Below, piece by piece: positions 1-64,000 of a DNA stretch of 64,000 nt. The DNA is taken from positions 3,804,258 through 3,868,257 of the forward strand of contig NZ_JACMIA010000001.1 of assembly GCF_014252955.1 (NCBI RefSeq), written 5' to 3'. A model generated the notes under the pieces. The model worked only from the letters and a program-made list of their open reading frames with translations. It did not search any database and was not told where the DNA came from. The number at the start of each line of letters is the position of its first letter. Position 1 is the first letter of the stretch. Made by a program: the position numbers and the translations under genes. The DNA is from Stappia sp. 28M-7 (lineage in GTDB: Bacteria; Pseudomonadota; Alphaproteobacteria; Rhizobiales; Stappiaceae).

Positions 1-61
1 TCAGCAGGTGCTTGTGCTCGTCGATCCATTTCTGGAAGTTGAAGGCCGCAAGTCTCGACAT
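1..61 (-). CDS. 3-hydroxyanthranilate 3,4-dioxygenase, N-terminal fragment cut by the window edge
   Basis: On the minus strand an ATG at 61-59 opens a frame that runs off the window. The 20 visible residues contain FNFQKWIDEHKHLL, which resembles the conserved opening of bacterial 3-hydroxyanthranilate 3,4-dioxygenases (FNxxxWIDEHxHLLKPPVGN). That enzyme opens the ring of 3-hydroxyanthranilate in tryptophan/kynurenine or nitrobenzoate degradation. A ribosome site (GGGGAG) lies 6 nt before the ATG. Only 20 residues are available, so the call rests on one motif. The metal ligands and C-terminal rubredoxin-like site lie outside the window. Confidence 0.7.
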   Translation of the reverse strand, partial: MSRLAAFNFQKWIDEHKHLL

Positions 62-309
62 TTAAAGCTCCCCGCACTGGCTGGCTCGCGCACGGCGCCG
101 CTTCTTTCAGGGCCCCCGCCCCACGGTCGTCCGCACGTTTTTCTCAGCCAAGGAGACGGCAGAGTGGTATGTCAATCAAATACCAATATTCGAAGCAGAT
201 ATAACGAAACCGGATATCCGAACCTTGCGTCGCGTCCGTTTGCGCACAAGGCCCGGCAGCACCGCACGAGGTACGCCTTGCAGCAGCGGTATATCGCCGG
301 AAGAGCTGG
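62..309 (-). promoter_or_regulatory. Intergenic region upstream of the dioxygenase fragment, with an operator-like dyad
   Basis: This 248-bp gap lies between the rpiR stop and the dioxygenase start. It holds a perfect inverted repeat TGGTAT-N9-ATACCA at 165-185 and a perfect 10-bp palindrome CGGATATCCG at 211-220. A TTGACA hexamer on the minus strand (175-170) sits inside the first dyad, but no convincing -10 follows at 16-18 bp. The dyads look like regulator binding sites for the dioxygenase gene. No coding sequence is supported here. Confidence 0.4.
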
Positions 310-1191
310 TCAGTCGCCGATGGGCTTGGGGCCCACATCCTTGGACAGCGGTACCAGCGAGGTGCGGATACGGCGCAGATACTCGCGCACGCGCTCGGGC
401 CGCTTGCGCGCGGCGCCGGCAGCCAGCACGTCGATGATCGCCACATAGGCAAGCCGCGAGGCGCTCGGCTTGTAGATGTCCTGGTCCTCCGGCAGATCGA
501 GGCCAAGCGCGATGTCGGTGGCGCCGGCAAGATCCGATCCGGCCTTGGTCAGGCTCAGCGACTGCGCCCCGTACTGGCGGGCGATGGCGACGCTGTCGAG
601 CAGTTCGGCCGGCGTGCCGCTGGCCGAGATCGCGAAGACCACGTCGCCGCGCTCCAGCGTCGAAGCGATCATCCGCTGCAGGTAGCCGTCCGAATGCGCC
701 TCCGCCGGCACGCCCAGGCGGAAGAAGCGGTTCGCCCCCTCGCGCGCAACATTGGCCGAACCGCCGCCGACGCCGAAGAAGACGATCCGTCGCGCCCCGG
801 CCAAGAGGTCGATCGCCGCCTCCACCGCAATCGGGTCGAGCTGCGCCCGCGCCCGGTTGAGCGTGTCCATCAGCGCGCCGAACACCTGAGACACCAGCGC
901 ATCGGACAGGGATCCGCTGTCGGGCGCATGCACGTCCATGTATTGCAGCGAGACGGCCACACTCTGGGCGAGGCGGATCTTGAAGTCCTTGAACCCGTCG
1001 CAGCCGAGCGTCTGGCAGAAGCGGTTGACCGTTGCATCGGAGACGCCTGCGCCCTGGGCGATCTCGCTCTGGCGCTGGTAGGCGATGGTCTCCAGGTTCG
1101 CCAGCACGTAGTCGGCGACACGCTGCTCGCGCTTGGGGAAGGCGCCGTCGAGCCGCCTGAGCTGCGCGATGATGTCGATCACCTTGGCCAC
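310..1191 (-). CDS. MurR/RpiR-family transcriptional regulator
   Basis: A 293-residue regulator with an N-terminal RpiR-type helix-turn-helix (about residues 5-80, with SEIAQGAGVSDATVNRF as recognition region) and a C-terminal SIS sugar-phosphate-binding domain (about 120-260, with IVFFGVGGGSANV). I chose a GTG at 1191: a GGGAAGGGG ribosome site precedes it, and the longer ATG frame from 1281 would run into the ridA coding region. It lies 46 bp downstream of ridA on the same strand and is probably co-transcribed. Dyads of the GAAA-TTTC type, known for this family, occur in the ridA/ABC divergent region (1647-1661, 1720-1734), so it probably controls ridA and the importer. The ligand is unknown. 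Confidence 0.88.
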   Translation of the reverse strand: MAKVIDIIAQLRRLDGAFPKREQRVADYVLANLETIAYQRQSEIAQGAGVSDATVNRFCQTLGCDGFKDFKIRLAQSVAVSLQYMDVHAPDSGSLSDALVSQVFGALMDTLNRARAQLDPIAVEAAIDLLAGARRIVFFGVGGGSANVAREGANRFFRLGVPAEAHSDGYLQRMIASTLERGDVVFAISASGTPAELLDSVAIARQYGAQSLSLTKAGSDLAGATDIALGLDLPEDQDIYKPSASRLAYVAIIDVLAAGAARKRPERVREYLRRIRTSLVPLSKDVGPKPIGD

Positions 1192-1237
1192 GCCCCGGGC
1201 CCCTTCCCTGCCATCTGCCCCAGTCTGCGGGGCGAGA

Positions 1238-1627
1238 TTAATCGGCTTTGTAGGCGATGACATCCATCTCGACCTTCGCATCCACCATCAACGGCGACTG
1301 CACCGTGGAACGTGCCGGAGGGTGGGCCCCGAAATGCCGCTCGAACACGGCGTTGAAGCTGGAGAAATCACGGGCGTCATCCAGCCAGACATTGACCTTG
1401 ACCACATGCTCCAGTCCGCAGCCGGCCAGCGCCAGCACCGACTTGATGTTCTCGATCACCTTTTCGGTCTGCGCGACGATGCCGCCGGTGATGATCTCCC
1501 CCCCTTCCACCGGCACCTGGCCGGAGACATAGACGAACCCTCCGGCGGTGACCGCCTTGGCGAACGGGCGCTTCTGTCCACCGGCTGCGAGGTCGGCGGT
1601 GTCGTGACGGGTGATGCCCTTGGTCAT
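1238..1627 (-). CDS. ridA: RidA/YjgF family enamine/imine deaminase
   Basis: A 129-residue RidA-family protein of normal length. It keeps the active-site arginine (R106, in PPARSTVQ) and the conserved glutamate (E120). RidA proteins hydrolyse reactive 2-aminoacrylate-type enamines released by PLP enzymes, usually as trimers in the cytoplasm. It is divergent from a peptide-type ABC operon that ends in a PLP enzyme (8843-9922), and it precedes the rpiR gene. This suggests it clears enamine intermediates made by that PLP enzyme. A role as a 2-aminomuconate deaminase (a RidA relative) is less likely but worth noting because a 3-hydroxyanthranilate dioxygenase gene lies nearby on the same strand. 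Confidence 0.9.
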   Translation of the reverse strand: MTKGITRHDTADLAAGGQKRPFAKAVTAGGFVYVSGQVPVEGGEIITGGIVAQTEKVIENIKSVLALAGCGLEHVVKVNVWLDDARDFSSFNAVFERHFGAHPPARSTVQSPLMVDAKVEMDVIAYKAD

Positions 1628-1646
1628 GGAAATTCTCAGCTCCGTA

Positions 1647-1661
1647 TGAAAGTTTCTTTCA
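1647..1661. promoter_or_regulatory. Probable RpiR operator, site 1
   Basis: TGAAAG-TTT-CTTTCA is a perfect 6-bp dyad with a 3-nt spacer, 20 bp before the ridA start. It matches the GAAA-Nx-TTTC form typical of MurR/RpiR operators. It overlaps the predicted ridA transcription start. Confidence 0.6.
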
Positions 1662-1725
1662 TTATCTACCGCGGTTTGGCGGGAAACTCAAATTCCCGTT
1701 TGACAGTTTAGGTAGATTATGAAAA
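1656..1725. repeat. Large imperfect inverted repeat centred on the divergent ridA/ABC promoter region
   Basis: The 15 bp at 1656-1670 and the reverse complement of 1711-1725 agree at 13 of 15 positions (shared core TCATNATCTACC). The two arms face outward toward the divergent genes. The symmetry suggests mirrored promoter/operator halves for ridA and the ABC operon. Confidence 0.5.
1663..1691 (-). promoter_or_regulatory. Predicted ridA-rpiR sigma70 promoter
   Basis: On the minus strand TTGAGT (1691-1686) is followed by a 17-bp spacer and TAGATA (1668-1663). The start site would fall near 1656, inside operator site 1, which fits repression. A smaller dyad CGGGAA-N7-TTCCCG (1680-1698) overlaps the -35. 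Confidence 0.55.
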
Positions 1726-1734
1726 TTTTTTACA
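1720..1734. promoter_or_regulatory. Probable RpiR operator, site 2
   Basis: TGAAA-ATTTT-TTACA is a dyad with 4 of 5 matching arm positions. Its centre lies 73 bp from that of site 1, close to seven helical turns, so both sites face the same side of the DNA. A TTGACA hexamer at 1700-1705 precedes it, but no good -10 is visible for the plus-strand operon. Confidence 0.45.
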
Positions 1735-1855
1735 CAACGAACAGCCGGCGCAGACACGGCAGATCGTGGGATGGCTGCACGGCCGGCGAATGCACGTCGC
1801 CTGCCCGTGTAGCCCATCCGGGCTACCCAGAGGACCCTGTATTTGGAGGAGTGGA

Positions 1856-3397
1856 ATGTTTCGGAACACCCGCTGGAAAACCGTGTTCGCCGCGGCGATC
1901 GCGACATCCATGGCCAGTACCGCCTTCGCGGCCGGCACCCTGCGCTACGCCACGGTCGGCGAGCCGCCCAGCCTCGACCAGCACGTCGTCACCTCGGACC
2001 TTTCGACGACCATCGCCCACCACATGTTCGAGGGTCTCTACACCTTCGACGCCAGCAATTCGCCGGTGCCGCTTCTGGCCGAGAGCGACCGGCTGGAGGA
2101 TGACGGACGCACCATCGTCATCACCCTGCGCAAGGACGTGACCTTCCACAACGGCACCGACATGACCTCGGCCGACGTGGTTGCCTCGCTGAAGCGCTGG
2201 GGCGAGTTCGGTTCGCGCGGCAGCCTGCTGTTCTCGAATGTCGACAGCATCGAGGCGACCGGCGACCATGAGGTCACGCTGCGCCTGAAGCAGCCGTTCG
2301 GCCCCTGGAAGAACCTGCTGGCCTTCATCAACGGCGGCCCGGCGATCTATCCCGCCTCCGTCATGGAAGGCGCCGGCAAGGAGCCTATCGCACCGGAAAA
2401 CTACATCGGCACCGGCCCCTACCGCTTCGGCGAGTGGCAGCCCAACCGCCATGTCGAGCTCGTCCGCTTCGACGACTATGATTCGCCCGAAGGCGAGCCG
2501 AATGGCTATGGCGGCACCCGCAAGGCCGAGTTCGATGCGCTGCGCTTCATCCCGGTCCCCGACGTCGGCACCCGCGTCAGCGGCCTGCAGGCCGGCGACT
2601 ACGACTATGCCGAGAACATCCCGGGCGACCTCTTCGATGCCCTCGATTCCAGCCCGGACGTCACGACGATCCTGAACGGCGGCCCGATCTTCGGCCTGGT
2701 CTTCATGAACTCCAAGGAAGGCCCGCTGAAGGAGAACTTCGCCCTGCGCCGCGCCATCCAGACGGCCATCAACAAGACGCCGGCGCTCCAGGTCTCGATC
2801 GGCCCGGAAAAGCTGTGGCGTGCCAACGGCTCGTTCATGCCGCAGGGCAATGTCTGGTACACAGAATCCGGCGCTGACAACTTCAGCAAGGGCGATGCGG
2901 CCGCGGCGAAGGAGCTGGCCAAGGAAGCCGGCTACAACGGCGAGCCGATCAAGTTCATGGTGTCGACCAACTACCCGTTCCACTACGACACGGCGATCGT
3001 CTACACCAAGCAGCTCGCCCAGGCCGGCTTCAACATCGACCTGCAGGTCTACGACTGGGCAACGCTCATCAAGAAGCGCGGCGAACCGGACCAGTGGGAC
3101 CTGTTCTTCACCCATCACGGCTTCGTGCCGGATCCGATCCTGATCTCGGTGATGAACCCCAACTACCCCGGCTGGTGGGCCACCCCGGAAAAGACCGCGC
3201 TGTCGGAGAAGTTCACCGCCTCGGCCGATCCGGCGGAGCGGCAGAAGCTGTGGGGCGAGCTGCAGGCGCTCGTCTACGAGCAGGTCCCGACCATGAAGAC
3301 GGGCGACATCTACACCTACAACATCGCCTCCCCGGCGCTTAAGGGCCTCGGCGAAGCAACCCTGATCTGGCCGCACTTCTGGAACGTCTCGAAGTAA
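1856..3397 (+). CDS. Dipeptide/oligopeptide-type ABC transporter substrate-binding protein
   Basis: A 513-residue family 5 solute-binding protein (DppA/OppA/NikA type). A Sec signal peptide of about 27 residues ends in ASTAFA, so the mature protein is periplasmic. The frame can be read from 1766, but the ATG at 1856 is preceded by GGAGGAG and opens with the signal peptide. It is the first gene of an operon with two permeases, two ATPases, an M81 peptidase and a PLP enzyme. The context suggests a peptide or amino-acid conjugate as substrate, but this family also binds nickel, haem and sugars, so the substrate cannot be fixed from sequence. A stem-loop follows the stop codon. Confidence 0.88.
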   Translation: MFRNTRWKTVFAAAIATSMASTAFAAGTLRYATVGEPPSLDQHVVTSDLSTTIAHHMFEGLYTFDASNSPVPLLAESDRLEDDGRTIVITLRKDVTFHNGTDMTSADVVASLKRWGEFGSRGSLLFSNVDSIEATGDHEVTLRLKQPFGPWKNLLAFINGGPAIYPASVMEGAGKEPIAPENYIGTGPYRFGEWQPNRHVELVRFDDYDSPEGEPNGYGGTRKAEFDALRFIPVPDVGTRVSGLQAGDYDYAENIPGDLFDALDSSPDVTTILNGGPIFGLVFMNSKEGPLKENFALRRAIQTAINKTPALQVSIGPEKLWRANGSFMPQGNVWYTESGADNFSKGDAAAAKELAKEAGYNGEPIKFMVSTNYPFHYDTAIVYTKQLAQAGFNIDLQVYDWATLIKKRGEPDQWDLFFTHHGFVPDPILISVMNPNYPGWWATPEKTALSEKFTASADPAERQKLWGELQALVYEQVPTMKTGDIYTYNIASPALKGLGEATLIWPHFWNVSK

Positions 3398-3420
3398 CGC
3401 ACGATCCCGTCGTCCCCCTC

Positions 3421-3467
3421 CGGCCTTTGCGAAAGTCCGTCCGACGGACAACACTCGCAAAAGGCCG
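3421..3467 (+). other. Compound stem-loop between binding-protein and permease genes
   Basis: The outer stem pairs CGGCCTTTGCGA (3421-3432) with 3455-3467, with one bulged A. The inner hairpin is GTCCGT-CCG-ACGGAC (3435-3449). There is no T-run. It probably protects or processes the 3' end of the binding-protein mRNA so that this gene is expressed above the permeases. Confidence 0.55.
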
Positions 3468-3512
3468 GGGGCGGGCTGGCCGCCTCCCGACATTTCGCGG
3501 AAAGTCACGCTC

Positions 3513-4460
3513 ATGCTCGGATATGCCCTGCGGAGACTGCTGACGCTCGTGCCGACGCTGCTCGCCGCCTCGCTGCTGGTCTTCCTTTTCGTGCACCTGA
3601 TCCCCGGCGATCCGGCTGCCGTCCTGCTTGGCGATAGTGCCACGCCCGAGGAAATCGCCAGCCTGACGCGCGAGCTCGGTCTCGACCAGCCGCTCTACAC
3701 GCAGTACCTGCTATGGCTCGGCAACGTGTTGCAGGGCGACTTCGGCACGTCGATCTTCTTCCGCGTTCCCGTCACCTCGGTGATCGCCGACGGTGCGGAG
3801 ACCTCGATCCTTCTCGCCCTGATGACGATGGTCTGGATCGTCATTCTCGGCGTCCCCATCGGCGTCGTCGCCGCCAGCTATCGCGGCACCTGGGTCGACC
3901 AGGTCACGTCCGGCGGCGCCATGCTCTTCGCCTCCGTGCCGACCTTCTGGCTCGGCCTCTACCTGATCCTGATCTTCTCGGTGACGCTCGGCTGGCTGCC
4001 CTCGTCCGGCTTCCCGTCCGTGACCGACGACGGCGGGCTCGCGAACCTGCGCTATCTGCTGCTGCCGAGTTTCACGCTCGCTGCCCCCAACGCCGCGCTG
4101 ATCATCCGTCTGGTGCGTGCCTCCATGCTCGACGTGCAGCGCGAGGATCATGTGCGCACCGCCCGCGCCAAGGGCCTCGCCCCGTGGAAGGTCTCGGTGA
4201 AGCACGTCTTCCGCAACGCGCTGATCGCCGTCGCCGCCGCCTTCGGCTTCACCTTCGCCGCCCTCGTCTCCGAGGCGGTGGTGACCGAAACCGTCTTCTC
4301 GCTGCCCGGCATCGGCCGCCTCGTGGTGCAGTCGATCCTGCGCCGCGACTACCCCGTCATCCAGGGCGTCATCCTGGTGATCGTCGTCCTCTACATGGTC
4401 ATCAACCTCCTGGTCGACCTCGCCTATGCGCGCCTCGACCCCAGGGTGTCGCTGAAATGA
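3513..4460 (+). CDS. ABC transporter permease, DppB type
   Basis: A 315-residue inner-membrane permease with about six hydrophobic segments. It has the DppB/OppB N-terminal pattern (LRRLLTLVPTLL, then HLIPGDPA) and the cytoplasmic coupling loop around RTARAKGLAPWKV near residue 215. It pairs with the DppC-type permease 43 bp downstream to form the transmembrane channel. Length and domain layout are typical. It lies 115 bp after the binding-protein gene, separated by a stem-loop. Confidence 0.9.
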   Translation: MLGYALRRLLTLVPTLLAASLLVFLFVHLIPGDPAAVLLGDSATPEEIASLTRELGLDQPLYTQYLLWLGNVLQGDFGTSIFFRVPVTSVIADGAETSILLALMTMVWIVILGVPIGVVAASYRGTWVDQVTSGGAMLFASVPTFWLGLYLILIFSVTLGWLPSSGFPSVTDDGGLANLRYLLLPSFTLAAPNAALIIRLVRASMLDVQREDHVRTARAKGLAPWKVSVKHVFRNALIAVAAAFGFTFAALVSEAVVTETVFSLPGIGRLVVQSILRRDYPVIQGVILVIVVLYMVINLLVDLAYARLDPRVSLK

Positions 4461-4503
4461 CCCGGACCCGTTCTCTCAAGCCGCAAAGCCAGGGAGCTGA
4501 GGC

Positions 4504-5355
4504 ATGACCGCGATCCTCACCATGGGCCGCATCTTCCGCGGGCGCTGGCTCGCCACCGCCGGACTGTGCTGGCTGATCCTGGTCGCACTGGCCGCGATCT
4601 TCGCCCCGCTCGTCGCGCCCTACGACCCGCTCGAGCTCGACCCGCTCGTGCGCCTGTCGCCGCCCAGCCTCGAGCACTTGTTCGGCACCGACCACTATGG
4701 CCGCGACAGCTTCTCGCGCAGCCTCTACGGCGCCCGCATGGCCATCATCATTGGCATCGGCAGCGTTGTCGTCGCGCTGGTCGCCGGCGGCCTTGCCGGC
4801 ATGGTCTCGGCCTATTTCAACCGCCTCGGCCATGTGATCATGCGCGTCGTCGACGTGCTGATGGCGTTCCCGGCGCTGCTGCTCGCCCTCGTTCTGATGA
4901 CCCTGCTGGAGCGCAGCGTCGTCAACACGGTGATCGTGATCGGCATCGTCTACGCCACCACCACCGCCCGCATCCTCTTCGGCATGACCTTGAAGCTGAA
5001 GGGCGAGGTTTTCGTAGATGCCGCGACCTGTTCGGGTGCCGGCCATGGCAGCATCTTGTTCCGCCACATCCTGCCGAATCTCGTCTCGCCGCTCCTGGTG
5101 CAGGCAAGCTTCATCTTCGCCTTCGCCCAGCTGCAGGCGGCGGCGCTCGACTTCCTCGGCCTCGGCCTCCCGCCGGAAGTGCCGAGCTGGGGCAACATGC
5201 TGTCGGAATCGCGCATCTACGTCACCCGCGCTTCCTGGCTGCTGCTGTTCCCCGGCGCGCTGATCATCCTGTCGGTCTTTTCCATGAACCTGGTCGGCGA
5301 CGCCCTGCGCGACAGCATCGACCCGCGGTTCCGCAACGACATCAAGGGGGTGTGA
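4504..5355 (+). CDS. ABC transporter permease, DppC type
   Basis: A 283-residue permease with the DppC/OppC signature LFGTDHYGRDSFSR near residue 60, five to six membrane segments, and the coupling loop (VDAATCSGAGHGSILFRHIL) near residue 180. It completes the membrane channel with the preceding DppB-type protein. The next gene starts 2 bp after its stop, which indicates tight translational coupling. Confidence 0.9.
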   Translation: MTAILTMGRIFRGRWLATAGLCWLILVALAAIFAPLVAPYDPLELDPLVRLSPPSLEHLFGTDHYGRDSFSRSLYGARMAIIIGIGSVVVALVAGGLAGMVSAYFNRLGHVIMRVVDVLMAFPALLLALVLMTLLERSVVNTVIVIGIVYATTTARILFGMTLKLKGEVFVDAATCSGAGHGSILFRHILPNLVSPLLVQASFIFAFAQLQAAALDFLGLGLPPEVPSWGNMLSESRIYVTRASWLLLFPGALIILSVFSMNLVGDALRDSIDPRFRNDIKGV

Positions 5356-5356
5356 G

Positions 5357-6358
5357 ATGACGCGCCCGAATGCAGACACACGCGACCTGTTGCTCGACAT
5401 GCGCGGCCTGACGCTCGGCGTCGCCACGCCCGACGGCATTCTGCCGGTGGTGCAGGACCTCTCGCTCAGCCTGTCGACCGGCGAGACGCTCGGCATCGTC
5501 GGCGAAAGCGGCTGCGGCAAGAGCCTCACCTCGCTCGCCATCATGGGACTGCTGGAGGGAACGCCCGTGCGCGTTCTTGCAGGCGAGATCTTCTTCCGCG
5601 GCCGCGATCTCCTGCGCCTGTCGCCGCGCGAGCGCCGCGCGGTCATGGGCAACGAGATGTCGATGATCTTCCAGGAGCCGATGACCTCGCTCAATCCGGT
5701 CTACCGGATCGGCGACCAGATCATCGAGGCGATCCGCGAGCATCAGCCGATGTCGCGCCGCGCCGCCCGCGACCGGGCGCTGGAGCTGCTGACCATGGTC
5801 CGCATCCCCGACCCGGCGGGGCGCATCGACAGCTTCCCGCACCAGCTGTCCGGCGGCCAGCGTCAGCGCGTAATGATCGCCATGGCGCTCGCCGGCTCGC
5901 CGCGCCTCCTGATCGCCGACGAGCCGACCACCGCCCTCGACGTCACGGTGCAGGCGCAGATCCTCAAGCTCATCGTCGAGCTGCAGAAGGAAACCGGCAT
6001 GGGGGTCATGCTGATCTCCCATGACCTCGGCGTCATCGCCGAGACCTGCGACCGCATCGCCGTGATGTATCGCGGCCGCGTGGTCGAGACGGCGGGTGCG
6101 CGCGAGCTCTTCCAGGACATGCGCCATCCCTACACGCGCGGCCTGCTGGACTCGATTCCCGAGGCCGACGAGGACGTCGACCGGCTGTCCGCCATTCCCG
6201 GACGCGTCCCGACGCTCGACGAGACCATCACCGGCTGCGCCTTCCATCCGCGTTGCGCGCGGGCGGGCGCCGGTTGCGACAGCGACCAGCCGGCGCTCGC
6301 CGCCTTCGCGCCCACCCATTTCGCCCGCTGCCACTACCCGCTGGAGCCGGACGCATGA
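5357..6358 (+). CDS. ABC transporter ATP-binding protein, DppD/OppD type
   Basis: A 333-residue ATPase with Walker A GESGCGKS (49-56), signature LSGGQ (164-168) and Walker B LLIADEP (184-190). The C-terminal oligopeptide-transporter extension contains CAFHPRC. It forms a heterodimer with the following DppF-type ATPase to energise import. Its last 4 bp overlap the next start codon (ATGA). Confidence 0.92.
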
Positions 6359-7356
6359 CCGACGCAGCCCCCCTCCTCCAGGTCCGCGACCTGAAGACCC
6401 ACTTTACCTTCCGCGCGCCCTCAACCGGCGTGTTGCCGGGCCCCAAGCGCATCCTCAAGGCGGTCGACGGCGTCTCCTTCGACCTTGCCGAGGGTGAGGT
6501 GCTGGGCATCGTCGGCGAGAGCGGCTGCGGCAAGTCCACGGTAGGACGCACGCTGACGAAGCTCGAGCCGGCGACGAGCGGCGAGGCGCGGTTCCGCGGC
6601 CGCGACATTCTGGGGCTTTCGGCGGGCGCCTTCCGGCCGCTGCGCCGCGAGATCCAGATGATCTTCCAGGACCCCTTCGCCTCTCTCAATCCGCGCCTCA
6701 CCATCGAGCAGACGCTGGCCGAGCCGGTCCGCATCCACGGCCTTGCCCGTACCCGCGAGGAGGTGCGCGCCCGCATCGCCGACACGCTGGTGAAGGTCGG
6801 CCTCGATCCGAAGGTGATGACCCGCTATCCGCACGAGTTCTCCGGCGGCCAGCGCCAGCGCATCGGCATCGCAAGGGTGATGATCGTCGAACCGCGCCTC
6901 GTCATCGCCGACGAGGCGGTCTCCGCACTCGACGTGTCGATCCAGGCGCAGGTGCTCAACCTCATCAAGGACCTGCAGCGCGACAGCGGCATCTCGATGC
7001 TGTTCATTTCCCACGACCTTGGCGTCGTGCGGCACATCTCCGACCGTGTCGCCGTCATGTATCTCGGCCGCATCGTCGAGACGGCCCCCAAGGCCGCCAT
7101 CTTCGAAAAGCCGGCGCATCCCTACACGCGCCTGCTGCTCGCCTCCATCCCGCGCATCCGGCCGGGACGGCAGCCGGTCGCCGATCTCGGCGAACCGGCA
7201 AGCGCCGCCTCGCCGCCCTCCGGCTGCGCCTTCCATCCACGTTGCCCGCTGGCCACCGACATCTGCCGCTCGACGCGGCCCGATCCGGTGGACCTCGGCA
7301 ACGGACGTTCCAGTGCCTGCCACCATGCCGGCCAGCTTCTCGGGGAGGCCGCCTGA
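6355..7356 (+). CDS. ABC transporter ATP-binding protein, DppF/OppF type
   Basis: A 333-residue second ATPase of the importer. Walker A GESGCGKS is at 54-61, followed by an intact FSGGQ signature, a Walker B ending DEAVSALD, and the C-terminal cysteine-containing extension CAFHPRCPLATDIC. I start it at the ATG at 6355, which overlaps the preceding stop by 4 bp, rather than the longer open frame from 6253. The following M81 gene starts in the last base of its stop codon (TGATG). Confidence 0.92.
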   Translation: MTDAAPLLQVRDLKTHFTFRAPSTGVLPGPKRILKAVDGVSFDLAEGEVLGIVGESGCGKSTVGRTLTKLEPATSGEARFRGRDILGLSAGAFRPLRREIQMIFQDPFASLNPRLTIEQTLAEPVRIHGLARTREEVRARIADTLVKVGLDPKVMTRYPHEFSGGQRQRIGIARVMIVEPRLVIADEAVSALDVSIQAQVLNLIKDLQRDSGISMLFISHDLGVVRHISDRVAVMYLGRIVETAPKAAIFEKPAHPYTRLLLASIPRIRPGRQPVADLGEPASAASPPSGCAFHPRCPLATDICRSTRPDPVDLGNGRSSACHHAGQLLGEAA

Positions 7357-8825
7357 TGGCCGAAATGAAACGCGTATTCGTCGGGTCCCTGGCAACGGAG
7401 ACCAACACCTTCTCGCCCCTGCGCACGGACCTGCAGGACTTCCGCGACAGCTTCTATGCCGGCCCCGGCGAGCATCCCGCAACGCCGACCCTGTGCAGCG
7501 CGGTCTTCCCGGTCGCCCGCGACCGCGCGCGGCAACACGGCTGGCACGTGATCGAGGGCACCGCGACCTGGGCGGAGCCGGGCGGCCTCGTCAACGCCCG
7601 CACCTGGGAGCTGCTGCGCGACCAGATGCTGGCCGAGATCCGCGCCGCGCTGCCGCTCGACATCGTGCTGCTCGGCCTGCATGGCGCGATGGTCGCCGAC
7701 GGCTGCCTCGACTGCGAAGGAGAGATCCTGGAGGCGGTGCGCGCCATCGTCGGGCCGGACACGATCGTCGGCGCCACCTTCGATCCGCACAGCCACCTGT
7801 CGGCAAAGCGCACCGCCAATGCCGATCTGCTGGTCGCCTTCAAGGAATTCCCGCACACCGATTTCGTCATCGCCGCCGAAAGCCTCATAGATCTCGCCCA
7901 CCGCACCTCGGTCGGCGAGGTGAAGCCGGAAATCTCCGTCTTCGACTGCCGGATGATCGAGGTGCTGCCGACCAGCCGCCAGCCGATGCGCGGCTTCGTC
8001 GACAAGCTTAAGGCGCTGGAAGGACATGACGGCGTCCTGTCGGTTTCGGTGATCCATGGCTTCATGGCCGCCGACGTGCCGGACCTCGGCTCCCGCCTCG
8101 TCGTCATCACCGACGGCGACCGGCCGAAGGGCGATCAGCTGGCGCGCGAACTCGGCATGGAGCTCTTTTCCTATCGCGGCCGCACCCGGCCGGATTTCCT
8201 CACCCCGGCGCAGGCGCTCGACAAGGCGGCCGAGACCGACGGCCATCCGGTCGTCATCGCCGATGTCTGGGACAATCCCGGCGGCGGCGTGCCGGGCGAT
8301 TCCACCATCGTGCTGCGCGAGATGATCGCACGCGATCTCACGGATGCCGCCCTCGCCTCCATCTGGGACCCGGTCGCGGTGCGCACCTGCATTTCCGCCG
8401 GCGAGGGCGCGACGTTGCCCTTGCGCTTCGGCGGCAAGATGTCGGCAGCCGCGGGCGAGCCCATCGATGCCGAGGTGACGGTGGAGAAGGTGGTGCGCAA
8501 CGCGGTGCAGAGCTTCGGCACCAGCGTCGTGCCGTTGGGCGATTCGGTGACGATCCGCATCAAGGGGCTGCGCGTGGTGCTCAACACGGTGCGCTCGCAG
8601 ATCTTCAGCCCGGACGCCTTCGCCAACATGGGGATCGACCCGACGGCAATGAAGATCCTGGTTGTGAAGTCGACCAATCACTTCCACGATGCCTTCTCGC
8701 GGATCGCCTTCGACATCCTCTATGCGGCGGTCGACGGGCCCTACCCGAACGATCCGGCGACCAACACCTACCACACCCTCACGCGCGCCATCTGGCCGCG
8801 CGTCGAGGATCCCCACGCCGCCTGA
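7356..8825 (+). CDS. M81 family metallopeptidase (MlrC-like)
   Basis: A 489-residue member of the M81/MlrC family, named after the last enzyme of microcystin degradation in Sphingomonas. An N-terminal DUF1485 domain carries ATETNTFSPL near residue 15, GLHGAMVADG near 107 and the metal-site segment DPHSHLS near 145. The C-terminal MlrC domain contains DNPGGGVPGDST near 305. Most family members sit with transporters and have no known substrate. Here the gene is coupled to the dipeptide-type importer and followed by a PLP enzyme, so it may cleave an imported peptide or amide. The ATG at 7356 is chosen over the longer frame from 7242 because it overlaps the previous stop. Confidence 0.87.
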   Translation: MAEMKRVFVGSLATETNTFSPLRTDLQDFRDSFYAGPGEHPATPTLCSAVFPVARDRARQHGWHVIEGTATWAEPGGLVNARTWELLRDQMLAEIRAALPLDIVLLGLHGAMVADGCLDCEGEILEAVRAIVGPDTIVGATFDPHSHLSAKRTANADLLVAFKEFPHTDFVIAAESLIDLAHRTSVGEVKPEISVFDCRMIEVLPTSRQPMRGFVDKLKALEGHDGVLSVSVIHGFMAADVPDLGSRLVVITDGDRPKGDQLARELGMELFSYRGRTRPDFLTPAQALDKAAETDGHPVVIADVWDNPGGGVPGDSTIVLREMIARDLTDAALASIWDPVAVRTCISAGEGATLPLRFGGKMSAAAGEPIDAEVTVEKVVRNAVQSFGTSVVPLGDSVTIRIKGLRVVLNTVRSQIFSPDAFANMGIDPTAMKILVVKSTNHFHDAFSRIAFDILYAAVDGPYPNDPATNTYHTLTRAIWPRVEDPHAA

Positions 8826-8842
8826 GACGAACGGACCACGCC

Positions 8843-9922
8843 ATGACCGCCGACGCGCCCTTCCAGCCCGAAACGCCCGCCCTCGTGCTGGACGAGGCGG
8901 TTGCGCTCGCCAACATCGCCCGCTTCCAGGCCCATTGCGACCGGCTCGGCCTCAAGAGCCGGCCGCATATCAAGACGCACAAGCTGCCGCGCTTCGCCAG
9001 GGCGCAGATCGAGGCCGGCGCGCGCGGCATCACCTGCCAGAAGATCGGCGAAGCCGAGGTCATGGCCGATGCCGGCATCGACGACATTCTCATCACCTTC
9101 AACATCCTTGGCGAGGCCAAGCTTGCGCGGCTGAAGGCGCTTGCCGGGCGCATCGCCCGCCTTGCCGTCGTCGCCGACAGCCAGACGACGGTGGACGGCC
9201 TCGCCGCCGCCTTCGCGGACGGTGCGGCAACGCTGCATGTGATGGTGGAATGCGATACCGGCGCCGGACGCTGCGGCGTCCAGACGCCGGCAGAGGCGGC
9301 AGATCTCGCCGCCCGCATCGCGGCTGCGCCCGGCCTCGTCTTCGCCGGACTGATGACCTACCCCGCCCCCGGCAAGGCCGGCAATGTCGAGCGTTTCATG
9401 GGCGAGGCGCTCGGCCTGCTCGCCGCGCGGGGCATCGAGTGCCCGGAAATCTCCAGCGGCGGCTCGCCCGACATGTGGCATGCGGGGGAAGCGGAAGGCG
9501 GGTCCCGCAACCTCGTCACCGAGTACCGGGCCGGCACCTACATCTATAACGACCGCTCGCTGGTCGAGCGCGGCGCCTGCGCCCTCGACGACTGCGCCCT
9601 GACCGTGCACGCCACCGTGGTCAGCCGGCCGACACCGACGCGTGCGGTGCTGGATGCCGGCTCCAAGGCGCTGTCCTCGGACCTGCTCGGCCTCAGCGGA
9701 CACGGCACCATCATCGGCCATCCGGATGCGCATATCGCAGCGCTCAGCGAGGAACATGCGGTGGTCGATATCCCTGCCGGCAGCCTTGCCGTCGGCGACC
9801 GCGTTCGCATCGTGCCGAACCATTGCTGCGTGGTGACGAACCTGTTCGACAGCGCCTGGCTGCTCGGCGCCGACGGCAGCGTTCAACAGATCGATATCGC
9901 CGCGCGCGGCCGCATGACCTGA
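8843..9922 (+). CDS. DSD1/D-threonine aldolase family PLP enzyme
   Basis: A 359-residue fold type III PLP enzyme with an alanine-racemase-like N-terminal barrel and a D-serine-dehydratase-like C-terminal domain. The PLP lysine is K44 in RPHIKTHK. The C-terminal metal site reads H327-C328-C329 (PNHCC). An H-x-C pair is the zinc site reported for DSD1-type D-serine and D-threo-3-hydroxyaspartate dehydratases, whereas characterised D-threonine aldolases use H-x-D. This favours dehydration of a D-3-hydroxyamino acid, giving a 2-oxoacid through an enamine, over aldol cleavage. It is the last gene of the ABC/M81 operon, 17 bp after M81, and the RidA gene at the other end of the locus fits the enamine chemistry. 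Confidence 0.85.
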   Translation: MTADAPFQPETPALVLDEAVALANIARFQAHCDRLGLKSRPHIKTHKLPRFARAQIEAGARGITCQKIGEAEVMADAGIDDILITFNILGEAKLARLKALAGRIARLAVVADSQTTVDGLAAAFADGAATLHVMVECDTGAGRCGVQTPAEAADLAARIAAAPGLVFAGLMTYPAPGKAGNVERFMGEALGLLAARGIECPEISSGGSPDMWHAGEAEGGSRNLVTEYRAGTYIYNDRSLVERGACALDDCALTVHATVVSRPTPTRAVLDAGSKALSSDLLGLSGHGTIIGHPDAHIAALSEEHAVVDIPAGSLAVGDRVRIVPNHCCVVTNLFDSAWLLGADGSVQQIDIAARGRMT

Positions 9923-9947
9923 CGGACTGACCGGCGCGACCCACTCC

Positions 9948-10649
9948 TCAAGCCTCGTCGGGATCGAAATAGTCTGCGTGGGCGGCCCGAATGTCGTCGA
10001 TGATGCCGGCGATGCGAGCCAGATGCGAGCGCATCCGCGCAATTGCCGCGTCCTGATCGCCGCCGCGCACCGCCGCCAGGATCGAGATGTGGTCCTCCAG
10101 CGCCAGCCGGGCGCCGTTTTCCAGCGACAGATAGCGGACCCGGTCCATATGGGCCTTGTGATCGCGGATCAGCGCCCACACGTGCCCCTGCCCGGCGATC
10201 TCGCAGATGCGGTTGTGAAAACTGTCGTCGAGCGCATGGAACCCGGCCCGGTCGTCGCGATCCACCGCCTTTTCCTGCTCGCCGATCATGTCTTCCAGCT
10301 CGCCCATCTCCGCCTCGGTCATGTTGGCCATGGCCGCGCGCATCGTCTCCAGTTCGAGCGCGGTGCGGATGAAGCGGGCACGGTGCACCGCCTCCACCGA
10401 GATCGGCGTCACCACCGTGGCGCGCTGCGGACGGATCAGCAGGAAGCCCTGCTGCGACAGCCGGTAGAAGGCATCGCGCACCGGCTGCCGGCTGACCCCC
10501 ATCTGCTTGGCGACTTCCGCCTCCGACAGCTTTGTGCCGGGCAGAAGATCGAGGCCAACCACCCGATTGTAGAGTTCGGCAAACACCAGATCGGTCACGG
10601 ACGGCACGCGCGACATGTCGAGCGTCCTGAGCTTGATCTGTTCCGTCAT
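9948..10649 (-). CDS. GntR-family (FadR/FCD) regulator of the uronate operon
   Basis: A 233-residue regulator with an N-terminal winged helix (about 10-75, recognition region LSEAEVAKQMGVSRQPVRDAF) and a C-terminal FCD effector domain rich in histidines and acidic residues. It belongs to the group that includes UxuR/ExuR. The ATG at 10649 has a GGGAGG ribosome site; the longer frame to 10688 lacks one. It is divergent from uxaC with 269 bp between. A sigma70 promoter with an overlapping dyad in that gap is the likely operator, and a uronate or 2-keto-3-deoxygluconate-like acid is the likely inducer (inference from context). Confidence 0.88.
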   Translation of the reverse strand: MTEQIKLRTLDMSRVPSVTDLVFAELYNRVVGLDLLPGTKLSEAEVAKQMGVSRQPVRDAFYRLSQQGFLLIRPQRATVVTPISVEAVHRARFIRTALELETMRAAMANMTEAEMGELEDMIGEQEKAVDRDDRAGFHALDDSFHNRICEIAGQGHVWALIRDHKAHMDRVRYLSLENGARLALEDHISILAAVRGGDQDAAIARMRSHLARIAGIIDDIRAAHADYFDPDEA

Positions 10650-10817
10650 CCACCTGCCCTCCCTGCGACCACCGCAGCCCGCCCGCAAGATCGGACGAGG
10701 CCTTGGCGCCGCGCTGCCGGACGTGTCGTCCGCGCCGGTTTTCCGGCATTTGCCGGGAGGCTCGTCCTAGCGACTGCCGCCCGGTTTGACAATTCGCCGC
10801 CCCCGTTCCGGCGGGCG

Positions 10818-10858
10818 TTGACTCAACTTGCAGACTAACATATTAGATTACTAGTTAG
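10818..10858 (+). promoter_or_regulatory. Promoter and GntR operator of the uronate operon
   Basis: TTGACT (10818-10823), a 17-bp spacer and TATTAG (10841-10846) form a good sigma70 promoter ahead of uxaC. An inverted repeat CTAAC-N14-GTTAG (10835-10858) covers the -10 region. This placement suits repression by the divergent GntR regulator. Confidence 0.6.
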
Positions 10859-10918
10859 TTCGCCAGCCCCAAGAACGAGACGCTGACAAACGCGACAGGG
10901 CCGGCAGGGAGGATCGGA

Positions 10919-12325
10919 ATGGCGCTACTGGACGAGGACCGGCTGTTTCCGGTGGAGCCGCGCACGCGCGGCCTTGCCCGCGACATTTACCGGACCATCC
11001 GCGACCTGCCGATCGTCAGCCCCCACGGCCATACGGACCCGGCCTGGTTCGCGCTGAACGAACCGTTCCCCGACCCGGCCGAGCTTTTCGTGGTGCCGGA
11101 TCACTACGTCTTCCGCATGCTGTGCTCGCAGGGCATCGCGCTGACCGATCTCGGCGTTCCCCGCGTCGACGGCGGGACAAGCGAGCGCGATCCGCGCCGC
11201 ATCTGGCAGCTCTTCGCCGACAATTTCCACCTCTTCCGCGGCACGCCCTCCGCGCTCTGGCTGAACCACGCCTTCCAGGAGGTCTTCGGCATCGACGAGC
11301 CGCTGGGTCCGCAGACCGCGACGCGCATCTACGACCATATTGCCGACTGTCTCGCTCGCCCCGAATTCCGACCGCGTGCCCTGTTCGACCGGTTCAACCT
11401 CGAGGTCATCGCCACGACGGAATCGGCGCTGGACCCGCTGGAGCATCATCGCACGATCCGCGACAGCGGCTGGGGCGGCCGGGTCATCACCGCTTATCGG
11501 CCGGACGCGGTCATCGATCCCGAGTTCGAGGGCTTTGCCGCCAACGTCGCTCGTCTCGGCGAGATCACCGGCGAGGACACGACGAGCTGGCACGGCTATC
11601 TCGCCGCCCACCGGGCCCGCCGGGCCTTCTTCAAGCAGCACGGCGCCACCTCGACCGATCACGGCGCGCCCAGCGCCCGCACCGAGGACCTTTCGCCGAC
11701 TGAGGCCGCAGGCCTCTTCGACAAGGCGCTGGCCGGGCGCTGCACGGCGGAGGAAGCCGACCGGTTCCGCGGCCACATGCTGACCGAGATGGCGCGCATG
11801 AGCCTCGACGACGGGCTGGTGATGCAGATCCACCCCGGCGCCTTCCGCAACCATTCCCCTGCCGTGATGGCCCGGCACGGCCGCGACAAGGGCTTCGACG
11901 TCCCGACGCGCACCGACTACGTGCGCGCGCTCAAGCCGCTGCTCGACGCGGTCGGACACGAGCCCGGCCTCACCATCATTCTCTTCACCCTGGACGAGAC
12001 CTCCTACGCCCGCGAGCTGGCGCCCCTTGCCGGCGCCTATCCGGTGCTGCGCCTCGGCCCGCCCTGGTGGTTCCACGACAGCGCGGAGGGCATGCGCCGT
12101 TTCCGCGAGATGGCGACGGAAACCGCCGGTTTCTACAACACGGTCGGGTTCAACGACGACACCCGCGCCTTCTGTTCCATCCCCGCCCGCCACGACGTGG
12201 CCCGGCGGTCGGATGCGGCATTCCTTGCCACACTCGTCGCCACAGGGAGGCTCGGCGAGGGCGAGGCATACGAGGTCGCACGCGACCTCACCTACACCCT
12301 GGTCAAGGCCGCCTACAGGCTGTGA
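10919..12325 (+). CDS. uxaC: Glucuronate isomerase
   Basis: A 468-residue uronate isomerase of the amidohydrolase superfamily. It interconverts D-glucuronate and D-fructuronate, and D-galacturonate and D-tagaturonate, in the cytoplasm. The conserved opening SPHGHTDP gives the HxH metal motif (H36, H38), and length and overall sequence fit UxaC throughout. It is the first gene of an eleven-gene operon and is followed after 33 bp by a TRAP binding protein. The start is supported by GGGAGG upstream. Confidence 0.95.
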   Translation: MALLDEDRLFPVEPRTRGLARDIYRTIRDLPIVSPHGHTDPAWFALNEPFPDPAELFVVPDHYVFRMLCSQGIALTDLGVPRVDGGTSERDPRRIWQLFADNFHLFRGTPSALWLNHAFQEVFGIDEPLGPQTATRIYDHIADCLARPEFRPRALFDRFNLEVIATTESALDPLEHHRTIRDSGWGGRVITAYRPDAVIDPEFEGFAANVARLGEITGEDTTSWHGYLAAHRARRAFFKQHGATSTDHGAPSARTEDLSPTEAAGLFDKALAGRCTAEEADRFRGHMLTEMARMSLDDGLVMQIHPGAFRNHSPAVMARHGRDKGFDVPTRTDYVRALKPLLDAVGHEPGLTIILFTLDETSYARELAPLAGAYPVLRLGPPWWFHDSAEGMRRFREMATETAGFYNTVGFNDDTRAFCSIPARHDVARRSDAAFLATLVATGRLGEGEAYEVARDLTYTLVKAAYRL

Positions 12326-12358
12326 CCGGGCTGAAACTGCTCTAGGGAGGAACTGAAC

Positions 12359-13339
12359 ATGAAACACTGGAAGACCATGACGGCAGCCTTCGGGCTGCTC
12401 GCCGCCTCCGCCATGACGGTGCAGGCGGCCGACATCGTCCTGCGATCCTCGGACACCCATCCGGACGGGTATCCGACTGTCGAGGCGGTCAAGTATCTCG
12501 GCGAGCTCGTCAAGGAGCGCTCCAACGGCCGCATCGAGATCGAGGTGTTCCACTCGGCCCAGCTCGGCCAGGAGAAGGACACGATCGAGCAGACCCAGTT
12601 CGGCGTGATCGACATGAACCGCGTCTCGCTCGGGCCGTTCAACAACATCATCGAGGAGACCCAGGTTCCCTCGCTGCCCTACATCTTCCGCTCCGTCGAC
12701 CACATGCACAAGGTGATGGACGGTCCGATCGGCCAGGAGATCCTCGACGCGTTCTCCGACCATGATCTCGTCGGCCTGGTCTTCTACGACGCCGGCTCGC
12801 GCTCCTTCTACAACCGCCAGAAGCCGGTCGAGAACATGGCCGACCTGTCGGGCATGAAGTTCCGCGTGATGCAGTCGGACCTGTTCGTGGACATGGTCAA
12901 CGCGCTCGGCGCCAACGCGACGCCGATGCCCTATGGCGAGGTCTATTCCTCGATCCAGACCGGCGTCATCGACGGCGCCGAGAACAACTGGCCGTCCTTC
13001 GAGAGCTCCGGCCACTTCGAGGTCGCCGGCTACTACACGCTCGACGAGCACCTGATCGTGCCGGAAGTCCTGGTCATGTCGAAGAAGAGCTGGGACAAGC
13101 TCTCGGCCGAGGACCAGGCCTTGATCCGTCAGGCTGCCAAGGACTCCGTCCCGCACATGCGCAAGCTGTGGGCCGAGCGCGAGGCCGCCTCCGAGGCCAA
13201 GGTCCGCGAGGCCGGCGTCAAGATCGTCAGCGAGATCGACAAGACGCCCTTCATCGAGGCGATGAAGCCGGTCTACGAGAAATACGTGACCTCCGACAAG
13301 CTGAAGGACCTCGTCGCCCGCATCCAGGCGACCGAGTGA
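12359..13339 (+). CDS. TRAP transporter substrate-binding protein, DctP type
   Basis: A 326-residue periplasmic DctP-family protein with a signal peptide of about 23 residues ending in TVQA. Family hallmarks are [15 protein letters not shown] after the signal, and MKFRVMQSD with the conserved carboxylate-binding arginine near residue 170. Its position between uxaC and the uronate genes predicts a uronate or unsaturated uronate as ligand. A terminator-like hairpin follows the gene and probably keeps the permease genes at lower expression. Confidence 0.92.
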
Positions 13340-13355
13340 TCCCTGCCTGACCTCG

Positions 13356-13390
13356 AACCCGCGGCGGCCGGTCCGCCGCGGGTTTCTTCT
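13356..13390 (+). terminator. Intra-operon attenuating terminator after dctP
   Basis: AACCCGCGGCGG (13356-13367) pairs perfectly with 13373-13384 over 12 bp with a 5-nt loop, and is followed by TTTCTTCTT. It is strong enough to stop part of the transcription into dctQ. Its right arm ends only 23 bp before the dctQ start. Confidence 0.7.
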
Positions 13391-13407
13391 TGCCGGGAGG
13401 ACGCATC

Positions 13408-13929
13408 TTGCAAGGGACAATGCGCGACATCGCGCGGATCACGGGCACCCTGGGCCGCATCGCCCTGTGGCTGTCGGGCACGGGCCTCGTGCTGATGACC
13501 GCATTCATTTCGGTCCAGGTCTTCTGGCGCTACGCGCTCAACGACAGCCAGTCCTGGACGGAGCCCGCCTCGGTGATGCTGATGGGCTGGTTCATCTTCC
13601 TGGGCGCTGCCGTCGGCATCCGCGAGGGCTATCACCTGTCCTTCGACGTGCTGCTCTACGTGCTGCCGCTGAAGGTCAAGCTGGCGCTGCATTCGATCTC
13701 GGACGCCGTGGTCATCGCCTTCGGTGCGGGCATGGTCTGGTACGGGGCCGAACTCGCCGCCAAGACCGCCGGCAACAAGCTTCCCTCGCTCGGCATTTCC
13801 GGCGCGTTCGACTTCCTGCCCCTCGTCGGCGGCGGGATTCTCATCGTCCTCTTCTCGCTCGAGCGCCTCGCCCGCCGCGCTGCCGGCCTGCCGACCGCCC
13901 GCTTCGGCGAAACCGAACTGGAGGATTGA
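13408..13929 (+). CDS. TRAP transporter small permease, DctQ type
   Basis: A 173-residue membrane protein with four hydrophobic segments, typical of DctQ, which forms the integral TRAP complex with DctM. I chose a TTG at 13408 because GGGAGG lies 7 nt upstream. The ATG at 13420 has a ribosome-like sequence only 2 nt away, which is too close. An in-frame TTG at 13390 lies upstream of that site. It is 3 bp from the DctM gene. Confidence 0.88.
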   Translation: MQGTMRDIARITGTLGRIALWLSGTGLVLMTAFISVQVFWRYALNDSQSWTEPASVMLMGWFIFLGAAVGIREGYHLSFDVLLYVLPLKVKLALHSISDAVVIAFGAGMVWYGAELAAKTAGNKLPSLGISGAFDFLPLVGGGILIVLFSLERLARRAAGLPTARFGETELED

Positions 13930-13932
13930 GCG

Positions 13933-15213
13933 ATGGAACTGTTGATCCTCTTCGGCACCTTCACCGTCCTGCTGCTGATCGGCACGCCCGTCGCCTTCTG
14001 CCTCGGCGTCTCGTCCTTCGCCACCATCGCCTATATGGGCCTGCCGCCGGTGGTCGTGTTCCAGCGGCTGAACTCCGGCGTCTCGGTCTTCGCGCTGATG
14101 GCGATCCCCTTCTTCATCTATGCCGGGGAATTGATGGTGCGCGGGGATATCGCCCGCCGGCTGGTGGCGCTGGCCGGTGCGCTCGTCGGCCATCTGCGCG
14201 GCGGCCTCGGCCAGGTCAACATCACCGCCTCGGTGCTGTTCGGCGGCATTTCCGGTTCTGCCGCGGCCGACGCCTCTGCAATCGGCGGCCTGATGATCCC
14301 GCAGATGAAGGCGCGCGGCTACGACGTCGACTACGGCGTCAACGTCACGGTGGTCTCATCGATCATCGCGTTGATGCTGCCGCCCTCGCACAACATGATC
14401 ATCTATTCGATCTCCGCCGGCGGGCGCATCTCCATCGCCGACCTGTTCACCGCCGGCATCCTGCCCGGCCTGCTGCTGGCGCTGTCGCTCATGTTCGCGG
14501 CCTGGTACGTCGCCAAGAAGCGCAACTACCCCATCGACCCGTTCCAGGGCTGGGGCATGGTCGGCCACCTGCTGATCAACGCGACCCCCGGCATCCTGCT
14601 GATCGCCATCATCTTCGGCGGCGTGCGCTCCGGCATCTTCACCGCCTCGGAAAGCTCCTGCATCGCGGTCGTCTACGCGCTCTTCATCACCGCCGTCGCC
14701 TACCGCACCATGCACTGGCAGAACTTCGTTCTGGCGACCACCGCAGCGGTGCGCACCACAGCCATGGTGCTGCTTGTGATCGGCTGTGCCGCCTCGTTCG
14801 GCTGGCTGCTCGCCGTTCTGCGCGTACCCGCGACGCTCGTCGCCGTCATGCAGGACGTCTCGCAGAACCCGCTTCTGGTGCTCTTGCTGATCAACGTGAT
14901 CCTGCTGATCCTCGGCACGTTCATGGACATGTCGCCGCTGATCGTCATCACCACGCCGATCTTCCTGCCCGTTGCCCAGGCCTTCGGCGTCGACCCCGTG
15001 CATTTCGGCGTCATCCTGATCCTCAACCTCGGCATCGGCCTTTGTACCCCGCCGGTCGGCGCGGTGCTCTTCGTCGGCTGTGCCGTCGGCCGGATCACCG
15101 TCTGGGATGCCGTCCGCACGATCTGGCCCTTCTACTTCGCCGCCGTCGGGACCCTGCTGCTCGTCACCTATGTGCCGGCGCTGTCGCTCTGGCTGCCCTC
15201 GCTGTTCCACTGA
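13933..15213 (+). CDS. TRAP transporter large permease, DctM type
   Basis: A 426-residue protein with about 12 membrane segments and the DctM pattern (GTPVAFCLG near residue 20, then GGISGSAAADASAIG near 105). It carries out sodium-coupled import of the ligand delivered by DctP. Length is standard. With DctP and DctQ it makes a complete TRAP system, predicted to carry uronates. Confidence 0.93.
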   Translation: MELLILFGTFTVLLLIGTPVAFCLGVSSFATIAYMGLPPVVVFQRLNSGVSVFALMAIPFFIYAGELMVRGDIARRLVALAGALVGHLRGGLGQVNITASVLFGGISGSAAADASAIGGLMIPQMKARGYDVDYGVNVTVVSSIIALMLPPSHNMIIYSISAGGRISIADLFTAGILPGLLLALSLMFAAWYVAKKRNYPIDPFQGWGMVGHLLINATPGILLIAIIFGGVRSGIFTASESSCIAVVYALFITAVAYRTMHWQNFVLATTAAVRTTAMVLLVIGCAASFGWLLAVLRVPATLVAVMQDVSQNPLLVLLLINVILLILGTFMDMSPLIVITTPIFLPVAQAFGVDPVHFGVILILNLGIGLCTPPVGAVLFVGCAVGRITVWDAVRTIWPFYFAAVGTLLLVTYVPALSLWLPSLFH

Positions 15214-15231
15214 TCACATCGGAGCCCGTCC

Positions 15232-15549
15232 ATGTCTCCCCTTGCCGTCTTTCCAGAAGTCGCGACCGGCCCCGGCGTCACCCGTCGCGTCGTCGCGGAC
15301 AGTCCGCAGATGATGGTCGTCGCCTTCACCTTCGAAGCCGGCGCGGAAGGCCCGCTGCATAACCATCCGCACATCCAGTCGACCTATGTGGAGAGCGGCC
15401 GCTTCATCTTCTCCCTCGACGGGGAGGAGTTCGAGGTCGGCCCCGGGGACAGTTTCGTCATCCCCTCCAACGCGGTGCACGGCTGCCGCTGCCTTGAGGC
15501 AGGGCGCCTGATCGACGGCTTCACGCCGCGCCGCGACGATTTCCTCTGA
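15232..15549 (+). CDS. kdgF: Cupin, KdgF-like unsaturated uronate converting enzyme
   Basis: A 105-residue single-domain cupin. The metal site is H43, H45, Q49 and H83, the pattern of KdgF-type cupins. KdgF converts 4,5-unsaturated uronates from pectin or alginate oligomers to 4-deoxy-5-keto uronate, the substrate of KduI. It sits directly before kduI in the same operon, which strongly supports this role. Sequence alone would only give small cupin. It implies that the cell receives lyase-generated sugars even though no lyase gene is in the window. Confidence 0.83.
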   Translation: MSPLAVFPEVATGPGVTRRVVADSPQMMVVAFTFEAGAEGPLHNHPHIQSTYVESGRFIFSLDGEEFEVGPGDSFVIPSNAVHGCRCLEAGRLIDGFTPRRDDFL

Positions 15550-15579
15550 TCCCGAAACCCACCCCTTCAAGGAGCCGCC

Positions 15580-16404
15580 ATGCTGAGCGTCGAGACCCGC
15601 CACGCCGTCCACCAGGACCATGCCAAGGGCATGGACACGGACGAGCTGCGCCGCCACTTCCATGCCGGAGGCCTGTTCCGCGACGGCGAGATCCGCCTCG
15701 TCTACACCCATTACGACCGCTTCGTGCTGGGCGGCGCGGTGCCGGGCACCGGCACCCTCACCCTCGACAAGGTCGAGGAGACCCGCACCGCCACCTTCCT
15801 GGAGCGGCGCGAGATGGCCGTCGTCAATATCGGTGCGACCGGTGAGGTCTCAACGCGGGGCGGCAGCTGGACGCTGGAGCGCGGCGACGTGCTCTATCTC
15901 GGCATGGGTGCCGGCCCGGTCACCTTCTCCGGCGGCGGGCGGTTCTACATCACCTCCGCCCCGGCCCACCGCTCCCTGCCGTCGCGGCTGATCCGCCTGT
16001 CGGAGGCCAACAGTCTGAAGCTCGGCGCTACCGAGACCTCCAACAAGCGGACCATCAACCAGTTCGTCCATCCGCTCGTGATGGAAAGCTGCCAGCTCGT
16101 GCTGGGCTACACCACGCTGGAGGACGGCTCGGTCTGGAACACCATGCCGGCCCACGTCCACGACCGGCGGATGGAAGCCTATCTCTACTTCGACATGACG
16201 GAGGATCAGCGCGTCCTGCACCTGATGGGCGAGCCGCAGCAGACCCGCCATCTCATCGTCGCCAATGAGGAAGCCGCCATCTCGCCGCCCTGGTCGATCC
16301 ACTCGGGCGCGGGCACCGGCAGCTACACGTTCATCTGGGCGATGGCCGGGGACAATGTCGACTACACGGACATGGATTTCGTCAGCATGGCGGAGATGAA
16401 ATGA
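15580..16404 (+). CDS. kduI: 5-dehydro-4-deoxy-D-glucuronate isomerase
   Basis: A 274-residue KduI that isomerises 4-deoxy-L-threo-5-hexosulose uronate to 3-deoxy-D-glycero-2,5-hexodiulosonate. The zinc ligands are visible as H192, H194, E199 and H241, with the same spacing as in the E. coli enzyme (H196, H198, E203, H245). It lies 30 bp after kdgF, and its stop overlaps the kduD start (ATGA). Confidence 0.95.
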   Translation: MLSVETRHAVHQDHAKGMDTDELRRHFHAGGLFRDGEIRLVYTHYDRFVLGGAVPGTGTLTLDKVEETRTATFLERREMAVVNIGATGEVSTRGGSWTLERGDVLYLGMGAGPVTFSGGGRFYITSAPAHRSLPSRLIRLSEANSLKLGATETSNKRTINQFVHPLVMESCQLVLGYTTLEDGSVWNTMPAHVHDRRMEAYLYFDMTEDQRVLHLMGEPQQTRHLIVANEEAAISPPWSIHSGAGTGSYTFIWAMAGDNVDYTDMDFVSMAEMK

Positions 16405-17144
16405 GCACCTCCTTCTCGCTCTCCGGCCGCAAGGCGCTGGTGACCGGCGCCAATACCGGCATCGGCCAGGCCATCGCCCTCGCGCTGGCCGCCGCCGGCG
16501 CCGAAGTGACCTGCGCCGGCCGCCGCTCCTGCCTTGAGACCGTCGCCGCGATCGAGGCTGCCGGCGGCAGCGCCTCCTCGCTGACCCTCGATCTTGCCGA
16601 TCCGATGGCGGCGCGCGACGTCTTTGCCGGCACGGGACATTCGCTCCTCGTCAACAATGCCGGCATCATTCGCCGTGGGGACAGCGTCGACTTCACCGAA
16701 GACGACTGGGACGCGGTAATGGACGTCAATCTCAAGGCGCTGTTCTTCACCACCCAGGCCTTCGCCCGCGACCTGCTGGCGCGCGGCGAGGGCGGCGCGG
16801 TGGTCAACATTGCCTCCATGCTGTCCTTTCAGGGCGGCATCCGCGTGCCGTCCTACACCGCCGCCAAGCACGGGGTTGCGGGGATAACCAAGATCCTCGC
16901 CAACGAGTGGGCGGCAAAAGGCATCAACGTCAACGCCATCGCGCCGGGCTACATCGCCACCAACAACACCAAGGCGCTGCGCGAGGATCCGGATCGCTCC
17001 GCCGCGATCCTCGACCGCATCCCGGCCGGCCACTGGGGCGCGCCCGAGGATATCGCCGGCACCGCCGTCTTTCTCTGCTCCCCGGCCGCCCGCTACGTGC
17101 ACGGCGCGGTGATCCCTGTCGATGGAGGCTGGCTTGCCCGCTGA
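16401..17144 (+). CDS. kduD: 2-dehydro-3-deoxy-D-gluconate 5-dehydrogenase
   Basis: A 247-residue classical short-chain dehydrogenase. TGANTGIG (15-22) binds the nucleotide, NNAG is present, and the catalytic residues are S139, Y152 and K156. Next to kduI it is assigned to NAD(P)H-dependent reduction of 3-deoxy-2,5-hexodiulosonate to 2-keto-3-deoxygluconate. The start overlaps the kduI stop by 4 bp, and the end overlaps the next gene. Confidence 0.92.
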   Translation: MSTSFSLSGRKALVTGANTGIGQAIALALAAAGAEVTCAGRRSCLETVAAIEAAGGSASSLTLDLADPMAARDVFAGTGHSLLVNNAGIIRRGDSVDFTEDDWDAVMDVNLKALFFTTQAFARDLLARGEGGAVVNIASMLSFQGGIRVPSYTAAKHGVAGITKILANEWAAKGINVNAIAPGYIATNNTKALREDPDRSAAILDRIPAGHWGAPEDIAGTAVFLCSPAARYVHGAVIPVDGGWLAR

Positions 17145-18582
17145 CCTGCCCCGCCTGAAACCTCGCCACGAAGGCCCCCGTCCCGGCACCGGCATCGTCC
17201 ATCTCGGCCTCGGCGCCTTCTTCCGCGCCCATGGCGCCCTCTATGTCGCCGAGGCAATGGCCGCATCCGGCGGCGACTGGGGCATTGTCGGCGTCTCGCT
17301 GAAGCGGCCCGACCAGCGCGACCGGCTGGCGCCGCAGGACTTCGCCTATACCGCGCTGGAGCTCGCTCCCGGCGGCGAGGTTCCGCGTATTGTCGACGTG
17401 CTGGCCGGCGTCCTCGTCGCGCCGGAAGACCCGGAAGCGGTGGTCGCGCTGATGGCCGCCCCCGCCACCCGGATCGTCACCCTTACCGTCACCGAAAAGG
17501 GCTATTGCCACGAGCCGGCGACCGGGCGCCTGTCGCTCACCCATCCCGACATCGCGGCCGATCTTGCAGATCCGGCGCGGCCCGCCTCGGCCCTCGGCTT
17601 CCTGGTACGCGCGCTCGCCCGCCGCCGAGATGCAGGGATGAAGCCCTTCACCGTGCTGACCTGCGACAACCTTCCCCACAACGGCGCGATGCTGCGCGGC
17701 CTGGTGCTGGAGCTGGCCGAGCGGATCGACCCGGCCCTTTCCCGGTGGATCGCGGCGGAGGGGCGGTTCCCCTCCACCATGGTCGACCGCATCGTGCCGG
17801 CGACAAGCCCGGCCGATCTCGACCGTGTCGCCCGCCTGATCGGCTGCCGCGACGAGAGCCCGGTGCTGCACGAGCCCTTCCGCCAGTGGGTGATCGAGGA
17901 CGATTTCGTCGGCGGCGACCGGCCGGACCTTGGCGCCAGCGGCGCGGAACTCGTCGCGGACGTCGCCCCGTACGAGCTGATGAAGCTGCGCTGCCTCAAC
18001 GGCACGCACAGCTCGCTCGCCTATCTCGGCTATCTCGCCGGGCACGAGACCATCGCCGACACCGTCGCGGATCCGGCCTTTGCTGCGTTTCTCGACCGCC
18101 TTTGGACCGAGGAAATCCTGCCGGGCCTCACCCCGCCTCCAGGCGTCGACCTTGCCGCTTATGCCGCCCGGCTGAAGGAGCGCTACGCCAATCCGGCGAT
18201 CCGCCACCGCACCTGGCAAATCGCCATGGACGGCTCGCAAAAACTGCCGCAGCGCATCCTCGGGCAGCTGGAGGAAGGACTTGCCGCCGGGCGGCCGATG
18301 TCCGGCCTTATCCTCGCGGTCGCCGCCTGGATGACCTATGTCGGCGGCACCGATCTTTCGGGGAAATCCATCGACGTGCGCGATCCCATGTCCGACCGCC
18401 TGCGCGCCCTGTGCGATGCGGCGGACGGCTCGGCGGCGAAGGTCGCCGCCCTTTTGGAGCTTCGCGAGATCTTTCCGGCAAGCCTTGCCGGCAACACCGC
18501 GTTCCGAACCCGTCTCACCGAGGCCCATGCGGGCCTTGCCGAGCGAGGCGCCCGCGCAATGGTCGAGGCCTGTCATGCTTGA
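17134..18582 (+). CDS. uxuB: Mannitol dehydrogenase family oxidoreductase, fructuronate reductase type
   Basis: A protein of about 482 residues from the polyol-specific long-chain dehydrogenase family. The N-terminal Rossmann motif is GIVHLGLGAFFRAH, and the C-terminal domain contains the family KLRCLNGTHSSLAYLG. Next to uxuA it should reduce D-fructuronate to D-mannonate with NADH. No separate tagaturonate reductase (UxaB) is seen although an altronate dehydratase gene is present, so this enzyme may serve both branches. The start is uncertain: TTG 17134 has GGAGG 5 nt upstream, while an ATG at 17122 has no ribosome site. Both overlap the end of kduD. Confidence 0.88.
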   Translation: MPADLPRLKPRHEGPRPGTGIVHLGLGAFFRAHGALYVAEAMAASGGDWGIVGVSLKRPDQRDRLAPQDFAYTALELAPGGEVPRIVDVLAGVLVAPEDPEAVVALMAAPATRIVTLTVTEKGYCHEPATGRLSLTHPDIAADLADPARPASALGFLVRALARRRDAGMKPFTVLTCDNLPHNGAMLRGLVLELAERIDPALSRWIAAEGRFPSTMVDRIVPATSPADLDRVARLIGCRDESPVLHEPFRQWVIEDDFVGGDRPDLGASGAELVADVAPYELMKLRCLNGTHSSLAYLGYLAGHETIADTVADPAFAAFLDRLWTEEILPGLTPPPGVDLAAYAARLKERYANPAIRHRTWQIAMDGSQKLPQRILGQLEEGLAAGRPMSGLILAVAAWMTYVGGTDLSGKSIDVRDPMSDRLRALCDAADGSAAKVAALLELREIFPASLAGNTAFRTRLTEAHAGLAERGARAMVEACHA

Positions 18583-19768
18583 GAGCTGGCGCTGGTACGG
18601 ACCGCTCGACCGCATCGGGCTTCACGAGATTTCGCAGACCGGCGCGCGGGGAATAGTCACCGCGCTGCACGAGATCCCTTACGGAGAGATCTGGAGCCGC
18701 AAGGCCATCGCCGCCCGCAAGGCGATGATCGCCGCCAGCGGTCTGGACCTCTCCTGGCAGGTGGTGGAGAGCCTGCCCGTGCACGAGCGCATCAAGCGCG
18801 GCGAGGGCGACCTTGCGCCGCTCTTTGCCAACTACCGCCAGTCGCTGGCGAACCTTGCGGCCGAGGGCATCTTCACCGTCTGCTACAACTTCATGCCGTT
18901 GCTGGACTGGACGCGGACCGACCTTGCCAGTCCGGTCCGGGGCGGCGGCACCTGCCTGCGCTTCGATGCCGCGCGCATGTGCGCGCTGGAAATGTTCATG
19001 CTGGAGCGCGAAGGCGCCGAGGACGACTACCCGGAGGAGGTGCGCCACCGCGCCCGCCAGTGGTTCCAGGCAAGCGATACGGCCGCCCACGAGGACCTCG
19101 TCGCATCGATCATGGCGGGGCTTCCCGGCGCCTACGACCGCTACGACATCCCGGCCCTGCGCCAGGCGCTGACACTGTATGACGGCATCGACGCCAACGC
19201 TCTGCGAGCGAATTTCGCCCGCTTTCTCAAGGAGGTGGTTCCGGCCGCGACAGAACTCGGCATGCGCCTGTGCGTCCACCCGGACGACCCGCCGCGCGAC
19301 ATCCTCGGCCTGCCGCGCATCGTCTCGAACGCGGAGGATATCGCCTGGATCCTCGACCAGGACGAGGCGACGGCGAACGGCCTGACCCTGTGCTCCGGCT
19401 CGCTCGGCGCCAATCCGGAAAACGACGTGCCGGCGATTGCCCGGCGTTTTGCCCCGCGCATCCACTTCGCGCATCTGCGCAATGTCGCGAAGGAGCCCGA
19501 CGGCAGCTTCGAGGAAGCCGCCCACCTTGCCGGCGACACCGACATGGTGGCGCTCGCCGCCGTGCTGCTGGCCGAGGAGCGCCGGCGCCGGGACGAGGGC
19601 CGGGCGGACGCGGAAATCCCCTTCCGCCCCGACCATGGACACGCGCTGTTGTCGGACTTCGACCGCGACACCCATCCAGGTTATCCTCTGATCGGACGCA
19701 TGCGCGGCCTTGCCGAACTGCGCGGCGTCATCACGGCCCTCTCCCATCCTGGAACCCGTCATGCCTGA
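18575..19768 (+). CDS. uxuA: D-mannonate dehydratase
   Basis: A 397-residue UxuA-family TIM-barrel enzyme that dehydrates D-mannonate to 2-keto-3-deoxygluconate. It has the family N-terminus (ESWRWYGPLDRIGLHEI), CYNFMPLLDWTRTDL near residue 105 and metal-site segments such as CVHPDDPPR near 235. The ATG at 18575 overlaps the uxuB end by 8 bp; the open frame extends upstream to 18338 only as a shadow of uxuB. Its end overlaps uxaA. Confidence 0.95.
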   Translation: MLESWRWYGPLDRIGLHEISQTGARGIVTALHEIPYGEIWSRKAIAARKAMIAASGLDLSWQVVESLPVHERIKRGEGDLAPLFANYRQSLANLAAEGIFTVCYNFMPLLDWTRTDLASPVRGGGTCLRFDAARMCALEMFMLEREGAEDDYPEEVRHRARQWFQASDTAAHEDLVASIMAGLPGAYDRYDIPALRQALTLYDGIDANALRANFARFLKEVVPAATELGMRLCVHPDDPPRDILGLPRIVSNAEDIAWILDQDEATANGLTLCSGSLGANPENDVPAIARRFAPRIHFAHLRNVAKEPDGSFEEAAHLAGDTDMVALAAVLLAEERRRRDEGRADAEIPFRPDHGHALLSDFDRDTHPGYPLIGRMRGLAELRGVITALSHPGTRHA

Positions 19769-21323
19769 CAACGCAACCGGCCTTGCCGACCGCCCGCCGC
19801 TCGTCCTTTCGGAACGCGACAATGTCGCGGTGCTTGCCGCCCGCGCGGAGGCCGGCAGCGATCCGCTGGAGTTGGGAGCGCCGCTTTCGGCCGCCGTCGC
19901 GCCGGGGCACAAGATCGCCCGCCGCCCGATCGGGGCGGGCGAGCCGGTCGTCAAATACGGGCAGGTGATCGGCTATGCCACGGCCGCAATCGCCGCCGGC
20001 GAGCATGTCCATTCGCACAATTGCGAGATCGGCGAGCACGAGCGCGCCTACCGCATCTCCGACAAGCTGGCCGAGGCGCGCGCCGCGATCCCGCGCCTCA
20101 ACGACGGGGATATCGCGGGCCGCTTCCTCGGCTACCAGCGCGCCGACGGGCGCGCCGGCACGCGCAACATGATCGCGCTGGTCGCCACCGTGAACTGCTC
20201 GGCGACGGTGGTGCGGCGGGCCGCCGACATCCTCAATGCCTCCGGCATGCTGGACGACTGGCCGAACATCGACGGGGTCGTCGCTTTCGCCCACGGCACC
20301 GGTTGCGGCATGTCGTCGAGCGGCCCGGGCTGGGAGATTCTCCAGCGCGTGCTGTGGGGCCACGCCACCCATCCCAATGTCGGCGCCGCGGTTTTTGTCG
20401 GCCTCGGCTGTGAGGTGATGCAGGTGGCGCGGATGAAGGCGCTCTACTCAGATGGCGCGGAGACCCGCTTTCACGGCCTTGCGATCCAGGAAAACGGCGG
20501 CACCCGTGCCACCATCGAGCGGATCGTCGAGACTGTGCGCGAGCTGCTGCCGGAGGTGAACCGCACCGCCCGCCGGCCGACGCCGGTTTCGGCGCTGAAG
20601 CTCGGTCTGCAATGCGGCGGATCGGACGGCTGGTCGGGGATAACCGCAAATCCGGCGCTCGGGATCGCCTGCGACCTCCTGGTGGCGCAGGGCGCAACCG
20701 TCGTCCTGTCGGAAACCCCGGAAATCTTCGGCGCCGAACAACTGCTTCTGTCGCGCGCGGCCTCACAAGAGGTCGCCGACCGCCTGATCGAGCGCATCCG
20801 CTGGTGGGAGGACTATGCGGCAAAAAACGGCGCCTCGCTCGATCAGAACCCCAGCCCCGGCAACAAGGCCGGCGGCCTCACCACCATCCTGGAAAAGTCG
20901 CTGGGGGCTGTTGCCAAGGCCGGCGCCACGCCGCTGAACGAGGTGGTCGGTTACGGCGAACAGGTGAAGGGGCCGGGCCTCGTCTTCATGGACACGCCGG
21001 GCTACGACCCGGTCTCGGCGACGGGACAGATCGCCGGCGGCTGCCAGCTCGTCGCCTTCACCACCGGGCGCGGCTCGGCCTTCGGCTCCAAGCCGGCGCC
21101 GACCCTGAAGATCGCCACCAGCGACCGGCTCTACCGCGCGATGCGCGAGGACATGGACGTCAATGCCGGAGACGTGCTGGAAACGGGCGTTTCGCTGGCC
21201 GAGAAGGGCCGCGAGATCCATGATCGGCTGATCGCCGCTGCCTCGGGCGAACAGACGAAGTCGGAGGCCCTGGGCCTCGGCGACCACGAATTCGTGCCCT
21301 GGCAGATCGGCGCGGTGCTTTAG
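19761..21323 (+). CDS. uxaA: Altronate dehydratase family protein
   Basis: A 520-residue UxaA/GarD-family dehydratase with an N-terminal SAF domain (about 20-100) and the main domain beginning with GYQRADGRAGTRN near residue 130, followed by HGTGCGMSSSGPGW near 178. UxaA converts D-altronate to 2-keto-3-deoxygluconate using iron. Its place in a hexuronate operon favours altronate over galactarate, but GarD-type activity cannot be excluded from sequence. It starts 8 bp inside uxuA and is the last gene before a strong terminator. Confidence 0.88.
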   Translation: MPDNATGLADRPPLVLSERDNVAVLAARAEAGSDPLELGAPLSAAVAPGHKIARRPIGAGEPVVKYGQVIGYATAAIAAGEHVHSHNCEIGEHERAYRISDKLAEARAAIPRLNDGDIAGRFLGYQRADGRAGTRNMIALVATVNCSATVVRRAADILNASGMLDDWPNIDGVVAFAHGTGCGMSSSGPGWEILQRVLWGHATHPNVGAAVFVGLGCEVMQVARMKALYSDGAETRFHGLAIQENGGTRATIERIVETVRELLPEVNRTARRPTPVSALKLGLQCGGSDGWSGITANPALGIACDLLVAQGATVVLSETPEIFGAEQLLLSRAASQEVADRLIERIRWWEDYAAKNGASLDQNPSPGNKAGGLTTILEKSLGAVAKAGATPLNEVVGYGEQVKGPGLVFMDTPGYDPVSATGQIAGGCQLVAFTTGRGSAFGSKPAPTLKIATSDRLYRAMREDMDVNAGDVLETGVSLAEKGREIHDRLIAAASGEQTKSEALGLGDHEFVPWQIGAVL

Positions 21324-21353
21324 GGATAGGCCCTGGCGCCTGTCTCCAGACGC

Positions 21354-21380
21354 AAAAAAGGCCGGGCGAACCCGGCCTTT
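21354..21380 (+). terminator. Bidirectional terminator of the uronate operon
   Basis: AAAGGCCGGG (21357-21366) pairs with CCCGGCCTTT (21371-21380) around a CGAA tetraloop. The flanking A-tract (21354-21359) would act as a T-run in the opposite direction. It ends the operon 31 bp after uxaA. Confidence 0.8.
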
Positions 21381-21452
21381 CCCAAGTGCCTCGATGAGTG
21401 CTGCCAGTACATCCGTGGTCAGCGCTCAGAAGCACAATTGCGTTGTCAGGCT

Positions 21453-21490
21453 GCGCGCTTCAGGAGCGCGCTGCCCGACCCTGCGGGTCG
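21453..21490 (-). other. Two hairpins downstream of the cold-shock gene
   Basis: CGACCC-TGC-GGGTCG (21476-21490, partly inside the stop-codon region) and GCGCGCT-N5-AGCGCGC (21453-21471) lie just after the csp stop on the minus strand. Neither has a T-run. They may stabilise the csp mRNA or act as a weak terminator. The bases 21381-21452 show nothing else. Confidence 0.4.
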
Positions 21491-21700
21491 TTACGCGACC
21501 TGCAGGTTGTCAGCAGCAGCCTTGCCGCTGCGGCGATCGGTGACGATCTCGAAGCTGACCTTCTGGCCCTCGACGAGGCTGGTCATGCCAGCGCGCTCGA
21601 CCGCGGAGATGTGAACGAAGACGTCGGGCTGACCGCCGCCCTGCTCGATGAAGCCAAAGCCCTTGGTGGAATTGAAGAACTTAACGGTACCGGTGTTCAT
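21491..21700 (-). CDS. Cold-shock domain protein
   Basis: A 69-residue CspA-family single-stranded nucleic-acid-binding protein. RNP1 is KGFGFIE (13-19) and RNP2 is VFVHIS (27-32). Such proteins act as RNA chaperones. The gene stands alone between two terminator-like regions. The 436 bp upstream without a gene suggest the long structured 5' leader typical of csp mRNAs. Confidence 0.95.
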
Positions 21701-22136
21701 GGCGATTTCCTTTTCAGATCGCGAACGGGTATGTGCCTGCCGCGCGCAGAACGCATGGCAAACGGTTCAGATCGATTTTGAGAGAGGAAGATCGCCGGTC
21801 GCGCGCCAAGCGCGCTCAGGAACAAAGTTCAACAGCCAAGATCGATGACACACATATGGACGGCAACGGTGTTCAAAACAAGGCCGCATTCTCAAGGGGG
21901 GCAAAATAAATCCGGCGGCGACCGGGAATAACCTGCCGCCGGTGGCGGAACCGCGCGGGGATAACCCGCATCCGGCGGCCCACGCGGTTTTGAGAGACCC
22001 AGCGCGGAAAAGGCTCAAGAAATGCAAATACGCTCATGATTTCAATGTTTTGAGCGCAACGAGAAATTGAGACGGATTTTGCGAAATTCCGTCTCGAAAC
22101 GCCCCGAAATTGCAGTTTGCCGTCTCAAAACCGGCG
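21701..22136 (-). promoter_or_regulatory. Leader/promoter region of the cold-shock gene
   Basis: This 436-bp gap has no supported gene. It contains a hairpin CCGGCGGC-N15-GCCGCCGG (21912-21919 with 21935-21942) and, farther upstream, repeated GAGACGG/CCGTCTC elements (22069-22126). A cold-shock-type 5' leader on the minus strand is likely. I could not fix a promoter. Confidence 0.4.
22069..22095 (-). terminator. Probable terminator hairpin after the LysR gene
   Basis: GAGACGGA (22069-22076) pairs with TCCGTCTC (22088-22095); the inner TTT/AAA can extend the stem. On the minus strand it is followed by AATTTCT, a weak T-run. A second CCGTCTC at 22120-22126 could pair with the same left arm, giving two alternative folds. 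Confidence 0.45.
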
Positions 22137-23051
22137 TCAGGCGGCGTATTGGCGGGCAACGTCCGACAAAGTGGCCAGAAGCGGCGTCAGCGGCTCGCGC
22201 TGCACCATGACCAGGCCGACAGGCTCGCCCTCGTCCTCGTCCCGGGCGGGCGACTTACCCCCGCTCCGCTCGGTGGAAATCGGCACGGCGGCGATGGAGC
22301 CGGCGGAGACGAACATGCCGGCGAGCTTTTCCGGCACGACCGACGCCCACTTGCCGGTCATGACATGACCGACGAGCGCGATGATCGAGTTGGACTCGAT
22401 CCGCGCCTTCGGCGTGACGCCGGCCGCTTCGAGATGGCGGTCGACGATGGCCCGGTTCTGCATGTCGGGGGTAAGAAGGCAGAGCTGCTCGCCGCCGAGC
22501 TCGTGCCAGCCGACCCGGTCGCGGGCGGCCAGCGGGTCGGAGACGGCGACCAGCAGTCGGTAGCGCTCGCGGTAGAGCGGCAGCACGGTACGCCGGCGCC
22601 GCGCGTCGGCATCCAGGTAGGTGATGCCGGCGTCGAGATCGAGCCGGTCCATCTGCTCGAGAATTTCGGCCGAGGTGCGTGAGAAGATCTGGAATCGCAC
22701 CTGCGGATGGCGCAGCGCGTAAGGAGAGACGAGATCGGCGACCATCGGCAGTGCCGTCGGGATGACGCCGATGCGCAAGGTGCCCTCGAGGTCGGAACGC
22801 ACGGCGCGCATCTCGTCGCGCAGGGCCCGCATGTCGCCGACGATCCGCAGCGCCAGCACATGCACCCGCTCGCCCTCCGGCGTCAGCCCCTGGAAGCGCG
22901 AACCGCGATGCACGAGCTGGACGTTGAGCTGGTCCTCCAGCTGCCGGATGGCTGAAGACAGCGTCGGCTGGGTGACACCGATGCTCTCCGCCGCACGCCC
23001 GAAGTGGCGCTCGCGCACCAGCGCAATGAACATTTCCAGCTTGTCGATCAT
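22137..23051 (-). CDS. LysR-family transcriptional regulator
   Basis: A 304-residue LysR regulator with an N-terminal winged helix (about 1-60, AAESIGVTQPTLSSAIRQLEDQL) and a periplasmic-binding-like effector domain (about 90-290). The ATG at 23051 is preceded by GGCGGGA; the frame to 23159 has no better start. The helix-turn-helix region resembles LysR proteins that accompany NAD-dependent formate dehydrogenase clusters, but no such genes are present and it has no divergent partner, so its target is unknown. An arsenic operon on the same strand ends 125 bp upstream. Confidence 0.87.
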   Translation of the reverse strand: MIDKLEMFIALVRERHFGRAAESIGVTQPTLSSAIRQLEDQLNVQLVHRGSRFQGLTPEGERVHVLALRIVGDMRALRDEMRAVRSDLEGTLRIGVIPTALPMVADLVSPYALRHPQVRFQIFSRTSAEILEQMDRLDLDAGITYLDADARRRRTVLPLYRERYRLLVAVSDPLAARDRVGWHELGGEQLCLLTPDMQNRAIVDRHLEAAGVTPKARIESNSIIALVGHVMTGKWASVVPEKLAGMFVSAGSIAAVPISTERSGGKSPARDEDEGEPVGLVMVQREPLTPLLATLSDVARQYAA

Positions 23052-23176
23052 TCCCGCCGCACCCGTTTTCCCCCTTATCGACGATCTGCCCTCAGGCGAC
23101 CGTCGCGATTGCGCCGGACGATAGCACGGGCACGACCGGGGTGGGGGTGCGGACGGCAAGAGCGGTGGAAAGCGGA

Positions 23177-23911
23177 TCAGATCGAACGCTGGTTGACGCG
23201 CAAGGAGACCTCGGCCGCCGTCTCGACCCGCTCCGAATAGCGGTCGACCAGCGCGCTGGAGCGCCCGCGCACCATCAGCGTGAACTTCACCAGTTCCTCG
23301 GTGACGTCGACGATCCGGTTGTAATAGGAGGACGGCTTCATCCGGTCGTCCTCACCGAACTCGGCAAAGGCGCGGGCGACGGAAGACTGGTTGGGGATGG
23401 TGACCATCCGCATCCAGCGGCCGAGAATGCGCATCTGGTTGACCGCGTTGAAGCTCTGCGAGCCGCCGCAGACCTGCATCACCGCCAGCGTCTTGCCCTG
23501 GGTCGGGCGGATGCCGCCGAGCGACAGAGGCAGCCAATCGATCTGCGTCTTCATCAGGCCGGTCATCGCACCGTGCCGCTCCGGCGAGACCCAGACCATG
23601 CCTTCCGACCACATGGCGAGCTCGCGCAGCTCCTGCACCTTGGGATGCCCGGGATCGGCCCCGTCGACGAGGGGCAGGTCGTGCGGATCGAACATCCGCG
23701 TCTCGCAGCCGTGCCAGTCGAGCAGGCGGCGCGCCTCCTCGGCGACCAGGCGCGAGAAGGAGCGCTGCCGCAGCGACCCGTAGAGCAGCAGGATGCGCGG
23801 GGCATGGAAGGCCTCGCCCGGCACGGCGTAGTCGGCCGGATCGACCCGCCGCATCTGCGAGAAATCGATGTTCGGCAGGTCGGCGGCGGCAAGATCGGCG
23901 ACGGAACTCAC
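23177..23911 (-). CDS. arsH: ArsH NADPH-dependent flavoprotein (organoarsenical oxidase)
   Basis: A 244-residue ArsH of the NADPH-dependent FMN reductase family. ArsH oxidises trivalent organoarsenicals and reduces quinones or flavins. Family segments seen are [15 protein letters not shown] near residue 40 (FMN phosphate loop), [18 protein letters not shown] near 115 and [22 protein letters not shown] near 150. The start is a GTG at 23911, overlapping the arsC stop (GTGA). It is the last gene of the ars operon; no efflux gene (arsB/acr3) follows. Confidence 0.93.
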
Positions 23912-24333
23912 GAGGCGTCTCCGGAAGCGGAGCCGGCCACGACGACCTCGCCGTCCTCCTTGCGGAACGTGCCGATCGCCGCATTGGGCAGGATCTCCAG
24001 AACCGTCTCCGACGGACGGCACAGGCGAATGCCCTTTTCCGTGACGACGATGGGCCGGTTGACCAGAACCGGATGCTCCAGCATGGCGGCGAGGATCGTC
24101 TCGTCGTCGACGGACGGATCGGTGAGACCGAGTTCCTCGGCCGGCGACTTGGCAACGCGCAAGGCGGTGCGCGGCGTCAGCCCGGCGCCGGCGAACAGGG
24201 CCAGAAGCTGCGGCCGGGTCCAGCCGGTCTTGAGGTATTCGATGACGACGGGCTCCTCGCCGGAGGCGCGGATCATCTCCAGCACGTTGCGCGAGGTGCC
24301 GCAGTTGGGATTGTGGTGAATGACGATGGTCAT
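23908..24333 (-). CDS. arsC: Arsenate reductase, glutaredoxin-dependent type
   Basis: A 141-residue ArsC of the ArsC/Spx family that reduces arsenate to arsenite with glutathione/glutaredoxin. The catalytic cysteine is C11 ([10 protein letters not shown]), and arginines of the arsenate site are present around R59, R93 and R106, comparable to R60, R94 and R107 of the plasmid R773 enzyme. Its ATG overlaps the arsR stop (ATGA) and its stop overlaps the arsH GTG. ArsC without an efflux gene in the operon means arsenite export must be encoded elsewhere. Confidence 0.94.
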
Positions 24334-24695
24334 GAGCTTCCTTCGCATGTGGCAGGTCCCGGCGCGCAACAGGCCGGCAGCGCCGCCAGGACGGGACGGC
24401 AGACATCGGGCGCGCCGCCGCAGCAATCTTCCATCAGGAAGGCAAGCAGCGCCGTCAGTCCGCCCATGTCGGCGAAATAGCGGATCGTGCGCCCCTGCCG
24501 GCGACTGTGCAGCAGGCCGGCACGGGTGAGGATCGCAAGATTGGTGGAAAGCGTGTTCTGCCGAACCTCCAGGGCAGCGGCGATGTCGCCGGCCGTCATG
24601 CCCTAGCTCCCTGCGCGGATCAGCAGGCGCAGGACGTCGAGACGGGTTTCCTGCGACAGGGCCGCGAAGGCCGAAAGGGCATCGTTCTTTTCCAT
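24330..24695 (-). pseudogene. arsR: arsR regulator interrupted by an in-frame amber codon
   Basis: The frame from the ATG at 24695 encodes a normal ArsR N-terminus (residues 1-30, ending LSQETRLDVLRLLIRAGS). Codon 31 is TAG (24605-24603), and the same frame continues with GMTAGDIAAALEVRQNTLSTNLAILTRAGLL and a cysteine-rich tail (CCGG, CC pairs) that would bind As(III). A single base change from GAG or CAG explains the stop. An ATG at 24599, with GGGAG 7 nt upstream, could restart translation and give 89 residues that keep the winged helix but lose the first helices used for dimerisation. Whether that product represses is unknown. The C-terminus overlaps arsC. Confidence 0.8.
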
Positions 24696-24701
24696 ATTTC
24701 G

Positions 24702-24729
24702 AGAATACTAGATATATTAGACCCGTCAA
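24702..24729 (-). promoter_or_regulatory. Predicted ars operon promoter
   Basis: On the minus strand TTGACG (24729-24724), a 16-bp spacer and TATTCT (24707-24702) lie immediately before the arsR ATG at 24695, which would make the message nearly leaderless. The AT-rich segment TAATATATCTAGTATT between the hexamers is partly symmetric and may be the ArsR operator. Confidence 0.5.
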
Positions 24730-24756
24730 GGCCGACCGTGGAGCGAGGCATGAATG

Positions 24757-24788
24757 CAAAACGGCCGCGCGAGGAACCGCGCGGCCGT
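24757..24788 (-). terminator. Terminator of the Na/Pi cotransporter gene
   Basis: ACGGCCGCGC (24761-24770) pairs perfectly with GCGCGGCCGT (24779-24788). Read on the minus strand, it is followed by TTTTGC. It lies 31 bp after the stop of the gene at 24819-26552 and upstream of the ars promoter. Confidence 0.7.
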
Positions 24789-24818
24789 CCTGGCCGAAAT
24801 TCGGGAAAAGCGGAGCCG

Positions 24819-26552
24819 TCAGGCGGGCTGGGCGCCGCTGGTGCTCGTGTCGCGGAACTCTTCGGGCTTCGTCTCGCGACCACCCGGCGTCGGCGCAGGC
24901 GCCGAGGCGCGCAGGCGCGTGTCCGAAAGCTCGCCGCAGGCCTCCAGGATCGGCTGGGCGACGACAACGAAATGGCCATGGATGCGCTTCAGGTCGCGCA
25001 GCACGTCCATGTGGATCGAGGTCGTCTCCATCGACAGCTTCACCCCGTCGCGCAGCCGGGCGTAGTGGCGCTCGGCATAGTGGCGCTCCAGATCGCGGAT
25101 AGTGGTCTTTTCGGCGAAGAGCCGACGCGCCAGATCCGCATCGCCAGTGGCGAAGACATTGAGCGCGGTGGCGAAGTTCGACGCGATCCGGGCATGGAAG
25201 GCGCGAAGGTCCGCAAGGCCCTCCGACGAGAAGGCGAGGTTGCCGCGCCCCTTCTTCTCCGCCAGTTCCAGCAGCTGCTTGTCGATGACGTCGCCGATAT
25301 GCTCCAGGTTGGTGGTGAAGGAGAGGATCTCCATGAAGCGGCGCGAATCCTCCTCCGACATGCCCTTGCGGGACATGCGCACCAGGTGCAGCTTGATCGC
25401 CTCGTTGACCGCATCGACCGCATCGTCGGACGTGCGGATCTCGCGGATCAGCTTCGGATCGCCGGTCTCCAGCGCCTCCATCGACTTGACCAGCATCGCC
25501 TCGACCCGGTCGCCCAGCGCCAGCGCCTCGCGATGGGCGGCGGCCAGCGCCTCGGACGACATGTCGGTGGCGGCGCTGCCGAGATAGCGCGGGCGCTTGG
25601 GATCGGCCGGCTGGGCCGCGGCGGGAACCAGCCGCTCCAGCAGGCGCGACACCGGGCCGACCAGCGGAATGAAGATCAGCGCGACAACGATGTTGAAGGC
25701 AAGGTGCGCATCGACGGTCAGCCGCGCGCCGACCAGCCCGTGGCTGGTGGCGATGTCGGCGAGCACGCCGGAAAACGGCACCAGCACCGCCGCCACCGCA
25801 CCGCGCATCAGCATGTTGCCGAGCGGCACGCGCTTGGTCTCCGGCGCCCCGCCCCAGTTGGCGGAGAGCGGCGCGGCAGCCGCGCCGACATTGGCGCCGA
25901 GCACGGCGGCGATGGCCAGCGTCGGCGTCACCGCCCCGGTGAGCGCCAGGGTGGCGATGACGAGGACGACGGCAAGCGAGGAATGCGCGGCCCAGGTGAT
26001 GCCGGCGGCAAGGATCGCGGCCAGGATCGGCTCGCTGCCGAGGGCGGCGAGGACGAGGCCGAAGGTCTCGGATTCGGTCAGCGGCACCACGGTCAGCCGC
26101 AGGGTCTGCAGCGACAGGGTGAGCAGGCCGAGGCCGATCAGCGCCCGGCCGATGCACTGGGCCCGGTCGGCCTCCATCGACAGGAAGGTGAAGACACCGG
26201 CGGTGACGAAGACCGGCCAGAGATAGGAGACGTCGAGCGACAGGATCTGCGCGGCGATGGCCGAGCCGACATCCGCGCCCAGCACCACGGCCAGCGCCAT
26301 GGCGAGCGGCACCAGGCCGCTGCGCGAGAAGGAGGTCAGCAGCATCGCCGTCGCCGTCGCGCTCTGCATCAACACGGTGACGCCGGCGCCGGCCATCGCG
26401 GCCATCGCCCGGTTGCGCGTCGCCGACGCAAGAACCGCCCTGAGGGAGGAGCCGAAAGCCCGCACCACCCCGGTGCGTACCATCCGCACGGCCCAGATCA
26501 GCAGCGCCACGCCGCCGATCAGCTGCACGAAGACCGCACTCGCACTCATCAT
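24819..26552 (-). CDS. Na/Pi cotransporter family protein with PhoU-like C-terminal domain
   Basis: A 577-residue PNaS-family membrane protein. The first 330 residues hold about eight to nine hydrophobic segments in two inverted-repeat halves with the QSATA signature (VTVLMQSATATAM near residue 60; WAAHSSLAVVL in the second half). Residues about 350-540 are charged helices of the PhoU type. Such proteins take up or export phosphate with sodium. The start is one of two adjacent ATGs (26552 or 26549); the open frame to 27443 is only a shadow of the opposite-strand gene. It is divergent from an inositol-monophosphatase-like gene, which may link both to phosphate or sugar-phosphate supply. Confidence 0.88.
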   Translation of the reverse strand: MMSASAVFVQLIGGVALLIWAVRMVRTGVVRAFGSSLRAVLASATRNRAMAAMAGAGVTVLMQSATATAMLLTSFSRSGLVPLAMALAVVLGADVGSAIAAQILSLDVSYLWPVFVTAGVFTFLSMEADRAQCIGRALIGLGLLTLSLQTLRLTVVPLTESETFGLVLAALGSEPILAAILAAGITWAAHSSLAVVLVIATLALTGAVTPTLAIAAVLGANVGAAAAPLSANWGGAPETKRVPLGNMLMRGAVAAVLVPFSGVLADIATSHGLVGARLTVDAHLAFNIVVALIFIPLVGPVSRLLERLVPAAAQPADPKRPRYLGSAATDMSSEALAAAHREALALGDRVEAMLVKSMEALETGDPKLIREIRTSDDAVDAVNEAIKLHLVRMSRKGMSEEDSRRFMEILSFTTNLEHIGDVIDKQLLELAEKKGRGNLAFSSEGLADLRAFHARIASNFATALNVFATGDADLARRLFAEKTTIRDLERHYAERHYARLRDGVKLSMETTSIHMDVLRDLKRIHGHFVVVAQPILEACGELSDTRLRASAPAPTPGGRETKPEEFRDTSTSGAQPA

Positions 26553-26813
26553 CGTTCTGTCGTCCTCTAGTCGCGCCGGCTCTCGTCGCAATGGCCGATG
26601 CCGCTTTTCGGGCTCTTGTCCCGGGAGCAGCAATCGCCGATTGCTATTGGCGCCGGCGCCATGATCCGGTGTCCTGCCTCCAATTTTCCGGCCAGATTGA
26701 TGATTCTGACAGGGAAAAATGGCGGCAACGTGCCGAGGAAATCGCTTTTCCATCGGCCGAATACGTGGAAAAACAATGATGACAGATATTTGTCGGCTAA
26801 GTAAGAGGAAAGC
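26553..26813. promoter_or_regulatory. Divergent promoter region between the Na/Pi protein and the phosphatase gene
   Basis: This 261-bp region is clearly richer in A and T than its neighbours. It contains the near-perfect dyad GACAGATATTTGTC (26781-26794), 20 bp before the phosphatase start, and two CTGTCA hexamers on the minus strand (26712-26707 and 26785-26780). These recall Pho-box half repeats but lack the 11-bp periodic spacing. No small gene is supported. Confidence 0.35.
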
Positions 26814-27605
26814 ATGAGCGGATCCGCCAACCCGGAAGTGACGTTGCGTTTTCTTGCTCTTCAGGGACTTGCCGCGGAAGCCGCGGCCCTGGCAATGCGG
26901 TATTTCGAGAACCGCGACGCCATGGCGATCTCCCTGAAAGGCGCCCAGGACTGGCTTACCGAGGCCGATGGGGCCGTGGAAGCGCTGATCCGCTCGCGCA
27001 TCACCGAGGTCTTCCCGCAGGACAGCGTGCTGGGCGAGGAAGGCGGCGGCGAGGTGAGCGAGCGCATGTGGATCGTCGACCCCATCGACGGCACCGCCAA
27101 TTTCGCCCATGGCGACAACACCTGGTGCATTTCCATCGGCTTCCTGCTCGACGGTACGCCGGAGCTCGGCTGCATCGCCGCGCCCGCGCTCGGCGAGACC
27201 TTCCTTGCCCGCCGCGGCCACGGCGCCACGCTGAACGGCAAGCCGATCCAGGTCGCCGCCACCGACACGATCACCCGTGCCACGCTGGAGCACGGTTGGT
27301 CGCCGCGCCTGCCGGTCGCCAGCTATATCGACAATGTCCGCGCCCTGTTCGAGGCCGGCGCCAACGTCAAGCGCTCCGCTTCCGGCGCGATGGGCCTTGC
27401 CTCCGTCGCCTGCGGACGCAGCGACGGCTATCTGGAAGGCCACATCAACTCCTGGGACGTGGCCGCCGGCGTGGTCATTGCCAGCGAGGCGGGCGCCCGC
27501 GTCAGCAACTTCTTCAGCGGCGACTGGACGCGCGGCAATCCGATCGTCGTCGCGGCCCCCGGCGTTGCCGACGAGGCAGCCCGCGTCACCGGCCTGCCCC
27601 TGTAA
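26814..27605 (+). CDS. Inositol monophosphatase family protein
   Basis: A 263-residue magnesium-dependent sugar/inositol phosphatase. The metal sites are E75/E76 (LGEEGGG), the DPIDGT motif (D89, D92) and W214-D215 (NSWDVAAG). It hydrolyses a phosphate monoester such as myo-inositol 1-phosphate or another sugar phosphate. It lies about 100 bp before the AfuA-like binding-protein gene on the same strand. This suggests it dephosphorylates what the AfuABC-like importer brings in, rather than a housekeeping SuhB role (inference). Confidence 0.9.
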   Translation: MSGSANPEVTLRFLALQGLAAEAAALAMRYFENRDAMAISLKGAQDWLTEADGAVEALIRSRITEVFPQDSVLGEEGGGEVSERMWIVDPIDGTANFAHGDNTWCISIGFLLDGTPELGCIAAPALGETFLARRGHGATLNGKPIQVAATDTITRATLEHGWSPRLPVASYIDNVRALFEAGANVKRSASGAMGLASVACGRSDGYLEGHINSWDVAAGVVIASEAGARVSNFFSGDWTRGNPIVVAAPGVADEAARVTGLPL

Positions 27606-27706
27606 CCTTCCGCTAAGACAGGAGATTGACGACCGGCCCTGCGCCGTTCAAGCTGAGCCAACGAATGCACAGCTTTGCAATGATGCATCGTAATGGGAGG
27701 AGAACC

Positions 27707-28750
27707 ATGAAGATCAACGTCAGCCTGCAGGTGCTTGCGTCAAGCGCCGCCCTTGGCCTGTCCGGACTGATGTGGGCGGTGCCCGCATCGGCCTCCGGCG
27801 AGCTCACCGTCTACTGCTCCGTCCAGGAGGAGTGGTGCCGCCCGATGGTCCAGGCCTTCGAGCGCGAGACCGGCATCAAGGTCAACATGACCCGCAAGTC
27901 GTCCGGCGAGACGCTGGCACAGGTCAAGGCGGAAGCGGCCAACCCGCGCGGCGACGTGTGGTGGGGCGGCACCGGCGATCCGCATCTGCAGGCCGCCGAG
28001 GAGGGCCTGACGGTCGAATACAAGTCGCCGATGCTGGACCAGCTGCAGCCCTGGGCCGTGTCCCAGGCCGAGCAGTCGGGCCACAAGACCGTCGGCATCT
28101 ATGCCGGCGCGCTCGGCTACTCGTTCAACACCGAAATGCTGGCCTCCACCGGCGCGCCGGAGCCGAGCTGCTGGTCGGATCTCCTGCGCGAGGAGTTCCG
28201 CGACGAGGTGCAGGTCGCCAACCCGAACTCGTCCGGCACGTCCTACACGATGGTCGCGACGCTGGTGCAGCTGATGGGCGAGGACAAGGCCTTCGAGTAC
28301 ATGAAGGCCCTGCACAAGAACATCAACCAGTACACCAAGTCGGGCGCCGCGCCGGCGCGTGCCGCCGCCACCGGCGAGACGCTGATCGGCATCACCTTCC
28401 AGCACGACGGCGTCACCCAGGTCGTCCAGGGCGCCCCGATCAAGGTGGTGTCCCCGTGCGAGGGCACCGGCTACGAGATCGGCTCCATGTCGATCATCAA
28501 GGGCGCCCCGAACATGGACAACGCCAAGAAGTGGTACGACTGGGCGCTGACCCCGGCCGCGCAGGAAATCGGCGCGTCGGCGAACTCGTTCCAGGTGCCG
28601 TCCAACAAGGGCGCCAAGGCTCCCGAGCAGGCCCCGGACCTGTCGTCGGTCAAGCTGATCGACTACGACTTCGCCAAATACGGCTCGTCGGCCGAACGCA
28701 CCCGCCTGCTGACCAAGTGGGATGCGGAGGTCGGTGCCGCGCCGAAGTAA
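27707..28750 (+). CDS. ABC transporter substrate-binding protein, AfuA-like (sugar-phosphate or Fe3+ type)
   Basis: A 347-residue periplasmic binding protein with a signal peptide ending in PASAS. It belongs to the family annotated as Fe3+-binding (FbpA/AfuA). It lacks the adjacent-tyrosine pair used by true ferric-binding proteins, and carries GDVWWGGTGDP near residue 85, which resembles the DVWYGGTLDP stretch of the hexose-phosphate-binding AfuA. With a phosphatase gene upstream, a sugar phosphate is the better guess. The ATG at 27707 has a GGGAGGAG ribosome site. The reading frame of the next gene may overlap its end. Confidence 0.85.
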   Translation: MKINVSLQVLASSAALGLSGLMWAVPASASGELTVYCSVQEEWCRPMVQAFERETGIKVNMTRKSSGETLAQVKAEAANPRGDVWWGGTGDPHLQAAEEGLTVEYKSPMLDQLQPWAVSQAEQSGHKTVGIYAGALGYSFNTEMLASTGAPEPSCWSDLLREEFRDEVQVANPNSSGTSYTMVATLVQLMGEDKAFEYMKALHKNINQYTKSGAAPARAAATGETLIGITFQHDGVTQVVQGAPIKVVSPCEGTGYEIGSMSIIKGAPNMDNAKKWYDWALTPAAQEIGASANSFQVPSNKGAKAPEQAPDLSSVKLIDYDFAKYGSSAERTRLLTKWDAEVGAAPK

Positions 28751-28784
28751 GGCGCGCACCGTCCCCGACAGCGACAGCATCGCG

Positions 28785-30905
28785 ATGATCGACCGTTTTC
28801 CGGTGATCCTGGCCGCTGCCGGGCTGATCGGCCCGGCGGTGCTGGCCTACCATGCCGACGACGGAACCCGCCTGGCCGGAGCGCTTGCCTCCGGCCATGT
28901 GGCGCCCGCGCTCGGCTGTCTGGCGCTGGTCCTTGCGGCCGGCGCGAGCCTTGCCGGGGCCCAGCGCGCAAGCGCCCTTGCAGGGGCGATCGGCGGCACG
29001 CTGGCGCTCCTCGCGATGATCCTCGCCGGCTTCTTCCCGGCCTTGGCCGTCGGGATCGGCTTCGCCGGAACCGAGGTCGGCCGCGCCATCGGCCCGGGCG
29101 CGGGCATTCTCGCCCTTGCCCTGGTCGCGCTCGTCGCCGGCGCCATAGCCCGCTTCGGCGCCTTCCGCAACGACCGCTTCGTCTCGGTCAGCGTCATCAC
29201 CATCGGCGCGCTGGTGGTGATGTTCGTGTTCTGGCCGGTGCTGCGGATGCTGTCCGAGGCCTTCCACGGAGAAAGCGAGGCGCGCGCCGCCGTCTTCCTC
29301 GACCGGCTGCTGCAGGGCGATATCTGGTCGCTCGCCTGCCTGTGGTCGACGGCCCGCTGCGGCGTTGCGCCCAACACCGTCATTCTCGGCGTTCTCGCCG
29401 CCTTCTTCTCGACAACGCTGGCGCTCGGCCTTGCCCTGATCGCGGTGCGCACCAATGTGCGCTTCCCGCGCGCCTTCGACGCGCTCGCCATCCTGCCGAT
29501 CATCACGCCGCCCTTCGTCATCGGCCTTGCGCTGATCGTTCTGTTCGGGCGCACCGGCCTCATCACCACCGCCCTGTGGGACTGGTTCGGCATTCCCCGC
29601 TCGCGCTGGCTCTACGGCCTGCCCGGCGTGTTGCTGGCGCAGGTCCTGTCGCAGGTGCCCCTGTCCTTCCTGATCCTGGTCGGCTCGCTGAAGGCCCTGT
29701 CGCCGACGCTGGAAGAGGCCGCGCAGACCCTGCGCGCCACCCGCACCCGCATTCTCCTGACCGTGACGCTGCCGCTGCTGCTGCCGGCCATTGCCAACAC
29801 CTATCTGCTGGCCTTCGTCGAGAGCCTTGCCGACTTCGGCAACCCGCTCGTGCTCGGCGGCAATTTCGAGGTGCTGTCGACCAAGATCTTCTTCGCCGTC
29901 GTCGGCGCCCAGCACGAGCCGGGCCGCGCCGCAGTGCTGGCCATGGTGCTGCTCGCCTTCACGCTCGCCGCCTTCCTGGTGCAGATGCGCCTGCTCGCCA
30001 ACGCCTCCTTCGTCACCGTGTCGGGCAAGGGCGACAGCGGCGTACCGGCCGCCCTGCCCAAGGGCCTGCCCGCCGGCCTGTGGAGCATCATCATTCCGTG
30101 GATCGGCCTGACCATCGCGGTCTATTCGATCGTGCTGATCGGCGGCTTCGTGAAGGATATCGGCCGCTTCGACATGACGCCGACGCTCGATCACCTGCGC
30201 ACCGGCTTCCTGGTGGAATGGACCGACAACGGCCTGTTCTGGGCAGGCTCGGCCTGGGACAGCTTCTGGACCACGGTGCTGGTCTCGGCCGCCGCCGCCC
30301 CGCTGACGGCGATCATCGGCCTCCTGACCGCCTATGTGCTGGCGCGCCAGAAGTTCCGCGGACGCAGGTCTCTGGAATTCCTGACCATGCTGTCCTTCGC
30401 CATTCCCGGCACGGTGATCGGCGTCGCCTATATCCTCGCCTTCAACGTGCCGCCGGTGGAGATTACCGGCACCGGCTTCATCCTCATCGCCTGCTTCGTC
30501 TTCCGCAACATGCCGGTCGGCGTGCGGGCGGGCATCGCCGCGCTGTCGCAGATCGATCCCTCGCTCGACGAGGCCTCGGCCACCCTGCGCGCCAGCACGG
30601 GGCGCACGCTGATGACCGTGGTACTGCCCCTGATGAAGCCGGCCATCGTCGCGACGCTGATCTTCTCCTTCGTCCATGCGATGACGGCGGTCTCGGCGAT
30701 CATCTTCCTCGTCACGGCGCGCTACAACATGGCGACCGCCTATATCGTCGGCCGGGTGGAGGCCGGCGAGTACTCGCTCGCCATCTCCTACTGCGCCTTC
30801 ATGATCGTCTTCATGATCGCTGCCATCGCGATAATCCGCCTCCTCGTCGGCGAGGCACGGCTGGGCCGGCGCGGCAGCGAAACCATCGCCGCAGGGGGAC
30901 ACTGA
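28785..30905 (+). CDS. ABC transporter permease, fused two-domain FbpB/AfuB type
   Basis: A protein of about 706 residues containing two tandem binding-protein-dependent permease domains. Coupling loops lie near residues 315 (EEAAQTLRATRTRI) and 595 (DEASATLRASTGRTL), and extra N-terminal membrane segments are present. One polypeptide forms the whole channel, as in FbpB/AfuB. The start is uncertain: ATG 28785 has no clear ribosome site, while ATG 28722 and GTG 28734 lie inside the end of the binding-protein gene near a GGAGG. The stop overlaps the ATPase start by one base. Confidence 0.88.
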   Translation: MIDRFPVILAAAGLIGPAVLAYHADDGTRLAGALASGHVAPALGCLALVLAAGASLAGAQRASALAGAIGGTLALLAMILAGFFPALAVGIGFAGTEVGRAIGPGAGILALALVALVAGAIARFGAFRNDRFVSVSVITIGALVVMFVFWPVLRMLSEAFHGESEARAAVFLDRLLQGDIWSLACLWSTARCGVAPNTVILGVLAAFFSTTLALGLALIAVRTNVRFPRAFDALAILPIITPPFVIGLALIVLFGRTGLITTALWDWFGIPRSRWLYGLPGVLLAQVLSQVPLSFLILVGSLKALSPTLEEAAQTLRATRTRILLTVTLPLLLPAIANTYLLAFVESLADFGNPLVLGGNFEVLSTKIFFAVVGAQHEPGRAAVLAMVLLAFTLAAFLVQMRLLANASFVTVSGKGDSGVPAALPKGLPAGLWSIIIPWIGLTIAVYSIVLIGGFVKDIGRFDMTPTLDHLRTGFLVEWTDNGLFWAGSAWDSFWTTVLVSAAAAPLTAIIGLLTAYVLARQKFRGRRSLEFLTMLSFAIPGTVIGVAYILAFNVPPVEITGTGFILIACFVFRNMPVGVRAGIAALSQIDPSLDEASATLRASTGRTLMTVVLPLMKPAIVATLIFSFVHAMTAVSAIIFLVTARYNMATAYIVGRVEAGEYSLAISYCAFMIVFMIAAIAIIRLLVGEARLGRRGSETIAAGGH

Positions 30906-31966
30906 TGGGACCGGCAAGCCTCGACTTCATCGGCGTCACCAAGCGCTACGGCGCGGTGACCGCCGTCGACGACGTCTCGTTCCGCTGCGAGGCCGGATCG
31001 CTGACCACGCTGCTCGGCCCCTCCGGCTGCGGCAAGACCACCACCTTGCGCATGATCGCCGGGCTGGAGCTGGCGAGCGAGGGGAAGATCCTGATCGACG
31101 ACAAGGACGTGACGCATCTGTCGGCGGCCGAGCGCGACGTCACCATGGTGTTCCAGTCCTATGCGCTGTTCCCGCATATGAACGTGCTGGACAATGTCAT
31201 GTACGGCCCGCGCTCGTCCGGCATCGGCAAGGCGCAGGCGGCCGAGATGGCGCACAAGAAGCTGAAGCTCCTGGGCCTGTCCGGCTTCGAGAGCCGGCTG
31301 CCGTCGGAACTGTCCGGCGGCCAGCAGCAACGCGTCGCCGTCGCCCGCGCGCTGGTGCTCGAACCCTCGATCCTGCTGTTCGACGAACCGCTGTCGAACC
31401 TCGACGCGCGGCTGCGCCGCCAGGTGCGCGAGGACATCCGCGCCCTGCAGAAGGATCTCGGCCTGACGGTGGTCTATGTCACCCACGACCAGGAGGAGGC
31501 GCTGGCCGTCTCCGACGAGGTCATCGTCATGTCCAATGCCCGCATCGCCCAGAAGGCGACCCCGCGCGATCTGTGGAACGCCCCGGCGAACCTCTTCGTC
31601 GCCGACTTCATCGGCGATGCCAATGTGGTCGACGGCACCATCACCAGCATTGCCGGCGAGACGGCGGTGCTCGACATGGCCGGCGCCAGCGTCGAGGCAC
31701 CAGCGCGCGGCCTCGCCCCCGGTCCGGTGAAGATCGCCGTGCGGCCCGACGCACTGCGCCTGGCGCCGCTTCAGGCGGGCGATGCCGGCGGGCTGACCGG
31801 AACGGTCAGGACCGCAAGCTATCTCGGCAAGCACATGGAATACGAGATCAAGACGCCGCTCGGCGAGCTCTTCATCACCGCCCCCGCCGATGGCGACGAG
31901 GTCGGGGTGGGCGCCGCGGTGCGCCTGCTGCCCAAGGGGCACGGCATCGCGGTCATTCCGCAATAG
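30905..31966 (+). CDS. ABC transporter ATP-binding protein, FbpC/AfuC/PotA type
   Basis: A 353-residue ATPase with Walker A GPSGCGKT (38-45), signature LSGGQ (136-140), Walker B ILLFDEP (156-162) and a C-terminal TOBE domain (about 270-350). It energises the preceding binding protein and permease. Its ATG overlaps the permease stop (TGATG). It is the last gene of this operon. Confidence 0.93.
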   Translation: MGPASLDFIGVTKRYGAVTAVDDVSFRCEAGSLTTLLGPSGCGKTTTLRMIAGLELASEGKILIDDKDVTHLSAAERDVTMVFQSYALFPHMNVLDNVMYGPRSSGIGKAQAAEMAHKKLKLLGLSGFESRLPSELSGGQQQRVAVARALVLEPSILLFDEPLSNLDARLRRQVREDIRALQKDLGLTVVYVTHDQEEALAVSDEVIVMSNARIAQKATPRDLWNAPANLFVADFIGDANVVDGTITSIAGETAVLDMAGASVEAPARGLAPGPVKIAVRPDALRLAPLQAGDAGGLTGTVRTASYLGKHMEYEIKTPLGELFITAPADGDEVGVGAAVRLLPKGHGIAVIPQ

Positions 31967-32214
31967 CCGGACCGGCTCCGCCCGATCCGCAGGCGTGGGG
32001 AAAAACCCCGCCGCGCCCGCGACATGACCGGTGGATGGCAGGCGTCCGCCCCCATGCCCCGGCTGCCACGGCGCCGCACGGGCTATAGGGCTGCGCAATA
32101 GCTCCGTGCATGCAAAGATATTTCCAGCCGGCCGCCGGACCTGCGATTTTGCGGCCAGCCAATTTCAGGGGCCGGCCCGCGTGCCGCGGCCCGCTCGAGT
32201 TCTCAGGGAAAACC
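31967..32214 (+). promoter_or_regulatory. Intergenic region before the acyl-CoA dehydrogenase operon
   Basis: A gap of 248 bp. A short GC hairpin GTGGGG-AAAAA-CCCCGC (about 31995-32011) could end the preceding ABC transcript, though it lacks a T-run. The LysR-type box A is at 32085-32102, and there is a palindromic GCATGC close to 32107-32112. No small gene is supported. Confidence 0.45.
32085..32102 (+). promoter_or_regulatory. LysR-type box A (ATAG-N6-GCAATAGC)
   Basis: ATAG-GGCTGC-GCAATAGC lies 113 bp before the acyl-CoA dehydrogenase start. It is identical in its 12 fixed positions and spacing to the boxes at 37867-37884 and 47043-47060, and fits T-N11-A (T32086, A32098). It is probably bound by the LysR regulator at 35606-36544. 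Confidence 0.65.
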
Positions 32215-33396
32215 ATGAACGCCTTCGATCCGACAGCCGAATACAGTGCCATTCGCGACGGTGTCGCCAAGGTCTGCGCCGAGTTCCCCGGCGAGTACTG
32301 GCGCGACCTCGACGCGCGCCGCGCCTATCCCAAGGACTTCGTCGACGCCCTGATCCGCGAGGGCTATCTCGCCGCAATGATCCCGGAGGAATACGGCGGG
32401 TCGGGCCTGAACCTGTCGGCTTCCGCCGTGATCCTGGAAGAGATCCACCGCAACGGCTGCAACGCCGCCGCCTGCCACGCGCAGATGTACACGATGGGCA
32501 CGGTGCTGCGGCACGGCAGCCCCGAGCAGAAGCAGCAATACCTGCCCGGCATCGCCGACGGCACGCTGCGCCTGCAGGCCTTCGGCGTGACCGAGCCGAC
32601 CAGCGGCACCGACACGCTGGCACTGAAGACGACCGCGCGGCGCGACGGCGACGACTACATCGTCAACGGACAGAAGATCTGGATCTCCCGCGCCGAGCAC
32701 TCCGACCTGATGGTGCTGCTGGCCCGCACGACGCCGCGCGACCAGGTGAAGTCGAAGACCGACGGACTGTCGGTGTTCCTCATCGACCTGCGCGAGCTCA
32801 AGGGCAACGGCGTCGAGATCCGCCCGATCCGCACGATGATCAACCACGCGACGACGGAGATCTTCTTCGACAACGCGCGCATCCCCGCCTCCAGCCTGAT
32901 CGGCGAGGAAGGCAAGGGCTTCCGCTACATCCTGTCCGGCATGAACTCCGAGCGCATCCTGATCGCCGCCGAGTGCATCGGCGATGCCAAGTGGTTCATC
33001 GAGAAGGGCTCCAATTACGCCAAGGAGCGGGTGATCTTCGGCGCCCCGATCGGCCAGAACCAGGGCGTGCAGTTCCCCCTCGCCCGCGCCTATGCGCACA
33101 TGATGGCGGCCGAGGCCATCGTCTACCGCGCCGCCGCCATGTACGATGCCGGCCACAATCCGGGCGTGGAGGCCAACAGCGCCAAGATGCTGGCCGCCGA
33201 CGCCAGCTGGGAAGCGGCCGAGGCCTGTTTGCAGACCCATGGCGGCTTCGGCTTCGCCGAGGAATACGACGTGGAGCGCAAGTTCCGCGAGGCGCGGCTG
33301 TACCAGGTGGCGCCGATCTCCACCAACCTGATCCTGTGCTTCATCGCCGAGCAGGTGCTCGGCCTGCCGAAATCCTACGGGGCCCCCAAGGCATGA
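32215..33396 (+). CDS. Acyl-CoA dehydrogenase family protein
   Basis: A 393-residue FAD-dependent acyl-CoA dehydrogenase with the N-terminal helical domain, middle beta domain (LQAFGVTEPTSGTDT near residue 120) and C-terminal helical domain (GGFGFAEEYDVERKFREARL near 345). The usual IYEGT segment that carries the catalytic glutamate in most family members is replaced by YQVAPIST, so the base must lie elsewhere, for instance on the helix used by isovaleryl-CoA dehydrogenase. Genes for PrpD-like and MaoC-like proteins follow with 4-bp overlaps. The operon suggests a branched C5 dicarboxylyl-CoA such as methylsuccinyl-CoA, but this is inference. Confidence 0.88.
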   Translation: MNAFDPTAEYSAIRDGVAKVCAEFPGEYWRDLDARRAYPKDFVDALIREGYLAAMIPEEYGGSGLNLSASAVILEEIHRNGCNAAACHAQMYTMGTVLRHGSPEQKQQYLPGIADGTLRLQAFGVTEPTSGTDTLALKTTARRDGDDYIVNGQKIWISRAEHSDLMVLLARTTPRDQVKSKTDGLSVFLIDLRELKGNGVEIRPIRTMINHATTEIFFDNARIPASSLIGEEGKGFRYILSGMNSERILIAAECIGDAKWFIEKGSNYAKERVIFGAPIGQNQGVQFPLARAYAHMMAAEAIVYRAAAMYDAGHNPGVEANSAKMLAADASWEAAEACLQTHGGFGFAEEYDVERKFREARLYQVAPISTNLILCFIAEQVLGLPKSYGAPKA

Positions 33397-34712
33397 CGCT
33401 GATCGACCGCATCCTCGACCTTGCCATGATGCCCGCCGGCGAGTTGCCGGCCGGCGCGCTCGCCATGGCCCGCTTCTCGCTGTTCGACTGGCTGGTCTGC
33501 GGACGGGCCGGCATCGATGAGCCGCTGGCGGGCAAGCTGCGCCAGCTTGCGGACGAGGAAGGCGGTCGCGGCACGGCCTCGGTGTTCGGCGGCGCGCCCG
33601 CCCCGGCGCGCATGGCCGCGCTGGTCAACGGCGCAACGAGCCACGCACTCGACTACGACGACACCCATTTCGGCCATATCGGCCACACCTCCGTCGGCAT
33701 CTATCCGGCCGCCCTTGCCGCCGGCGAGACGGTCGGCGCCAGCGCCCGCGCCGTGGTCGAGGCCTTCCTCGTCGGCGCGGAAGCCTCGGTGCGTATCGGC
33801 ATGGCGCTGGGGTCCGTCCACTACAATCGCGGCTTCCACCAGACGGCGACAGCCGGCGCCTTCGGCGCGGCGATCGCCGCCGGGCGCCTCTTCGGCCTGA
33901 CCCGCGACCAGATGCGCGTCGCCATCGGCCTGTGCGCTACCCGCGCCTCCGGCCTCAAGTCGCAGTTCGGCACGATGGGCAAGCCGTACAATGCGGGCAT
34001 CGCCGCCGCCAATGGCGTGGAATGCGCAAGGCTCGCGGCCCTCGGCTTCACCTCCGCCGACGACGGGCTGATGAACGCGCAAGGCTTCATCCCCACCCAT
34101 TCCGACAAGCCCGATCCGGACGCTGCCTGGCAGTCGCCGCCGCCGGAGACGTTCCTGTTCGAGGACATCAAGTACAAGCTGCATGCCTGCTGCCACGGCA
34201 CCCATGCGATGATCGAGGCGCTGCGCACGGTGCGTGGGCAGGAAGGCCTCGGCATCGGCGATGTCGAGGCGATGGTGCTGCACACCAACCCGCGCTGGCT
34301 GTCGGTCTGCGACATCAAGGCGCCGCGCACCGGGCTGGAGGTCAAGTTCAGCTACAACTGGCTGGCCGGCATGGTGCTGGAGGACCGCGATACCGCGCGC
34401 GACGACACCTATACCGACGCGCTGGCGACCGACGCCGGTCTTGCCGCCTTTGCCCCGCGCATCACCGTGGACGGCGACCCGGCCTTGAGCGACATGCAAG
34501 CCAAGGGCCTGCTCCGGCTGAAGGACGGGCGCAGCATCGCCTTCTCGCACGATCTTGCCCGCCGGCTCGGCGAGGCGGAGCTTTCCGCCGGGCTCACCGC
34601 CAAGGCGAAGGCGCTGCTCGGCGAGGAAGGCGAACGGCTGCGGCAGGCGGTCGAAAAGCTCGACCGGCTTACGGCCGCCGATCTCGGCGCCCTGGTGGGA
34701 GCACGGGCATGA
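33393..34712 (+). CDS. MmgE/PrpD family protein
   Basis: A 439-residue MmgE/PrpD-fold protein. This family includes 2-methylcitrate dehydratase and cis-aconitate decarboxylase (itaconate synthesis). Family segments visible include NGATSHALDYDDTHFGHIGH near residue 75, SVHYNRGFHQTATAGAFGAA near 140 and KLHACCHGTHAMIEAL near 262. The start overlaps the dehydrogenase stop (ATGA) and the end overlaps the MaoC gene (ATGA). In this operon it probably (de)hydrates or decarboxylates a tricarboxylic or branched dicarboxylic acid. The substrate is not determined by sequence. Confidence 0.88.
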   Translation: MTLIDRILDLAMMPAGELPAGALAMARFSLFDWLVCGRAGIDEPLAGKLRQLADEEGGRGTASVFGGAPAPARMAALVNGATSHALDYDDTHFGHIGHTSVGIYPAALAAGETVGASARAVVEAFLVGAEASVRIGMALGSVHYNRGFHQTATAGAFGAAIAAGRLFGLTRDQMRVAIGLCATRASGLKSQFGTMGKPYNAGIAAANGVECARLAALGFTSADDGLMNAQGFIPTHSDKPDPDAAWQSPPPETFLFEDIKYKLHACCHGTHAMIEALRTVRGQEGLGIGDVEAMVLHTNPRWLSVCDIKAPRTGLEVKFSYNWLAGMVLEDRDTARDDTYTDALATDAGLAAFAPRITVDGDPALSDMQAKGLLRLKDGRSIAFSHDLARRLGEAELSAGLTAKAKALLGEEGERLRQAVEKLDRLTAADLGALVGARA

Positions 34713-35545
34713 GCGACTATGCGGACTGGATCGGCAAGCAAAGGCGGGTGAGCGAAGCGCTCGACCGCGAGCTGCTGGAGCGCTACCGGGCAACCCTGTC
34801 GGGCATGCTGTGGCAGACCGACGTGCCGGCCGGCGTGCACTGGTGCCTGGCACCCGACGTGGTGGAGCCGGCGGAGCTCGGCCGCGACGGCCATCCGCGC
34901 ACCGGCATCTTCCTGCCGGCACTGCCCCTGCCCCGGCGCATGTGGGCGGGCGGCCACCTGGAATACCGCAAGGCCTTTTCGCCCGGCGACGAGGTGACCC
35001 GCGTGACGACGATCCGCGACGTGACCTTCAAGCAGGGCCGCAGCGGGCCGCTCGGTTTCGTCACGCTGGACCATGTCTACGAGGTGGCGGGCGAGGCCCA
35101 TGTCGTGGAGCGCCACGACATCGTCTATCGCGAAGACCCCAAGCCGGGCACGGCCACCATGCCACAGCGGGGGCCGCAGCCGGGCGAGGACTGGCAGGCG
35201 CTGGCGCGCTGGCAGGTGACGCCGACGCCGACGCTGCTGTTCCGCTATTCGGCGCTGACCTTCAACGGCCACCGCATCCACTACGACCAGCCCTACGCCA
35301 CCGGCGTGGAAGGCTATGACGGGCTGGTGGTGCACGGGCCGCTGCAGTCGATCTGGATGCAGAACCTTGCCGCCTCGCTGCTCGGCAAGCTGCCGGGCGC
35401 CTTCACCTATCGCGGCCTGTCGCCGCTGACCTGCAATCGGCCGGTGAGCGTCGAAGCGCGCGAGGGCGAGGACGGCGCCCTGGAGCTGCGCGTGCGGCGC
35501 GACGAGGATGGGGTCGTCACCATGCAGGCCACCGCGAAAGCCTAG
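34709..35545 (+). CDS. MaoC-type hydratase, mesaconyl-/itaconyl-CoA hydratase-like
   Basis: A 278-residue double hot-dog protein. The C-terminal half carries FRYSALTFNGHRIHYDQPYA near residue 180, the hydratase motif typical of mesaconyl-C4-CoA and itaconyl-CoA hydratases. Those enzymes add water to give (S)-citramalyl-CoA. The N-terminal half is a degenerate FAS1-like MaoC domain. It is the third gene of the operon. A CitE-type lyase that could cleave citramalyl-CoA to acetyl-CoA and pyruvate is encoded at 46056-46895. Confidence 0.82.
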   Translation: MSDYADWIGKQRRVSEALDRELLERYRATLSGMLWQTDVPAGVHWCLAPDVVEPAELGRDGHPRTGIFLPALPLPRRMWAGGHLEYRKAFSPGDEVTRVTTIRDVTFKQGRSGPLGFVTLDHVYEVAGEAHVVERHDIVYREDPKPGTATMPQRGPQPGEDWQALARWQVTPTPTLLFRYSALTFNGHRIHYDQPYATGVEGYDGLVVHGPLQSIWMQNLAASLLGKLPGAFTYRGLSPLTCNRPVSVEAREGEDGALELRVRRDEDGVVTMQATAKA

Positions 35546-35605
35546 GCAACTCACCCCCGGCGGCCGTCTGGCGCGCCGGAGCGAGTTTTGGAGCATTGCC
35601 GAGGG

Positions 35606-36544
35606 CTAGCTCTCGATCAGGTTGCCTTCCCAGATGCCGCGGCGCACCAGGTCGCGCGCGACCTCCAGCGTGATCTGCTCGACGGCCCGGCAGGCCCGGC
35701 TCGTCGAGCGGGAGGGTTTGCTGACCAGATAGACCGGGCGCGAGATCGTCGGCTCGACGATGGGCGCCTTGAGCAGCTCGCCCCGGGCGACGAAATCGTG
35801 GACGGCGGCGGGGGCGAAGATCGTGTGGCCGGAGCCGCGCGCCACCAGTTCCTTGATCTGGGTCATCGCGTCCATCTCGATGACGACGTTGAGATTGACG
35901 TCGCAGGCCGCCGCGTGCCGCTCGATGGTCTTGCGCAGCCCGTGCGAGACGCCGGGCAGGATCATCTCCAGCTTCTCCAGCGCCTGCATCGGCACCGGCG
36001 CGCCGGGCGGGGTGTCGAGCGGCCAGGTATCGGGCGCGGAGAAGAAGAACAACTGCTCGTCCAGCACATGGATGATGCGGAAATGCTCGACCTTCTCCAG
36101 GTCGTAGATGAAGCCGATATCGACCGTCTCGTCCTCGATCCAGCTCTTGATGTAGCCGCTCATCGCCTCGATGGCGCGCAGCCGCACATCCGGCAGCTCG
36201 ACCCGCACGGTCTCGGCCAGCGGCACCGACATCACCATCGACACCGACGGCGGCATGCCGAAGCCGACCTTGCCGCGAATGCCGCCGCCAAGGTCGCGCA
36301 TCTCCGAGATGCAATGCTCCATGCTGGCGCAGATCTCGCGCGCATGGCGCACCAGCAGGTGCCCTTCTTCGGTCAGCACCGTGCCACGCGGCGAGCGCTC
36401 GACCAGCTGCACGCCGAGCTCCTGCTCCATGCGCTGGACGTATTGCGACAGGGACGGCTGGGCAACGCCCAGGACCTGCGCCGCCGCGGAGAGCGACGGC
36501 GCCTCGGAAATGGCGATGAAGTAGCGAAGGTGACGAATGTCCAT
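35606..36544 (-). CDS. LysR-family regulator, candidate controller of the ATAG-N6-GCAATAGC regulon
   Basis: A 312-residue LysR protein. The winged helix lies at about 1-60 (SLSAAAQVLGVAQPSLSQYVQRMEQEL), and the effector domain has a short N-terminal extension of the NAC/CynR kind. It lies 21 bp after the alcohol dehydrogenase gene on the same strand and is probably co-transcribed, divergent from the cyclase/HAAT operon. A LysR-type T-N11-A box in that divergent region (37867-37884) recurs before two other operons, which makes this protein the best candidate for their common regulator. Confidence 0.88.
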   Translation of the reverse strand: MDIRHLRYFIAISEAPSLSAAAQVLGVAQPSLSQYVQRMEQELGVQLVERSPRGTVLTEEGHLLVRHAREICASMEHCISEMRDLGGGIRGKVGFGMPPSVSMVMSVPLAETVRVELPDVRLRAIEAMSGYIKSWIEDETVDIGFIYDLEKVEHFRIIHVLDEQLFFFSAPDTWPLDTPPGAPVPMQALEKLEMILPGVSHGLRKTIERHAAACDVNLNVVIEMDAMTQIKELVARGSGHTIFAPAAVHDFVARGELLKAPIVEPTISRPVYLVSKPSRSTSRACRAVEQITLEVARDLVRRGIWEGNLIES

Positions 36545-36565
36545 GGAAGGCAGATTAGCCGGTTT

Positions 36566-37690
36566 TCAGCCGATCTCCACCACCTGACGGATCGCCGATC
36601 CGTCCTCCAGCCGGTCCATGGCGAGGTTGATGTCGGCCAGCGGCAACCGGTGGCTCAGCATCTTTTCCACCGGCAGCAGGCCGCGGCGATGCAGGGCGAA
36701 CATGCGCGGCAGGTCGCGCTGCGGCACGCAGGAGCCGATGTAGCTGCCCTTCAGCGAGCGCTCCTCGGCAACCAGCTTGAGCGCATTGAGCGCCATGCGC
36801 GAATCCGGATGCGGCAGGCCGGCGGTGACGGTGGTGCCGCCGCGCCGGGTGATGTCGTAGGCGGTCTCCAGCGCCCGCACCGAGCCGGCCAGCTCGAACG
36901 CGTAGTCGACGCCGCCGCCGGTGAGGTCTCGCACCGCTTCGACGACGCCCTCGCCCGCCTTGACCGCATCGGTCGCGCCCATCTGGCGGGCGACCTCGAG
37001 CTTGTTCTCGAACGGGTCGATGGCGACGATCTGCCCGGCCCCGGCCGCCGCAGCGCCCAGGATCGCCGCCATGCCGACACCGCCGATGCCGACCACCGCG
37101 ACCTTGGCCCCCGGCTTGATATGGGCGGTGTTGAACACCGCGCCCGCGCCCGTCAGCATGGCGCAGGAAAACAGCGTCGAGATGTGCGGGGCGATGTCCT
37201 GGTCGACCTTGACCAGCGACTGGCGCGCGACGACCGCATGGCTGGCAAAGGCGGAAATGCCGACGTGATGATGCACGGGCCGCCCGTCCATCGACAGCCG
37301 GCGGTGGCCGGTCATCAGCTCGCCGACGCCGTGATGCTTGGCCGCCTTCTCGCACAGGGCCGGCCGGCCTTCCGCGCAAGGGGTGCAGCGGCCGCAGCCG
37401 GGCGCGAAGATGCACACGACATGATCGCCGGGCGCAAGATCGTCGACGCCCGCGCCGACCTCCTCGACATAGCCGGACGCCTCGTGGCCGAGCACCATCG
37501 GCAGCGGGCGCGGCCGGGTGCCGTTGATCACCGAGAGGTCGGAATGGCAAACGCCGGCGGCCGCGATGCGGATCAGGACCTCGCCGGGACCTGGCGGCGC
37601 CAGCTCGACCTCGCGCACGGTCAGCGGCTTCTCCGCAGCGTAGTTGCCCTTGACCTCGCCCCGCTCCAGCACCGCCGCCGTGATCTTCAT
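36566..37690 (-). CDS. Zinc-dependent alcohol dehydrogenase, class III-like
   Basis: A 374-residue medium-chain dehydrogenase. Catalytic zinc ligands are C48, H69 and C176. The structural zinc lobe has four cysteines (C99, C102, C105, C113). The NAD site is VVGIGGVGMAA near residue 195. It resembles the AdhC/aryl- or fatty-alcohol dehydrogenases rather than formaldehyde-specific ones. It starts 273 bp from the divergent cyclase gene. With the aldehyde dehydrogenase gene at 43736 it could oxidise an alcohol to an acid before CoA activation. Confidence 0.9.
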   Translation of the reverse strand: MKITAAVLERGEVKGNYAAEKPLTVREVELAPPGPGEVLIRIAAAGVCHSDLSVINGTRPRPLPMVLGHEASGYVEEVGAGVDDLAPGDHVVCIFAPGCGRCTPCAEGRPALCEKAAKHHGVGELMTGHRRLSMDGRPVHHHVGISAFASHAVVARQSLVKVDQDIAPHISTLFSCAMLTGAGAVFNTAHIKPGAKVAVVGIGGVGMAAILGAAAAGAGQIVAIDPFENKLEVARQMGATDAVKAGEGVVEAVRDLTGGGVDYAFELAGSVRALETAYDITRRGGTTVTAGLPHPDSRMALNALKLVAEERSLKGSYIGSCVPQRDLPRMFALHRRGLLPVEKMLSHRLPLADINLAMDRLEDGSAIRQVVEIG

Positions 37691-37963
37691 GTCTCCACCC
37701 TCTTGCTAGTCGGCCTGCCGCCGCCGCCGAAGCGCGGCATTGCCCGTTTCATCCCGATGGTGCACCCTGAAGCCCTCCCGGCCGACGGGTCGCACCCCGC
37801 TGTCGGGCGGATGCTAGCGGCAAACACGCGTGAAGACAGAGCTTAAATGGCTTTTCGGCTTCGGTCATAGGTTTTTGCAATAGCCGAGCACCAAGCAAAT
37901 TATTGGTGCACCCTGTCGGCAATACCTAGGCTTCTTCATCTCACATGCTTTGGGAGGAAAGCC
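37691..37963. promoter_or_regulatory. Divergent promoter region between alcohol dehydrogenase/LysR and cyclase/HAAT operons
   Basis: A 273-bp region. It holds LysR-type box B (37867-37884) and, directly after it, a dyad GCACCAA-N8-TTGGTGC (37888-37909) that could be the activation half-site or an operator. A second GGCAATACC follows at about 37918-37926. No gene is supported between 37691 and 37860. Confidence 0.5.
37867..37884 (+). promoter_or_regulatory. LysR-type box B (ATAG-N6-GCAATAGC)
   Basis: ATAG-GTTTTT-GCAATAGC lies 80 bp before the cyclase start. It has the same 12 fixed bases and spacing as boxes A and C, and T-N11-A is satisfied. It is the copy nearest a LysR gene. Confidence 0.68.
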
Positions 37964-38929
37964 ATGAGGGTCTTCAACTGCACTGCGGCGCTCGCCGGGC
38001 TCGCGCTCGTCGTCGCCACCAGCCTTGCCCAGGCCGACAATCATAATCACCAATGGACGGAATCGCGCTGGGGCAAGGACGACCAGATCGGGTCGGCGAA
38101 CCTGATGACGCCGGAGCGCGTCAAGCTCGCCGCCGAACTCGTCACCACCGGCAAGGTCTACAGCCTCGGCATGATCGTGGGCAGCGACACGCCGGCCTTT
38201 CCGCCGCGCAGCCTGTCCGTGACGGTGCTCCAGCCCAACCAGATCACCAATAGCGGGCTGGGCGAAAACGCCTTTACCTACAACGACGACATCTTCATGG
38301 GCTGGCTCGGCATCGGCCCGCAGATCGACGGTCTCGGCCATGCCGGCATCGACCATGTCTACTACAACGGCCACAAGGCCGGCGACTTCGCCAAGGCCGC
38401 GGGCCTGACCGAACTCGGCCTGCACAACCTGCCGGGCCTCGTTGGCCGCGGCGTGCTGCTCGACATGGCCAAGTTCTACGGCGTCGACATGGTCGAGGAA
38501 GGCAAGGCCTACACTGCCGACGACATCAAGGCCGCCGCCGCCCAGCAGGGAGTCGAGCTGCGCGAGGGCGATGTCGTCCTGTTCAACTCCAACTGGATGA
38601 ACCTGCTCGACGGGCCGAACGCGGATCCCAAGCGCTTCGGCGCGGCGGAACCGGGCCTCGGCGTCAGCGGCGCCGAATATCTCGCCGAGCTGGGCGTGAT
38701 GGCGGTGGGCGCCGACACCTGGGGCATGGAGGTCGTTCCGGCCGAGGTCGAGGGCGAGGCATTCCGCGCCCACCAGATCCTGCAGCCGCAGAACGGAATC
38801 TACATCCTGGAGAACATGGATACCCGCGAACTGGCGAAGGACGAGGCGTACGAGTTCCTCTTCGTTCTCGGCCAGGCCCGCCTCAAGGGCGCGGTACAGA
38901 TGATCATCAACCCGATCGCGATCCGCTGA
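37964..38929 (+). CDS. Cyclase family protein (kynurenine-formamidase-like), exported
   Basis: A 321-residue protein of the putative cyclase/metal-dependent hydrolase family (PF04199). A signal peptide of about 25 residues (ends SLAQA) predicts a periplasmic location. The metal motif appears as QIDGLGHAGIDHVYYNG near residue 120, a variant of the HxGTHxD pattern, as in other members outside the kynurenine branch. Family members hydrolyse cyclic amides, lactones or formamides. It is the first gene of the operon that continues with the HAAT importer, so it may act on the substrate before uptake. The exact substrate is unknown. Confidence 0.85.
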   Translation: MRVFNCTAALAGLALVVATSLAQADNHNHQWTESRWGKDDQIGSANLMTPERVKLAAELVTTGKVYSLGMIVGSDTPAFPPRSLSVTVLQPNQITNSGLGENAFTYNDDIFMGWLGIGPQIDGLGHAGIDHVYYNGHKAGDFAKAAGLTELGLHNLPGLVGRGVLLDMAKFYGVDMVEEGKAYTADDIKAAAAQQGVELREGDVVLFNSNWMNLLDGPNADPKRFGAAEPGLGVSGAEYLAELGVMAVGADTWGMEVVPAEVEGEAFRAHQILQPQNGIYILENMDTRELAKDEAYEFLFVLGQARLKGAVQMIINPIAIR

Positions 38930-38991
38930 CCGGGCAAACAGACACGCGGGCGGCACGCAATCGCCCGCGGCTACTCGAAGGGAGTGAAACC

Positions 38992-40278
38992 ATGCGGAAA
39001 TTCCTGCTCACCACGGCAGCGATCCTCGCTGCCCCGATCGCCGCGCTGGCGGCGGAGAAGCCGGCCGAGCTCAAGGTCGGCGTCACCACGTTCCTCACCG
39101 GCCCGGCCTCCGTGTTCGGCGTGCCGGCGCGCGATGCCGCCGAGATCATCGTCGGCAAGCTGAACGCCGAAGGCGGCATCGGCGGCGTGCCGGTCGCCCT
39201 GTCCTTCATCGACGAGGGTGCCGGCGCCGAGGCGCTGACCACCGAGTTCCGCCGCCAGGTCGAGGGCGGCGCGCATGCCATGATGGGCGCGATCTCCTCC
39301 GGCAACTGCCAGACGCTCGCCCCGCTGGCCGAGGACCTCCAGGTCCTGAACCTGATGTGGGACTGCGGCACCCAGCAGATCTTCGAGAAGAACGACTACA
39401 AGTACGTCTTCCGCACCCAGGCCAATGCCACGCCGGAAATGCTCGCCACCGTGCTCTACCTGCTGAAGGTGAAGCCGGACTTCAAGACCATCGCCGTCGT
39501 CAACCAGGACTACGCCTGGGGCCGTGACAGCTGGCAGATCTTCTCCACCGCGCTGAAGGCCCTGAAGCCGGACGTCGAGGTGGTCGGCGAGTTCTTCCCC
39601 AAGTTCGGCGCCGCCGACTTCTCGACCGAGATCTCCCGCCTGCAGGCGATGCAGCCCGACGTCATCCTGTCGACCTCCTGGGGCGGCGACCTCGACACGT
39701 TCATCCAGCAGGCGGCCCAGCGCGGCCTGATGAACACCTCGACCTTCGTCATCCCGCTGGCCGAAAGCTCCCTGGAGCGTCTCGGCTCGACCCTGCCGGC
39801 CGGCCACATCGTCGGCGCGCGCGGCGACCACTACTTCCTGCATCCGGACCGTCGCGACGACGCGGACTTCAAGGAGTTCATGGCAGCCTTCGAGGAAAAG
39901 ACCGGCGCCCATGCGATCTACCCGGTCTTCCACATGTCGCAGGCGCTTGCCGCGCTGAAGGCGGCCTACGAGAAGGCGATCGCGGCCAAGGGCGGCGAGT
40001 GGCCGGAAGAGGACGAGGTCATCGCGGCCTTCGAGGGCCTGACCTTCCAGGGTCTCGGCCGTGAGGTCACCATCCGCGAGGACAACCAGGGCATCGAGGC
40101 CCAGCTCCTCGGCATGAGCGTCCAGAGCGGCGAATACCCCTTCGCCACGCTGGAAAACATCATGATCTTCGACGGCGCCGCACTGACCACCCCGGTCGGC
40201 CAGGAGTCGGTCGAATGGGTCAGCAAGCTCACGCCGGAATACGCCGCGAGCGTGAAGGTCGACAGCTACGAGAAGTAA
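38992..40278 (+). CDS. Branched-chain amino acid type (HAAT) ABC transporter substrate-binding protein
   Basis: A 428-residue Peripla_BP_6 family protein with a signal peptide ending in ALAA. LKVGVTTFLTGPASVFG opens the mature protein and IVVNQDYAWGRDSW-type segments follow. HAAT proteins bind amino acids but also aromatic acids, amides and short carboxylates. Position between a cyclase gene and CoA-pathway genes argues for a carboxylate. It lies 62 bp after the cyclase gene, with GGGAGTG before the ATG. Strong hairpins follow. Confidence 0.9.
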   Translation: MRKFLLTTAAILAAPIAALAAEKPAELKVGVTTFLTGPASVFGVPARDAAEIIVGKLNAEGGIGGVPVALSFIDEGAGAEALTTEFRRQVEGGAHAMMGAISSGNCQTLAPLAEDLQVLNLMWDCGTQQIFEKNDYKYVFRTQANATPEMLATVLYLLKVKPDFKTIAVVNQDYAWGRDSWQIFSTALKALKPDVEVVGEFFPKFGAADFSTEISRLQAMQPDVILSTSWGGDLDTFIQQAAQRGLMNTSTFVIPLAESSLERLGSTLPAGHIVGARGDHYFLHPDRRDDADFKEFMAAFEEKTGAHAIYPVFHMSQALAALKAAYEKAIAAKGGEWPEEDEVIAAFEGLTFQGLGREVTIREDNQGIEAQLLGMSVQSGEYPFATLENIMIFDGAALTTPVGQESVEWVSKLTPEYAASVKVDSYEK

Positions 40279-40296
40279 GAAGCGCCGGGACAGAAC

Positions 40297-40380
40297 GAGC
40301 GGATCTGGGCAGGCGTGCCCGGGTCCGCTCTCCCCGGCCTTCCTCCCGGCCCGCCCCGGACGGCACCCCGTCCGGGGCGG
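40297..40380 (+). other. Two hairpins between HAAT binding-protein and permease genes
   Basis: Hairpin 1 pairs GAGCGGA (40297-40303) with TCCGCTC (40324-40330) and includes an inner GGGC/GCCC. Hairpin 2 is a perfect 13-bp stem, CCGCCCCGGACGG (40351-40363) with 40368-40380, loop CACC. No T-run follows. They probably stabilise the upstream transcript or attenuate into the permeases. Confidence 0.65.
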
Positions 40381-40443
40381 TTGCCGAACACGCCGCCGCA
40401 GAAGACCTGCGGACTGTTCCGCCCATCGACCGAATGGACGACC

Positions 40444-41349
40444 ATGAACCTCACCATCTTCCTTCTGGCCCTGTTCGACGGCATCGCCTATGCGGCCCTC
40501 GTCTTCAGTGTCGCCGTGGGGCTCACGCTGATCTTCGGCGTGATGCGCATCCTCAACGTCGCGCACGGTTCGCTCTATGCGGTCGGCGCGTATCTGACGG
40601 CCACGCTCACCGGCTACGTGCTGGCGCTCGGTTTCGCGCCGCTGCTGGCCTTCCCGCTGATGATCGTCTCGGCGGTCCTGGTCGGCGTGCTGCTCGGCGG
40701 CCCGATCGAATGGCTGCTGCTGCGCCGGATCTACAACAAGCCGGAAGTGCTCCAGCTGCTGGTCACCTTCGCCGTCTTCATGATCCTGGAGGACGTGCAG
40801 CGGCTGGTCTGGGGCACCCAGCCCTATTTCCAGGCCTCGGCGCTGCAGGCGCTCGGCATGGTGAAGGTGTTCGGCGTCAACTACACCGTCTACCAGCTGA
40901 TCCTGTTGCCGCTGCTGGCGCTGACGCTGCTGGTGGGCCTGCGCTTCTTCCTGCGCCACACCATCCTCGGCAAGCTGATCCTGGCGACCACCGAGGACCG
41001 CGAGGCGGCCCAGTCCATCGGCATCGACGCCGACAAGGTGTTCCTGGTGACCTTTATCGTCGGCGCGGCCCTTGCCGGGCTCGGCGGCGCGCTGGCCTCG
41101 CCCACCACCTCGATCCTGCCGGGCATGGGCGCGGACATGATCGTGCTGTCCTTCGCCGTGGTGGCGACCGCAGGCCTCGGCCAGATCGAGGGCGCGGCCT
41201 TCACCGCGCTGCTGATCGGCCTCGGCCGCTCCTTCGCGGTCTATGTCTGGCCCGAGACGGCGGTGCTCGTCCCCTATCTCATCATGCTCGTCGTCCTGCT
41301 GGTGCGCCCGGAAGGGCTGTTCGGCAGCCCGACCGCGCGCAAGATCTGA
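40444..41349 (+). CDS. HAAT ABC transporter permease, LivH type
   Basis: A 301-residue permease with about eight hydrophobic segments and the LivH pattern (DGIAYAALVFSVAVGLTLIFGVMRILNVAHGS split over the first 40 residues). The coupling region is LATTEDREAAQSIGID near residue 185. The ATG at 40444 follows the two hairpins; the longer frame from 40315 would translate them. It lies 11 bp before the LivM gene. Confidence 0.9.
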   Translation: MNLTIFLLALFDGIAYAALVFSVAVGLTLIFGVMRILNVAHGSLYAVGAYLTATLTGYVLALGFAPLLAFPLMIVSAVLVGVLLGGPIEWLLLRRIYNKPEVLQLLVTFAVFMILEDVQRLVWGTQPYFQASALQALGMVKVFGVNYTVYQLILLPLLALTLLVGLRFFLRHTILGKLILATTEDREAAQSIGIDADKVFLVTFIVGAALAGLGGALASPTTSILPGMGADMIVLSFAVVATAGLGQIEGAAFTALLIGLGRSFAVYVWPETAVLVPYLIMLVVLLVRPEGLFGSPTARKI

Positions 41350-41359
41350 GGAGGAACGG

Positions 41360-42313
41360 ATGACCTTTCGTCTGGCCATTCCGGCCCTTCTCGTGCTCGC
41401 CATCGCCGCGATCCCCTTTGCCGCGCCGCAGCTCCAACTCCTGATGAACCTGGCGCTCGCCAAGGGCATCGCCGTCGTCGGCGTGACGGTGCTGCTGCGC
41501 GCCGGCCAGGTGTCCTTCGGCCACGCGCTCTACTTCGCCATTGCCGCCTATGCCGCCGCCTTCCTGTCGGCCTCCATGCCCGGCGCGGACCTCATTCTGG
41601 TGCTCGTCGTCGCGGTCGCCGGCGCGGTGCTGTCCGGCGTCATCGTCGGCCTGTTCGTGGTGCGCTACCGCGGCATCTTCTTCGGCATGCTGAACCTTGC
41701 CTTCTCGATGATCTTCTGGTCGATCCTGGAGAAGTTCTACCACTACACGGGCGGCGCCGACGGCATCCGCCTGCCGCGCCCGACCGTGTTCGGCATGGCG
41801 CTGGAGCGCGGTCCGTTCGAGCTGATCATGTTCTACCTGTCGGTGGCCCTGGTGCTCCTGCTCGGCTGGTTCACCATGCGCTGGTTCGCCTCGCCCGCCG
41901 GCCAGATCTTCCAGACCATCAAGACCAACGAGACCCGCCTGCAATATCTCGGCGTCTCGCCGCAGCGCGCGCTGCTGTCCGGCTACATCCTGTCGGCGGC
42001 CCTGTGCGGCACCGGCGGCGTCATCATGGGCATCGTCCAGGGTGTCGTGACGCCGGAATTCGCCTGGTGGATCCGTTCGGGCGAGATGGTCTTCATCGCC
42101 GTGCTCGGCGGTGCGGGCTCGGTCGCCGGCGCCTTCGTCGGCGCGGTCATCTACGAGACCATCCGCACCTACGCCTCGGCCTTTGCCGGCGACGTGTGGC
42201 AGATGGTGCTCGGCGGCTTCCTGCTCGTCATCATCCTGTTCGCACCCAAGGGTGTGATCGGCATCTACGACGCGGCGCTTGCCCGCCTGACCGGCAAAGG
42301 GAGGTCGGAATGA
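41360..42313 (+). CDS. HAAT ABC transporter permease, LivM type
   Basis: A 317-residue permease with about nine hydrophobic segments. Family features are VLLRAGQVSFGHALYFAIAAY near residue 45 and TNETRLQYLGVSPQRALLSGY near 190. GAGGAGG-like ribosome sequence precedes the ATG at 41360. Its stop overlaps the LivG start (ATGA). Confidence 0.9.
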   Translation: MTFRLAIPALLVLAIAAIPFAAPQLQLLMNLALAKGIAVVGVTVLLRAGQVSFGHALYFAIAAYAAAFLSASMPGADLILVLVVAVAGAVLSGVIVGLFVVRYRGIFFGMLNLAFSMIFWSILEKFYHYTGGADGIRLPRPTVFGMALERGPFELIMFYLSVALVLLLGWFTMRWFASPAGQIFQTIKTNETRLQYLGVSPQRALLSGYILSAALCGTGGVIMGIVQGVVTPEFAWWIRSGEMVFIAVLGGAGSVAGAFVGAVIYETIRTYASAFAGDVWQMVLGGFLLVIILFAPKGVIGIYDAALARLTGKGRSE

Positions 42314-43059
42314 GCGAGATTCTTCTCGAAGCCCGAAACCTGCAGATCAGCTTCGGCGGCGTGGTCGCTGCCGACGACGTGTCGCTCGCCATCGAGCGGG
42401 GCAAGAACCTTGCGATCATCGGCCCGAACGGCGCCGGCAAGACGACGTTCCTGAACATCTGCACCGGCTGGATCAAGCCGACCAAGGGCAAGGTCTATTT
42501 CGAGGGCCAGGACGTCACGCCGCTGCCGCCGCGCCGCATCGTGCGGCTCGGCGTAGCCCGTGCCTTCCAGATCCCGCAGCTGTTCACCGAGCACACCGCG
42601 CTGGAGAACCTGCTGATCTCGGCCGCCGCCCGCGAGCAGCTGCGCCATCCGCTGCAGGACCTGCACCGCATCCGCGAGCGGGCCGAGATGCTGCACCTGC
42701 TCGACATGGTCGGCTGCGCCGATGTCGCCGACCGGCTGGTGGTGGAGCTCTCGGAAGGCCAGCGCAAGCTGGTCGACATCGCCGTGGCGCTGGCCCTGCG
42801 GCCGAAACTGCTGCTGATGGACGAGCCGACCTCTGGCGTCGCCTCGTCGGAGAAGTTCAAGATCATGGAAATCCTGGTCAAGGCCCTGTCCGAGGCGAAG
42901 GTGACGAGCGTCTTCGTCGAGCACGACATGGGCATCGTCTCGCGCTACGCCGACGAGGTGGCCGTGTGGGCCGCCGGCCGGCTGCAGATGCAGGGATCGC
43001 CGGAGGAAATCCTGCGCCATCCCGACGTGATCCGCGACGTCATCGGGGAGGCCGTGTGA
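42310..43059 (+). CDS. HAAT ABC transporter ATP-binding protein, LivG type
   Basis: A 249-residue ATPase with Walker A GPNGAGKT (38-45). The signature motif is LSEGQRK rather than the usual LSHGQ, followed by Walker B LLLMDEPTSGV. It works with the LivF-type ATPase encoded immediately downstream (TGATG overlap). Confidence 0.92.
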   Translation: MSEILLEARNLQISFGGVVAADDVSLAIERGKNLAIIGPNGAGKTTFLNICTGWIKPTKGKVYFEGQDVTPLPPRRIVRLGVARAFQIPQLFTEHTALENLLISAAAREQLRHPLQDLHRIRERAEMLHLLDMVGCADVADRLVVELSEGQRKLVDIAVALALRPKLLLMDEPTSGVASSEKFKIMEILVKALSEAKVTSVFVEHDMGIVSRYADEVAVWAAGRLQMQGSPEEILRHPDVIRDVIGEAV

Positions 43060-43736
43060 TGCTGGAGCTGAGCAATGTCGGCGCCTCGATCGGCATCATC
43101 CCGATCCTGCGCAATCTCGACGTCACCGTCGGCGCCGCCGAGACCGTTGCCCTGATCGGCCGCAACGGCGCCGGAAAGACCACCTTCCTGCGCTCGATCA
43201 TGGGCTTCACCACGGTCACCGGGTCGATCCGCTTCGAGGGTGAGGACATCACCGGCCTGTTGCCGGCGAAGCGTCCGGGCCTGGGCATCGGCTACGCGCC
43301 GGAGGACCGCCGCCTGTTCTCTGCCTTCACGGTGGAGGAGAACATCCTGCTGCCGGCGCAGGTCGCCAAGCTGGATGCGGCCGAGACCAAGCGCCGGCTC
43401 GACCGGGTCTACGACATCCTGCCGGAGCTGAAGACCATGGCCGGCCGCCCGGCCGGCAACGTCTCCGGCGGCCAGGGCAAGATGGTCGCGCTTGGCCGCG
43501 CCCTGATGCTGGGCACGCGCCTCGTCATGCTGGACGAGCCGTTCCAGGGCCTCGCCCCGGCACTGGCGCTGCGCTACGCCGAGGCGCTGAAGGCGCTGCG
43601 CGACGCCGACCGGACGGTGACCCTGATCATCACCGAATCCAACCCCTCCCTGCTGCGCGGCTTTGCCGGCCGCACGCTCCTGATCGAGCGCGGAGAAGTC
43701 TCCGAAAGCTCGCTCGAGCACGAAAGGACACACTGA
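43059..43736 (+). CDS. HAAT ABC transporter ATP-binding protein, LivF type
   Basis: A 225-residue ATPase with Walker A GRNGAGKT (34-41), a VSGGQGK signature and Walker B LVMLDEPFQGLAP. It completes the HAAT importer. It overlaps both neighbours by one base, including the aldehyde dehydrogenase gene, which shows that uptake and oxidation genes are translated together. Confidence 0.92.
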   Translation: MLELSNVGASIGIIPILRNLDVTVGAAETVALIGRNGAGKTTFLRSIMGFTTVTGSIRFEGEDITGLLPAKRPGLGIGYAPEDRRLFSAFTVEENILLPAQVAKLDAAETKRRLDRVYDILPELKTMAGRPAGNVSGGQGKMVALGRALMLGTRLVMLDEPFQGLAPALALRYAEALKALRDADRTVTLIITESNPSLLRGFAGRTLLIERGEVSESSLEHERTH

Positions 43737-45190
43737 TGACTGCCACCAACGCGCCGCTGCCGCGCGCCCTCAACCTGATCGACGGGACATGGGTGCCGGC
43801 GGCTTCCGGCAAGGAGATGGACGTGCGCTCGCCGATCGACGGCGAGGTCTTCACGAAGATCGCCGACAGCGGTCCCGAGGATGTCGATGCCGCGGTCATG
43901 GCCGCCCGCGCCGCCTTCGATGGCGGTCCCTGGTCGAAGCTGACGGCGGCCGAGCGCGGCCGGCTGATGGTCCGCCTCGGCAACCGGATCCTGGAAGAAG
44001 CCGAGGCGCTTGCCCGGCTGGAGACCATGGACAACGGCAAGCCGATCAAGCAGTCGCGCGCCGACATGATCGCCACCGCCCGCTACTTCGAATATTACGG
44101 CGGCGCGGCCGACAAGGTGCATGGCGAGGTCATTCCCTTCCTCAACGGCTACAACGTGCAGGTCTTCCGCGAGCCGCACGGCGTCACCGGCCACATCATC
44201 CCGTGGAACTACCCGGCGCAGATGTTCGGCCGCTCGATCGCCCCGGCGCTGGCCATGGGCAATGCCACCGTTCTGAAGCCGGCCGAGGATGCCTGCCTGA
44301 CGGCGCTGCGCATCGGCGAGCTGGCGATGGAGGTCGGCTTCCCGGCCGGAGCCATCAACATCGTCACCGGCCGCGGCGAGGTCGCCGGCAAGGCCCTGTC
44401 CGAGCACCGCCAGGTCGACTTCCTGTCCTTCACCGGCTCGCCGGAAGTCGGCGTGCTGATCCAGACGGCAGCGGCGCGCAACTTCATCGGTTGCACGCTG
44501 GAGCTCGGCGGCAAGTCGCCGCAGATCATCTTCGACGATGCCGATCTCGACGCGGTCTATCCGGTGCTGGTCAACGCCATCATCCAGAACGGCGGCCAGA
44601 CCTGCTCGGCCGGCTCGCGCGTGCTGCTGCAGCGCGGCATCTACGACAAGGTGATGGCCGAGCTGAAGACCCGCTTCGAGGCGGTCGCGGCCTCCGATTC
44701 CGGCGAGGATGCCGTGCTCGGACCGCTGATCTCCGCACGCCAGAAGAAGCGGGTGGAGACCTATATCGCCGAGGCCGATGCGCCGCTGGTCGCCCGCGGC
44801 ACGGTGGCCAAGGGCTCGCCGGAAGGCGGCTACTACGTCGCCGCGGCCCTGTTCGGCCCCTGCGACCCGAACTCGAAGATCGCCCAGGAGGAAGTGTTCG
44901 GCCCCGTGCTGTGCGCCATTCCCTTCGAGGACGAGGCGGACGCGATCCGCATCGCCAACGGCACCGAATACGGCCTTGTCGCCGGCATCTGGACCCGCGA
45001 CGGCGGCCGCCAGCAGCGCATGGCCAAGGCGATGCATTGCGGCCAGGTCTTCATCAACGGCTACGGCGCGGGCGGCGGCATCGAACTGCCCTTCGGCGGC
45101 ATCCGCAAGTCCGGCCACGGCCGCGAGAAGGGCTTCGCGGCGCTGCACGAGTTCTCCCACATCAAGACCGTCGTCCACAATCACGGCTGA
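43736..45190 (+). CDS. NAD(P)-dependent aldehyde dehydrogenase
   Basis: A 484-residue aldehyde dehydrogenase with catalytic C290 (GGQTCSAGS) and general base E256 (LELGGKSP), plus the oxyanion asparagine of IIPWNYP (N158). It resembles betaine/aminobutyraldehyde-type enzymes with broad substrate range. Coupled to the HAAT genes and followed by an SDR gene, it probably oxidises an aldehyde formed from the imported compound, or made by the alcohol dehydrogenase at 36566-37690. Confidence 0.92.
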   Translation: MTATNAPLPRALNLIDGTWVPAASGKEMDVRSPIDGEVFTKIADSGPEDVDAAVMAARAAFDGGPWSKLTAAERGRLMVRLGNRILEEAEALARLETMDNGKPIKQSRADMIATARYFEYYGGAADKVHGEVIPFLNGYNVQVFREPHGVTGHIIPWNYPAQMFGRSIAPALAMGNATVLKPAEDACLTALRIGELAMEVGFPAGAINIVTGRGEVAGKALSEHRQVDFLSFTGSPEVGVLIQTAAARNFIGCTLELGGKSPQIIFDDADLDAVYPVLVNAIIQNGGQTCSAGSRVLLQRGIYDKVMAELKTRFEAVAASDSGEDAVLGPLISARQKKRVETYIAEADAPLVARGTVAKGSPEGGYYVAAALFGPCDPNSKIAQEEVFGPVLCAIPFEDEADAIRIANGTEYGLVAGIWTRDGGRQQRMAKAMHCGQVFINGYGAGGGIELPFGGIRKSGHGREKGFAALHEFSHIKTVVHNHG

Positions 45191-45203
45191 GGACAGCAAA
45201 GAC

Positions 45204-45953
45204 ATGCGACTTCAAGGAAAGACCACTCTCGTCACGGGCGCTGCCTCCGGCTTCGGCAAGGGCATCGCCGAGACCTATGTGCGCGAAGGCGCCAAGGTGG
45301 CGATCGTCGACCTGAACGAGGACGGCGCCAAGGCCGTGGCCGCCGAGCTCGGCGATGCAGCCATCGCCATCAAGTGCGACGTCTCCAAGGCCGAGGACGT
45401 GGCGGCGGCCGTGGCGAAGACCTGCGATGCCTTCGGCTCGCTCGACATCGTCGTCAACAATGCCGGCTGGACCAACCCGAACCGTCCGCTGATGGAGACG
45501 GACGAGGCGACCTTCCGCAAGATCTACGACATCAACGTGCTGTCGATCTTCCACATGACCAAGACCTGCGTGCCGGTGTGGCGCGAGCAGGGCGCCGGCG
45601 TGATGATCAATGTCGGCTCGACCGCCGGCATCCGTCCGCGCCCGGGCCTGACCTGGTACAACTCGTCGAAGGGCGCGGTGAACCTGATGACCCGCAGCCT
45701 TGCCGTCGAGCTGGCGCCCGACAAGATCCGCGTCAACGGCATCGCCCCGGTGATGGGCGTCACCGGCCTGCTGGAGCAGTTCATGGGCATGCCGGACACG
45801 CCGGAGAACCGGGCGAAGTTCCTGGCGACCATCCCGCTCGGCCGCCTGTCGCAGCCGCGCGACATCGCCAATGCCGCGCTCTACCTCGCCTCGGACGAAG
45901 CCGACTTCATCACCGGCGTCATCCTCGAGGTCGATGGCGGCCGCACCATCTGA
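45204..45953 (+). CDS. SDR family oxidoreductase
   Basis: A 249-residue classical short-chain dehydrogenase with TGAASGFG (11-18), NNAG and the catalytic set S139, Y152, K156. Acidic D36 after the second strand favours NAD(H). It resembles the glucose 1-dehydrogenase/3-oxoacyl-ACP-reductase-like group that oxidises secondary alcohols. It is the last gene of the cyclase/HAAT operon, followed by a strong terminator. Confidence 0.92.
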   Translation: MRLQGKTTLVTGAASGFGKGIAETYVREGAKVAIVDLNEDGAKAVAAELGDAAIAIKCDVSKAEDVAAAVAKTCDAFGSLDIVVNNAGWTNPNRPLMETDEATFRKIYDINVLSIFHMTKTCVPVWREQGAGVMINVGSTAGIRPRPGLTWYNSSKGAVNLMTRSLAVELAPDKIRVNGIAPVMGVTGLLEQFMGMPDTPENRAKFLATIPLGRLSQPRDIANAALYLASDEADFITGVILEVDGGRTI

Positions 45954-45993
45954 ACAAAAGGCAGCCCGGGGTCCCCTGCCCCAACCACTGAAA

Positions 45994-46026
45994 ACGCCCG
46001 TGCCGATGGCACGGGCGTCTTTTTTT
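45994..46026 (+). terminator. Rho-independent terminator of the HAAT operon
   Basis: ACGCCCGTGCC (45994-46004) pairs perfectly with GGCACGGGCGT (46008-46018) around a 3-nt loop and is followed by CTTTTTTT (46019-46026). This is the clearest factor-independent terminator in the window. Confidence 0.92.
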
Positions 46027-46055
46027 GCGCAAGTCCCGAGGGACAGCCGGCCGGA

Positions 46056-46895
46056 TCAGCCGGCGGCGGAACTCGCCCGCGCCAGGATCTGCCGGGCCTT
46101 GATGATCACCGGCGCATCGACCATCGCGCCGTCGACGGCGACTGCCGCAGCGCCCCCTTCCACGGCCGCAAGCACCCGCTGCGCCCACTCGCACTCGGCC
46201 TCAGACGGCGCGAAACCCCGCCGCGCCGGGGCGATCTGCGCCGGATGGATGATCAGCTTGCCGGCAAATCCCATTTCCACCGCATGGCGGCAGTCGGAGG
46301 TGATCAGGTCCTCGTCCTTGAGCGCGGTCGTCACCCCGTCGATGGGGCCGGACTGGCCGGCAAGGCGCGCGGCCATCGCCAGCGCGAAGCGGGCCGGGCG
46401 CAGCACCTCGCGCTCATGCGCCATGCCGAGATCGGCGGCAAGATCGATGGAGCCGAAGGCCATCCGGGCGCTGGCGCCGGCGACCTCACCCGCATTGGCA
46501 AGGCCGCGGGCGCTTTCCACCAGGGCGATCACCGGCAGGCCGGTGGCCTCCGCAACGCCGGCGCAATCGGCCGCCGTCTCCGCCTTGGGCAGGACGACGC
46601 CGGCAAGGCCGGCAATGCCGGCGCAGGCGGCAAGGTCCGCCGCGTGCCAGGGCGTGCCGCTGGCATTGACGCGCACCAGGATGCTCGCCGCGCCGACCAG
46701 CGGGGCCAGCGCCTCGGCGAGACCGGCGCGCGCGGCCTCCTTGGCGTCCGGCGCCACCGCGTCCTCCAGATCGACGAAAACCGCATCGGCGCCAGCGGCG
46801 ACCGCCTTGGCGAAACGCTCCGGCCGGTCGCCGGGCACGAAGAGCGGCAGGGTGATGCGGTCGACCTTCTCGGTCGTCTCGTTGGGATGTGTCAT
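46056..46895 (-). CDS. HpcH/HpaI aldolase family, CitE-like CoA-ester lyase
   Basis: A 279-residue CitE-type lyase. LPLFVPGDRPERFAKA opens the protein, FVDLEDAV gives the acidic magnesium site near residue 45, and FGSIDLAADLG lies near 145. Relatives cleave citramalyl-CoA to acetyl-CoA and pyruvate, or malyl-CoA and beta-methylmalyl-CoA. It is divergent from a class III CoA-transferase gene with 242 bp between. Together with the MaoC hydratase at 34709 it would complete a citramalyl-CoA route. No citF/citD genes are nearby, so it is not citrate lyase. Confidence 0.88.
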   Translation of the reverse strand: MTHPNETTEKVDRITLPLFVPGDRPERFAKAVAAGADAVFVDLEDAVAPDAKEAARAGLAEALAPLVGAASILVRVNASGTPWHAADLAACAGIAGLAGVVLPKAETAADCAGVAEATGLPVIALVESARGLANAGEVAGASARMAFGSIDLAADLGMAHEREVLRPARFALAMAARLAGQSGPIDGVTTALKDEDLITSDCRHAVEMGFAGKLIIHPAQIAPARRGFAPSEAECEWAQRVLAAVEGGAAAVAVDGAMVDAPVIIKARQILARASSAAG

Positions 46896-47137
46896 GATGG
46901 GGTCCGCCAGATGGGTTGGTCAGAAGTGCAGGCGCCCAAAAGAACCCGAGCGGCGCCCGCGTGCCAATAGCGAATTGCGCCCGCCCTCATTGATTGCGGC
47001 TATGGCGGAGGCGGGCGGCAGAGCCAGAATGAGTGCCGGGGCATAGATTGCGGCAATAGCTGCGGGCGCTCCCCTCTATTACTCCCGATGCCCCGCTTCG
47101 GGCATACTGGCGCCACTTACAGGGAGAAGCTTTGAAA
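46896..47137. promoter_or_regulatory. Divergent region between CitE-like lyase and CoA-transferase genes
   Basis: Contains LysR-type box C (47043-47060) in the orientation of the CoA-transferase gene, and a dyad CAAT-AGCGA-ATTG near 46967-46979 that includes CCAATAGC, a one-mismatch copy of the box core. The region is otherwise without features. Confidence 0.45.
47043..47060 (+). promoter_or_regulatory. LysR-type box C (ATAG-N6-GCAATAGC)
   Basis: ATAG-ATTGCG-GCAATAGC, with the internal dyad ATTGC-G-GCAAT, lies about 77 bp before the CoA-transferase ATG. Same 12 fixed bases, spacing and orientation as boxes A and B. Confidence 0.68.
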
Positions 47138-48271
47138 ATGCAGGGTGATCTTTCCGGTCTCTTCGTGGTGTCCGTCGAGCAGGCGGTGGCCGCGCCCTAT
47201 CTGTCCGGGCGGCTGGCGGAAGCCGGCGCGCGCGTCATCAAGGTGGAGCGGCCCGAGGGCGATTTCGCCCGCGCCTACGATCATCTGGTGCATGGCGAGA
47301 GCGCCTATTTCGTCTGGCTCAACCGCGGCAAGGAATCCGTCTGCCTCGACCTTCGCGACGATGACGACCGCGCCCTCTTGGCGGCGATGATCGCCAAGGC
47401 CGACGTCTTCATCCAGAACCTTGCACCCGGCGCCATCGACCGCCTCGGCTTCGCGCCCGACCGGCTTCGCCAGGAGAACCCGCGGCTGATCACCGTGTCG
47501 ATCTCCGGTTATGGCGACGAAGGCCCGTTCCGCGACCTGAAGGCCTACGACCTCCTGGTCCAGGCGGAAAGCGGGCTGTCGGCGATCACCGGCAATGCGG
47601 AAGGCCCGGCGCGCGTCGGCGTCTCCGTCTGCGACATCGCCGCCGGCATGACCGCGCATCAGGCCGTGCTGCAGGCGTTGTTCGCCCGCGAGCGCACCGG
47701 CGAGGGCCGGCATATCGCCGTGTCGCTGTTCCATGCGCTCTCCGACTGGATGAACGTGCCCTACCTGCAGTTCGCCTATGGCGGCAAGGAGCCGGAGCGC
47801 AACGGCCTCAACCACCCGACCATCGCCCCGTATGGCGCCTATTCGGGAAGCGACGGCAAGGACGTGCTGTTCTCGATCCAGAACGAGCGCGAGTGGGTCA
47901 ACTTCTGCCGCGACGTGCTGGAGCGCCCCGAGGTTGCGACCGACAGCCGCTTCACCAGCAACTCGCGCCGCGTCGCCCACCGCGCCGAGCTGGACGCGAT
48001 CATCAACGAGGTGTTCTCCGGCCATCCGCGCGATGCACTGGCCGACCGGCTGCGCGATGCCCGCATTGCCTTCGGCCGGGTGAGCACGATGGACGACCTG
48101 GTCCGCCACCCGCAAAACCGCCATGTGGAGACCGACACGCCGACCGGCCCGGTGCGCCTGCTCGCCCCCGGCGCGCTGGTCAACGGCAAGTCGCCGGAGT
48201 TCGGCCCGGTGCCGGCGCTCGGCGCCGATACCGACAGGGTCCGCGCGGAGTTCTCCCGTGTCGACGCCTAA
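47138..48271 (+). CDS. Class III (CaiB/BaiF) CoA-transferase
   Basis: A 377-residue family III CoA-transferase with the two-domain interlocked-ring fold. The conserved catalytic aspartate is D138 in KAYDLLVQAESG, and VIKVERPEGDFAR near residue 35 is typical. Such enzymes move CoA between carboxylic acids, for example succinyl-CoA to itaconate, mesaconate or citramalate. A TTG at 47132 has better spacing to AGGGAG than the ATG at 47138, so the start may be six bases upstream. The following methyltransferase gene overlaps its end. Confidence 0.9.
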   Translation: MQGDLSGLFVVSVEQAVAAPYLSGRLAEAGARVIKVERPEGDFARAYDHLVHGESAYFVWLNRGKESVCLDLRDDDDRALLAAMIAKADVFIQNLAPGAIDRLGFAPDRLRQENPRLITVSISGYGDEGPFRDLKAYDLLVQAESGLSAITGNAEGPARVGVSVCDIAAGMTAHQAVLQALFARERTGEGRHIAVSLFHALSDWMNVPYLQFAYGGKEPERNGLNHPTIAPYGAYSGSDGKDVLFSIQNEREWVNFCRDVLERPEVATDSRFTSNSRRVAHRAELDAIINEVFSGHPRDALADRLRDARIAFGRVSTMDDLVRHPQNRHVETDTPTGPVRLLAPGALVNGKSPEFGPVPALGADTDRVRAEFSRVDA

Positions 48272-48962
48272 GGCGCTTCCCGTCCCGCAGACCGGCGAGC
48301 GGCTGCTGGAGATCCTGAAGGACCGCAAGGCCCGCAACGTACTGGACATCGGCTGCGGCCACGGCGCGCTGTCGCGCTCGCTGGCCGCCAAGGGCTTTGA
48401 GATGACCGGCATCGACCCGGACGAGGACGCCGTTGCAGCCGCCCGCAAGGCGGTACCGAATGCGCGGTTCGAGCGAGCGACCGCCGAGGCCTTGCCTTTC
48501 GCGGACGGGAGCTTCGATGCCGCGATCTTCCTCAACGCCCTGCACCACGTGCCCGAAACGGTGATGCGCCAGGCGCTTGCCGAGACCCGGCGCGTGCTGA
48601 AGGACGGCGGCGCACTGATCGTCGTGGAGCCGCTCGCCCGCGGCACCTTCTTCGAGGTGATGCGCCCGGTCGAGGACGAGACGGAGATCCGGGCCGCAGC
48701 ACTGCGCGCGCTCGATGCCGACATCGCCAGCGGAAACTGGCACGTCGCCCGGCACGACACCTACGACCGCCTGTCGGACTTCGCCGCGCTGGAGGAGTTC
48801 ATCGACTATCTCGTGGCCGTCGACCCGGCGCGCAAGACGGTGGCGCAAGAGCGCCGCGGCGAGCTGGACGCGCTGTTCAAGGCCAATGCAACGGCGAGCG
48901 AGAAGGGCTTTCGCCTGATCCAGCCGCTCACGCTCTACGAGCTGCACCCGGCCGCCGGCTGA
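48258..48962 (+). CDS. Class I SAM-dependent methyltransferase
   Basis: A 234-residue methyltransferase with motif I VLDIGCGHG near residue 27, the acidic residue of GIDPDE after strand 2, and FDAAIFLNALHHVPE as the post-II/IV region. I use a GTG at 48258, with GGAG 7 nt upstream, which overlaps the CoA-transferase end by 14 bp. The overlap suggests co-translation with the CoA-transferase, but no methylation step is obvious in the inferred pathway. Substrate unknown. Confidence 0.85.
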   Translation: MSTPKALPVPQTGERLLEILKDRKARNVLDIGCGHGALSRSLAAKGFEMTGIDPDEDAVAAARKAVPNARFERATAEALPFADGSFDAAIFLNALHHVPETVMRQALAETRRVLKDGGALIVVEPLARGTFFEVMRPVEDETEIRAAALRALDADIASGNWHVARHDTYDRLSDFAALEEFIDYLVAVDPARKTVAQERRGELDALFKANATASEKGFRLIQPLTLYELHPAAG

Positions 48963-49083
48963 CGTCCGCCCCTTGCAAGTCTCGCCAGCTTGCCCGCTTT
49001 GCGGTGCGGTGCTTAACTCGCAAGGCCCACCCAGGGGCCGGTCCGTATCGGCCGGCCACTCCCAAGCCATGCAGGAGCGCGCC

Positions 49084-49890
49084 ATGCCGGAGACCCCGGT
49101 TGCCGACCAGTACCGCACGAGCGGCAATCTCAGGGCGCGCGGCGGGTTGCACGCGCGCTACGCCAACCGAAACTGGTTCGACTGGGTGGGCGCGCAGCTG
49201 GAGCTGACGCCGGACAGCGACGTGCTCGATATCGGATGCGGCGCCGGCTGGTTCTGGCTCTCCGCCGGCAACTCCTGCCCCTCCGGCCTGCGACTTACGC
49301 TCACCGACAATTCCGCCGGGATGGTGTCGGAAGCGATCGCCAATCTGGAGCGAGACGGCCGCATCCCGTCGCTCGCAGGCAAGACCTGCGACGCGGCCGA
49401 CCTGCCCTTCGCAGACGCCAGCTTCGATGCGGCCATCGCAATGCACATGCTCTATCACGTGGAGGACGCCGGACGGGCGCTCGACGAGATGGCCCGCGTG
49501 TTGCGCCCGGGGGGCCTTGCCGCCGTCACCACCAATGGCGAGGACAATCTCGGCGCGCTGTTCGATCTCGGCAGCCGCGCCTTCGGCGGTGCCCCGCGCG
49601 ATCCCGCCGCCCGCATCTTCGGCCCCGGTCGGGCGCTCGAATTGTTCGGCGAGCGGTTCGATGATGTCGCCCTTCACCGCTTCCAGGACGTCTATGTCAT
49701 CGCCGACGCCGACGACATCGTCCAGTATCTGACGTCCTACCCGCCCGGAAACCGGGCCGGCGAAGTGGAAATCGCGGCACTACGCCGGCTCGTCGCCGCG
49801 CGGCTGGACGAGGCCGGCGGCGTGCTGAACGTTGCCCGCGAGGCGGTTCTCGTGTGCGGCCGCGCCCGAGATGCCCGGCCGGCACGCTGA
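49084..49890 (+). CDS. Class I SAM-dependent methyltransferase, second copy type
   Basis: A 268-residue methyltransferase with motif I VLDIGCGAGWFW near residue 45, then LTLTDNSAGM and FDAAIAMHMLYHVED. The ATG at 49084 has AGGAG 6 nt upstream; ATG 49069 is an alternative. It lies 121 bp after the first methyltransferase gene and is clearly divergent from it in sequence, so it is not a recent duplication. Its end is 3 bp from the convergent LysR gene. Confidence 0.85.
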   Translation: MPETPVADQYRTSGNLRARGGLHARYANRNWFDWVGAQLELTPDSDVLDIGCGAGWFWLSAGNSCPSGLRLTLTDNSAGMVSEAIANLERDGRIPSLAGKTCDAADLPFADASFDAAIAMHMLYHVEDAGRALDEMARVLRPGGLAAVTTNGEDNLGALFDLGSRAFGGAPRDPAARIFGPGRALELFGERFDDVALHRFQDVYVIADADDIVQYLTSYPPGNRAGEVEIAALRRLVAARLDEAGGVLNVAREAVLVCGRARDARPAR

Positions 49891-49893
49891 AGC

Positions 49894-50826
49894 TCAGCCG
49901 GTGCCGAACGGGTCCGGAACCTCGCTGGAGAGGTCGGAATTTCGCACCAGATCCAGAAAGGCGGTGGCGGCCGGCGAGAGCACATGGCCGGCCCGCCAGA
50001 TGATGCCGACATGGCGCAGCACCTCCGGCTCCACCAGCCGGCGATAGATCAGATTGCCCGAACTCAGCACCGGCAGCGTCAGCACCGGCAGGGCGGTGAC
50101 GCCCAGCCCCTGCGACACGAAGGCCCCGGCGGTGGCGAGATGCGCCACCTCGAAACGCGGGCGGAACGGCAGGTTCTGCTGCGAGCAGGCCGCATCGATC
50201 AAAAGCCGCACGCTGGTGCCCTTCGCCATGGCGACCAGCGGCATCTCGGCCAGCTCCCGCCAGGTGCAGCTGTCGCGATCCTCCAGAATGCCGCCGGCGG
50301 CCCCCACCGCCACGAACGGGTCCGACAAGAGGGTGCGGAACGAGATCCGGTCCGAGCTTTCCACCGCGCCGGCCGTGAAGCCGAGATCGGACTCGCCCTG
50401 CTCGACCGAGCGGATGACGCTGTCGGAGAGGGCGTCGTTGATCTGCACGTCGATATCGGGATGGCGGGCGAGAAACCGCGCGACCAGCGAGGGCAGCAGG
50501 CCGGCGGTCACCGAGGGCAGGCCGGCAATCGTCAGCCGGCCGCGCCGCGCGGCGAGATAGGCGTCGAACTCCGCCCCCGCATTGGCGGCGGTGTTGAGCA
50601 CCTGCTGCGCCAGGCGCAACAAGGTGTGCCCCTGCGGGGTCAGCGAGACGTTGCGGGTATCGCGGTTGAACAGGCGGGTGCCGAGCCGCTCCTCCAGCCG
50701 GGCAATCTGCCGGCTGAGCGCCGAGGCGGACATGCCGATCTCGTCGGCGACGGCGCGAAACCGCCCGCCGGTGGCGAGGCTGGAAAAGACCCGCAGATCC
50801 TCCAGATCGAATTTGTTGCGATCCAT
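49894..50826 (-). CDS. LysR-family regulator divergent from the TAXI-TRAP operon
   Basis: A 310-residue LysR protein: winged helix at about 8-65 ([25 protein letters not shown]), effector domain at about 95-300. It is divergent from the TAXI binding-protein gene with a TTAT-N6-ATAA dyad in between, so it probably controls that operon and itself. Confidence 0.88.
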
Positions 50827-50989
50827 GCATCAATTATCGCAAAATAAGCACTTCTGACAACAAAGAACCTGGGACACTCTTGCAGGCGGGTACAGGTCCG
50901 CGGCAGTGCGGGCGCCGGAGGAGCGGCGTCCTGCCGAAACGGCCGACCCGAGATCGCTGCCCGCCAAGGGCACATGGGAGGAAATCACG
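50827..50989. promoter_or_regulatory. Divergent LysR/TAXI promoter region
   Basis: TTAT-CGCAAA-ATAA (50834-50847) is a perfect 4-bp-arm dyad, 8 bp from the LysR start. It satisfies a T-N11-A type LysR box and would allow autoregulation. The rest of the region shows no further structure. Confidence 0.5.
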
Positions 50990-51958
50990 ATGCGACTTTC
51001 ACATCTCGCCATGGCGGGCGCGCTTGCGCTTGCGCTCGCCCAGCCCGCCAGCGCCCAGGAGAAGCTGCTGATCGGCTCCACCTCGGCCTCGTCCAGCCAT
51101 TACGGCTATTTCGTCGCCGTCGCCAAGCTGGTGAACGAGAAGGCGGAGGGCCTGGAGGCTTCCGTCGTGGAGACCGGAGCGACGCTCGACAACCTGCGCC
51201 GCATCGAGCGCGGCCAGGTCGACCTCGGCCTCGTCACCACCAATGTCGCCCAGCACGCCCATGCCGGCACCAACGAGTTCGACGGCCGGCCGATGAAGCT
51301 CGGGCTGCTGTGGGTCTATACCGGCGCACCGCAGAACGTCATCGTGCGCCAGGACGCCGAGGTCGGCAGCCTCGCCGAGCTGAAGGACGTGCGCTTCAAC
51401 CCGGGCATCAAGGGCTCGGCGACCGAGAGCACCACCGAGGCGGTGTTCGAGGCGCTCGGCCTGTCGGCCGACTACGTGCGCGGCTCGACCACCGACGTCG
51501 TCGACATGATCAAGGACAACCGCGTCGCCGGCTACGTGAAGTCGGGCGCCGGCACCAAGCTCGACGGCTCGACCCTCGACATCGCCACCTTCACCCCGAT
51601 CAAGGTGCTCGGCCTCACCGACGAGCAGAAGGCAGTGCTCGCCGAGAAGATGCCGGACGTGTCCATCGTCGACGTGCCCGCCGGCGCTGCCGACGGCATT
51701 CCGGCCTATTCGACCTGGAGCTTCGGCGTCGGCGCGGCCGCCGGCCCCGCCCTGTCGGAAGAGGCGGCCTACAAGATCGTCAAGGCGGTGATGGAGGACA
51801 AGGAGGCCCAGGGCGCGGCGCTGGCTTCGGTCAAGGGCGCGGATCTGGCCCAGCTGACCCTGCAATACGCCACGATCCCGCTGCATCCGGGCGCCGCCCG
51901 CTGGTACCGCGAGCAGGGCATCGAGATCCCGGCCCGCCTGCAGCCCACCGCCAACTGA
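50990..51958 (+). CDS. TAXI-family TRAP transporter substrate-binding protein
   Basis: A 322-residue TAXI-type binding protein with a signal peptide of about 23 residues ending in ASAQ. LIGSTSASSSHYGYFVAVAKLVNE opens the mature part (TAXI family pattern), and TTNVAQHAH follows near residue 85. TAXI proteins are fed to TRAP permeases with fused membrane subunits, as here. GGGAGG lies before the ATG at 50990. The AtuA-like gene downstream suggests an organic acid with a branched or terpenoid chain, but the ligand is open. Confidence 0.9.
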   Translation: MRLSHLAMAGALALALAQPASAQEKLLIGSTSASSSHYGYFVAVAKLVNEKAEGLEASVVETGATLDNLRRIERGQVDLGLVTTNVAQHAHAGTNEFDGRPMKLGLLWVYTGAPQNVIVRQDAEVGSLAELKDVRFNPGIKGSATESTTEAVFEALGLSADYVRGSTTDVVDMIKDNRVAGYVKSGAGTKLDGSTLDIATFTPIKVLGLTDEQKAVLAEKMPDVSIVDVPAGAADGIPAYSTWSFGVGAAAGPALSEEAAYKIVKAVMEDKEAQGAALASVKGADLAQLTLQYATIPLHPGAARWYREQGIEIPARLQPTAN

Positions 51959-51982
51959 CGTTCGAGCCTCGGGAGGATCGCC

Positions 51983-53848
51983 GTGCTGAACCGGACCCGC
52001 GACGCCCTGGCGCTGCTGACGGGCATCTTCGTCTTCTACACGGCAGCGACAGGCCCGTTCGAGAGCCTGATCCAGCGCGCGATCTTCCTGGCGCTCGTCG
52101 TCTGCCTCGGCCTTGCGGTCTATCCGCTGGGCCATGGCCGGCGCTGGCGCCCGCTCGGCCTTGCCGTCGACCTTGCGGCCGCCGGCATCTCCATTGCCGC
52201 CTGCGGCTACATCGTCGTCAACTACGACCGGATCATGACGACCCTGCCCTGGGCGACGACGCTGGACATGGCGCTGACCCTCGGCCTCGTCGCCTCGGTT
52301 CTGGAGATCGGCCGCCGGGCCGTCGGCATCATCTTCCCCGCCCTCGTTCTCGTCGGCCTCGCCTATGCGCTGTTCGGCGACATGCTTCCGGGAACGCTGG
52401 CCCATCGCGGCTTCGACAGCGCCTTCGTCACCGAGACCATCTTCCTCGGCGACCTCGGCATCTGGGGCATGCTGACGGGCGTCGCCGCCACCGTCATCGC
52501 CGCCTTCGTTCTGTTCGGCTCGCTGCTGCTGCATACCGGCGGCGGCCAGAGCTTCATGGATCTTGCCATGCGCATCGGCGGCCGCCAGGCAGGCGGCGCG
52601 GCCAAGATCGCCACCATCGCCAGCGGCCTGTTCGGCATGATCTCCGGCTCGGCCGTGGCCAATGTGGCGACCACCGGCAACTTCACCATCCCGATGATGA
52701 AGCGCCTCGGCTATCCGCCGGCCTTCGCCGCCGCCGTCGAGGCCGTCGCCTCCACCGGCGGCCAGCTGGCCCCGCCGATCATGGGCGCGGCCGCCTTCGT
52801 CATGGCCGAGATCCTCGGCGTCTCCTACATCCAGATCATCACCGCCGCGATCATCCCGGCGCTGCTGTTCTATCTCTCCGTCTTCGTCACGGTGCACATC
52901 GTCTCGGTGCGCAAGAACCTGACGCTGGTGCCCGAGGACGAGTTGCCGGCCTGGTCGACGATCCTCGCCCCGCGCCGGGTGCTGCCGATCCTGGCCGCCA
53001 TCGGCGGGCTGGCCGTCGGCGTCTATCTCGGCCGCTCGGTCGCCACCACCGCCTTCTACGGCATCACCGGGCTGATGATCGCCTTCGTCGCCACCTCGAT
53101 CGGCCAGATGCCTGCTTCGAAGATGGCGAGCCTCGTCGTCGCCGGCATCAAGGACGCCGGCAAGGGCATGGTGATCATCGGCGTGCTGCTGGCGGGAGCC
53201 CAGATCCTCGTCTCGATGATCAACCTCACCGGCATCGGCGTCACCTTGAGCTCGATGATCGTCTCGCTGGCCGGCGACTCCGCCCTGCTGGTGGCGCTGA
53301 TCGTCGGCGGCGTCTGCCTGATCATGGGCATGGGCCTGCCGACCACGGCGGCCTATGTGCTGGTCGCCGCGGTGCTGGCGCCGGCCATGACCGCCGTCGG
53401 CATCGACCCGCTGGCGGCCCATCTCTTCGTCTTCTACTTCGCCACCATCTCGGTGATTACCCCGCCCGTCTGCGTCGCCGTCTTCGTCGGTGCCGGCATC
53501 GCCCAGACCAACTGGCTGCCGGCGGCGATGGAGGCCGTGCGCCTAGGCGCGGTCACCTATGTGGTGCCCTTCATGCTGCTACTCTATCCCGGCATGACGG
53601 CACAGGGCGACTGGATGGCCATCGGCAACGCGCTCCTGTCGGGGCTGGTGCTGGTGATCGCCATTCCCGCCGTGCTGAGCGGGCAGAAACTCTTCGCCAT
53701 TCGCGCCCTGGACATCGCCGTGTTCGCCACCTCCATCGCCCTCGCCATCTGGCCGCACCCGGCCGCACCGCTGATCGCCGGCCTGCTGCTCGCCCTGTCC
53801 TGGCATTTCGGCAAGGCGCGCCGGCCCCTGAGGGGAGCCGCAGGATGA
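51983..53848 (+). CDS. Fused TRAP transporter permease (DctQ-DctM fusion)
   Basis: A 621-residue membrane protein typical of TAXI-TRAP systems. About the first 150 residues form a DctQ-like four-helix part, and the rest is a DctM-like part with TTGNFTIPMMKRLGYPPAFAAA-type segments near residue 230. A GTG start at 51983 is supported by GGGAGG 6 nt upstream. The stop overlaps the AtuA start (ATGA). Confidence 0.92.
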   Translation: MLNRTRDALALLTGIFVFYTAATGPFESLIQRAIFLALVVCLGLAVYPLGHGRRWRPLGLAVDLAAAGISIAACGYIVVNYDRIMTTLPWATTLDMALTLGLVASVLEIGRRAVGIIFPALVLVGLAYALFGDMLPGTLAHRGFDSAFVTETIFLGDLGIWGMLTGVAATVIAAFVLFGSLLLHTGGGQSFMDLAMRIGGRQAGGAAKIATIASGLFGMISGSAVANVATTGNFTIPMMKRLGYPPAFAAAVEAVASTGGQLAPPIMGAAAFVMAEILGVSYIQIITAAIIPALLFYLSVFVTVHIVSVRKNLTLVPEDELPAWSTILAPRRVLPILAAIGGLAVGVYLGRSVATTAFYGITGLMIAFVATSIGQMPASKMASLVVAGIKDAGKGMVIIGVLLAGAQILVSMINLTGIGVTLSSMIVSLAGDSALLVALIVGGVCLIMGMGLPTTAAYVLVAAVLAPAMTAVGIDPLAAHLFVFYFATISVITPPVCVAVFVGAGIAQTNWLPAAMEAVRLGAVTYVVPFMLLLYPGMTAQGDWMAIGNALLSGLVLVIAIPAVLSGQKLFAIRALDIAVFATSIALAIWPHPAAPLIAGLLLALSWHFGKARRPLRGAAG

Positions 53849-55182
53849 AAAGCCTGAGGATCGGAACCGGCGCCGGCTTTTCCGGCGACCGCATCGAGCC
53901 GGCGGTGGATCTCGCCGCGCGGGGAGAGCTCGACTATCTCGTCTTCGAGTGCCTGGCCGAACGCACCATCGCGCTGGCCCAGCAGGCACGGCGCGCCGAC
54001 CCGGAGGCCGGCTACGACCCGCTGCTGGAGCGGCGCATGCGCGCGGTGCTGCCCAAACGCGGGGCAAACGGCCCGCGCATCGTCTCCAACATGGGCGCCG
54101 CCAATCCGCTGGCCGCCGCCCGCAAGACGCTGGACATCGCCCGCGAGCTGGGACTTCGGGGGCTGAAGATCGCCGCCGTCACCGGCGACGACGTGCTGGC
54201 CGCCGTCGAGGGATCGCAGCTGGAGCTGCTGGAGACCGGCGGCACGGTGCGCGACCTCGGCCGGCCGCTGCTCTCCGCCAATGCCTATATCGGCGCCGCG
54301 CCCATCGTCGCCGCGCTGGAAGCGGGCGCCGACATCGTGCTCACCGGCCGCGCTGCCGACCCGGCGCTTTATCTCGCGCCGCTGGTTCATGCCTTCGGCT
54401 GGGCGATGGACGACTGGCCGCTGCTCGGGCGCGGCACCCTGGTCGGCCACCTGATGGAATGCGGCGGCCAGATCACCGGCGGCTATTTCGCCGACCCCGG
54501 CTTCAAGGACGTTGCCGATCTCGCCCGCCTCGGCTTTCCCATTGCCGAGGTCGAGGCGGACGGCACCGCGATCATCACCAAGCTTGCCGGCACCGGCGGC
54601 GCGGTCACCGAGGCGACCTGCAAGGAGCAGCTGCTCTACGAGGTGCACGATCCGGCCGCCTATCTGCAGCCCGACGTCATCGCCGACTTTTCCGGCGTCA
54701 AGATCGCGGCGGAAGGTCCCGACCGGGTGCGCATCTCCGGCGGGTCGGGCCGCGCCCGCACCGGCACGCTGAAGGTCTCGCTCGGCTATGTCGACAGCCA
54801 TGTCGGCGAGGGGCAGATCTCCTATGCCGGGCCGGGGGCGGAAGCGCGCGGGCGGCTGGCGCTGGAGATCCTGCGCGAGCGGATCGCGAAAGGCCCCGTG
54901 CCCTATCTGGAGACGCGCGGCGAGCTGATCGGTGTCGACGCGATCCTCGGCGGATCGACCTCCGCCGCCCATGAGGCGCGCGAGGTGCGGGTGCGCTTTG
55001 CCGCGCGTGCAAGCACGGCGGAGGACGCCCGGCTGGTCGCCGACGAGGTGGAGAGCCTTTATCTCAACGGCCCGGCGGCCGGCGGCGGCGTGACGCGCCA
55101 GGTGCGCGAGATCGTCGGCATTCTCTCCACCCTGATCCCGGAGACCGAGGTCTCCCCCGCCCTGACCCTGATGGAAAGCTGA
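53845..55182 (+). CDS. Acyclic terpene utilization AtuA family protein
   Basis: A 445-residue AtuA (DUF1446, PF07287) protein. Seen are RIGTGAGFSGDRIEPA at the start, IVSNMGAANP near residue 80, ADIVLTGRAADPALYLAP near 165, and LVGHLMECGGQITGGYF near 200. The family is named for a Pseudomonas citronellol/geraniol gene, but its reaction has not been established. Here it is translationally coupled to a TAXI-TRAP importer and to a small AtuA-partner protein, with none of the other atu genes. It is therefore more likely an enzyme for a carboxylic acid taken up by this importer. Confidence 0.85.
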   Translation: MKSLRIGTGAGFSGDRIEPAVDLAARGELDYLVFECLAERTIALAQQARRADPEAGYDPLLERRMRAVLPKRGANGPRIVSNMGAANPLAAARKTLDIARELGLRGLKIAAVTGDDVLAAVEGSQLELLETGGTVRDLGRPLLSANAYIGAAPIVAALEAGADIVLTGRAADPALYLAPLVHAFGWAMDDWPLLGRGTLVGHLMECGGQITGGYFADPGFKDVADLARLGFPIAEVEADGTAIITKLAGTGGAVTEATCKEQLLYEVHDPAAYLQPDVIADFSGVKIAAEGPDRVRISGGSGRARTGTLKVSLGYVDSHVGEGQISYAGPGAEARGRLALEILRERIAKGPVPYLETRGELIGVDAILGGSTSAAHEAREVRVRFAARASTAEDARLVADEVESLYLNGPAAGGGVTRQVREIVGILSTLIPETEVSPALTLMES

Positions 55183-55184
55183 CC

Positions 55185-55496
55185 ATGCTGCTGCGCGACA
55201 TCGCCCATTCGCGGACCGGCGACAAGGGCAACATCTCCAACGTCTCGGTCATCGCCTACGAGATGGCGAACTGGCCGCTGATCGAGGCGGAAGTGACGCC
55301 CGAGCGGCTGCGCGCCCATCTTGCCTGGCTGGAGATCGGCGAGATCGAGCGCTTCGCCCTGCCGCGGCTCGGCGCGCTCAACTTCGTGCTGCACGGCGCG
55401 CTGAAGGGCGGCGTCACCCGCTCGCTCGCGCTCGACGCGCATGGCAAGTGCCTGAGCTCGGCACTGCTCGACATGGAGATCGCCGGGCCGGCGTGA
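55185..55496 (+). CDS. AtuA-partner small protein, ferredoxin-like fold
   Basis: A 103-residue protein with the pattern LRDIAHSRTGDKGNISNVSVIAY at the N-terminus. This small domain is often found next to, or fused to the C-terminus of, AtuA proteins. It starts 2 bp after the AtuA stop, so the two probably form one enzyme. No catalytic residues are known for it. Confidence 0.83.
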   Translation: MLLRDIAHSRTGDKGNISNVSVIAYEMANWPLIEAEVTPERLRAHLAWLEIGEIERFALPRLGALNFVLHGALKGGVTRSLALDAHGKCLSSALLDMEIAGPA

Positions 55497-55503
55497 CGCG
55501 CGC

Positions 55504-57390
55504 TCAGCGGCGCGGCACGGTCTCGGGTCGCAGGTGACGCTTCTGCGCGGCGATGCGGAACTGCGCATTGGCCGCGCCATAGCCGCGATAGCCGCCGCGC
55601 CGCTCGACGATCTCGAAGAAGAAGCCTTCGCCGTAGTTCGGGCCGTAGAGCTGGAAATATTCGCCCTCCCCGTCCCGGTCGTAGAGGATGTTCTCGGCCC
55701 TCAGCCTGTCGGCGAAGTCGGGATCGAGGCCGAAGCGCGCCTCCAGGTCGTCATAATAGTTGCGCGAGATCTCCAGCGCCTTGAAGCCGCAGGCCTTCAG
55801 CGCGGCGGCGGTCGCGAAGATGTCGCGGCTTTCGAAGGCGACATGCTGGACCGCCGAGCCGAAGCTTTCGGCGATGAAGCGGCCGGCGAGCGTGCGCCGG
55901 TTCTCCGCCCCGTTCAGCGTGATCCGCAAGGCCCCGTCCGCCGTCTCGATGGCCTGGCTGCGCACCAGCCCGGCCGGGTCGACCACATCCACCATCGGCG
56001 TCTTCGCCGTCGCGAAGATCGAGGTGTAGAACAGCGTCCAGGTCAGCATCTCCTCGTAGTTCATCGTCTGTGCCAGATGGTCGATGGAGACGAGCCCGGC
56101 GGCAGCGGACGCCTTGCCGCCCTCGACTAGGCGGAAATCGGTCTCCCAGAGCCCTGCGAGCTTCTCGTCGATGAAGTGCATCACGCCGCCGCCGACGCCC
56201 CGGATCGCGGGAATGGCAAGCTCGCCCGGCCCGACCGGCTGGTCGAACGTGTCGGCGCCCAGCGCCCGCGCGCGCGCCACCGTCGCAGCGGCATCGGCGA
56301 CCTTGAGGCCGATGGCGCAGACCGACGTGCCGTGCACCAGGTAGGAGGAATGGGCAAAGCCCTCCCGCTCGGTGTTGATGAGCAGGTTGATCCCGCCCTG
56401 CTGCCACAAGGTGACGTCCTTGGAGACATGGCGGCCGGCCTCGACGAAGCCGAGGCTGGCGAACATGCGCGCCAGTTCCTCCGCCTCCGCCTCATCGGCG
56501 GCGAACTCGACGAACTCGATGCCCTGCGCCTCGATCCGGTCGGGCATTTCCGGCAGCGGGATGCGCACGTCCGGCTCGCGGCGGCGCACCTGGTCCATCA
56601 GGTAGACGAGCGAGCGGTGGCCGTCGACCGCGATGGATTTCGGCGAGCCGCCGCGGAACTGGTCGTTGAAGATCTCTAGCGACAGCACCCCGTCATAGCC
56701 GGTCGCCGCGACCGCCCGCATGAAGTCGGTGACCGCAAGGTCGCCCTCGCCCGGCATGTTGCGGAAATGCCGGCTCCAGTAGAGCAGGTCCATGTCGATC
56801 AAGGGCGCGTCGGCCAGCTGGACGATGAAGATCCGGTCGCCGGGTATCGCGCGGATCGTGTCGACATCGGTCTTGCGCGCCAGCGTGTGGAAGCTGTCGA
56901 GGATGATGCCGACATTGGGATGATCGGCGCGGCGCACCACCTCCCAGGCATCGCGATGGTCGTTGACGTGCCGGCCCCAGGCCAGCGCCTCGTAGCCGAC
57001 GCGAAGGCCGCGTGCCGCCGCGCGCGCGCCGAGCTCGGCGAAATCGTCGGCCGCGCGGTTGATGCCCCCGAGCGAGACCGGCGAGACGTTGGAGCAGACC
57101 AGCATCAGGTCGGTGCCCAGCTCCTGCATCAGGTCGAACTTGCGCTCCGCCCGGTCGAAGGCGCGCGCCCGGTGCGGCTCCGGCATGCCCTCGAAATCGC
57201 GGAACGGCTGGAACAGCGTGATCTCCAGCCCGGCATCGCGGATCATCGCGCCGACATCGCGCGGACTGCCGTCGAAGGCGAGGAAGTCGTTCTCGAAGAT
57301 CTCGATCCCGTCGAACCCGGCGGCCGAGATCGCCGCCAGCTTTTCCCGAAGGTCTCCGCTGATCGAGACGGTGGCGATGGACGTCTTCAT
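55504..57390 (-). CDS. QuiC-like 3-dehydroshikimate dehydratase (sugar isomerase/HPPD fusion)
   Basis: A 628-residue fusion. Residues about 1-275 form a xylose-isomerase-like TIM barrel, and about 290-610 form a 4-hydroxyphenylpyruvate-dioxygenase-like vicinal-oxygen-chelate domain that keeps the metal triad H438, H516 and E593. This architecture is that of bacterial QuiC enzymes, in which the barrel dehydrates 3-dehydroshikimate to protocatechuate and the second domain has an unclear role. Its start overlaps the upstream oxidoreductase gene by 4 bp. With that gene and the TTT importer it suggests use of quinate or shikimate. Protocatechuate dioxygenase is not in the window. Confidence 0.87.
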   Translation of the reverse strand: MKTSIATVSISGDLREKLAAISAAGFDGIEIFENDFLAFDGSPRDVGAMIRDAGLEITLFQPFRDFEGMPEPHRARAFDRAERKFDLMQELGTDLMLVCSNVSPVSLGGINRAADDFAELGARAAARGLRVGYEALAWGRHVNDHRDAWEVVRRADHPNVGIILDSFHTLARKTDVDTIRAIPGDRIFIVQLADAPLIDMDLLYWSRHFRNMPGEGDLAVTDFMRAVAATGYDGVLSLEIFNDQFRGGSPKSIAVDGHRSLVYLMDQVRRREPDVRIPLPEMPDRIEAQGIEFVEFAADEAEAEELARMFASLGFVEAGRHVSKDVTLWQQGGINLLINTEREGFAHSSYLVHGTSVCAIGLKVADAAATVARARALGADTFDQPVGPGELAIPAIRGVGGGVMHFIDEKLAGLWETDFRLVEGGKASAAAGLVSIDHLAQTMNYEEMLTWTLFYTSIFATAKTPMVDVVDPAGLVRSQAIETADGALRITLNGAENRRTLAGRFIAESFGSAVQHVAFESRDIFATAAALKACGFKALEISRNYYDDLEARFGLDPDFADRLRAENILYDRDGEGEYFQLYGPNYGEGFFFEIVERRGGYRGYGAANAQFRIAAQKRHLRPETVPRR

Positions 57391-58511
57391 GGGGCACCGG
57401 CCTTGCTGTGAGAGGAAAGGGAAACGCCTGCGGCAGGCGGAACGGCGAGGCCCAGCGGCGGGGGAACCTTGACCTCGCCGCCGGTCTCGGCCGCCCGGCG
57501 GATGGCGGCGAGCACGTCGAGCGTCGCAAGGCCTTCCTCGCCGGGGACCAGCGGCACGGCCCGGTCGAGCGCGACCTCGCAGAAATGGCGCATCTGCAGC
57601 GCGAAGGGGTCGCCGCCCTGCCGGGTCAGCACCTTGCGCGAGATCGGCTGCGCCCAGTCAGCAGCCCCCTCGTAGTGCCAGAGCCCGAGATCGGGCAGCG
57701 ACAGCGACCCTGACGTGCCGCCGATCGTGTAGCAGCTGGCCGAGGTTTCCGGGTAATCGGGGTTCTCGCCGGCCGTCAGCTCCCAGCTCCAGGGCGCGGC
57801 GACGGCATCGGAAACGGTCATGGTGCCCAGCGCGCCATTGGCAAAGCGCAGGAGCACCGCGGCAGTGTCCTCCACCGCATGACCGCGCGCCAGAGACGAG
57901 GAGCGCGCCTGCACGCTGGCGACATCGCCGCACAGGTGGCGGAGCAGGTCGATGTCGTGGATCAGGTTGGTGAGGATCGGCCCCCCGCCCGGTTGGGTGC
58001 GCCAGGGTACCTCGAAATAGCTGTCCGGCTTGCGGAACCAGCACAGCGCGTTGACCGCGACCAGCCGGCCGATGGCACCGCTGGCGATCTCCGCCCGCGC
58101 CGCCGCGATCAGCGGATTGTGCCGCCGGTGATGGCCGACAAGCAGCGCAACGCCGGCCGCACGCGCGGCCACCACCACCTCGCGCGCCGCCTCCGCCGTG
58201 TCGGCCAGCGGCTTTTCCACCAGCACCGGCACCCGGGCCGCGATACAGGCGAGCGCCTGCGGTGCATGCAGCCGGTTCGGCGTCGCCAGCACCACCCCGT
58301 CTGGCCGCAGCCGGGCCAGCATCTCGTCACAGCTGTCGAACCACGGCACGCCAAAGGCCTCCGCCGCCTGGCGCCCGTCCGCGGACGGGTCGGCGACGCC
58401 GGCAAGTTCGCCCTCGCGGGCGGCGTGGGCCATGTGCACGCGGCCGATCTTGCCGGCCCCGACAATGGCGATGCGGGCTTTCGTCTTCATCTCTTCGCTC
58501 TTTCGCGCCAT
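57387..58511 (-). CDS. Gfo/Idh/MocA family oxidoreductase
   Basis: A 374-residue NAD(P)-dependent oxidoreductase. The Rossmann motif is IAIVGAGKIGRVHMAHA, the family EKPLAD segment lies near residue 95 and the C-terminal alpha/beta domain follows. Coupled to a QuiC-like gene, it may be the quinate/shikimate dehydrogenase of the cluster, although most relatives act on inositols or sugars. ATG 58511 has a GGGGCGGG sequence upstream; an internal ATG at 58490 is a possible start. Confidence 0.87.
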   Translation of the reverse strand: MARKSEEMKTKARIAIVGAGKIGRVHMAHAAREGELAGVADPSADGRQAAEAFGVPWFDSCDEMLARLRPDGVVLATPNRLHAPQALACIAARVPVLVEKPLADTAEAAREVVVAARAAGVALLVGHHRRHNPLIAAARAEIASGAIGRLVAVNALCWFRKPDSYFEVPWRTQPGGGPILTNLIHDIDLLRHLCGDVASVQARSSSLARGHAVEDTAAVLLRFANGALGTMTVSDAVAAPWSWELTAGENPDYPETSASCYTIGGTSGSLSLPDLGLWHYEGAADWAQPISRKVLTRQGGDPFALQMRHFCEVALDRAVPLVPGEEGLATLDVLAAIRRAAETGGEVKVPPPLGLAVPPAAGVSLSSHSKAGAP

Positions 58512-58570
58512 GAGGCCCGCCCCTTTCCGGGCGCGGCCTCAGGTCTCCGGCAGATCGGCCCTGCCGGCGG

Positions 58571-60097
58571 TCATCCCGCCCCGCGCCCCTGCGCCCGCCT
58601 TCCCCGCCACGCCTCGCGCGCCATGCGGCCGAGCGGCGTCTGCGAGATCAGCAGCGCCAGGAAGGCGATCAGCAGCACGCAGGAAATCGGATGCGACAGG
58701 AAATCCCAGATGAAGGTCGCCGGATCGTTGCGCGCCCCGATCATCGCCCGCCGATAGTTGGAATCCATCATCGGACCCAGGATGACGCCGAGGATCACCG
58801 GCCCGACCTGGAAGCCGTAGACCTTCAGGAAATAGCCGAACACGCCGAACAGCAGCATCCAGTAGATATCGACCGGATTGTTCTGGATGGCGTAGGAGCC
58901 GACCGCCGACAGGATGATGATCAGCGGCAGCAGGATCGCCTTCGGGCACTCGACGATCTTGGTGAAGATGCGGATGCCGGTCAGGCCGAAGATCAGCAGG
59001 AAGATGTTGGCGAGCGCCAGGTTGCCGACCGTGAACCAGAACAGGTGCGGGGTCTCGACCAGGAGCAGGGGGCCGGGCTTCAGCCCGTGGATGAACAGCG
59101 CGCCGATGATGACGGCGGTGACCGCATCGCCCGGAATGCCGAGCGTCAGCATCGGCACGAAGGCGCCGCCCACGGCCGCGTTGTTGGCCGCTTCCGGCGC
59201 CACCAGCCCTTCCTTGGCGCCCTCGCCGAAAGGCACTTCCGGGTTCTTCGTCGCCCGCTTGGCATCGTCATAGGCCAGCAGGGCGGCAATGTCGCCGCCG
59301 GTGCCCGGCAGCGCGCCGATCACCGTGCCGATGCCCGAGGCGCGCATGGCGACGCGGAAATAGCGGCGCACGTCGGCAAGGCGCGGGATTACCCGGTCGA
59401 TCTTCTGTTTCACCGCCGGCAGGTCGAGCTGGTGCAGCTGCACGAAGGCCTCGGCGACGCCGAAGAAGCCGATCATCGCGACCACGTAAGGGATGCCGCC
59501 CATCAGGGTGATCGTGTCGAAGGTGAAGCGCCCTTCCGCCGTCATCGGGTCGAGGCCGACCATGCCGATCAGCACCCCGAGCGCACCGGCGAAGACGCCT
59601 TTGGCGAAGCTTTCGCCGGACAGGGTGCCGACCAGCAGGATGCCGATCATCGCCAGCAGCAGGTAGTCGCGCGAGGTGAACATCAGCGCGAAGTCGGCGA
59701 GCATCGGCGCGAACAGGGCGAGCGCCGCAATGCCGACGAAGCCGCCGAACACCGACATCACGGTGGTCAGGCCGACCGCCTCGCCGGCCTCGCCGCGCTT
59801 GGCCATCGGGTAGCCGTCGAGCGCAGTGGCGATGGCGCTCGGCGCGCCGGGAATGTTGAGCAGGATCGCGGTGCGCGACCCGCCATAGACGCCGCCGACA
59901 TAGACGCCGGCGATCAGCGCCAGCGCGTCGTTGACGCTCCACTTGAAGGTGAAGGAGATCAGGATCGACACGGCCATCGTCACCGACAGGCCGGGAATCG
60001 CCCCGACATAGATGCCGGCGAGCGTGCCCGCCGCCGTCAGCATCAGCAGCCAGGGGTCGAACCAGGAGATTGCCAGGTATCCGAAGGACTCGAGCAT
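58571..60097 (-). CDS. Tripartite tricarboxylate transporter large permease, TctA type
   Basis: A 508-residue membrane protein with about 11-12 hydrophobic segments. Family motifs are GAIPGLSVTMAVSILI near residue 35, RTAILLNIPGAPSAIATALDGYP near 75 and ALPGTGGDIAALLAYDDAKR near 255. It forms the TTT channel with TctB. It starts 1 bp after the TctB stop. The frame can be opened further upstream to 60187, but that lies inside tctB. Confidence 0.93.
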   Translation of the reverse strand: MLESFGYLAISWFDPWLLMLTAAGTLAGIYVGAIPGLSVTMAVSILISFTFKWSVNDALALIAGVYVGGVYGGSRTAILLNIPGAPSAIATALDGYPMAKRGEAGEAVGLTTVMSVFGGFVGIAALALFAPMLADFALMFTSRDYLLLAMIGILLVGTLSGESFAKGVFAGALGVLIGMVGLDPMTAEGRFTFDTITLMGGIPYVVAMIGFFGVAEAFVQLHQLDLPAVKQKIDRVIPRLADVRRYFRVAMRASGIGTVIGALPGTGGDIAALLAYDDAKRATKNPEVPFGEGAKEGLVAPEAANNAAVGGAFVPMLTLGIPGDAVTAVIIGALFIHGLKPGPLLLVETPHLFWFTVGNLALANIFLLIFGLTGIRIFTKIVECPKAILLPLIIILSAVGSYAIQNNPVDIYWMLLFGVFGYFLKVYGFQVGPVILGVILGPMMDSNYRRAMIGARNDPATFIWDFLSHPISCVLLIAFLALLISQTPLGRMAREAWRGRRAQGRGAG

Positions 60098-60098
60098 G

Positions 60099-60581
60099 TC
60101 AGAACAGCCCCTGCAGCAGGGTTCCCTTGGGCAGCACCACCTGGAAGACGAGGCTGAACACCACGTGGATCGCCGCCAGTCCGGCAAGGCTGACCAGAGC
60201 CGTCAGCCAGGGGCTGCGCCGCCACAGGAACTGGATCGACACGAACAGGAAGACGCCCGAGGCGGCGAGGAAGCCGAGGTAAGGCATCGCCAGGATGTAG
60301 AGGCCGACCAGCACCACCATCACGGTCTGGCGCAGCGGCGTGATATCGGCGAGGAACCGGCGCAGGCCGCCGCCGGCTGGCGTCATCGCCAGCGCCTTCA
60401 ACAGGATCACCAGCGAGCAGACAACCATCAGCCCGGTCGCCAGCATCGGAAAGATGCCCGGGGTCGACAGGCCGGAAAAGCCGGAAATCTTGTAGGCCTC
60501 GCTGAACAGCCACAGGCTGAGCGCGAGAAGGGCGACGGCGAAGGCGAGCTCGCCCGGCCGCCGCTGGGCTCGCGAGGACAT
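60099..60581 (-). CDS. Tripartite tricarboxylate transporter small permease, TctB type
   Basis: A 160-residue TctB-family protein with four hydrophobic segments. ELAFAVALLALSLWLFSEAY opens it after a short basic stretch. Two adjacent ATGs (60584, 60581) are possible; GGAGG spacing favours 60581. It is needed with TctA for uptake. It lies between tctC and tctA in the usual TTT order. Confidence 0.88.
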   Translation of the reverse strand: MSSRAQRRPGELAFAVALLALSLWLFSEAYKISGFSGLSTPGIFPMLATGLMVVCSLVILLKALAMTPAGGGLRRFLADITPLRQTVMVVLVGLYILAMPYLGFLAASGVFLFVSIQFLWRRSPWLTALVSLAGLAAIHVVFSLVFQVVLPKGTLLQGLF

Positions 60582-60648
60582 CATGACCCTCCTGGCAGCA
60601 TGAGGGCTGCGGCCGGAACCCCGTCGTCCCGGCCGCAGCGCTGAGGCG

Positions 60649-61641
60649 TTACGGGCGCGGGATGCCCAGGCTCTCCGGGCTGACCTTGGCGGCGCCCGTG
60701 TCCTGCAGCGCCCAGGCCGTGACCTGCTGCCACTTGGCAAGGAAGGTCTCGGCCTCCTCGCCGGAGATGTTCATCATGACGTTGCCGCGATTGGCCATCA
60801 GCGTCTTGAACTCGTCGCTGCCGGCCGCCGTTGCGAAGGCGTCGACCAGCTTGGCCTTGACGTCGTCCGGCGTGTCCTTGCGCACGAAGACGCCGTAGAA
60901 CGGGCCCCAAGGCAGGTAGGCGGACATGCCGGGGATCGTGTCGGTGACCGCCGGAACGCCCGGCAGCGTGTCGACCGGCTCGGCATTGACGACCGCCAGC
61001 GCGCGCATCGTGCCGGCCTTGATCTGCTCGGCCGCCGCCGACAGGCCCGACGGCATGAAGTCGACCTCGCCGCCCAGCATCGCGGTCAGGCCGGGGCCCT
61101 CGCCGTCGAAGGGAATGGCGGTGACGTCGAAGGGCGCGGAGTTGGAAAGCAGCGCGCTGACCGTCGAGGGCAGGCCGCCGGGGCCGGTGGAGCCCATCTT
61201 GACCTGGCCCGGATTGGCCTTGATGTCGTCCAGCAGCTCAGCCAGCGTCTGGTACTTGGAGGCCTGCGGCACGACGATCACGGCAACGCCGCGACCCAGA
61301 ATGTTGACCGGGTAGAAGTTCGAGTAGTCGAGCTTGCTGACGCCCATGATCGGGTGCAGCTGCGGGTTCTCGGCGCCATAAAGGAACGTGTAGCCGTCGG
61401 CAGGCGCGGCGTTCACATAGGCGGTGGAGATGGCGCCGGCGCCGCCGGACTTGTTCAGCACCACGATGGGCTTGCCGAGTGCGGCCTCCGCGGCCGGGTT
61501 GACCGCACGGGCGACGACGTCGGTGGCGCCGCCCGCGCCCCACATCACCACGCCCAGCATCTCGCGCTCGGGGAAGTCGGCGCTAGCAACGCCGGCGGAC
61601 AGGGCAAGAGCAGCGACTGCTCCGGCAAGACTGCGGATCAT
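60649..61641 (-). CDS. Tripartite tricarboxylate transporter substrate-binding protein, TctC type
   Basis: A Bug/TctC-family periplasmic protein of about 330 residues. The signal peptide ends in GVASA; ERLGV-type opening (EREMLGVVMWGAGGATDVVAR) and GSTGPGGLPSTVSALL near residue 150 are typical. Bug proteins bind carboxylates through water-mediated contacts. ATGs at 61644 and 61641 are both possible; GGAGG spacing favours 61641. It is the first gene of the TTT/Gfo-Idh/QuiC operon. A partial LysR-type box lies about 60 bp upstream. Confidence 0.92.
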   Translation of the reverse strand: MIRSLAGAVAALALSAGVASADFPEREMLGVVMWGAGGATDVVARAVNPAAEAALGKPIVVLNKSGGAGAISTAYVNAAPADGYTFLYGAENPQLHPIMGVSKLDYSNFYPVNILGRGVAVIVVPQASKYQTLAELLDDIKANPGQVKMGSTGPGGLPSTVSALLSNSAPFDVTAIPFDGEGPGLTAMLGGEVDFMPSGLSAAAEQIKAGTMRALAVVNAEPVDTLPGVPAVTDTIPGMSAYLPWGPFYGVFVRKDTPDDVKAKLVDAFATAAGSDEFKTLMANRGNVMMNISGEEAETFLAKWQQVTAWALQDTGAAKVSPESLGIPRP

Positions 61642-61644
61642 CAT

Positions 61645-61778
61645 TTCCTCCCAGGATCGTTGTTGCGGTCCGCCCGGTCCTCCCAGACCGTGAGATGGCA
61701 GCCGCTATTGCATGTCAAAAATCGCATGCCGAAAAACTTAACGCAAATACCAATAATGCAGAGATCAATAACCTGTGG
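61645..61778 (-). promoter_or_regulatory. Promoter region of the TTT operon with a partial LysR box and a dyad
   Basis: On the minus strand GCAATAGC (61711-61704) is preceded by N6 and TTTT rather than ATAG, so T-N11-A holds but only part of the A/B/C motif is present. The perfect dyad TAACC-TGT-GGTTA (61769-61781) includes the stop codon of the LysR gene upstream. Confidence 0.4.
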
Positions 61779-62705
61779 TTATGTCGCCGTGCGCCGGGTC
61801 GCCGCGTCCATTTCGCCCCGCAGCAGCTCGATGAAAGCCTCGGCGAAGCCGGAGATCTCCAGGTCCGAACGCCGGGCCACATAGGTTCGGAACGGCGTTG
61901 GCTCACAGATCGGGATCAGACGGATGTCCGGCTCGACGCGCGGCAGATCGGCGACCGTGAAATTGTCGAGAACGGCAACGCCGAGGTTCTGCCGGACCAG
62001 CCCCAGGACCATCGTGCCGAAGCGGGCGCGGATCTCGATATGGAAGTCGAGACCCTGGCGGGCGAAGATCTCGGCGAGGATCGCGCCGTAAGGGTCCGCC
62101 GGGTCGATGCCGATCAGCGGAAAGGCGGCGATCTCCGCCGCGCCGACGCTGCTGCGTGCGGCAAGCGGGTGGTCGCGATGGGCGACACAGAACAGGTGCC
62201 CCTGCGCCAGCGGCTCGAAGACGATCGAGGAATGCTCGAAGCGGTGGCTCATGCACACGAACTGGCCCTTGCCGAGCAGCAGGAAGTCGATGGCCTCCTC
62301 GATCTTCAGGATCTCGATGTTCATGCGGATGTCGGGATAGCGGGCCTTCAGCCCGGCCGCCGCCAGCGGCACCATCACATTGGCGATGCTGGGCACGGAG
62401 GCGAGCGAGATCTCGACATCGTGGCCGCGTTCCAGCTGGCCGATGGAGACCTGCAGGTGGACGAGCTTCTTGTGGACCTCCTGCAGCTGCAGGAACACCT
62501 GCTGCGATTCCGGCGTCGGCACGTAGCGGCCGCCGCTGCGGGTGAAAAGCTTGATGCCGAGCGAAGCTTCCAGATGCTTCATCGTCCGGCTGATGCCGGG
62601 CTGGGCGACGTTGAGAATGCGCGCGGCACCGGCAATCGAGCCCGCTACCATGACGGCGCGTAGCACTTCGATCTGGCGGAGCGTCAGCGGGGTCTCGTTG
62701 GCCAT
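61779..62705 (-). CDS. LysR-family transcriptional regulator
   Basis: A 308-residue LysR protein: winged helix at about 8-65 (GSIAGAARILNVAQPGISRTMKHLEASL), effector domain at about 95-295. It lies 138 bp upstream of tctC on the same strand, so it may regulate the TTT operon and be transcribed in part with it. The N-terminus begins at a well-placed ATG at 62705. Confidence 0.88.
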   Translation of the reverse strand: MANETPLTLRQIEVLRAVMVAGSIAGAARILNVAQPGISRTMKHLEASLGIKLFTRSGGRYVPTPESQQVFLQLQEVHKKLVHLQVSIGQLERGHDVEISLASVPSIANVMVPLAAAGLKARYPDIRMNIEILKIEEAIDFLLLGKGQFVCMSHRFEHSSIVFEPLAQGHLFCVAHRDHPLAARSSVGAAEIAAFPLIGIDPADPYGAILAEIFARQGLDFHIEIRARFGTMVLGLVRQNLGVAVLDNFTVADLPRVEPDIRLIPICEPTPFRTYVARRSDLEISGFAEAFIELLRGEMDAATRRTAT

Positions 62706-62765
62706 GCGCGGGCAAGGCTACAGCCGCGCCCGCCGCTTGGAAAGCGGCAGCTCGCCAAAGGCCCC

Positions 62766-63545
62766 TCAGGCGAGGGAAAGGCCGTAGAGCGCCTTCACCG
62801 CCGCAGCATCGTCGCCGATGCCGAAGGCCTCGCGGCCGACGGCCGCCCGGTCGTAGTCGATGATGGCTTCGTGCTGGGTGTGCGGCCAGTCCGTGCCCCA
62901 GACCACATGGTCCGGCGGCAGCAGGTCAAGCAGCGCGCGGGCATGCGGGGCGACATCGACCGGCGAGCGGTAGGGAGCGGAGAATTTCACGAAAAGCCGA
63001 GAAACGTCGCCGGCCTGCGCCAGCGCGCAAAGCCAGGGATCGCGGGCCGGATCCGCCTCGTCCGGCAGGCCGAAATGATCGACCACGACCGTGACGCCGC
63101 GCGACAGCAGCGGGCCGACGATGGTCGGCAGGCGCGGCCCCTCCAGCTGGATCTCCACATGCAGGCCGCGCTCGCGCAGGTGCTGAAGCAGCCCGGCGAC
63201 GGCTGGGCTCTCAAGGTCGGGGAGCGGCGCCCCGCGCACCAGGTTCCAGCGGATGCCGCGAATGCCGGCGGCGACCAGTGTATCGAGCGCGGCCGCCTCG
63301 ACATCGTCCGGCACGACCGCGACGCCGGCAAAGCGCTGCGGATCGAGCCGCGACAGGGCATCCAGCAGCTGGGAATTGTCGAAGCCGAGAAAACTGACCT
63401 GGACGATGACGCCGCCGGACAGGCCGTGCCGCGCCATCCCGGCCTGCCAACCGGCCAACGGCGCCGGCACCGCCGGCACGTAGCGCGCACCGCGCGTCGC
63501 CGTCACTTCCTCATAGACATGAACGTGGCAATCGAACCGGATCAT
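62766..63545 (-). CDS. Amidohydrolase family protein, COG3618 (lactonase-like)
   Basis: A 259-residue TIM-barrel hydrolase. The metal motif FDCHVHV gives H7 and H9, VVVDHFG lies near residue 165, and the catalytic aspartate is D219 (VWGTDWPH). Relatives include 2-pyrone-4,6-dicarboxylate lactonase, 4-sulfomuconolactonase and D-galactarolactone isomerase, so it probably opens a lactone of a sugar or aromatic acid. The ATG at 63545 has GGGAG 6 nt upstream; the frame opens farther upstream to 63737. It is divergent from a GntR gene. No close co-transcribed partner is seen; LysR follows 60 bp downstream. Confidence 0.85.
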   Translation of the reverse strand: MIRFDCHVHVYEEVTATRGARYVPAVPAPLAGWQAGMARHGLSGGVIVQVSFLGFDNSQLLDALSRLDPQRFAGVAVVPDDVEAAALDTLVAAGIRGIRWNLVRGAPLPDLESPAVAGLLQHLRERGLHVEIQLEGPRLPTIVGPLLSRGVTVVVDHFGLPDEADPARDPWLCALAQAGDVSRLFVKFSAPYRSPVDVAPHARALLDLLPPDHVVWGTDWPHTQHEAIIDYDRAAVGREAFGIGDDAAAVKALYGLSLA

Positions 63546-63565
63546 CCGCAACTCCCGAGAAGAAT

Positions 63566-63598
63566 TCATATATATGACTAGTTGACTGAATGGGTCAA
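63566..63598. promoter_or_regulatory. Divergent promoter/operator between COG3618 hydrolase and GntR genes
   Basis: Contains a perfect 12-bp palindrome TCATATATATGA (63566-63577) and the dyad TTGAC-N7-GTCAA (63582-63598). These lie 21-53 bp before the hydrolase start and 35 bp before the GntR start. They are the probable operator of the divergent GntR regulator. Confidence 0.55.
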
Positions 63599-63632
63599 CA
63601 TCCGCTAAGGAAGATGCGCAGGAGGAGACGGA

Positions 63633-64000
63633 ATGGCCCACAGGATACCCAGCGCGGACGAGCGGCTGCCGGCCTATGCGAGGCTGCGCGACGCCCTTGC
63701 CTCCCGCATTGCCAGCGGCGAATGGGGTCCGAACCACCCGATCCCTTCCGAGGCGCGTCTGGCGCGCGAGTACGGCATCTCCATCGGCACGGTCCGCAAG
63801 GCGGTCGACGGGCTGGTGGCGGAAGGCCTGCTGGAACGGCGCCAGGGCTCGGGCACCTATCTGCGCCGCCCGTCCTTCGACGCGACGCTCTTCCGCTTCT
63901 TCCAGGTGCGTGGCCCCGACGGCGCCCCCTCCTCCATCCCGACCAGCGAGCTGATCCTGCGCGCCCGCACCAAGGCGCCGAAGGAAGCCGAGACGGCACT
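63633..64000 (+). CDS. GntR-family (HutC-type) regulator, truncated by the window end
   Basis: The first 122 residues are visible. They hold a complete winged helix (about 12-80: LRDALASRIASGEWGPNHPIP, then LAREYGISIGTVRKAVDGL and ERRQGSGTYLRR) and the beginning of a UTRA-type effector domain, hence HutC subfamily rather than FCD. The ATG at 63633 follows GGAGGAG. It is divergent from the COG3618 hydrolase gene and probably controls it. Confidence 0.85.
   Translation, partial: MAHRIPSADERLPAYARLRDALASRIASGEWGPNHPIPSEARLAREYGISIGTVRKAVDGLVAEGLLERRQGSGTYLRRPSFDATLFRFFQVRGPDGAPSSIPTSELILRARTKAPKEAETA

Follow-up and report, generated by a model that had tools for sequence, protein, structure and literature searches.

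A candidate LysR-type regulon with a two-part operator at four promoters of a putative C5-dicarboxylate catabolic cluster in Stappia sp. 28M-7

All coordinates refer to the window, the 64,000-nt stretch of Stappia sp. 28M-7 that was analysed; genome-wide searches covered 5,126,068 bases (5.13 Mb). The catabolic cluster in the window comprises the following genes:

32215-33396, plus strand: acyl-CoA dehydrogenase, methylsuccinyl-CoA dehydrogenase-like by gene context (a family match below every equivalog cut-off; function suggested by analogy with the gene set outlined in PMC12290011)
33393-34712, plus strand: MmgE/PrpD family protein, methylsuccinate isomerase-like by gene context (family match; gene set as outlined in PMC12290011)
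34709-35545, plus strand: MaoC/FAS1-dehydratase-like hydratase, with PDB sequence relatives 8huc and 8khg
35606-36544, minus strand: LysR-type regulator of 312 aa with near full-length LysR-family matches, the proposed binder of the four elements described below
36566-37690, minus strand: Zn alcohol dehydrogenase, upstream of the LysR gene and codirectional with it
37964-38929, plus strand: PF04199 putative cyclase (family match)
38992-43736, plus strand: Liv/Urt-type ABC transporter genes, with a binding protein from 38992, one permease from 40315 and one ATPase from 42966 (family search outside 41350-42965)
43736-45190, plus strand: aldehyde dehydrogenase (family match)
46056-46895, minus strand: CitE/RipC-like lyase, citramalyl-CoA lyase-like, below the RipC curated cut-off
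47132-48271, plus strand: CaiB-type CoA transferase, itaconate CoA transferase-like by gene context (family match)

The five families of the itaconate/methylsuccinate gene set (CaiB, MaoC/FAS1-type, CitE, ACAD and MmgE/PrpD) are all present in the window, and by analogy with PMC12290011 and PMC9875883 these enzymes probably form a pathway of itaconate/methylsuccinate degradation. The cluster outlined in these sources for Pseudomonas aeruginosa and Cupriavidus necator has a CoA transferase, a hydratase, a lyase, an acyl-CoA dehydrogenase and an MmgE/PrpD protein, as in Stappia. However, the Stappia genes, whose enzyme activities are predicted, are split over several units and stand among further genes for an ABC transporter, a PF04199 protein, an alcohol dehydrogenase and an aldehyde dehydrogenase. 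The hydratase has just two PDB relatives at E<=0.001, 8huc (194 bits) and 8khg (192 bits), the latter named itaconyl-CoA hydratase. The lyase scores 147.8 bits on the RipC/Ccl model NF038242, against a cut-off of 375 bits, and is outscored there by another gene of the genome (181.2 bits); its best PDB relatives, 9nzb and 8khl, are acyl-CoA lyase beta chains (214 bits).

The regulator is of an ordinary type. By its length and its near full-length matches it belongs to the LysR-type transcriptional regulators (LTTR), a family with a helix-turn-helix and a substrate-binding domain in about 300 aa. It matches the family models NAC and CynR over residues 1-298 in both cases, and the solved structures of OxyR and BenM over residues 4-293 and 1-276. 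It is assigned to none of the named equivalogs, with 157.9 bits for NAC (cut-off 309), 132.3 for CynR (277) and 91.3 for OxyR (NCBIfam PRK11151, 329).

The original prediction was that one identical box, ATAG-N6-GCAATAGC, precedes three separate catabolic operons. The three exact copies are where they were placed, on the plus strand and intergenic, with gaps to the start codon of 112 bp (start 32215), 79 bp (37964) and 71 or 77 bp (47132 TTG or 47138 ATG). They are the only exact matches in the genome, all inside one 15-kb region, and the backwards control pattern has no exact match genome-wide. Copies at unrelated genes, which would have spoken against a regulon, were sought for the exact box and for the longer unit described below, and none was found in this genome. 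With up to two mismatches, six matches occur in the window where 1.09 were expected (six or more in 0 of 100 shuffles); with one mismatch allowed, the whole genome yields three further places, below the five matches of the control pattern. The chance estimate first attached to the box, 128000/4^12, is arithmetically right but post hoc, because the motif had been chosen after being seen; tests on other genomes are less exposed to this choice.

The shared box is real and better founded than had been claimed, but the conserved unit is longer and is not fixed at GCAATAGC. It consists of a dyad, ATAG-N7-CWAT, and a half-site NTATT starting 22 bp past CWAT on the promoter side, and the dyad is a T-N11-A box as found in LTTR operators. 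This extended unit has four copies in the genome, all four within the catabolic cluster:

Element 1, 32085-32122, plus strand: ATAG-N7-CAAT at 32085-32099 and ATATT at 32118-32122, in front of the acyl-CoA dehydrogenase/MmgE/MaoC genes, with an alignment across seven Stappia genomes
Element 2, 37867-37904, plus strand: dyad at 37867-37881 and TTATT at 37900-37904, before the cyclase/ABC transporter/aldehyde dehydrogenase genes, in the gap divergent from the alcohol dehydrogenase-LysR genes
Element 3, 47043-47080, plus strand: dyad at 47043-47057 and CTATT at 47076-47080, before the CaiB-type CoA transferase
Element 4, 46966-47003, minus strand: ATAG-N7-CAAT at 47003-46989 and a CTATT half-site, before the CitE-like lyase (ATG at 46895)

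The count of three promoters was thus one short: the fourth copy, on the minus strand, had been overlooked because CAATGAG stands there in place of CAATAGC. The second half-site and its polarity had also escaped the earlier description. One box does lie in the gap between the alcohol dehydrogenase and cyclase genes, as predicted, but its NTATT half-site faces the cyclase and not the dehydrogenase/LysR side.

Among fourteen Stappia genomes, exact boxes, one or more per genome, occur in 6 of the 7 that carry an ortholog of the LysR gene and in 0 of the 7 that do not. Three copies each were counted in G002, G004 and G006, two in G012, one in G003 and none in G001; two genomes of the comparison are incomplete (G001, 89%; G007, 85%). 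Loss of the box from orthologous promoters was sought and is largely absent: exact boxes are reduced in G012, G003 and G001, and variant boxes stand at the corresponding promoters, with four, three and two extended units, respectively. In Element 1, ATAG is replaced by ATAA in G003 and TATT by CATT in G001, and Element 4 is exact in G002, G003, G004, G006 and G012, though not in G001. All 25 extended units of the seven regulator-bearing genomes lie inside the cluster. The similarity of these promoters could be due to chance or to the shared ancestry of neighbouring sequences, devoid of function, given that the motif was picked after it had been sighted and that the Stappia sequences are closely related. 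However, most half-sites are retained although the intervening and flanking sequences vary from copy to copy and from species to species (the spacer in box 3 of G003 is unrelated, for instance), and the N7 spacing and the +22 half-site recur in other genera, as described below. We regard this explanation as next to negligible.

A core promoter shared by the four units, with -35/-10-like parts instead of an operator, would be another reading of the box and NTATT. NTATT resembles a weak -10 and, by inspection of Element 2, follows a TTGCAA stretch there at a distance of about 17-18 bp. Yet what is conserved is a dyad with a fixed N7 spacer and symmetric extension (G at -3 in 23/30 sites, C at +17 in 25/30), and some orthologous sites are perfect palindromes, such as ATAGG-N5-CCTAT in locus L099. 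The unit is also absent elsewhere in the genome and tracks one regulator gene, and a further invariant block, 19-24 bp after the start of NTATT in 3 of the 4 promoters, is a possible -10. A core promoter is therefore highly improbable.

The dyad also surrounds LysR orthologs of 48-74% identity in other genera. At 13 out-of-genus loci, ATAG-N7-CWAT-RGC was found within one mismatch in 13/13, a level that also matches inside genes, and exactly in 8/13. We then considered 80 ortholog loci, the best 80 of 251 relatives found, of which 5 are Stappia; the 13 loci are not independent of this set because several genomes overlap (e.g. L090 with L138). The +22 half-site had been defined from earlier loci before the 80 were collected, and some genomes are in both sets. 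Within one mismatch, the extended unit is present in 60 of these best 80 loci (reversed control, 1) and absent from 20; it is exact in 37 (reversed control, 0). The exact core dyad is absent from 28 of the 80. When NTATT was slid by nine shifts from -5 to +10, the unit was exact in 0 or 1 of the 80 loci, and within one mismatch in 3-9. Unit-bearing records are titled Stappia, Roseovarius, Salipiger, Rhodovulum, Paracoccus and others.

With the 5 Stappia loci left out and perfect palindromes counted once per strand, ATAG-N7-CWAT has 119 matches in the remaining 75 loci, and every other spacer from 0 to 20 has 8-46, with a second peak at N16 (46 matches in 27 loci) for which the operator model does not account. 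The density of ATAG-N7-CWAT falls from 0.186 per kb within 2.5 kb of the regulator to 0.040 per kb farther out. Among 131 core matches with an assigned orientation, 46 could not be placed before a homolog of a window gene and 4 lie inside one.

As a control, 30 loci with the acyl-CoA dehydrogenase ortholog were taken from 116 matching genomes, a regulator being scored as present at a match of at least 48% identity. Of 12 genomes with the regulator, 8 have the dyad before the dehydrogenase gene and 4 do not; of 18 without the regulator, some of which have weaker LysR relatives, 1 has it there. The corresponding Fisher p of 6e-4 ignores relatedness, and 4 of the 8 positives are Stappia, the only genomes of this control where the extended unit precedes this gene. 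The co-occurrence in Stappia, the dyads around orthologs and the rarity of the dyad before the dehydrogenase gene where the regulator is lacking argue for the predicted assignment of the box to the LysR protein encoded at 35606-36544.

The boxes could also serve another regulator, either the second LysR gene of the window (49894-50826), located 2.8 kb beyond box 3, or an OxyR-type protein, the LysR protein of 35606-36544 being a bystander. A homolog of the second LysR (E 1e-20 or better, no better overlapping match) was found in 1 of the best 80 of 251 loci, at 25% identity, although these loci extend no further than 10 kb from the regulator, too short a reach for a gene as far away as the second LysR of the window. 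OxyR was considered because the letters of the dyad are its own: ATAG-N7-CTAT is the OxyR dyad in PMC5002191 and PMC8787470. It was set aside as the binder because no unit of the genome lies outside the catabolic cluster and because the regulator, at 91 bits, falls far short of the 329 bits required of an OxyR equivalog. More generally, all four extended units of the genome sit in this cluster, units in other genera surround orthologs of the 35606 LysR, and presence or absence in Stappia follows the same gene, so that another regulator appears improbable. Six Stappia genomes without the regulator have seven extended-pattern matches beside apparent other LysR genes, which means that the geometry itself is generic. 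These seven were rejected as OxyR sites, as the translations, read by eye, suggest beside each of them a different LysR gene whose divergent neighbour resembles an ABC permease at five loci and a CaiB-like gene at two.

The half-site distinguishes the two sides of divergent promoters. Of 43 boxes on the side of pathway genes, 36 have TAT at +22, compared with 1 of 25 that face the alcohol dehydrogenase or LysR gene; sites were thinned for this analysis by genus labels from record titles, with each unnamed metagenome bin as its own label. At any other offset from 4 to 44, TAT occurs in at most 2 of the 43 pathway-facing sites. A second site thus lies promoter-ward in helical phase with the first, as in LTTR operators, and we infer that the +22 half-site is the activation site. 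On the dehydrogenase/LysR side of the divergent gap the dyad is present and NTATT is absent, which suggests negative autoregulation or no activation there.

BenM and CatM, which govern a catabolic regulon, bind ATAC-N7-GTAT operators. The 4-7-4 dyad geometry is shared with Stappia, and BenM ranks with the nearest solved proteins in sequence, but half-site letters and pathway differ and the BenM match is weak (69 bits). OxyR operators are described in PMC8787470 and PMC5002191 as two tandem ATAG-N7-CTAT dyads 7-10 bp apart; the centres of IR1 and IR2, at -66 and -44, are separated by 22 bp. Half-site letters, N7 dyad and 22-bp phase are thus common to the Stappia unit and these operators. In contrast, the second dyad is visible in Stappia mainly as one half-site, the targets are catabolic genes, and the NCBIfam cut-off separates the protein from OxyR. 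ItcR of Yersinia pseudotuberculosis is outlined in PMC11275114 as a LysR-type itaconate sensor beside ccl, ich and ict, where itaconate binding is described as lifting the repression of a single divergent operon. By this description both regulators adjoin itaconate catabolism genes, but the Stappia system has four promoters, with a transporter, an alcohol dehydrogenase, an aldehyde dehydrogenase and a cyclase, versus the one operon of ItcR.

We propose, with a probability of roughly 0.8 and on the strength of sequence comparisons, that the four boxes are recognition and activation sites of the LysR protein encoded at 35606-36544, which would control a four-promoter C5-dicarboxylate regulon. 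One dimer would occupy the high-affinity dyad ATAG-N7-CWAT as the recognition site, and a second dimer, completing a tetramer, would bind the weaker site visible as NTATT, two helical turns (22 bp) promoter-ward, as the activation site, probably near the -35 region. Upon binding of the inducer, the regulator would switch on four transcription units, presumably acyl-CoA dehydrogenase-MmgE-hydratase, cyclase-ABC transporter-aldehyde dehydrogenase, CoA transferase, and CitE-like lyase; on the dehydrogenase/LysR side it would repress its own synthesis or not activate. Homology of the target genes to the itaconate/methylsuccinate set makes a C5 dicarboxylate, its CoA ester or a precursor the probable inducer.

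No published description of this regulon was found in the titles and abstract openings of the openly licensed literature, and it seems to be new as well as recurrent in related bacteria. What began as a guess from sequence is now a defined candidate regulon, in which a single regulator is linked to four promoters through a quantitative model of the operator, and to a probable pathway. More tentatively, a widespread, undescribed alphaproteobacterial LysR subfamily might sense a C5 dicarboxylate or a cyclic precursor, in a modular regulon where the PF04199 protein, Liv-type transporter, alcohol dehydrogenase and aldehyde dehydrogenase supply the itaconate/methylsuccinate pathway from an unrecognised natural compound (e.g. 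a methyl- or methylene-butyrolactone or the corresponding hydroxy acid), and where one NTATT 22 bp from the shared dyad sets the direction of control. The polarity rule, a dyad common to both sides and NTATT on the pathway side only, offers a directly testable way into the question of how a LysR protein selects between the two directions of a divergent promoter. Should the proposed pathway hold, its regulator would be a candidate for a natural C5-dicarboxylate sensor.

The three copies of ATAG-N6-GCAATAGC reported for this window were confirmed, with boxes 1, 2 and 3 at 32085, 37867 and 47043, every one on the + strand. Their intergenic placement is borne out by the genes that follow:

before 32215, + strand: box 1 gap, acyl-CoA dehydrogenase start
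before 37964, + strand: box 2 gap, PF04199 cyclase start
before 47132/47138, + strand: box 3 gap, CaiB-type CoA transferase start

Scanning of the whole genome (5,126,068 bases) returned three exact matches, these same boxes. With one mismatch allowed, 3 further places were found genome-wide versus 5 matches for the backwards control pattern.

Comparison of orthologous loci shows the 18-mer to be just one version of a larger unit. In loci of other genera that carry an ortholog of the LysR-type regulator encoded at 35606-36544 (- strand), the invariant part is ATAG-N7-CWAT, a perfect palindrome in some of them. The N7 spacer gave 119 matches in 47 of 75 non-Stappia loci, and the other spacers from 0 to 20 gave 8 to 46 matches each. 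The second-highest spacer in these loci was N16 (46 matches, 27 loci), a smaller excess beside the N7 peak. A TAT follows CWAT at offset 22, toward the pathway gene, at 36 of 43 sites (32 loci), and at any other offset from 4 to 44 it occurs in at most two of them; among sites facing the alcohol dehydrogenase or LysR gene it occurs at offset 22 in 1 of 25. When each genus label was allowed a single site for each gene, the figures were 24/30 pathway-facing sites versus 0/20 others, and 19/25 pathway-facing sites once Stappia was removed. This half-site had been written down before an 80-locus set was collected (the top 80 out of 251 detected relatives, partly overlapping the earlier loci in genomes). 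There, ATAG-N7-CWAT-N19-TATT is exact in 37/80 loci and present with at most one mismatch in 60/80, versus 0/80 and 1/80 for the reversed pattern. Moving TATT to nine alternative positions, displaced by -5 to +10 bp, gave exact matches in 0 or 1 locus, and in 3 to 9 loci with at most one mismatch.

In a search of 14 Stappia genomes, the extended unit was found four times in the genome of the window, and only within this cluster. The fourth is the following:

46966-47003, - strand: element 4, extended-unit match, with its dyad 93 bp ahead of the CitE-like lyase start codon (ATG, 46895)

The CitE/CaiB gap thus holds one element per direction, element 4 (-) and box 3 (+). Element 4 is also present in the Stappia genomes G002, G003, G004, G006 and G012, and was not found as an extended-unit match in G001 by the same search. 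All 25 extended-unit matches in the seven regulator-bearing Stappia genomes lie within the cluster. In an alignment of seven Stappia genomes, most half-sites form conserved blocks inside diverged gaps, the exceptions being in element 1 (ATAA in G003, CATT replacing TATT in G001); at box 3 of G003, the box is kept and the spacer is unrelated. Three blocks invariant across the seven aligned genomes, GGGCATACT at 47100, ACCTAGGCT at 37924 and GGACCTGCGAT at 32137, lie 19-24 bp past the NTATT start in three of the four promoters. From their position they are possibly -10 elements.

A regulator ortholog (87-100% identity) was detected in 7 of 14 Stappia genomes. Six of these carry at least one exact box (3, 3, 3, 3, 2 and 1 copies), and none of the seven genomes lacking the ortholog does. 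G001, the seventh, has variant boxes, and two of these match the extended unit with no mismatch. Two compared genomes are incomplete (G001, 89%; G007, 85%). Outside the genus, 13 of the 397 genomes of the order searched encode an ortholog (48-70% identity). One related locus, titled Oceanobacillus sp. HTM 045, has 68% G+C, and its regulator and livH are 59% and 74% identical to those of Stappia; the label is probably wrong, or the record contaminated. The density of core dyads in the 75 non-Stappia loci is 0.186 per kb up to 2.5 kb from the regulator gene and falls to 0.040 per kb beyond that distance. As a control, 400 bp upstream of the acyl-CoA dehydrogenase was scanned in the 30 genomes with the closest orthologs: the core dyad is present in 8/12 with the regulator (four of the eight being Stappia) versus 1/18 without, and the extended unit in 4/12 (all Stappia) versus 0/18. 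Positions, conservation, phase and polarity of the elements, and their co-occurrence with the regulator, are direct observations.

Counting against action of this regulator at the elements, the exact core dyad is absent from 28 of the 80 loci, and the extended unit from 20 even at one mismatch. So do seven extended-pattern matches in six Stappia genomes without the regulator: each lies beside a putative other LysR gene, and the geometry is therefore common to other LysR proteins. The specific feature is that it stays confined to this cluster where the regulator exists. In L207 and L211, Stappia loci without the regulator, the extended pattern lies between divergent LysR-like and CaiB-like frames. 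In L201, L204, L208, L210 and L218, also without it, a LysR-like frame diverges from an ABC-permease-like frame, with an element of four half-sites, all or nearly all present (ATAG-N7-CWAT plus in-phase half-sites), at the LysR-like start. The window itself has a second LysR gene, in a divergent pair:

49894-50826, - strand: second LysR-type regulator, 2.8 kb past box 3
50906-51958, + strand: NMT1-like (PF16868) gene, divergent from it

The gap between them contains no extended unit; all four of the genome lie elsewhere.

LysR proteins place one dimer on a recognition dyad and a second on a weaker in-phase site, and undergo a change that depends on an inducer. By analogy, we infer binding, oligomeric state, activation and an inducer for the regulator: one dimer would occupy the dyad, a second the weaker site in phase with it, and an inducer would bring about the change leading to activation. 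The same dimer-pair, inducer-responsive mode of action is described in sections of PMC5002191, where the 15-bp ATAG-n7-CTAT repeats IR1 and IR2 of OxyR lie at -66 and -44, a distance equal to the 22-bp phase found here. This phase also fits the two tandem ATAG-N7-CTAT repeats, spaced 7-10 bp, given for OxyR in a passage of PMC8787470. The regulator itself did not reach the curated cut-offs for OxyR, NAC or CynR and is classed as a LysR-type regulator.

The genes proposed to be controlled through the elements encode an acyl-CoA dehydrogenase, an MmgE/PrpD protein, a MaoC/FAS1-type hydratase, a CitE-like lyase, a CaiB-type CoA transferase, a Liv/Urt-type ABC transporter, aldehyde and alcohol dehydrogenases and a PF04199 protein. 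Just two relatives of the hydratase were found in the PDB, and one of them bears the name itaconyl-CoA hydratase. The closest PDB relatives of the lyase are two acyl-CoA lyase beta chains, which we take to be Pseudomonas citramalyl-CoA lyase. The lyase falls below the cut-off of the RipC model, with which a different gene of the same genome scores higher. In Pseudomonas aeruginosa and Cupriavidus necator, the first five of these enzyme families make up an itaconate/methylsuccinate cluster (PMC12290011, PMC9875883), in which the dehydrogenase acts on methylsuccinyl-CoA and the MmgE/PrpD protein on methylsuccinate. PMC12290011 counts 78 alphaproteobacterial methylsuccinate isomerases, and its main text contains no word starting with regulator, LTTR or Stappia. 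Gene content suggests an itaconate/methylsuccinate-type substrate for the window's genes.

The closest functional parallel is ItcR, a LysR-type itaconate sensor whose gene adjoins ccl, ich and ict according to excerpts of PMC11275114. No description of the regulon was found among openly licensed papers searched by title and abstract. The finding matters chiefly for the conserved polarity rule and the putative pathway assignment.
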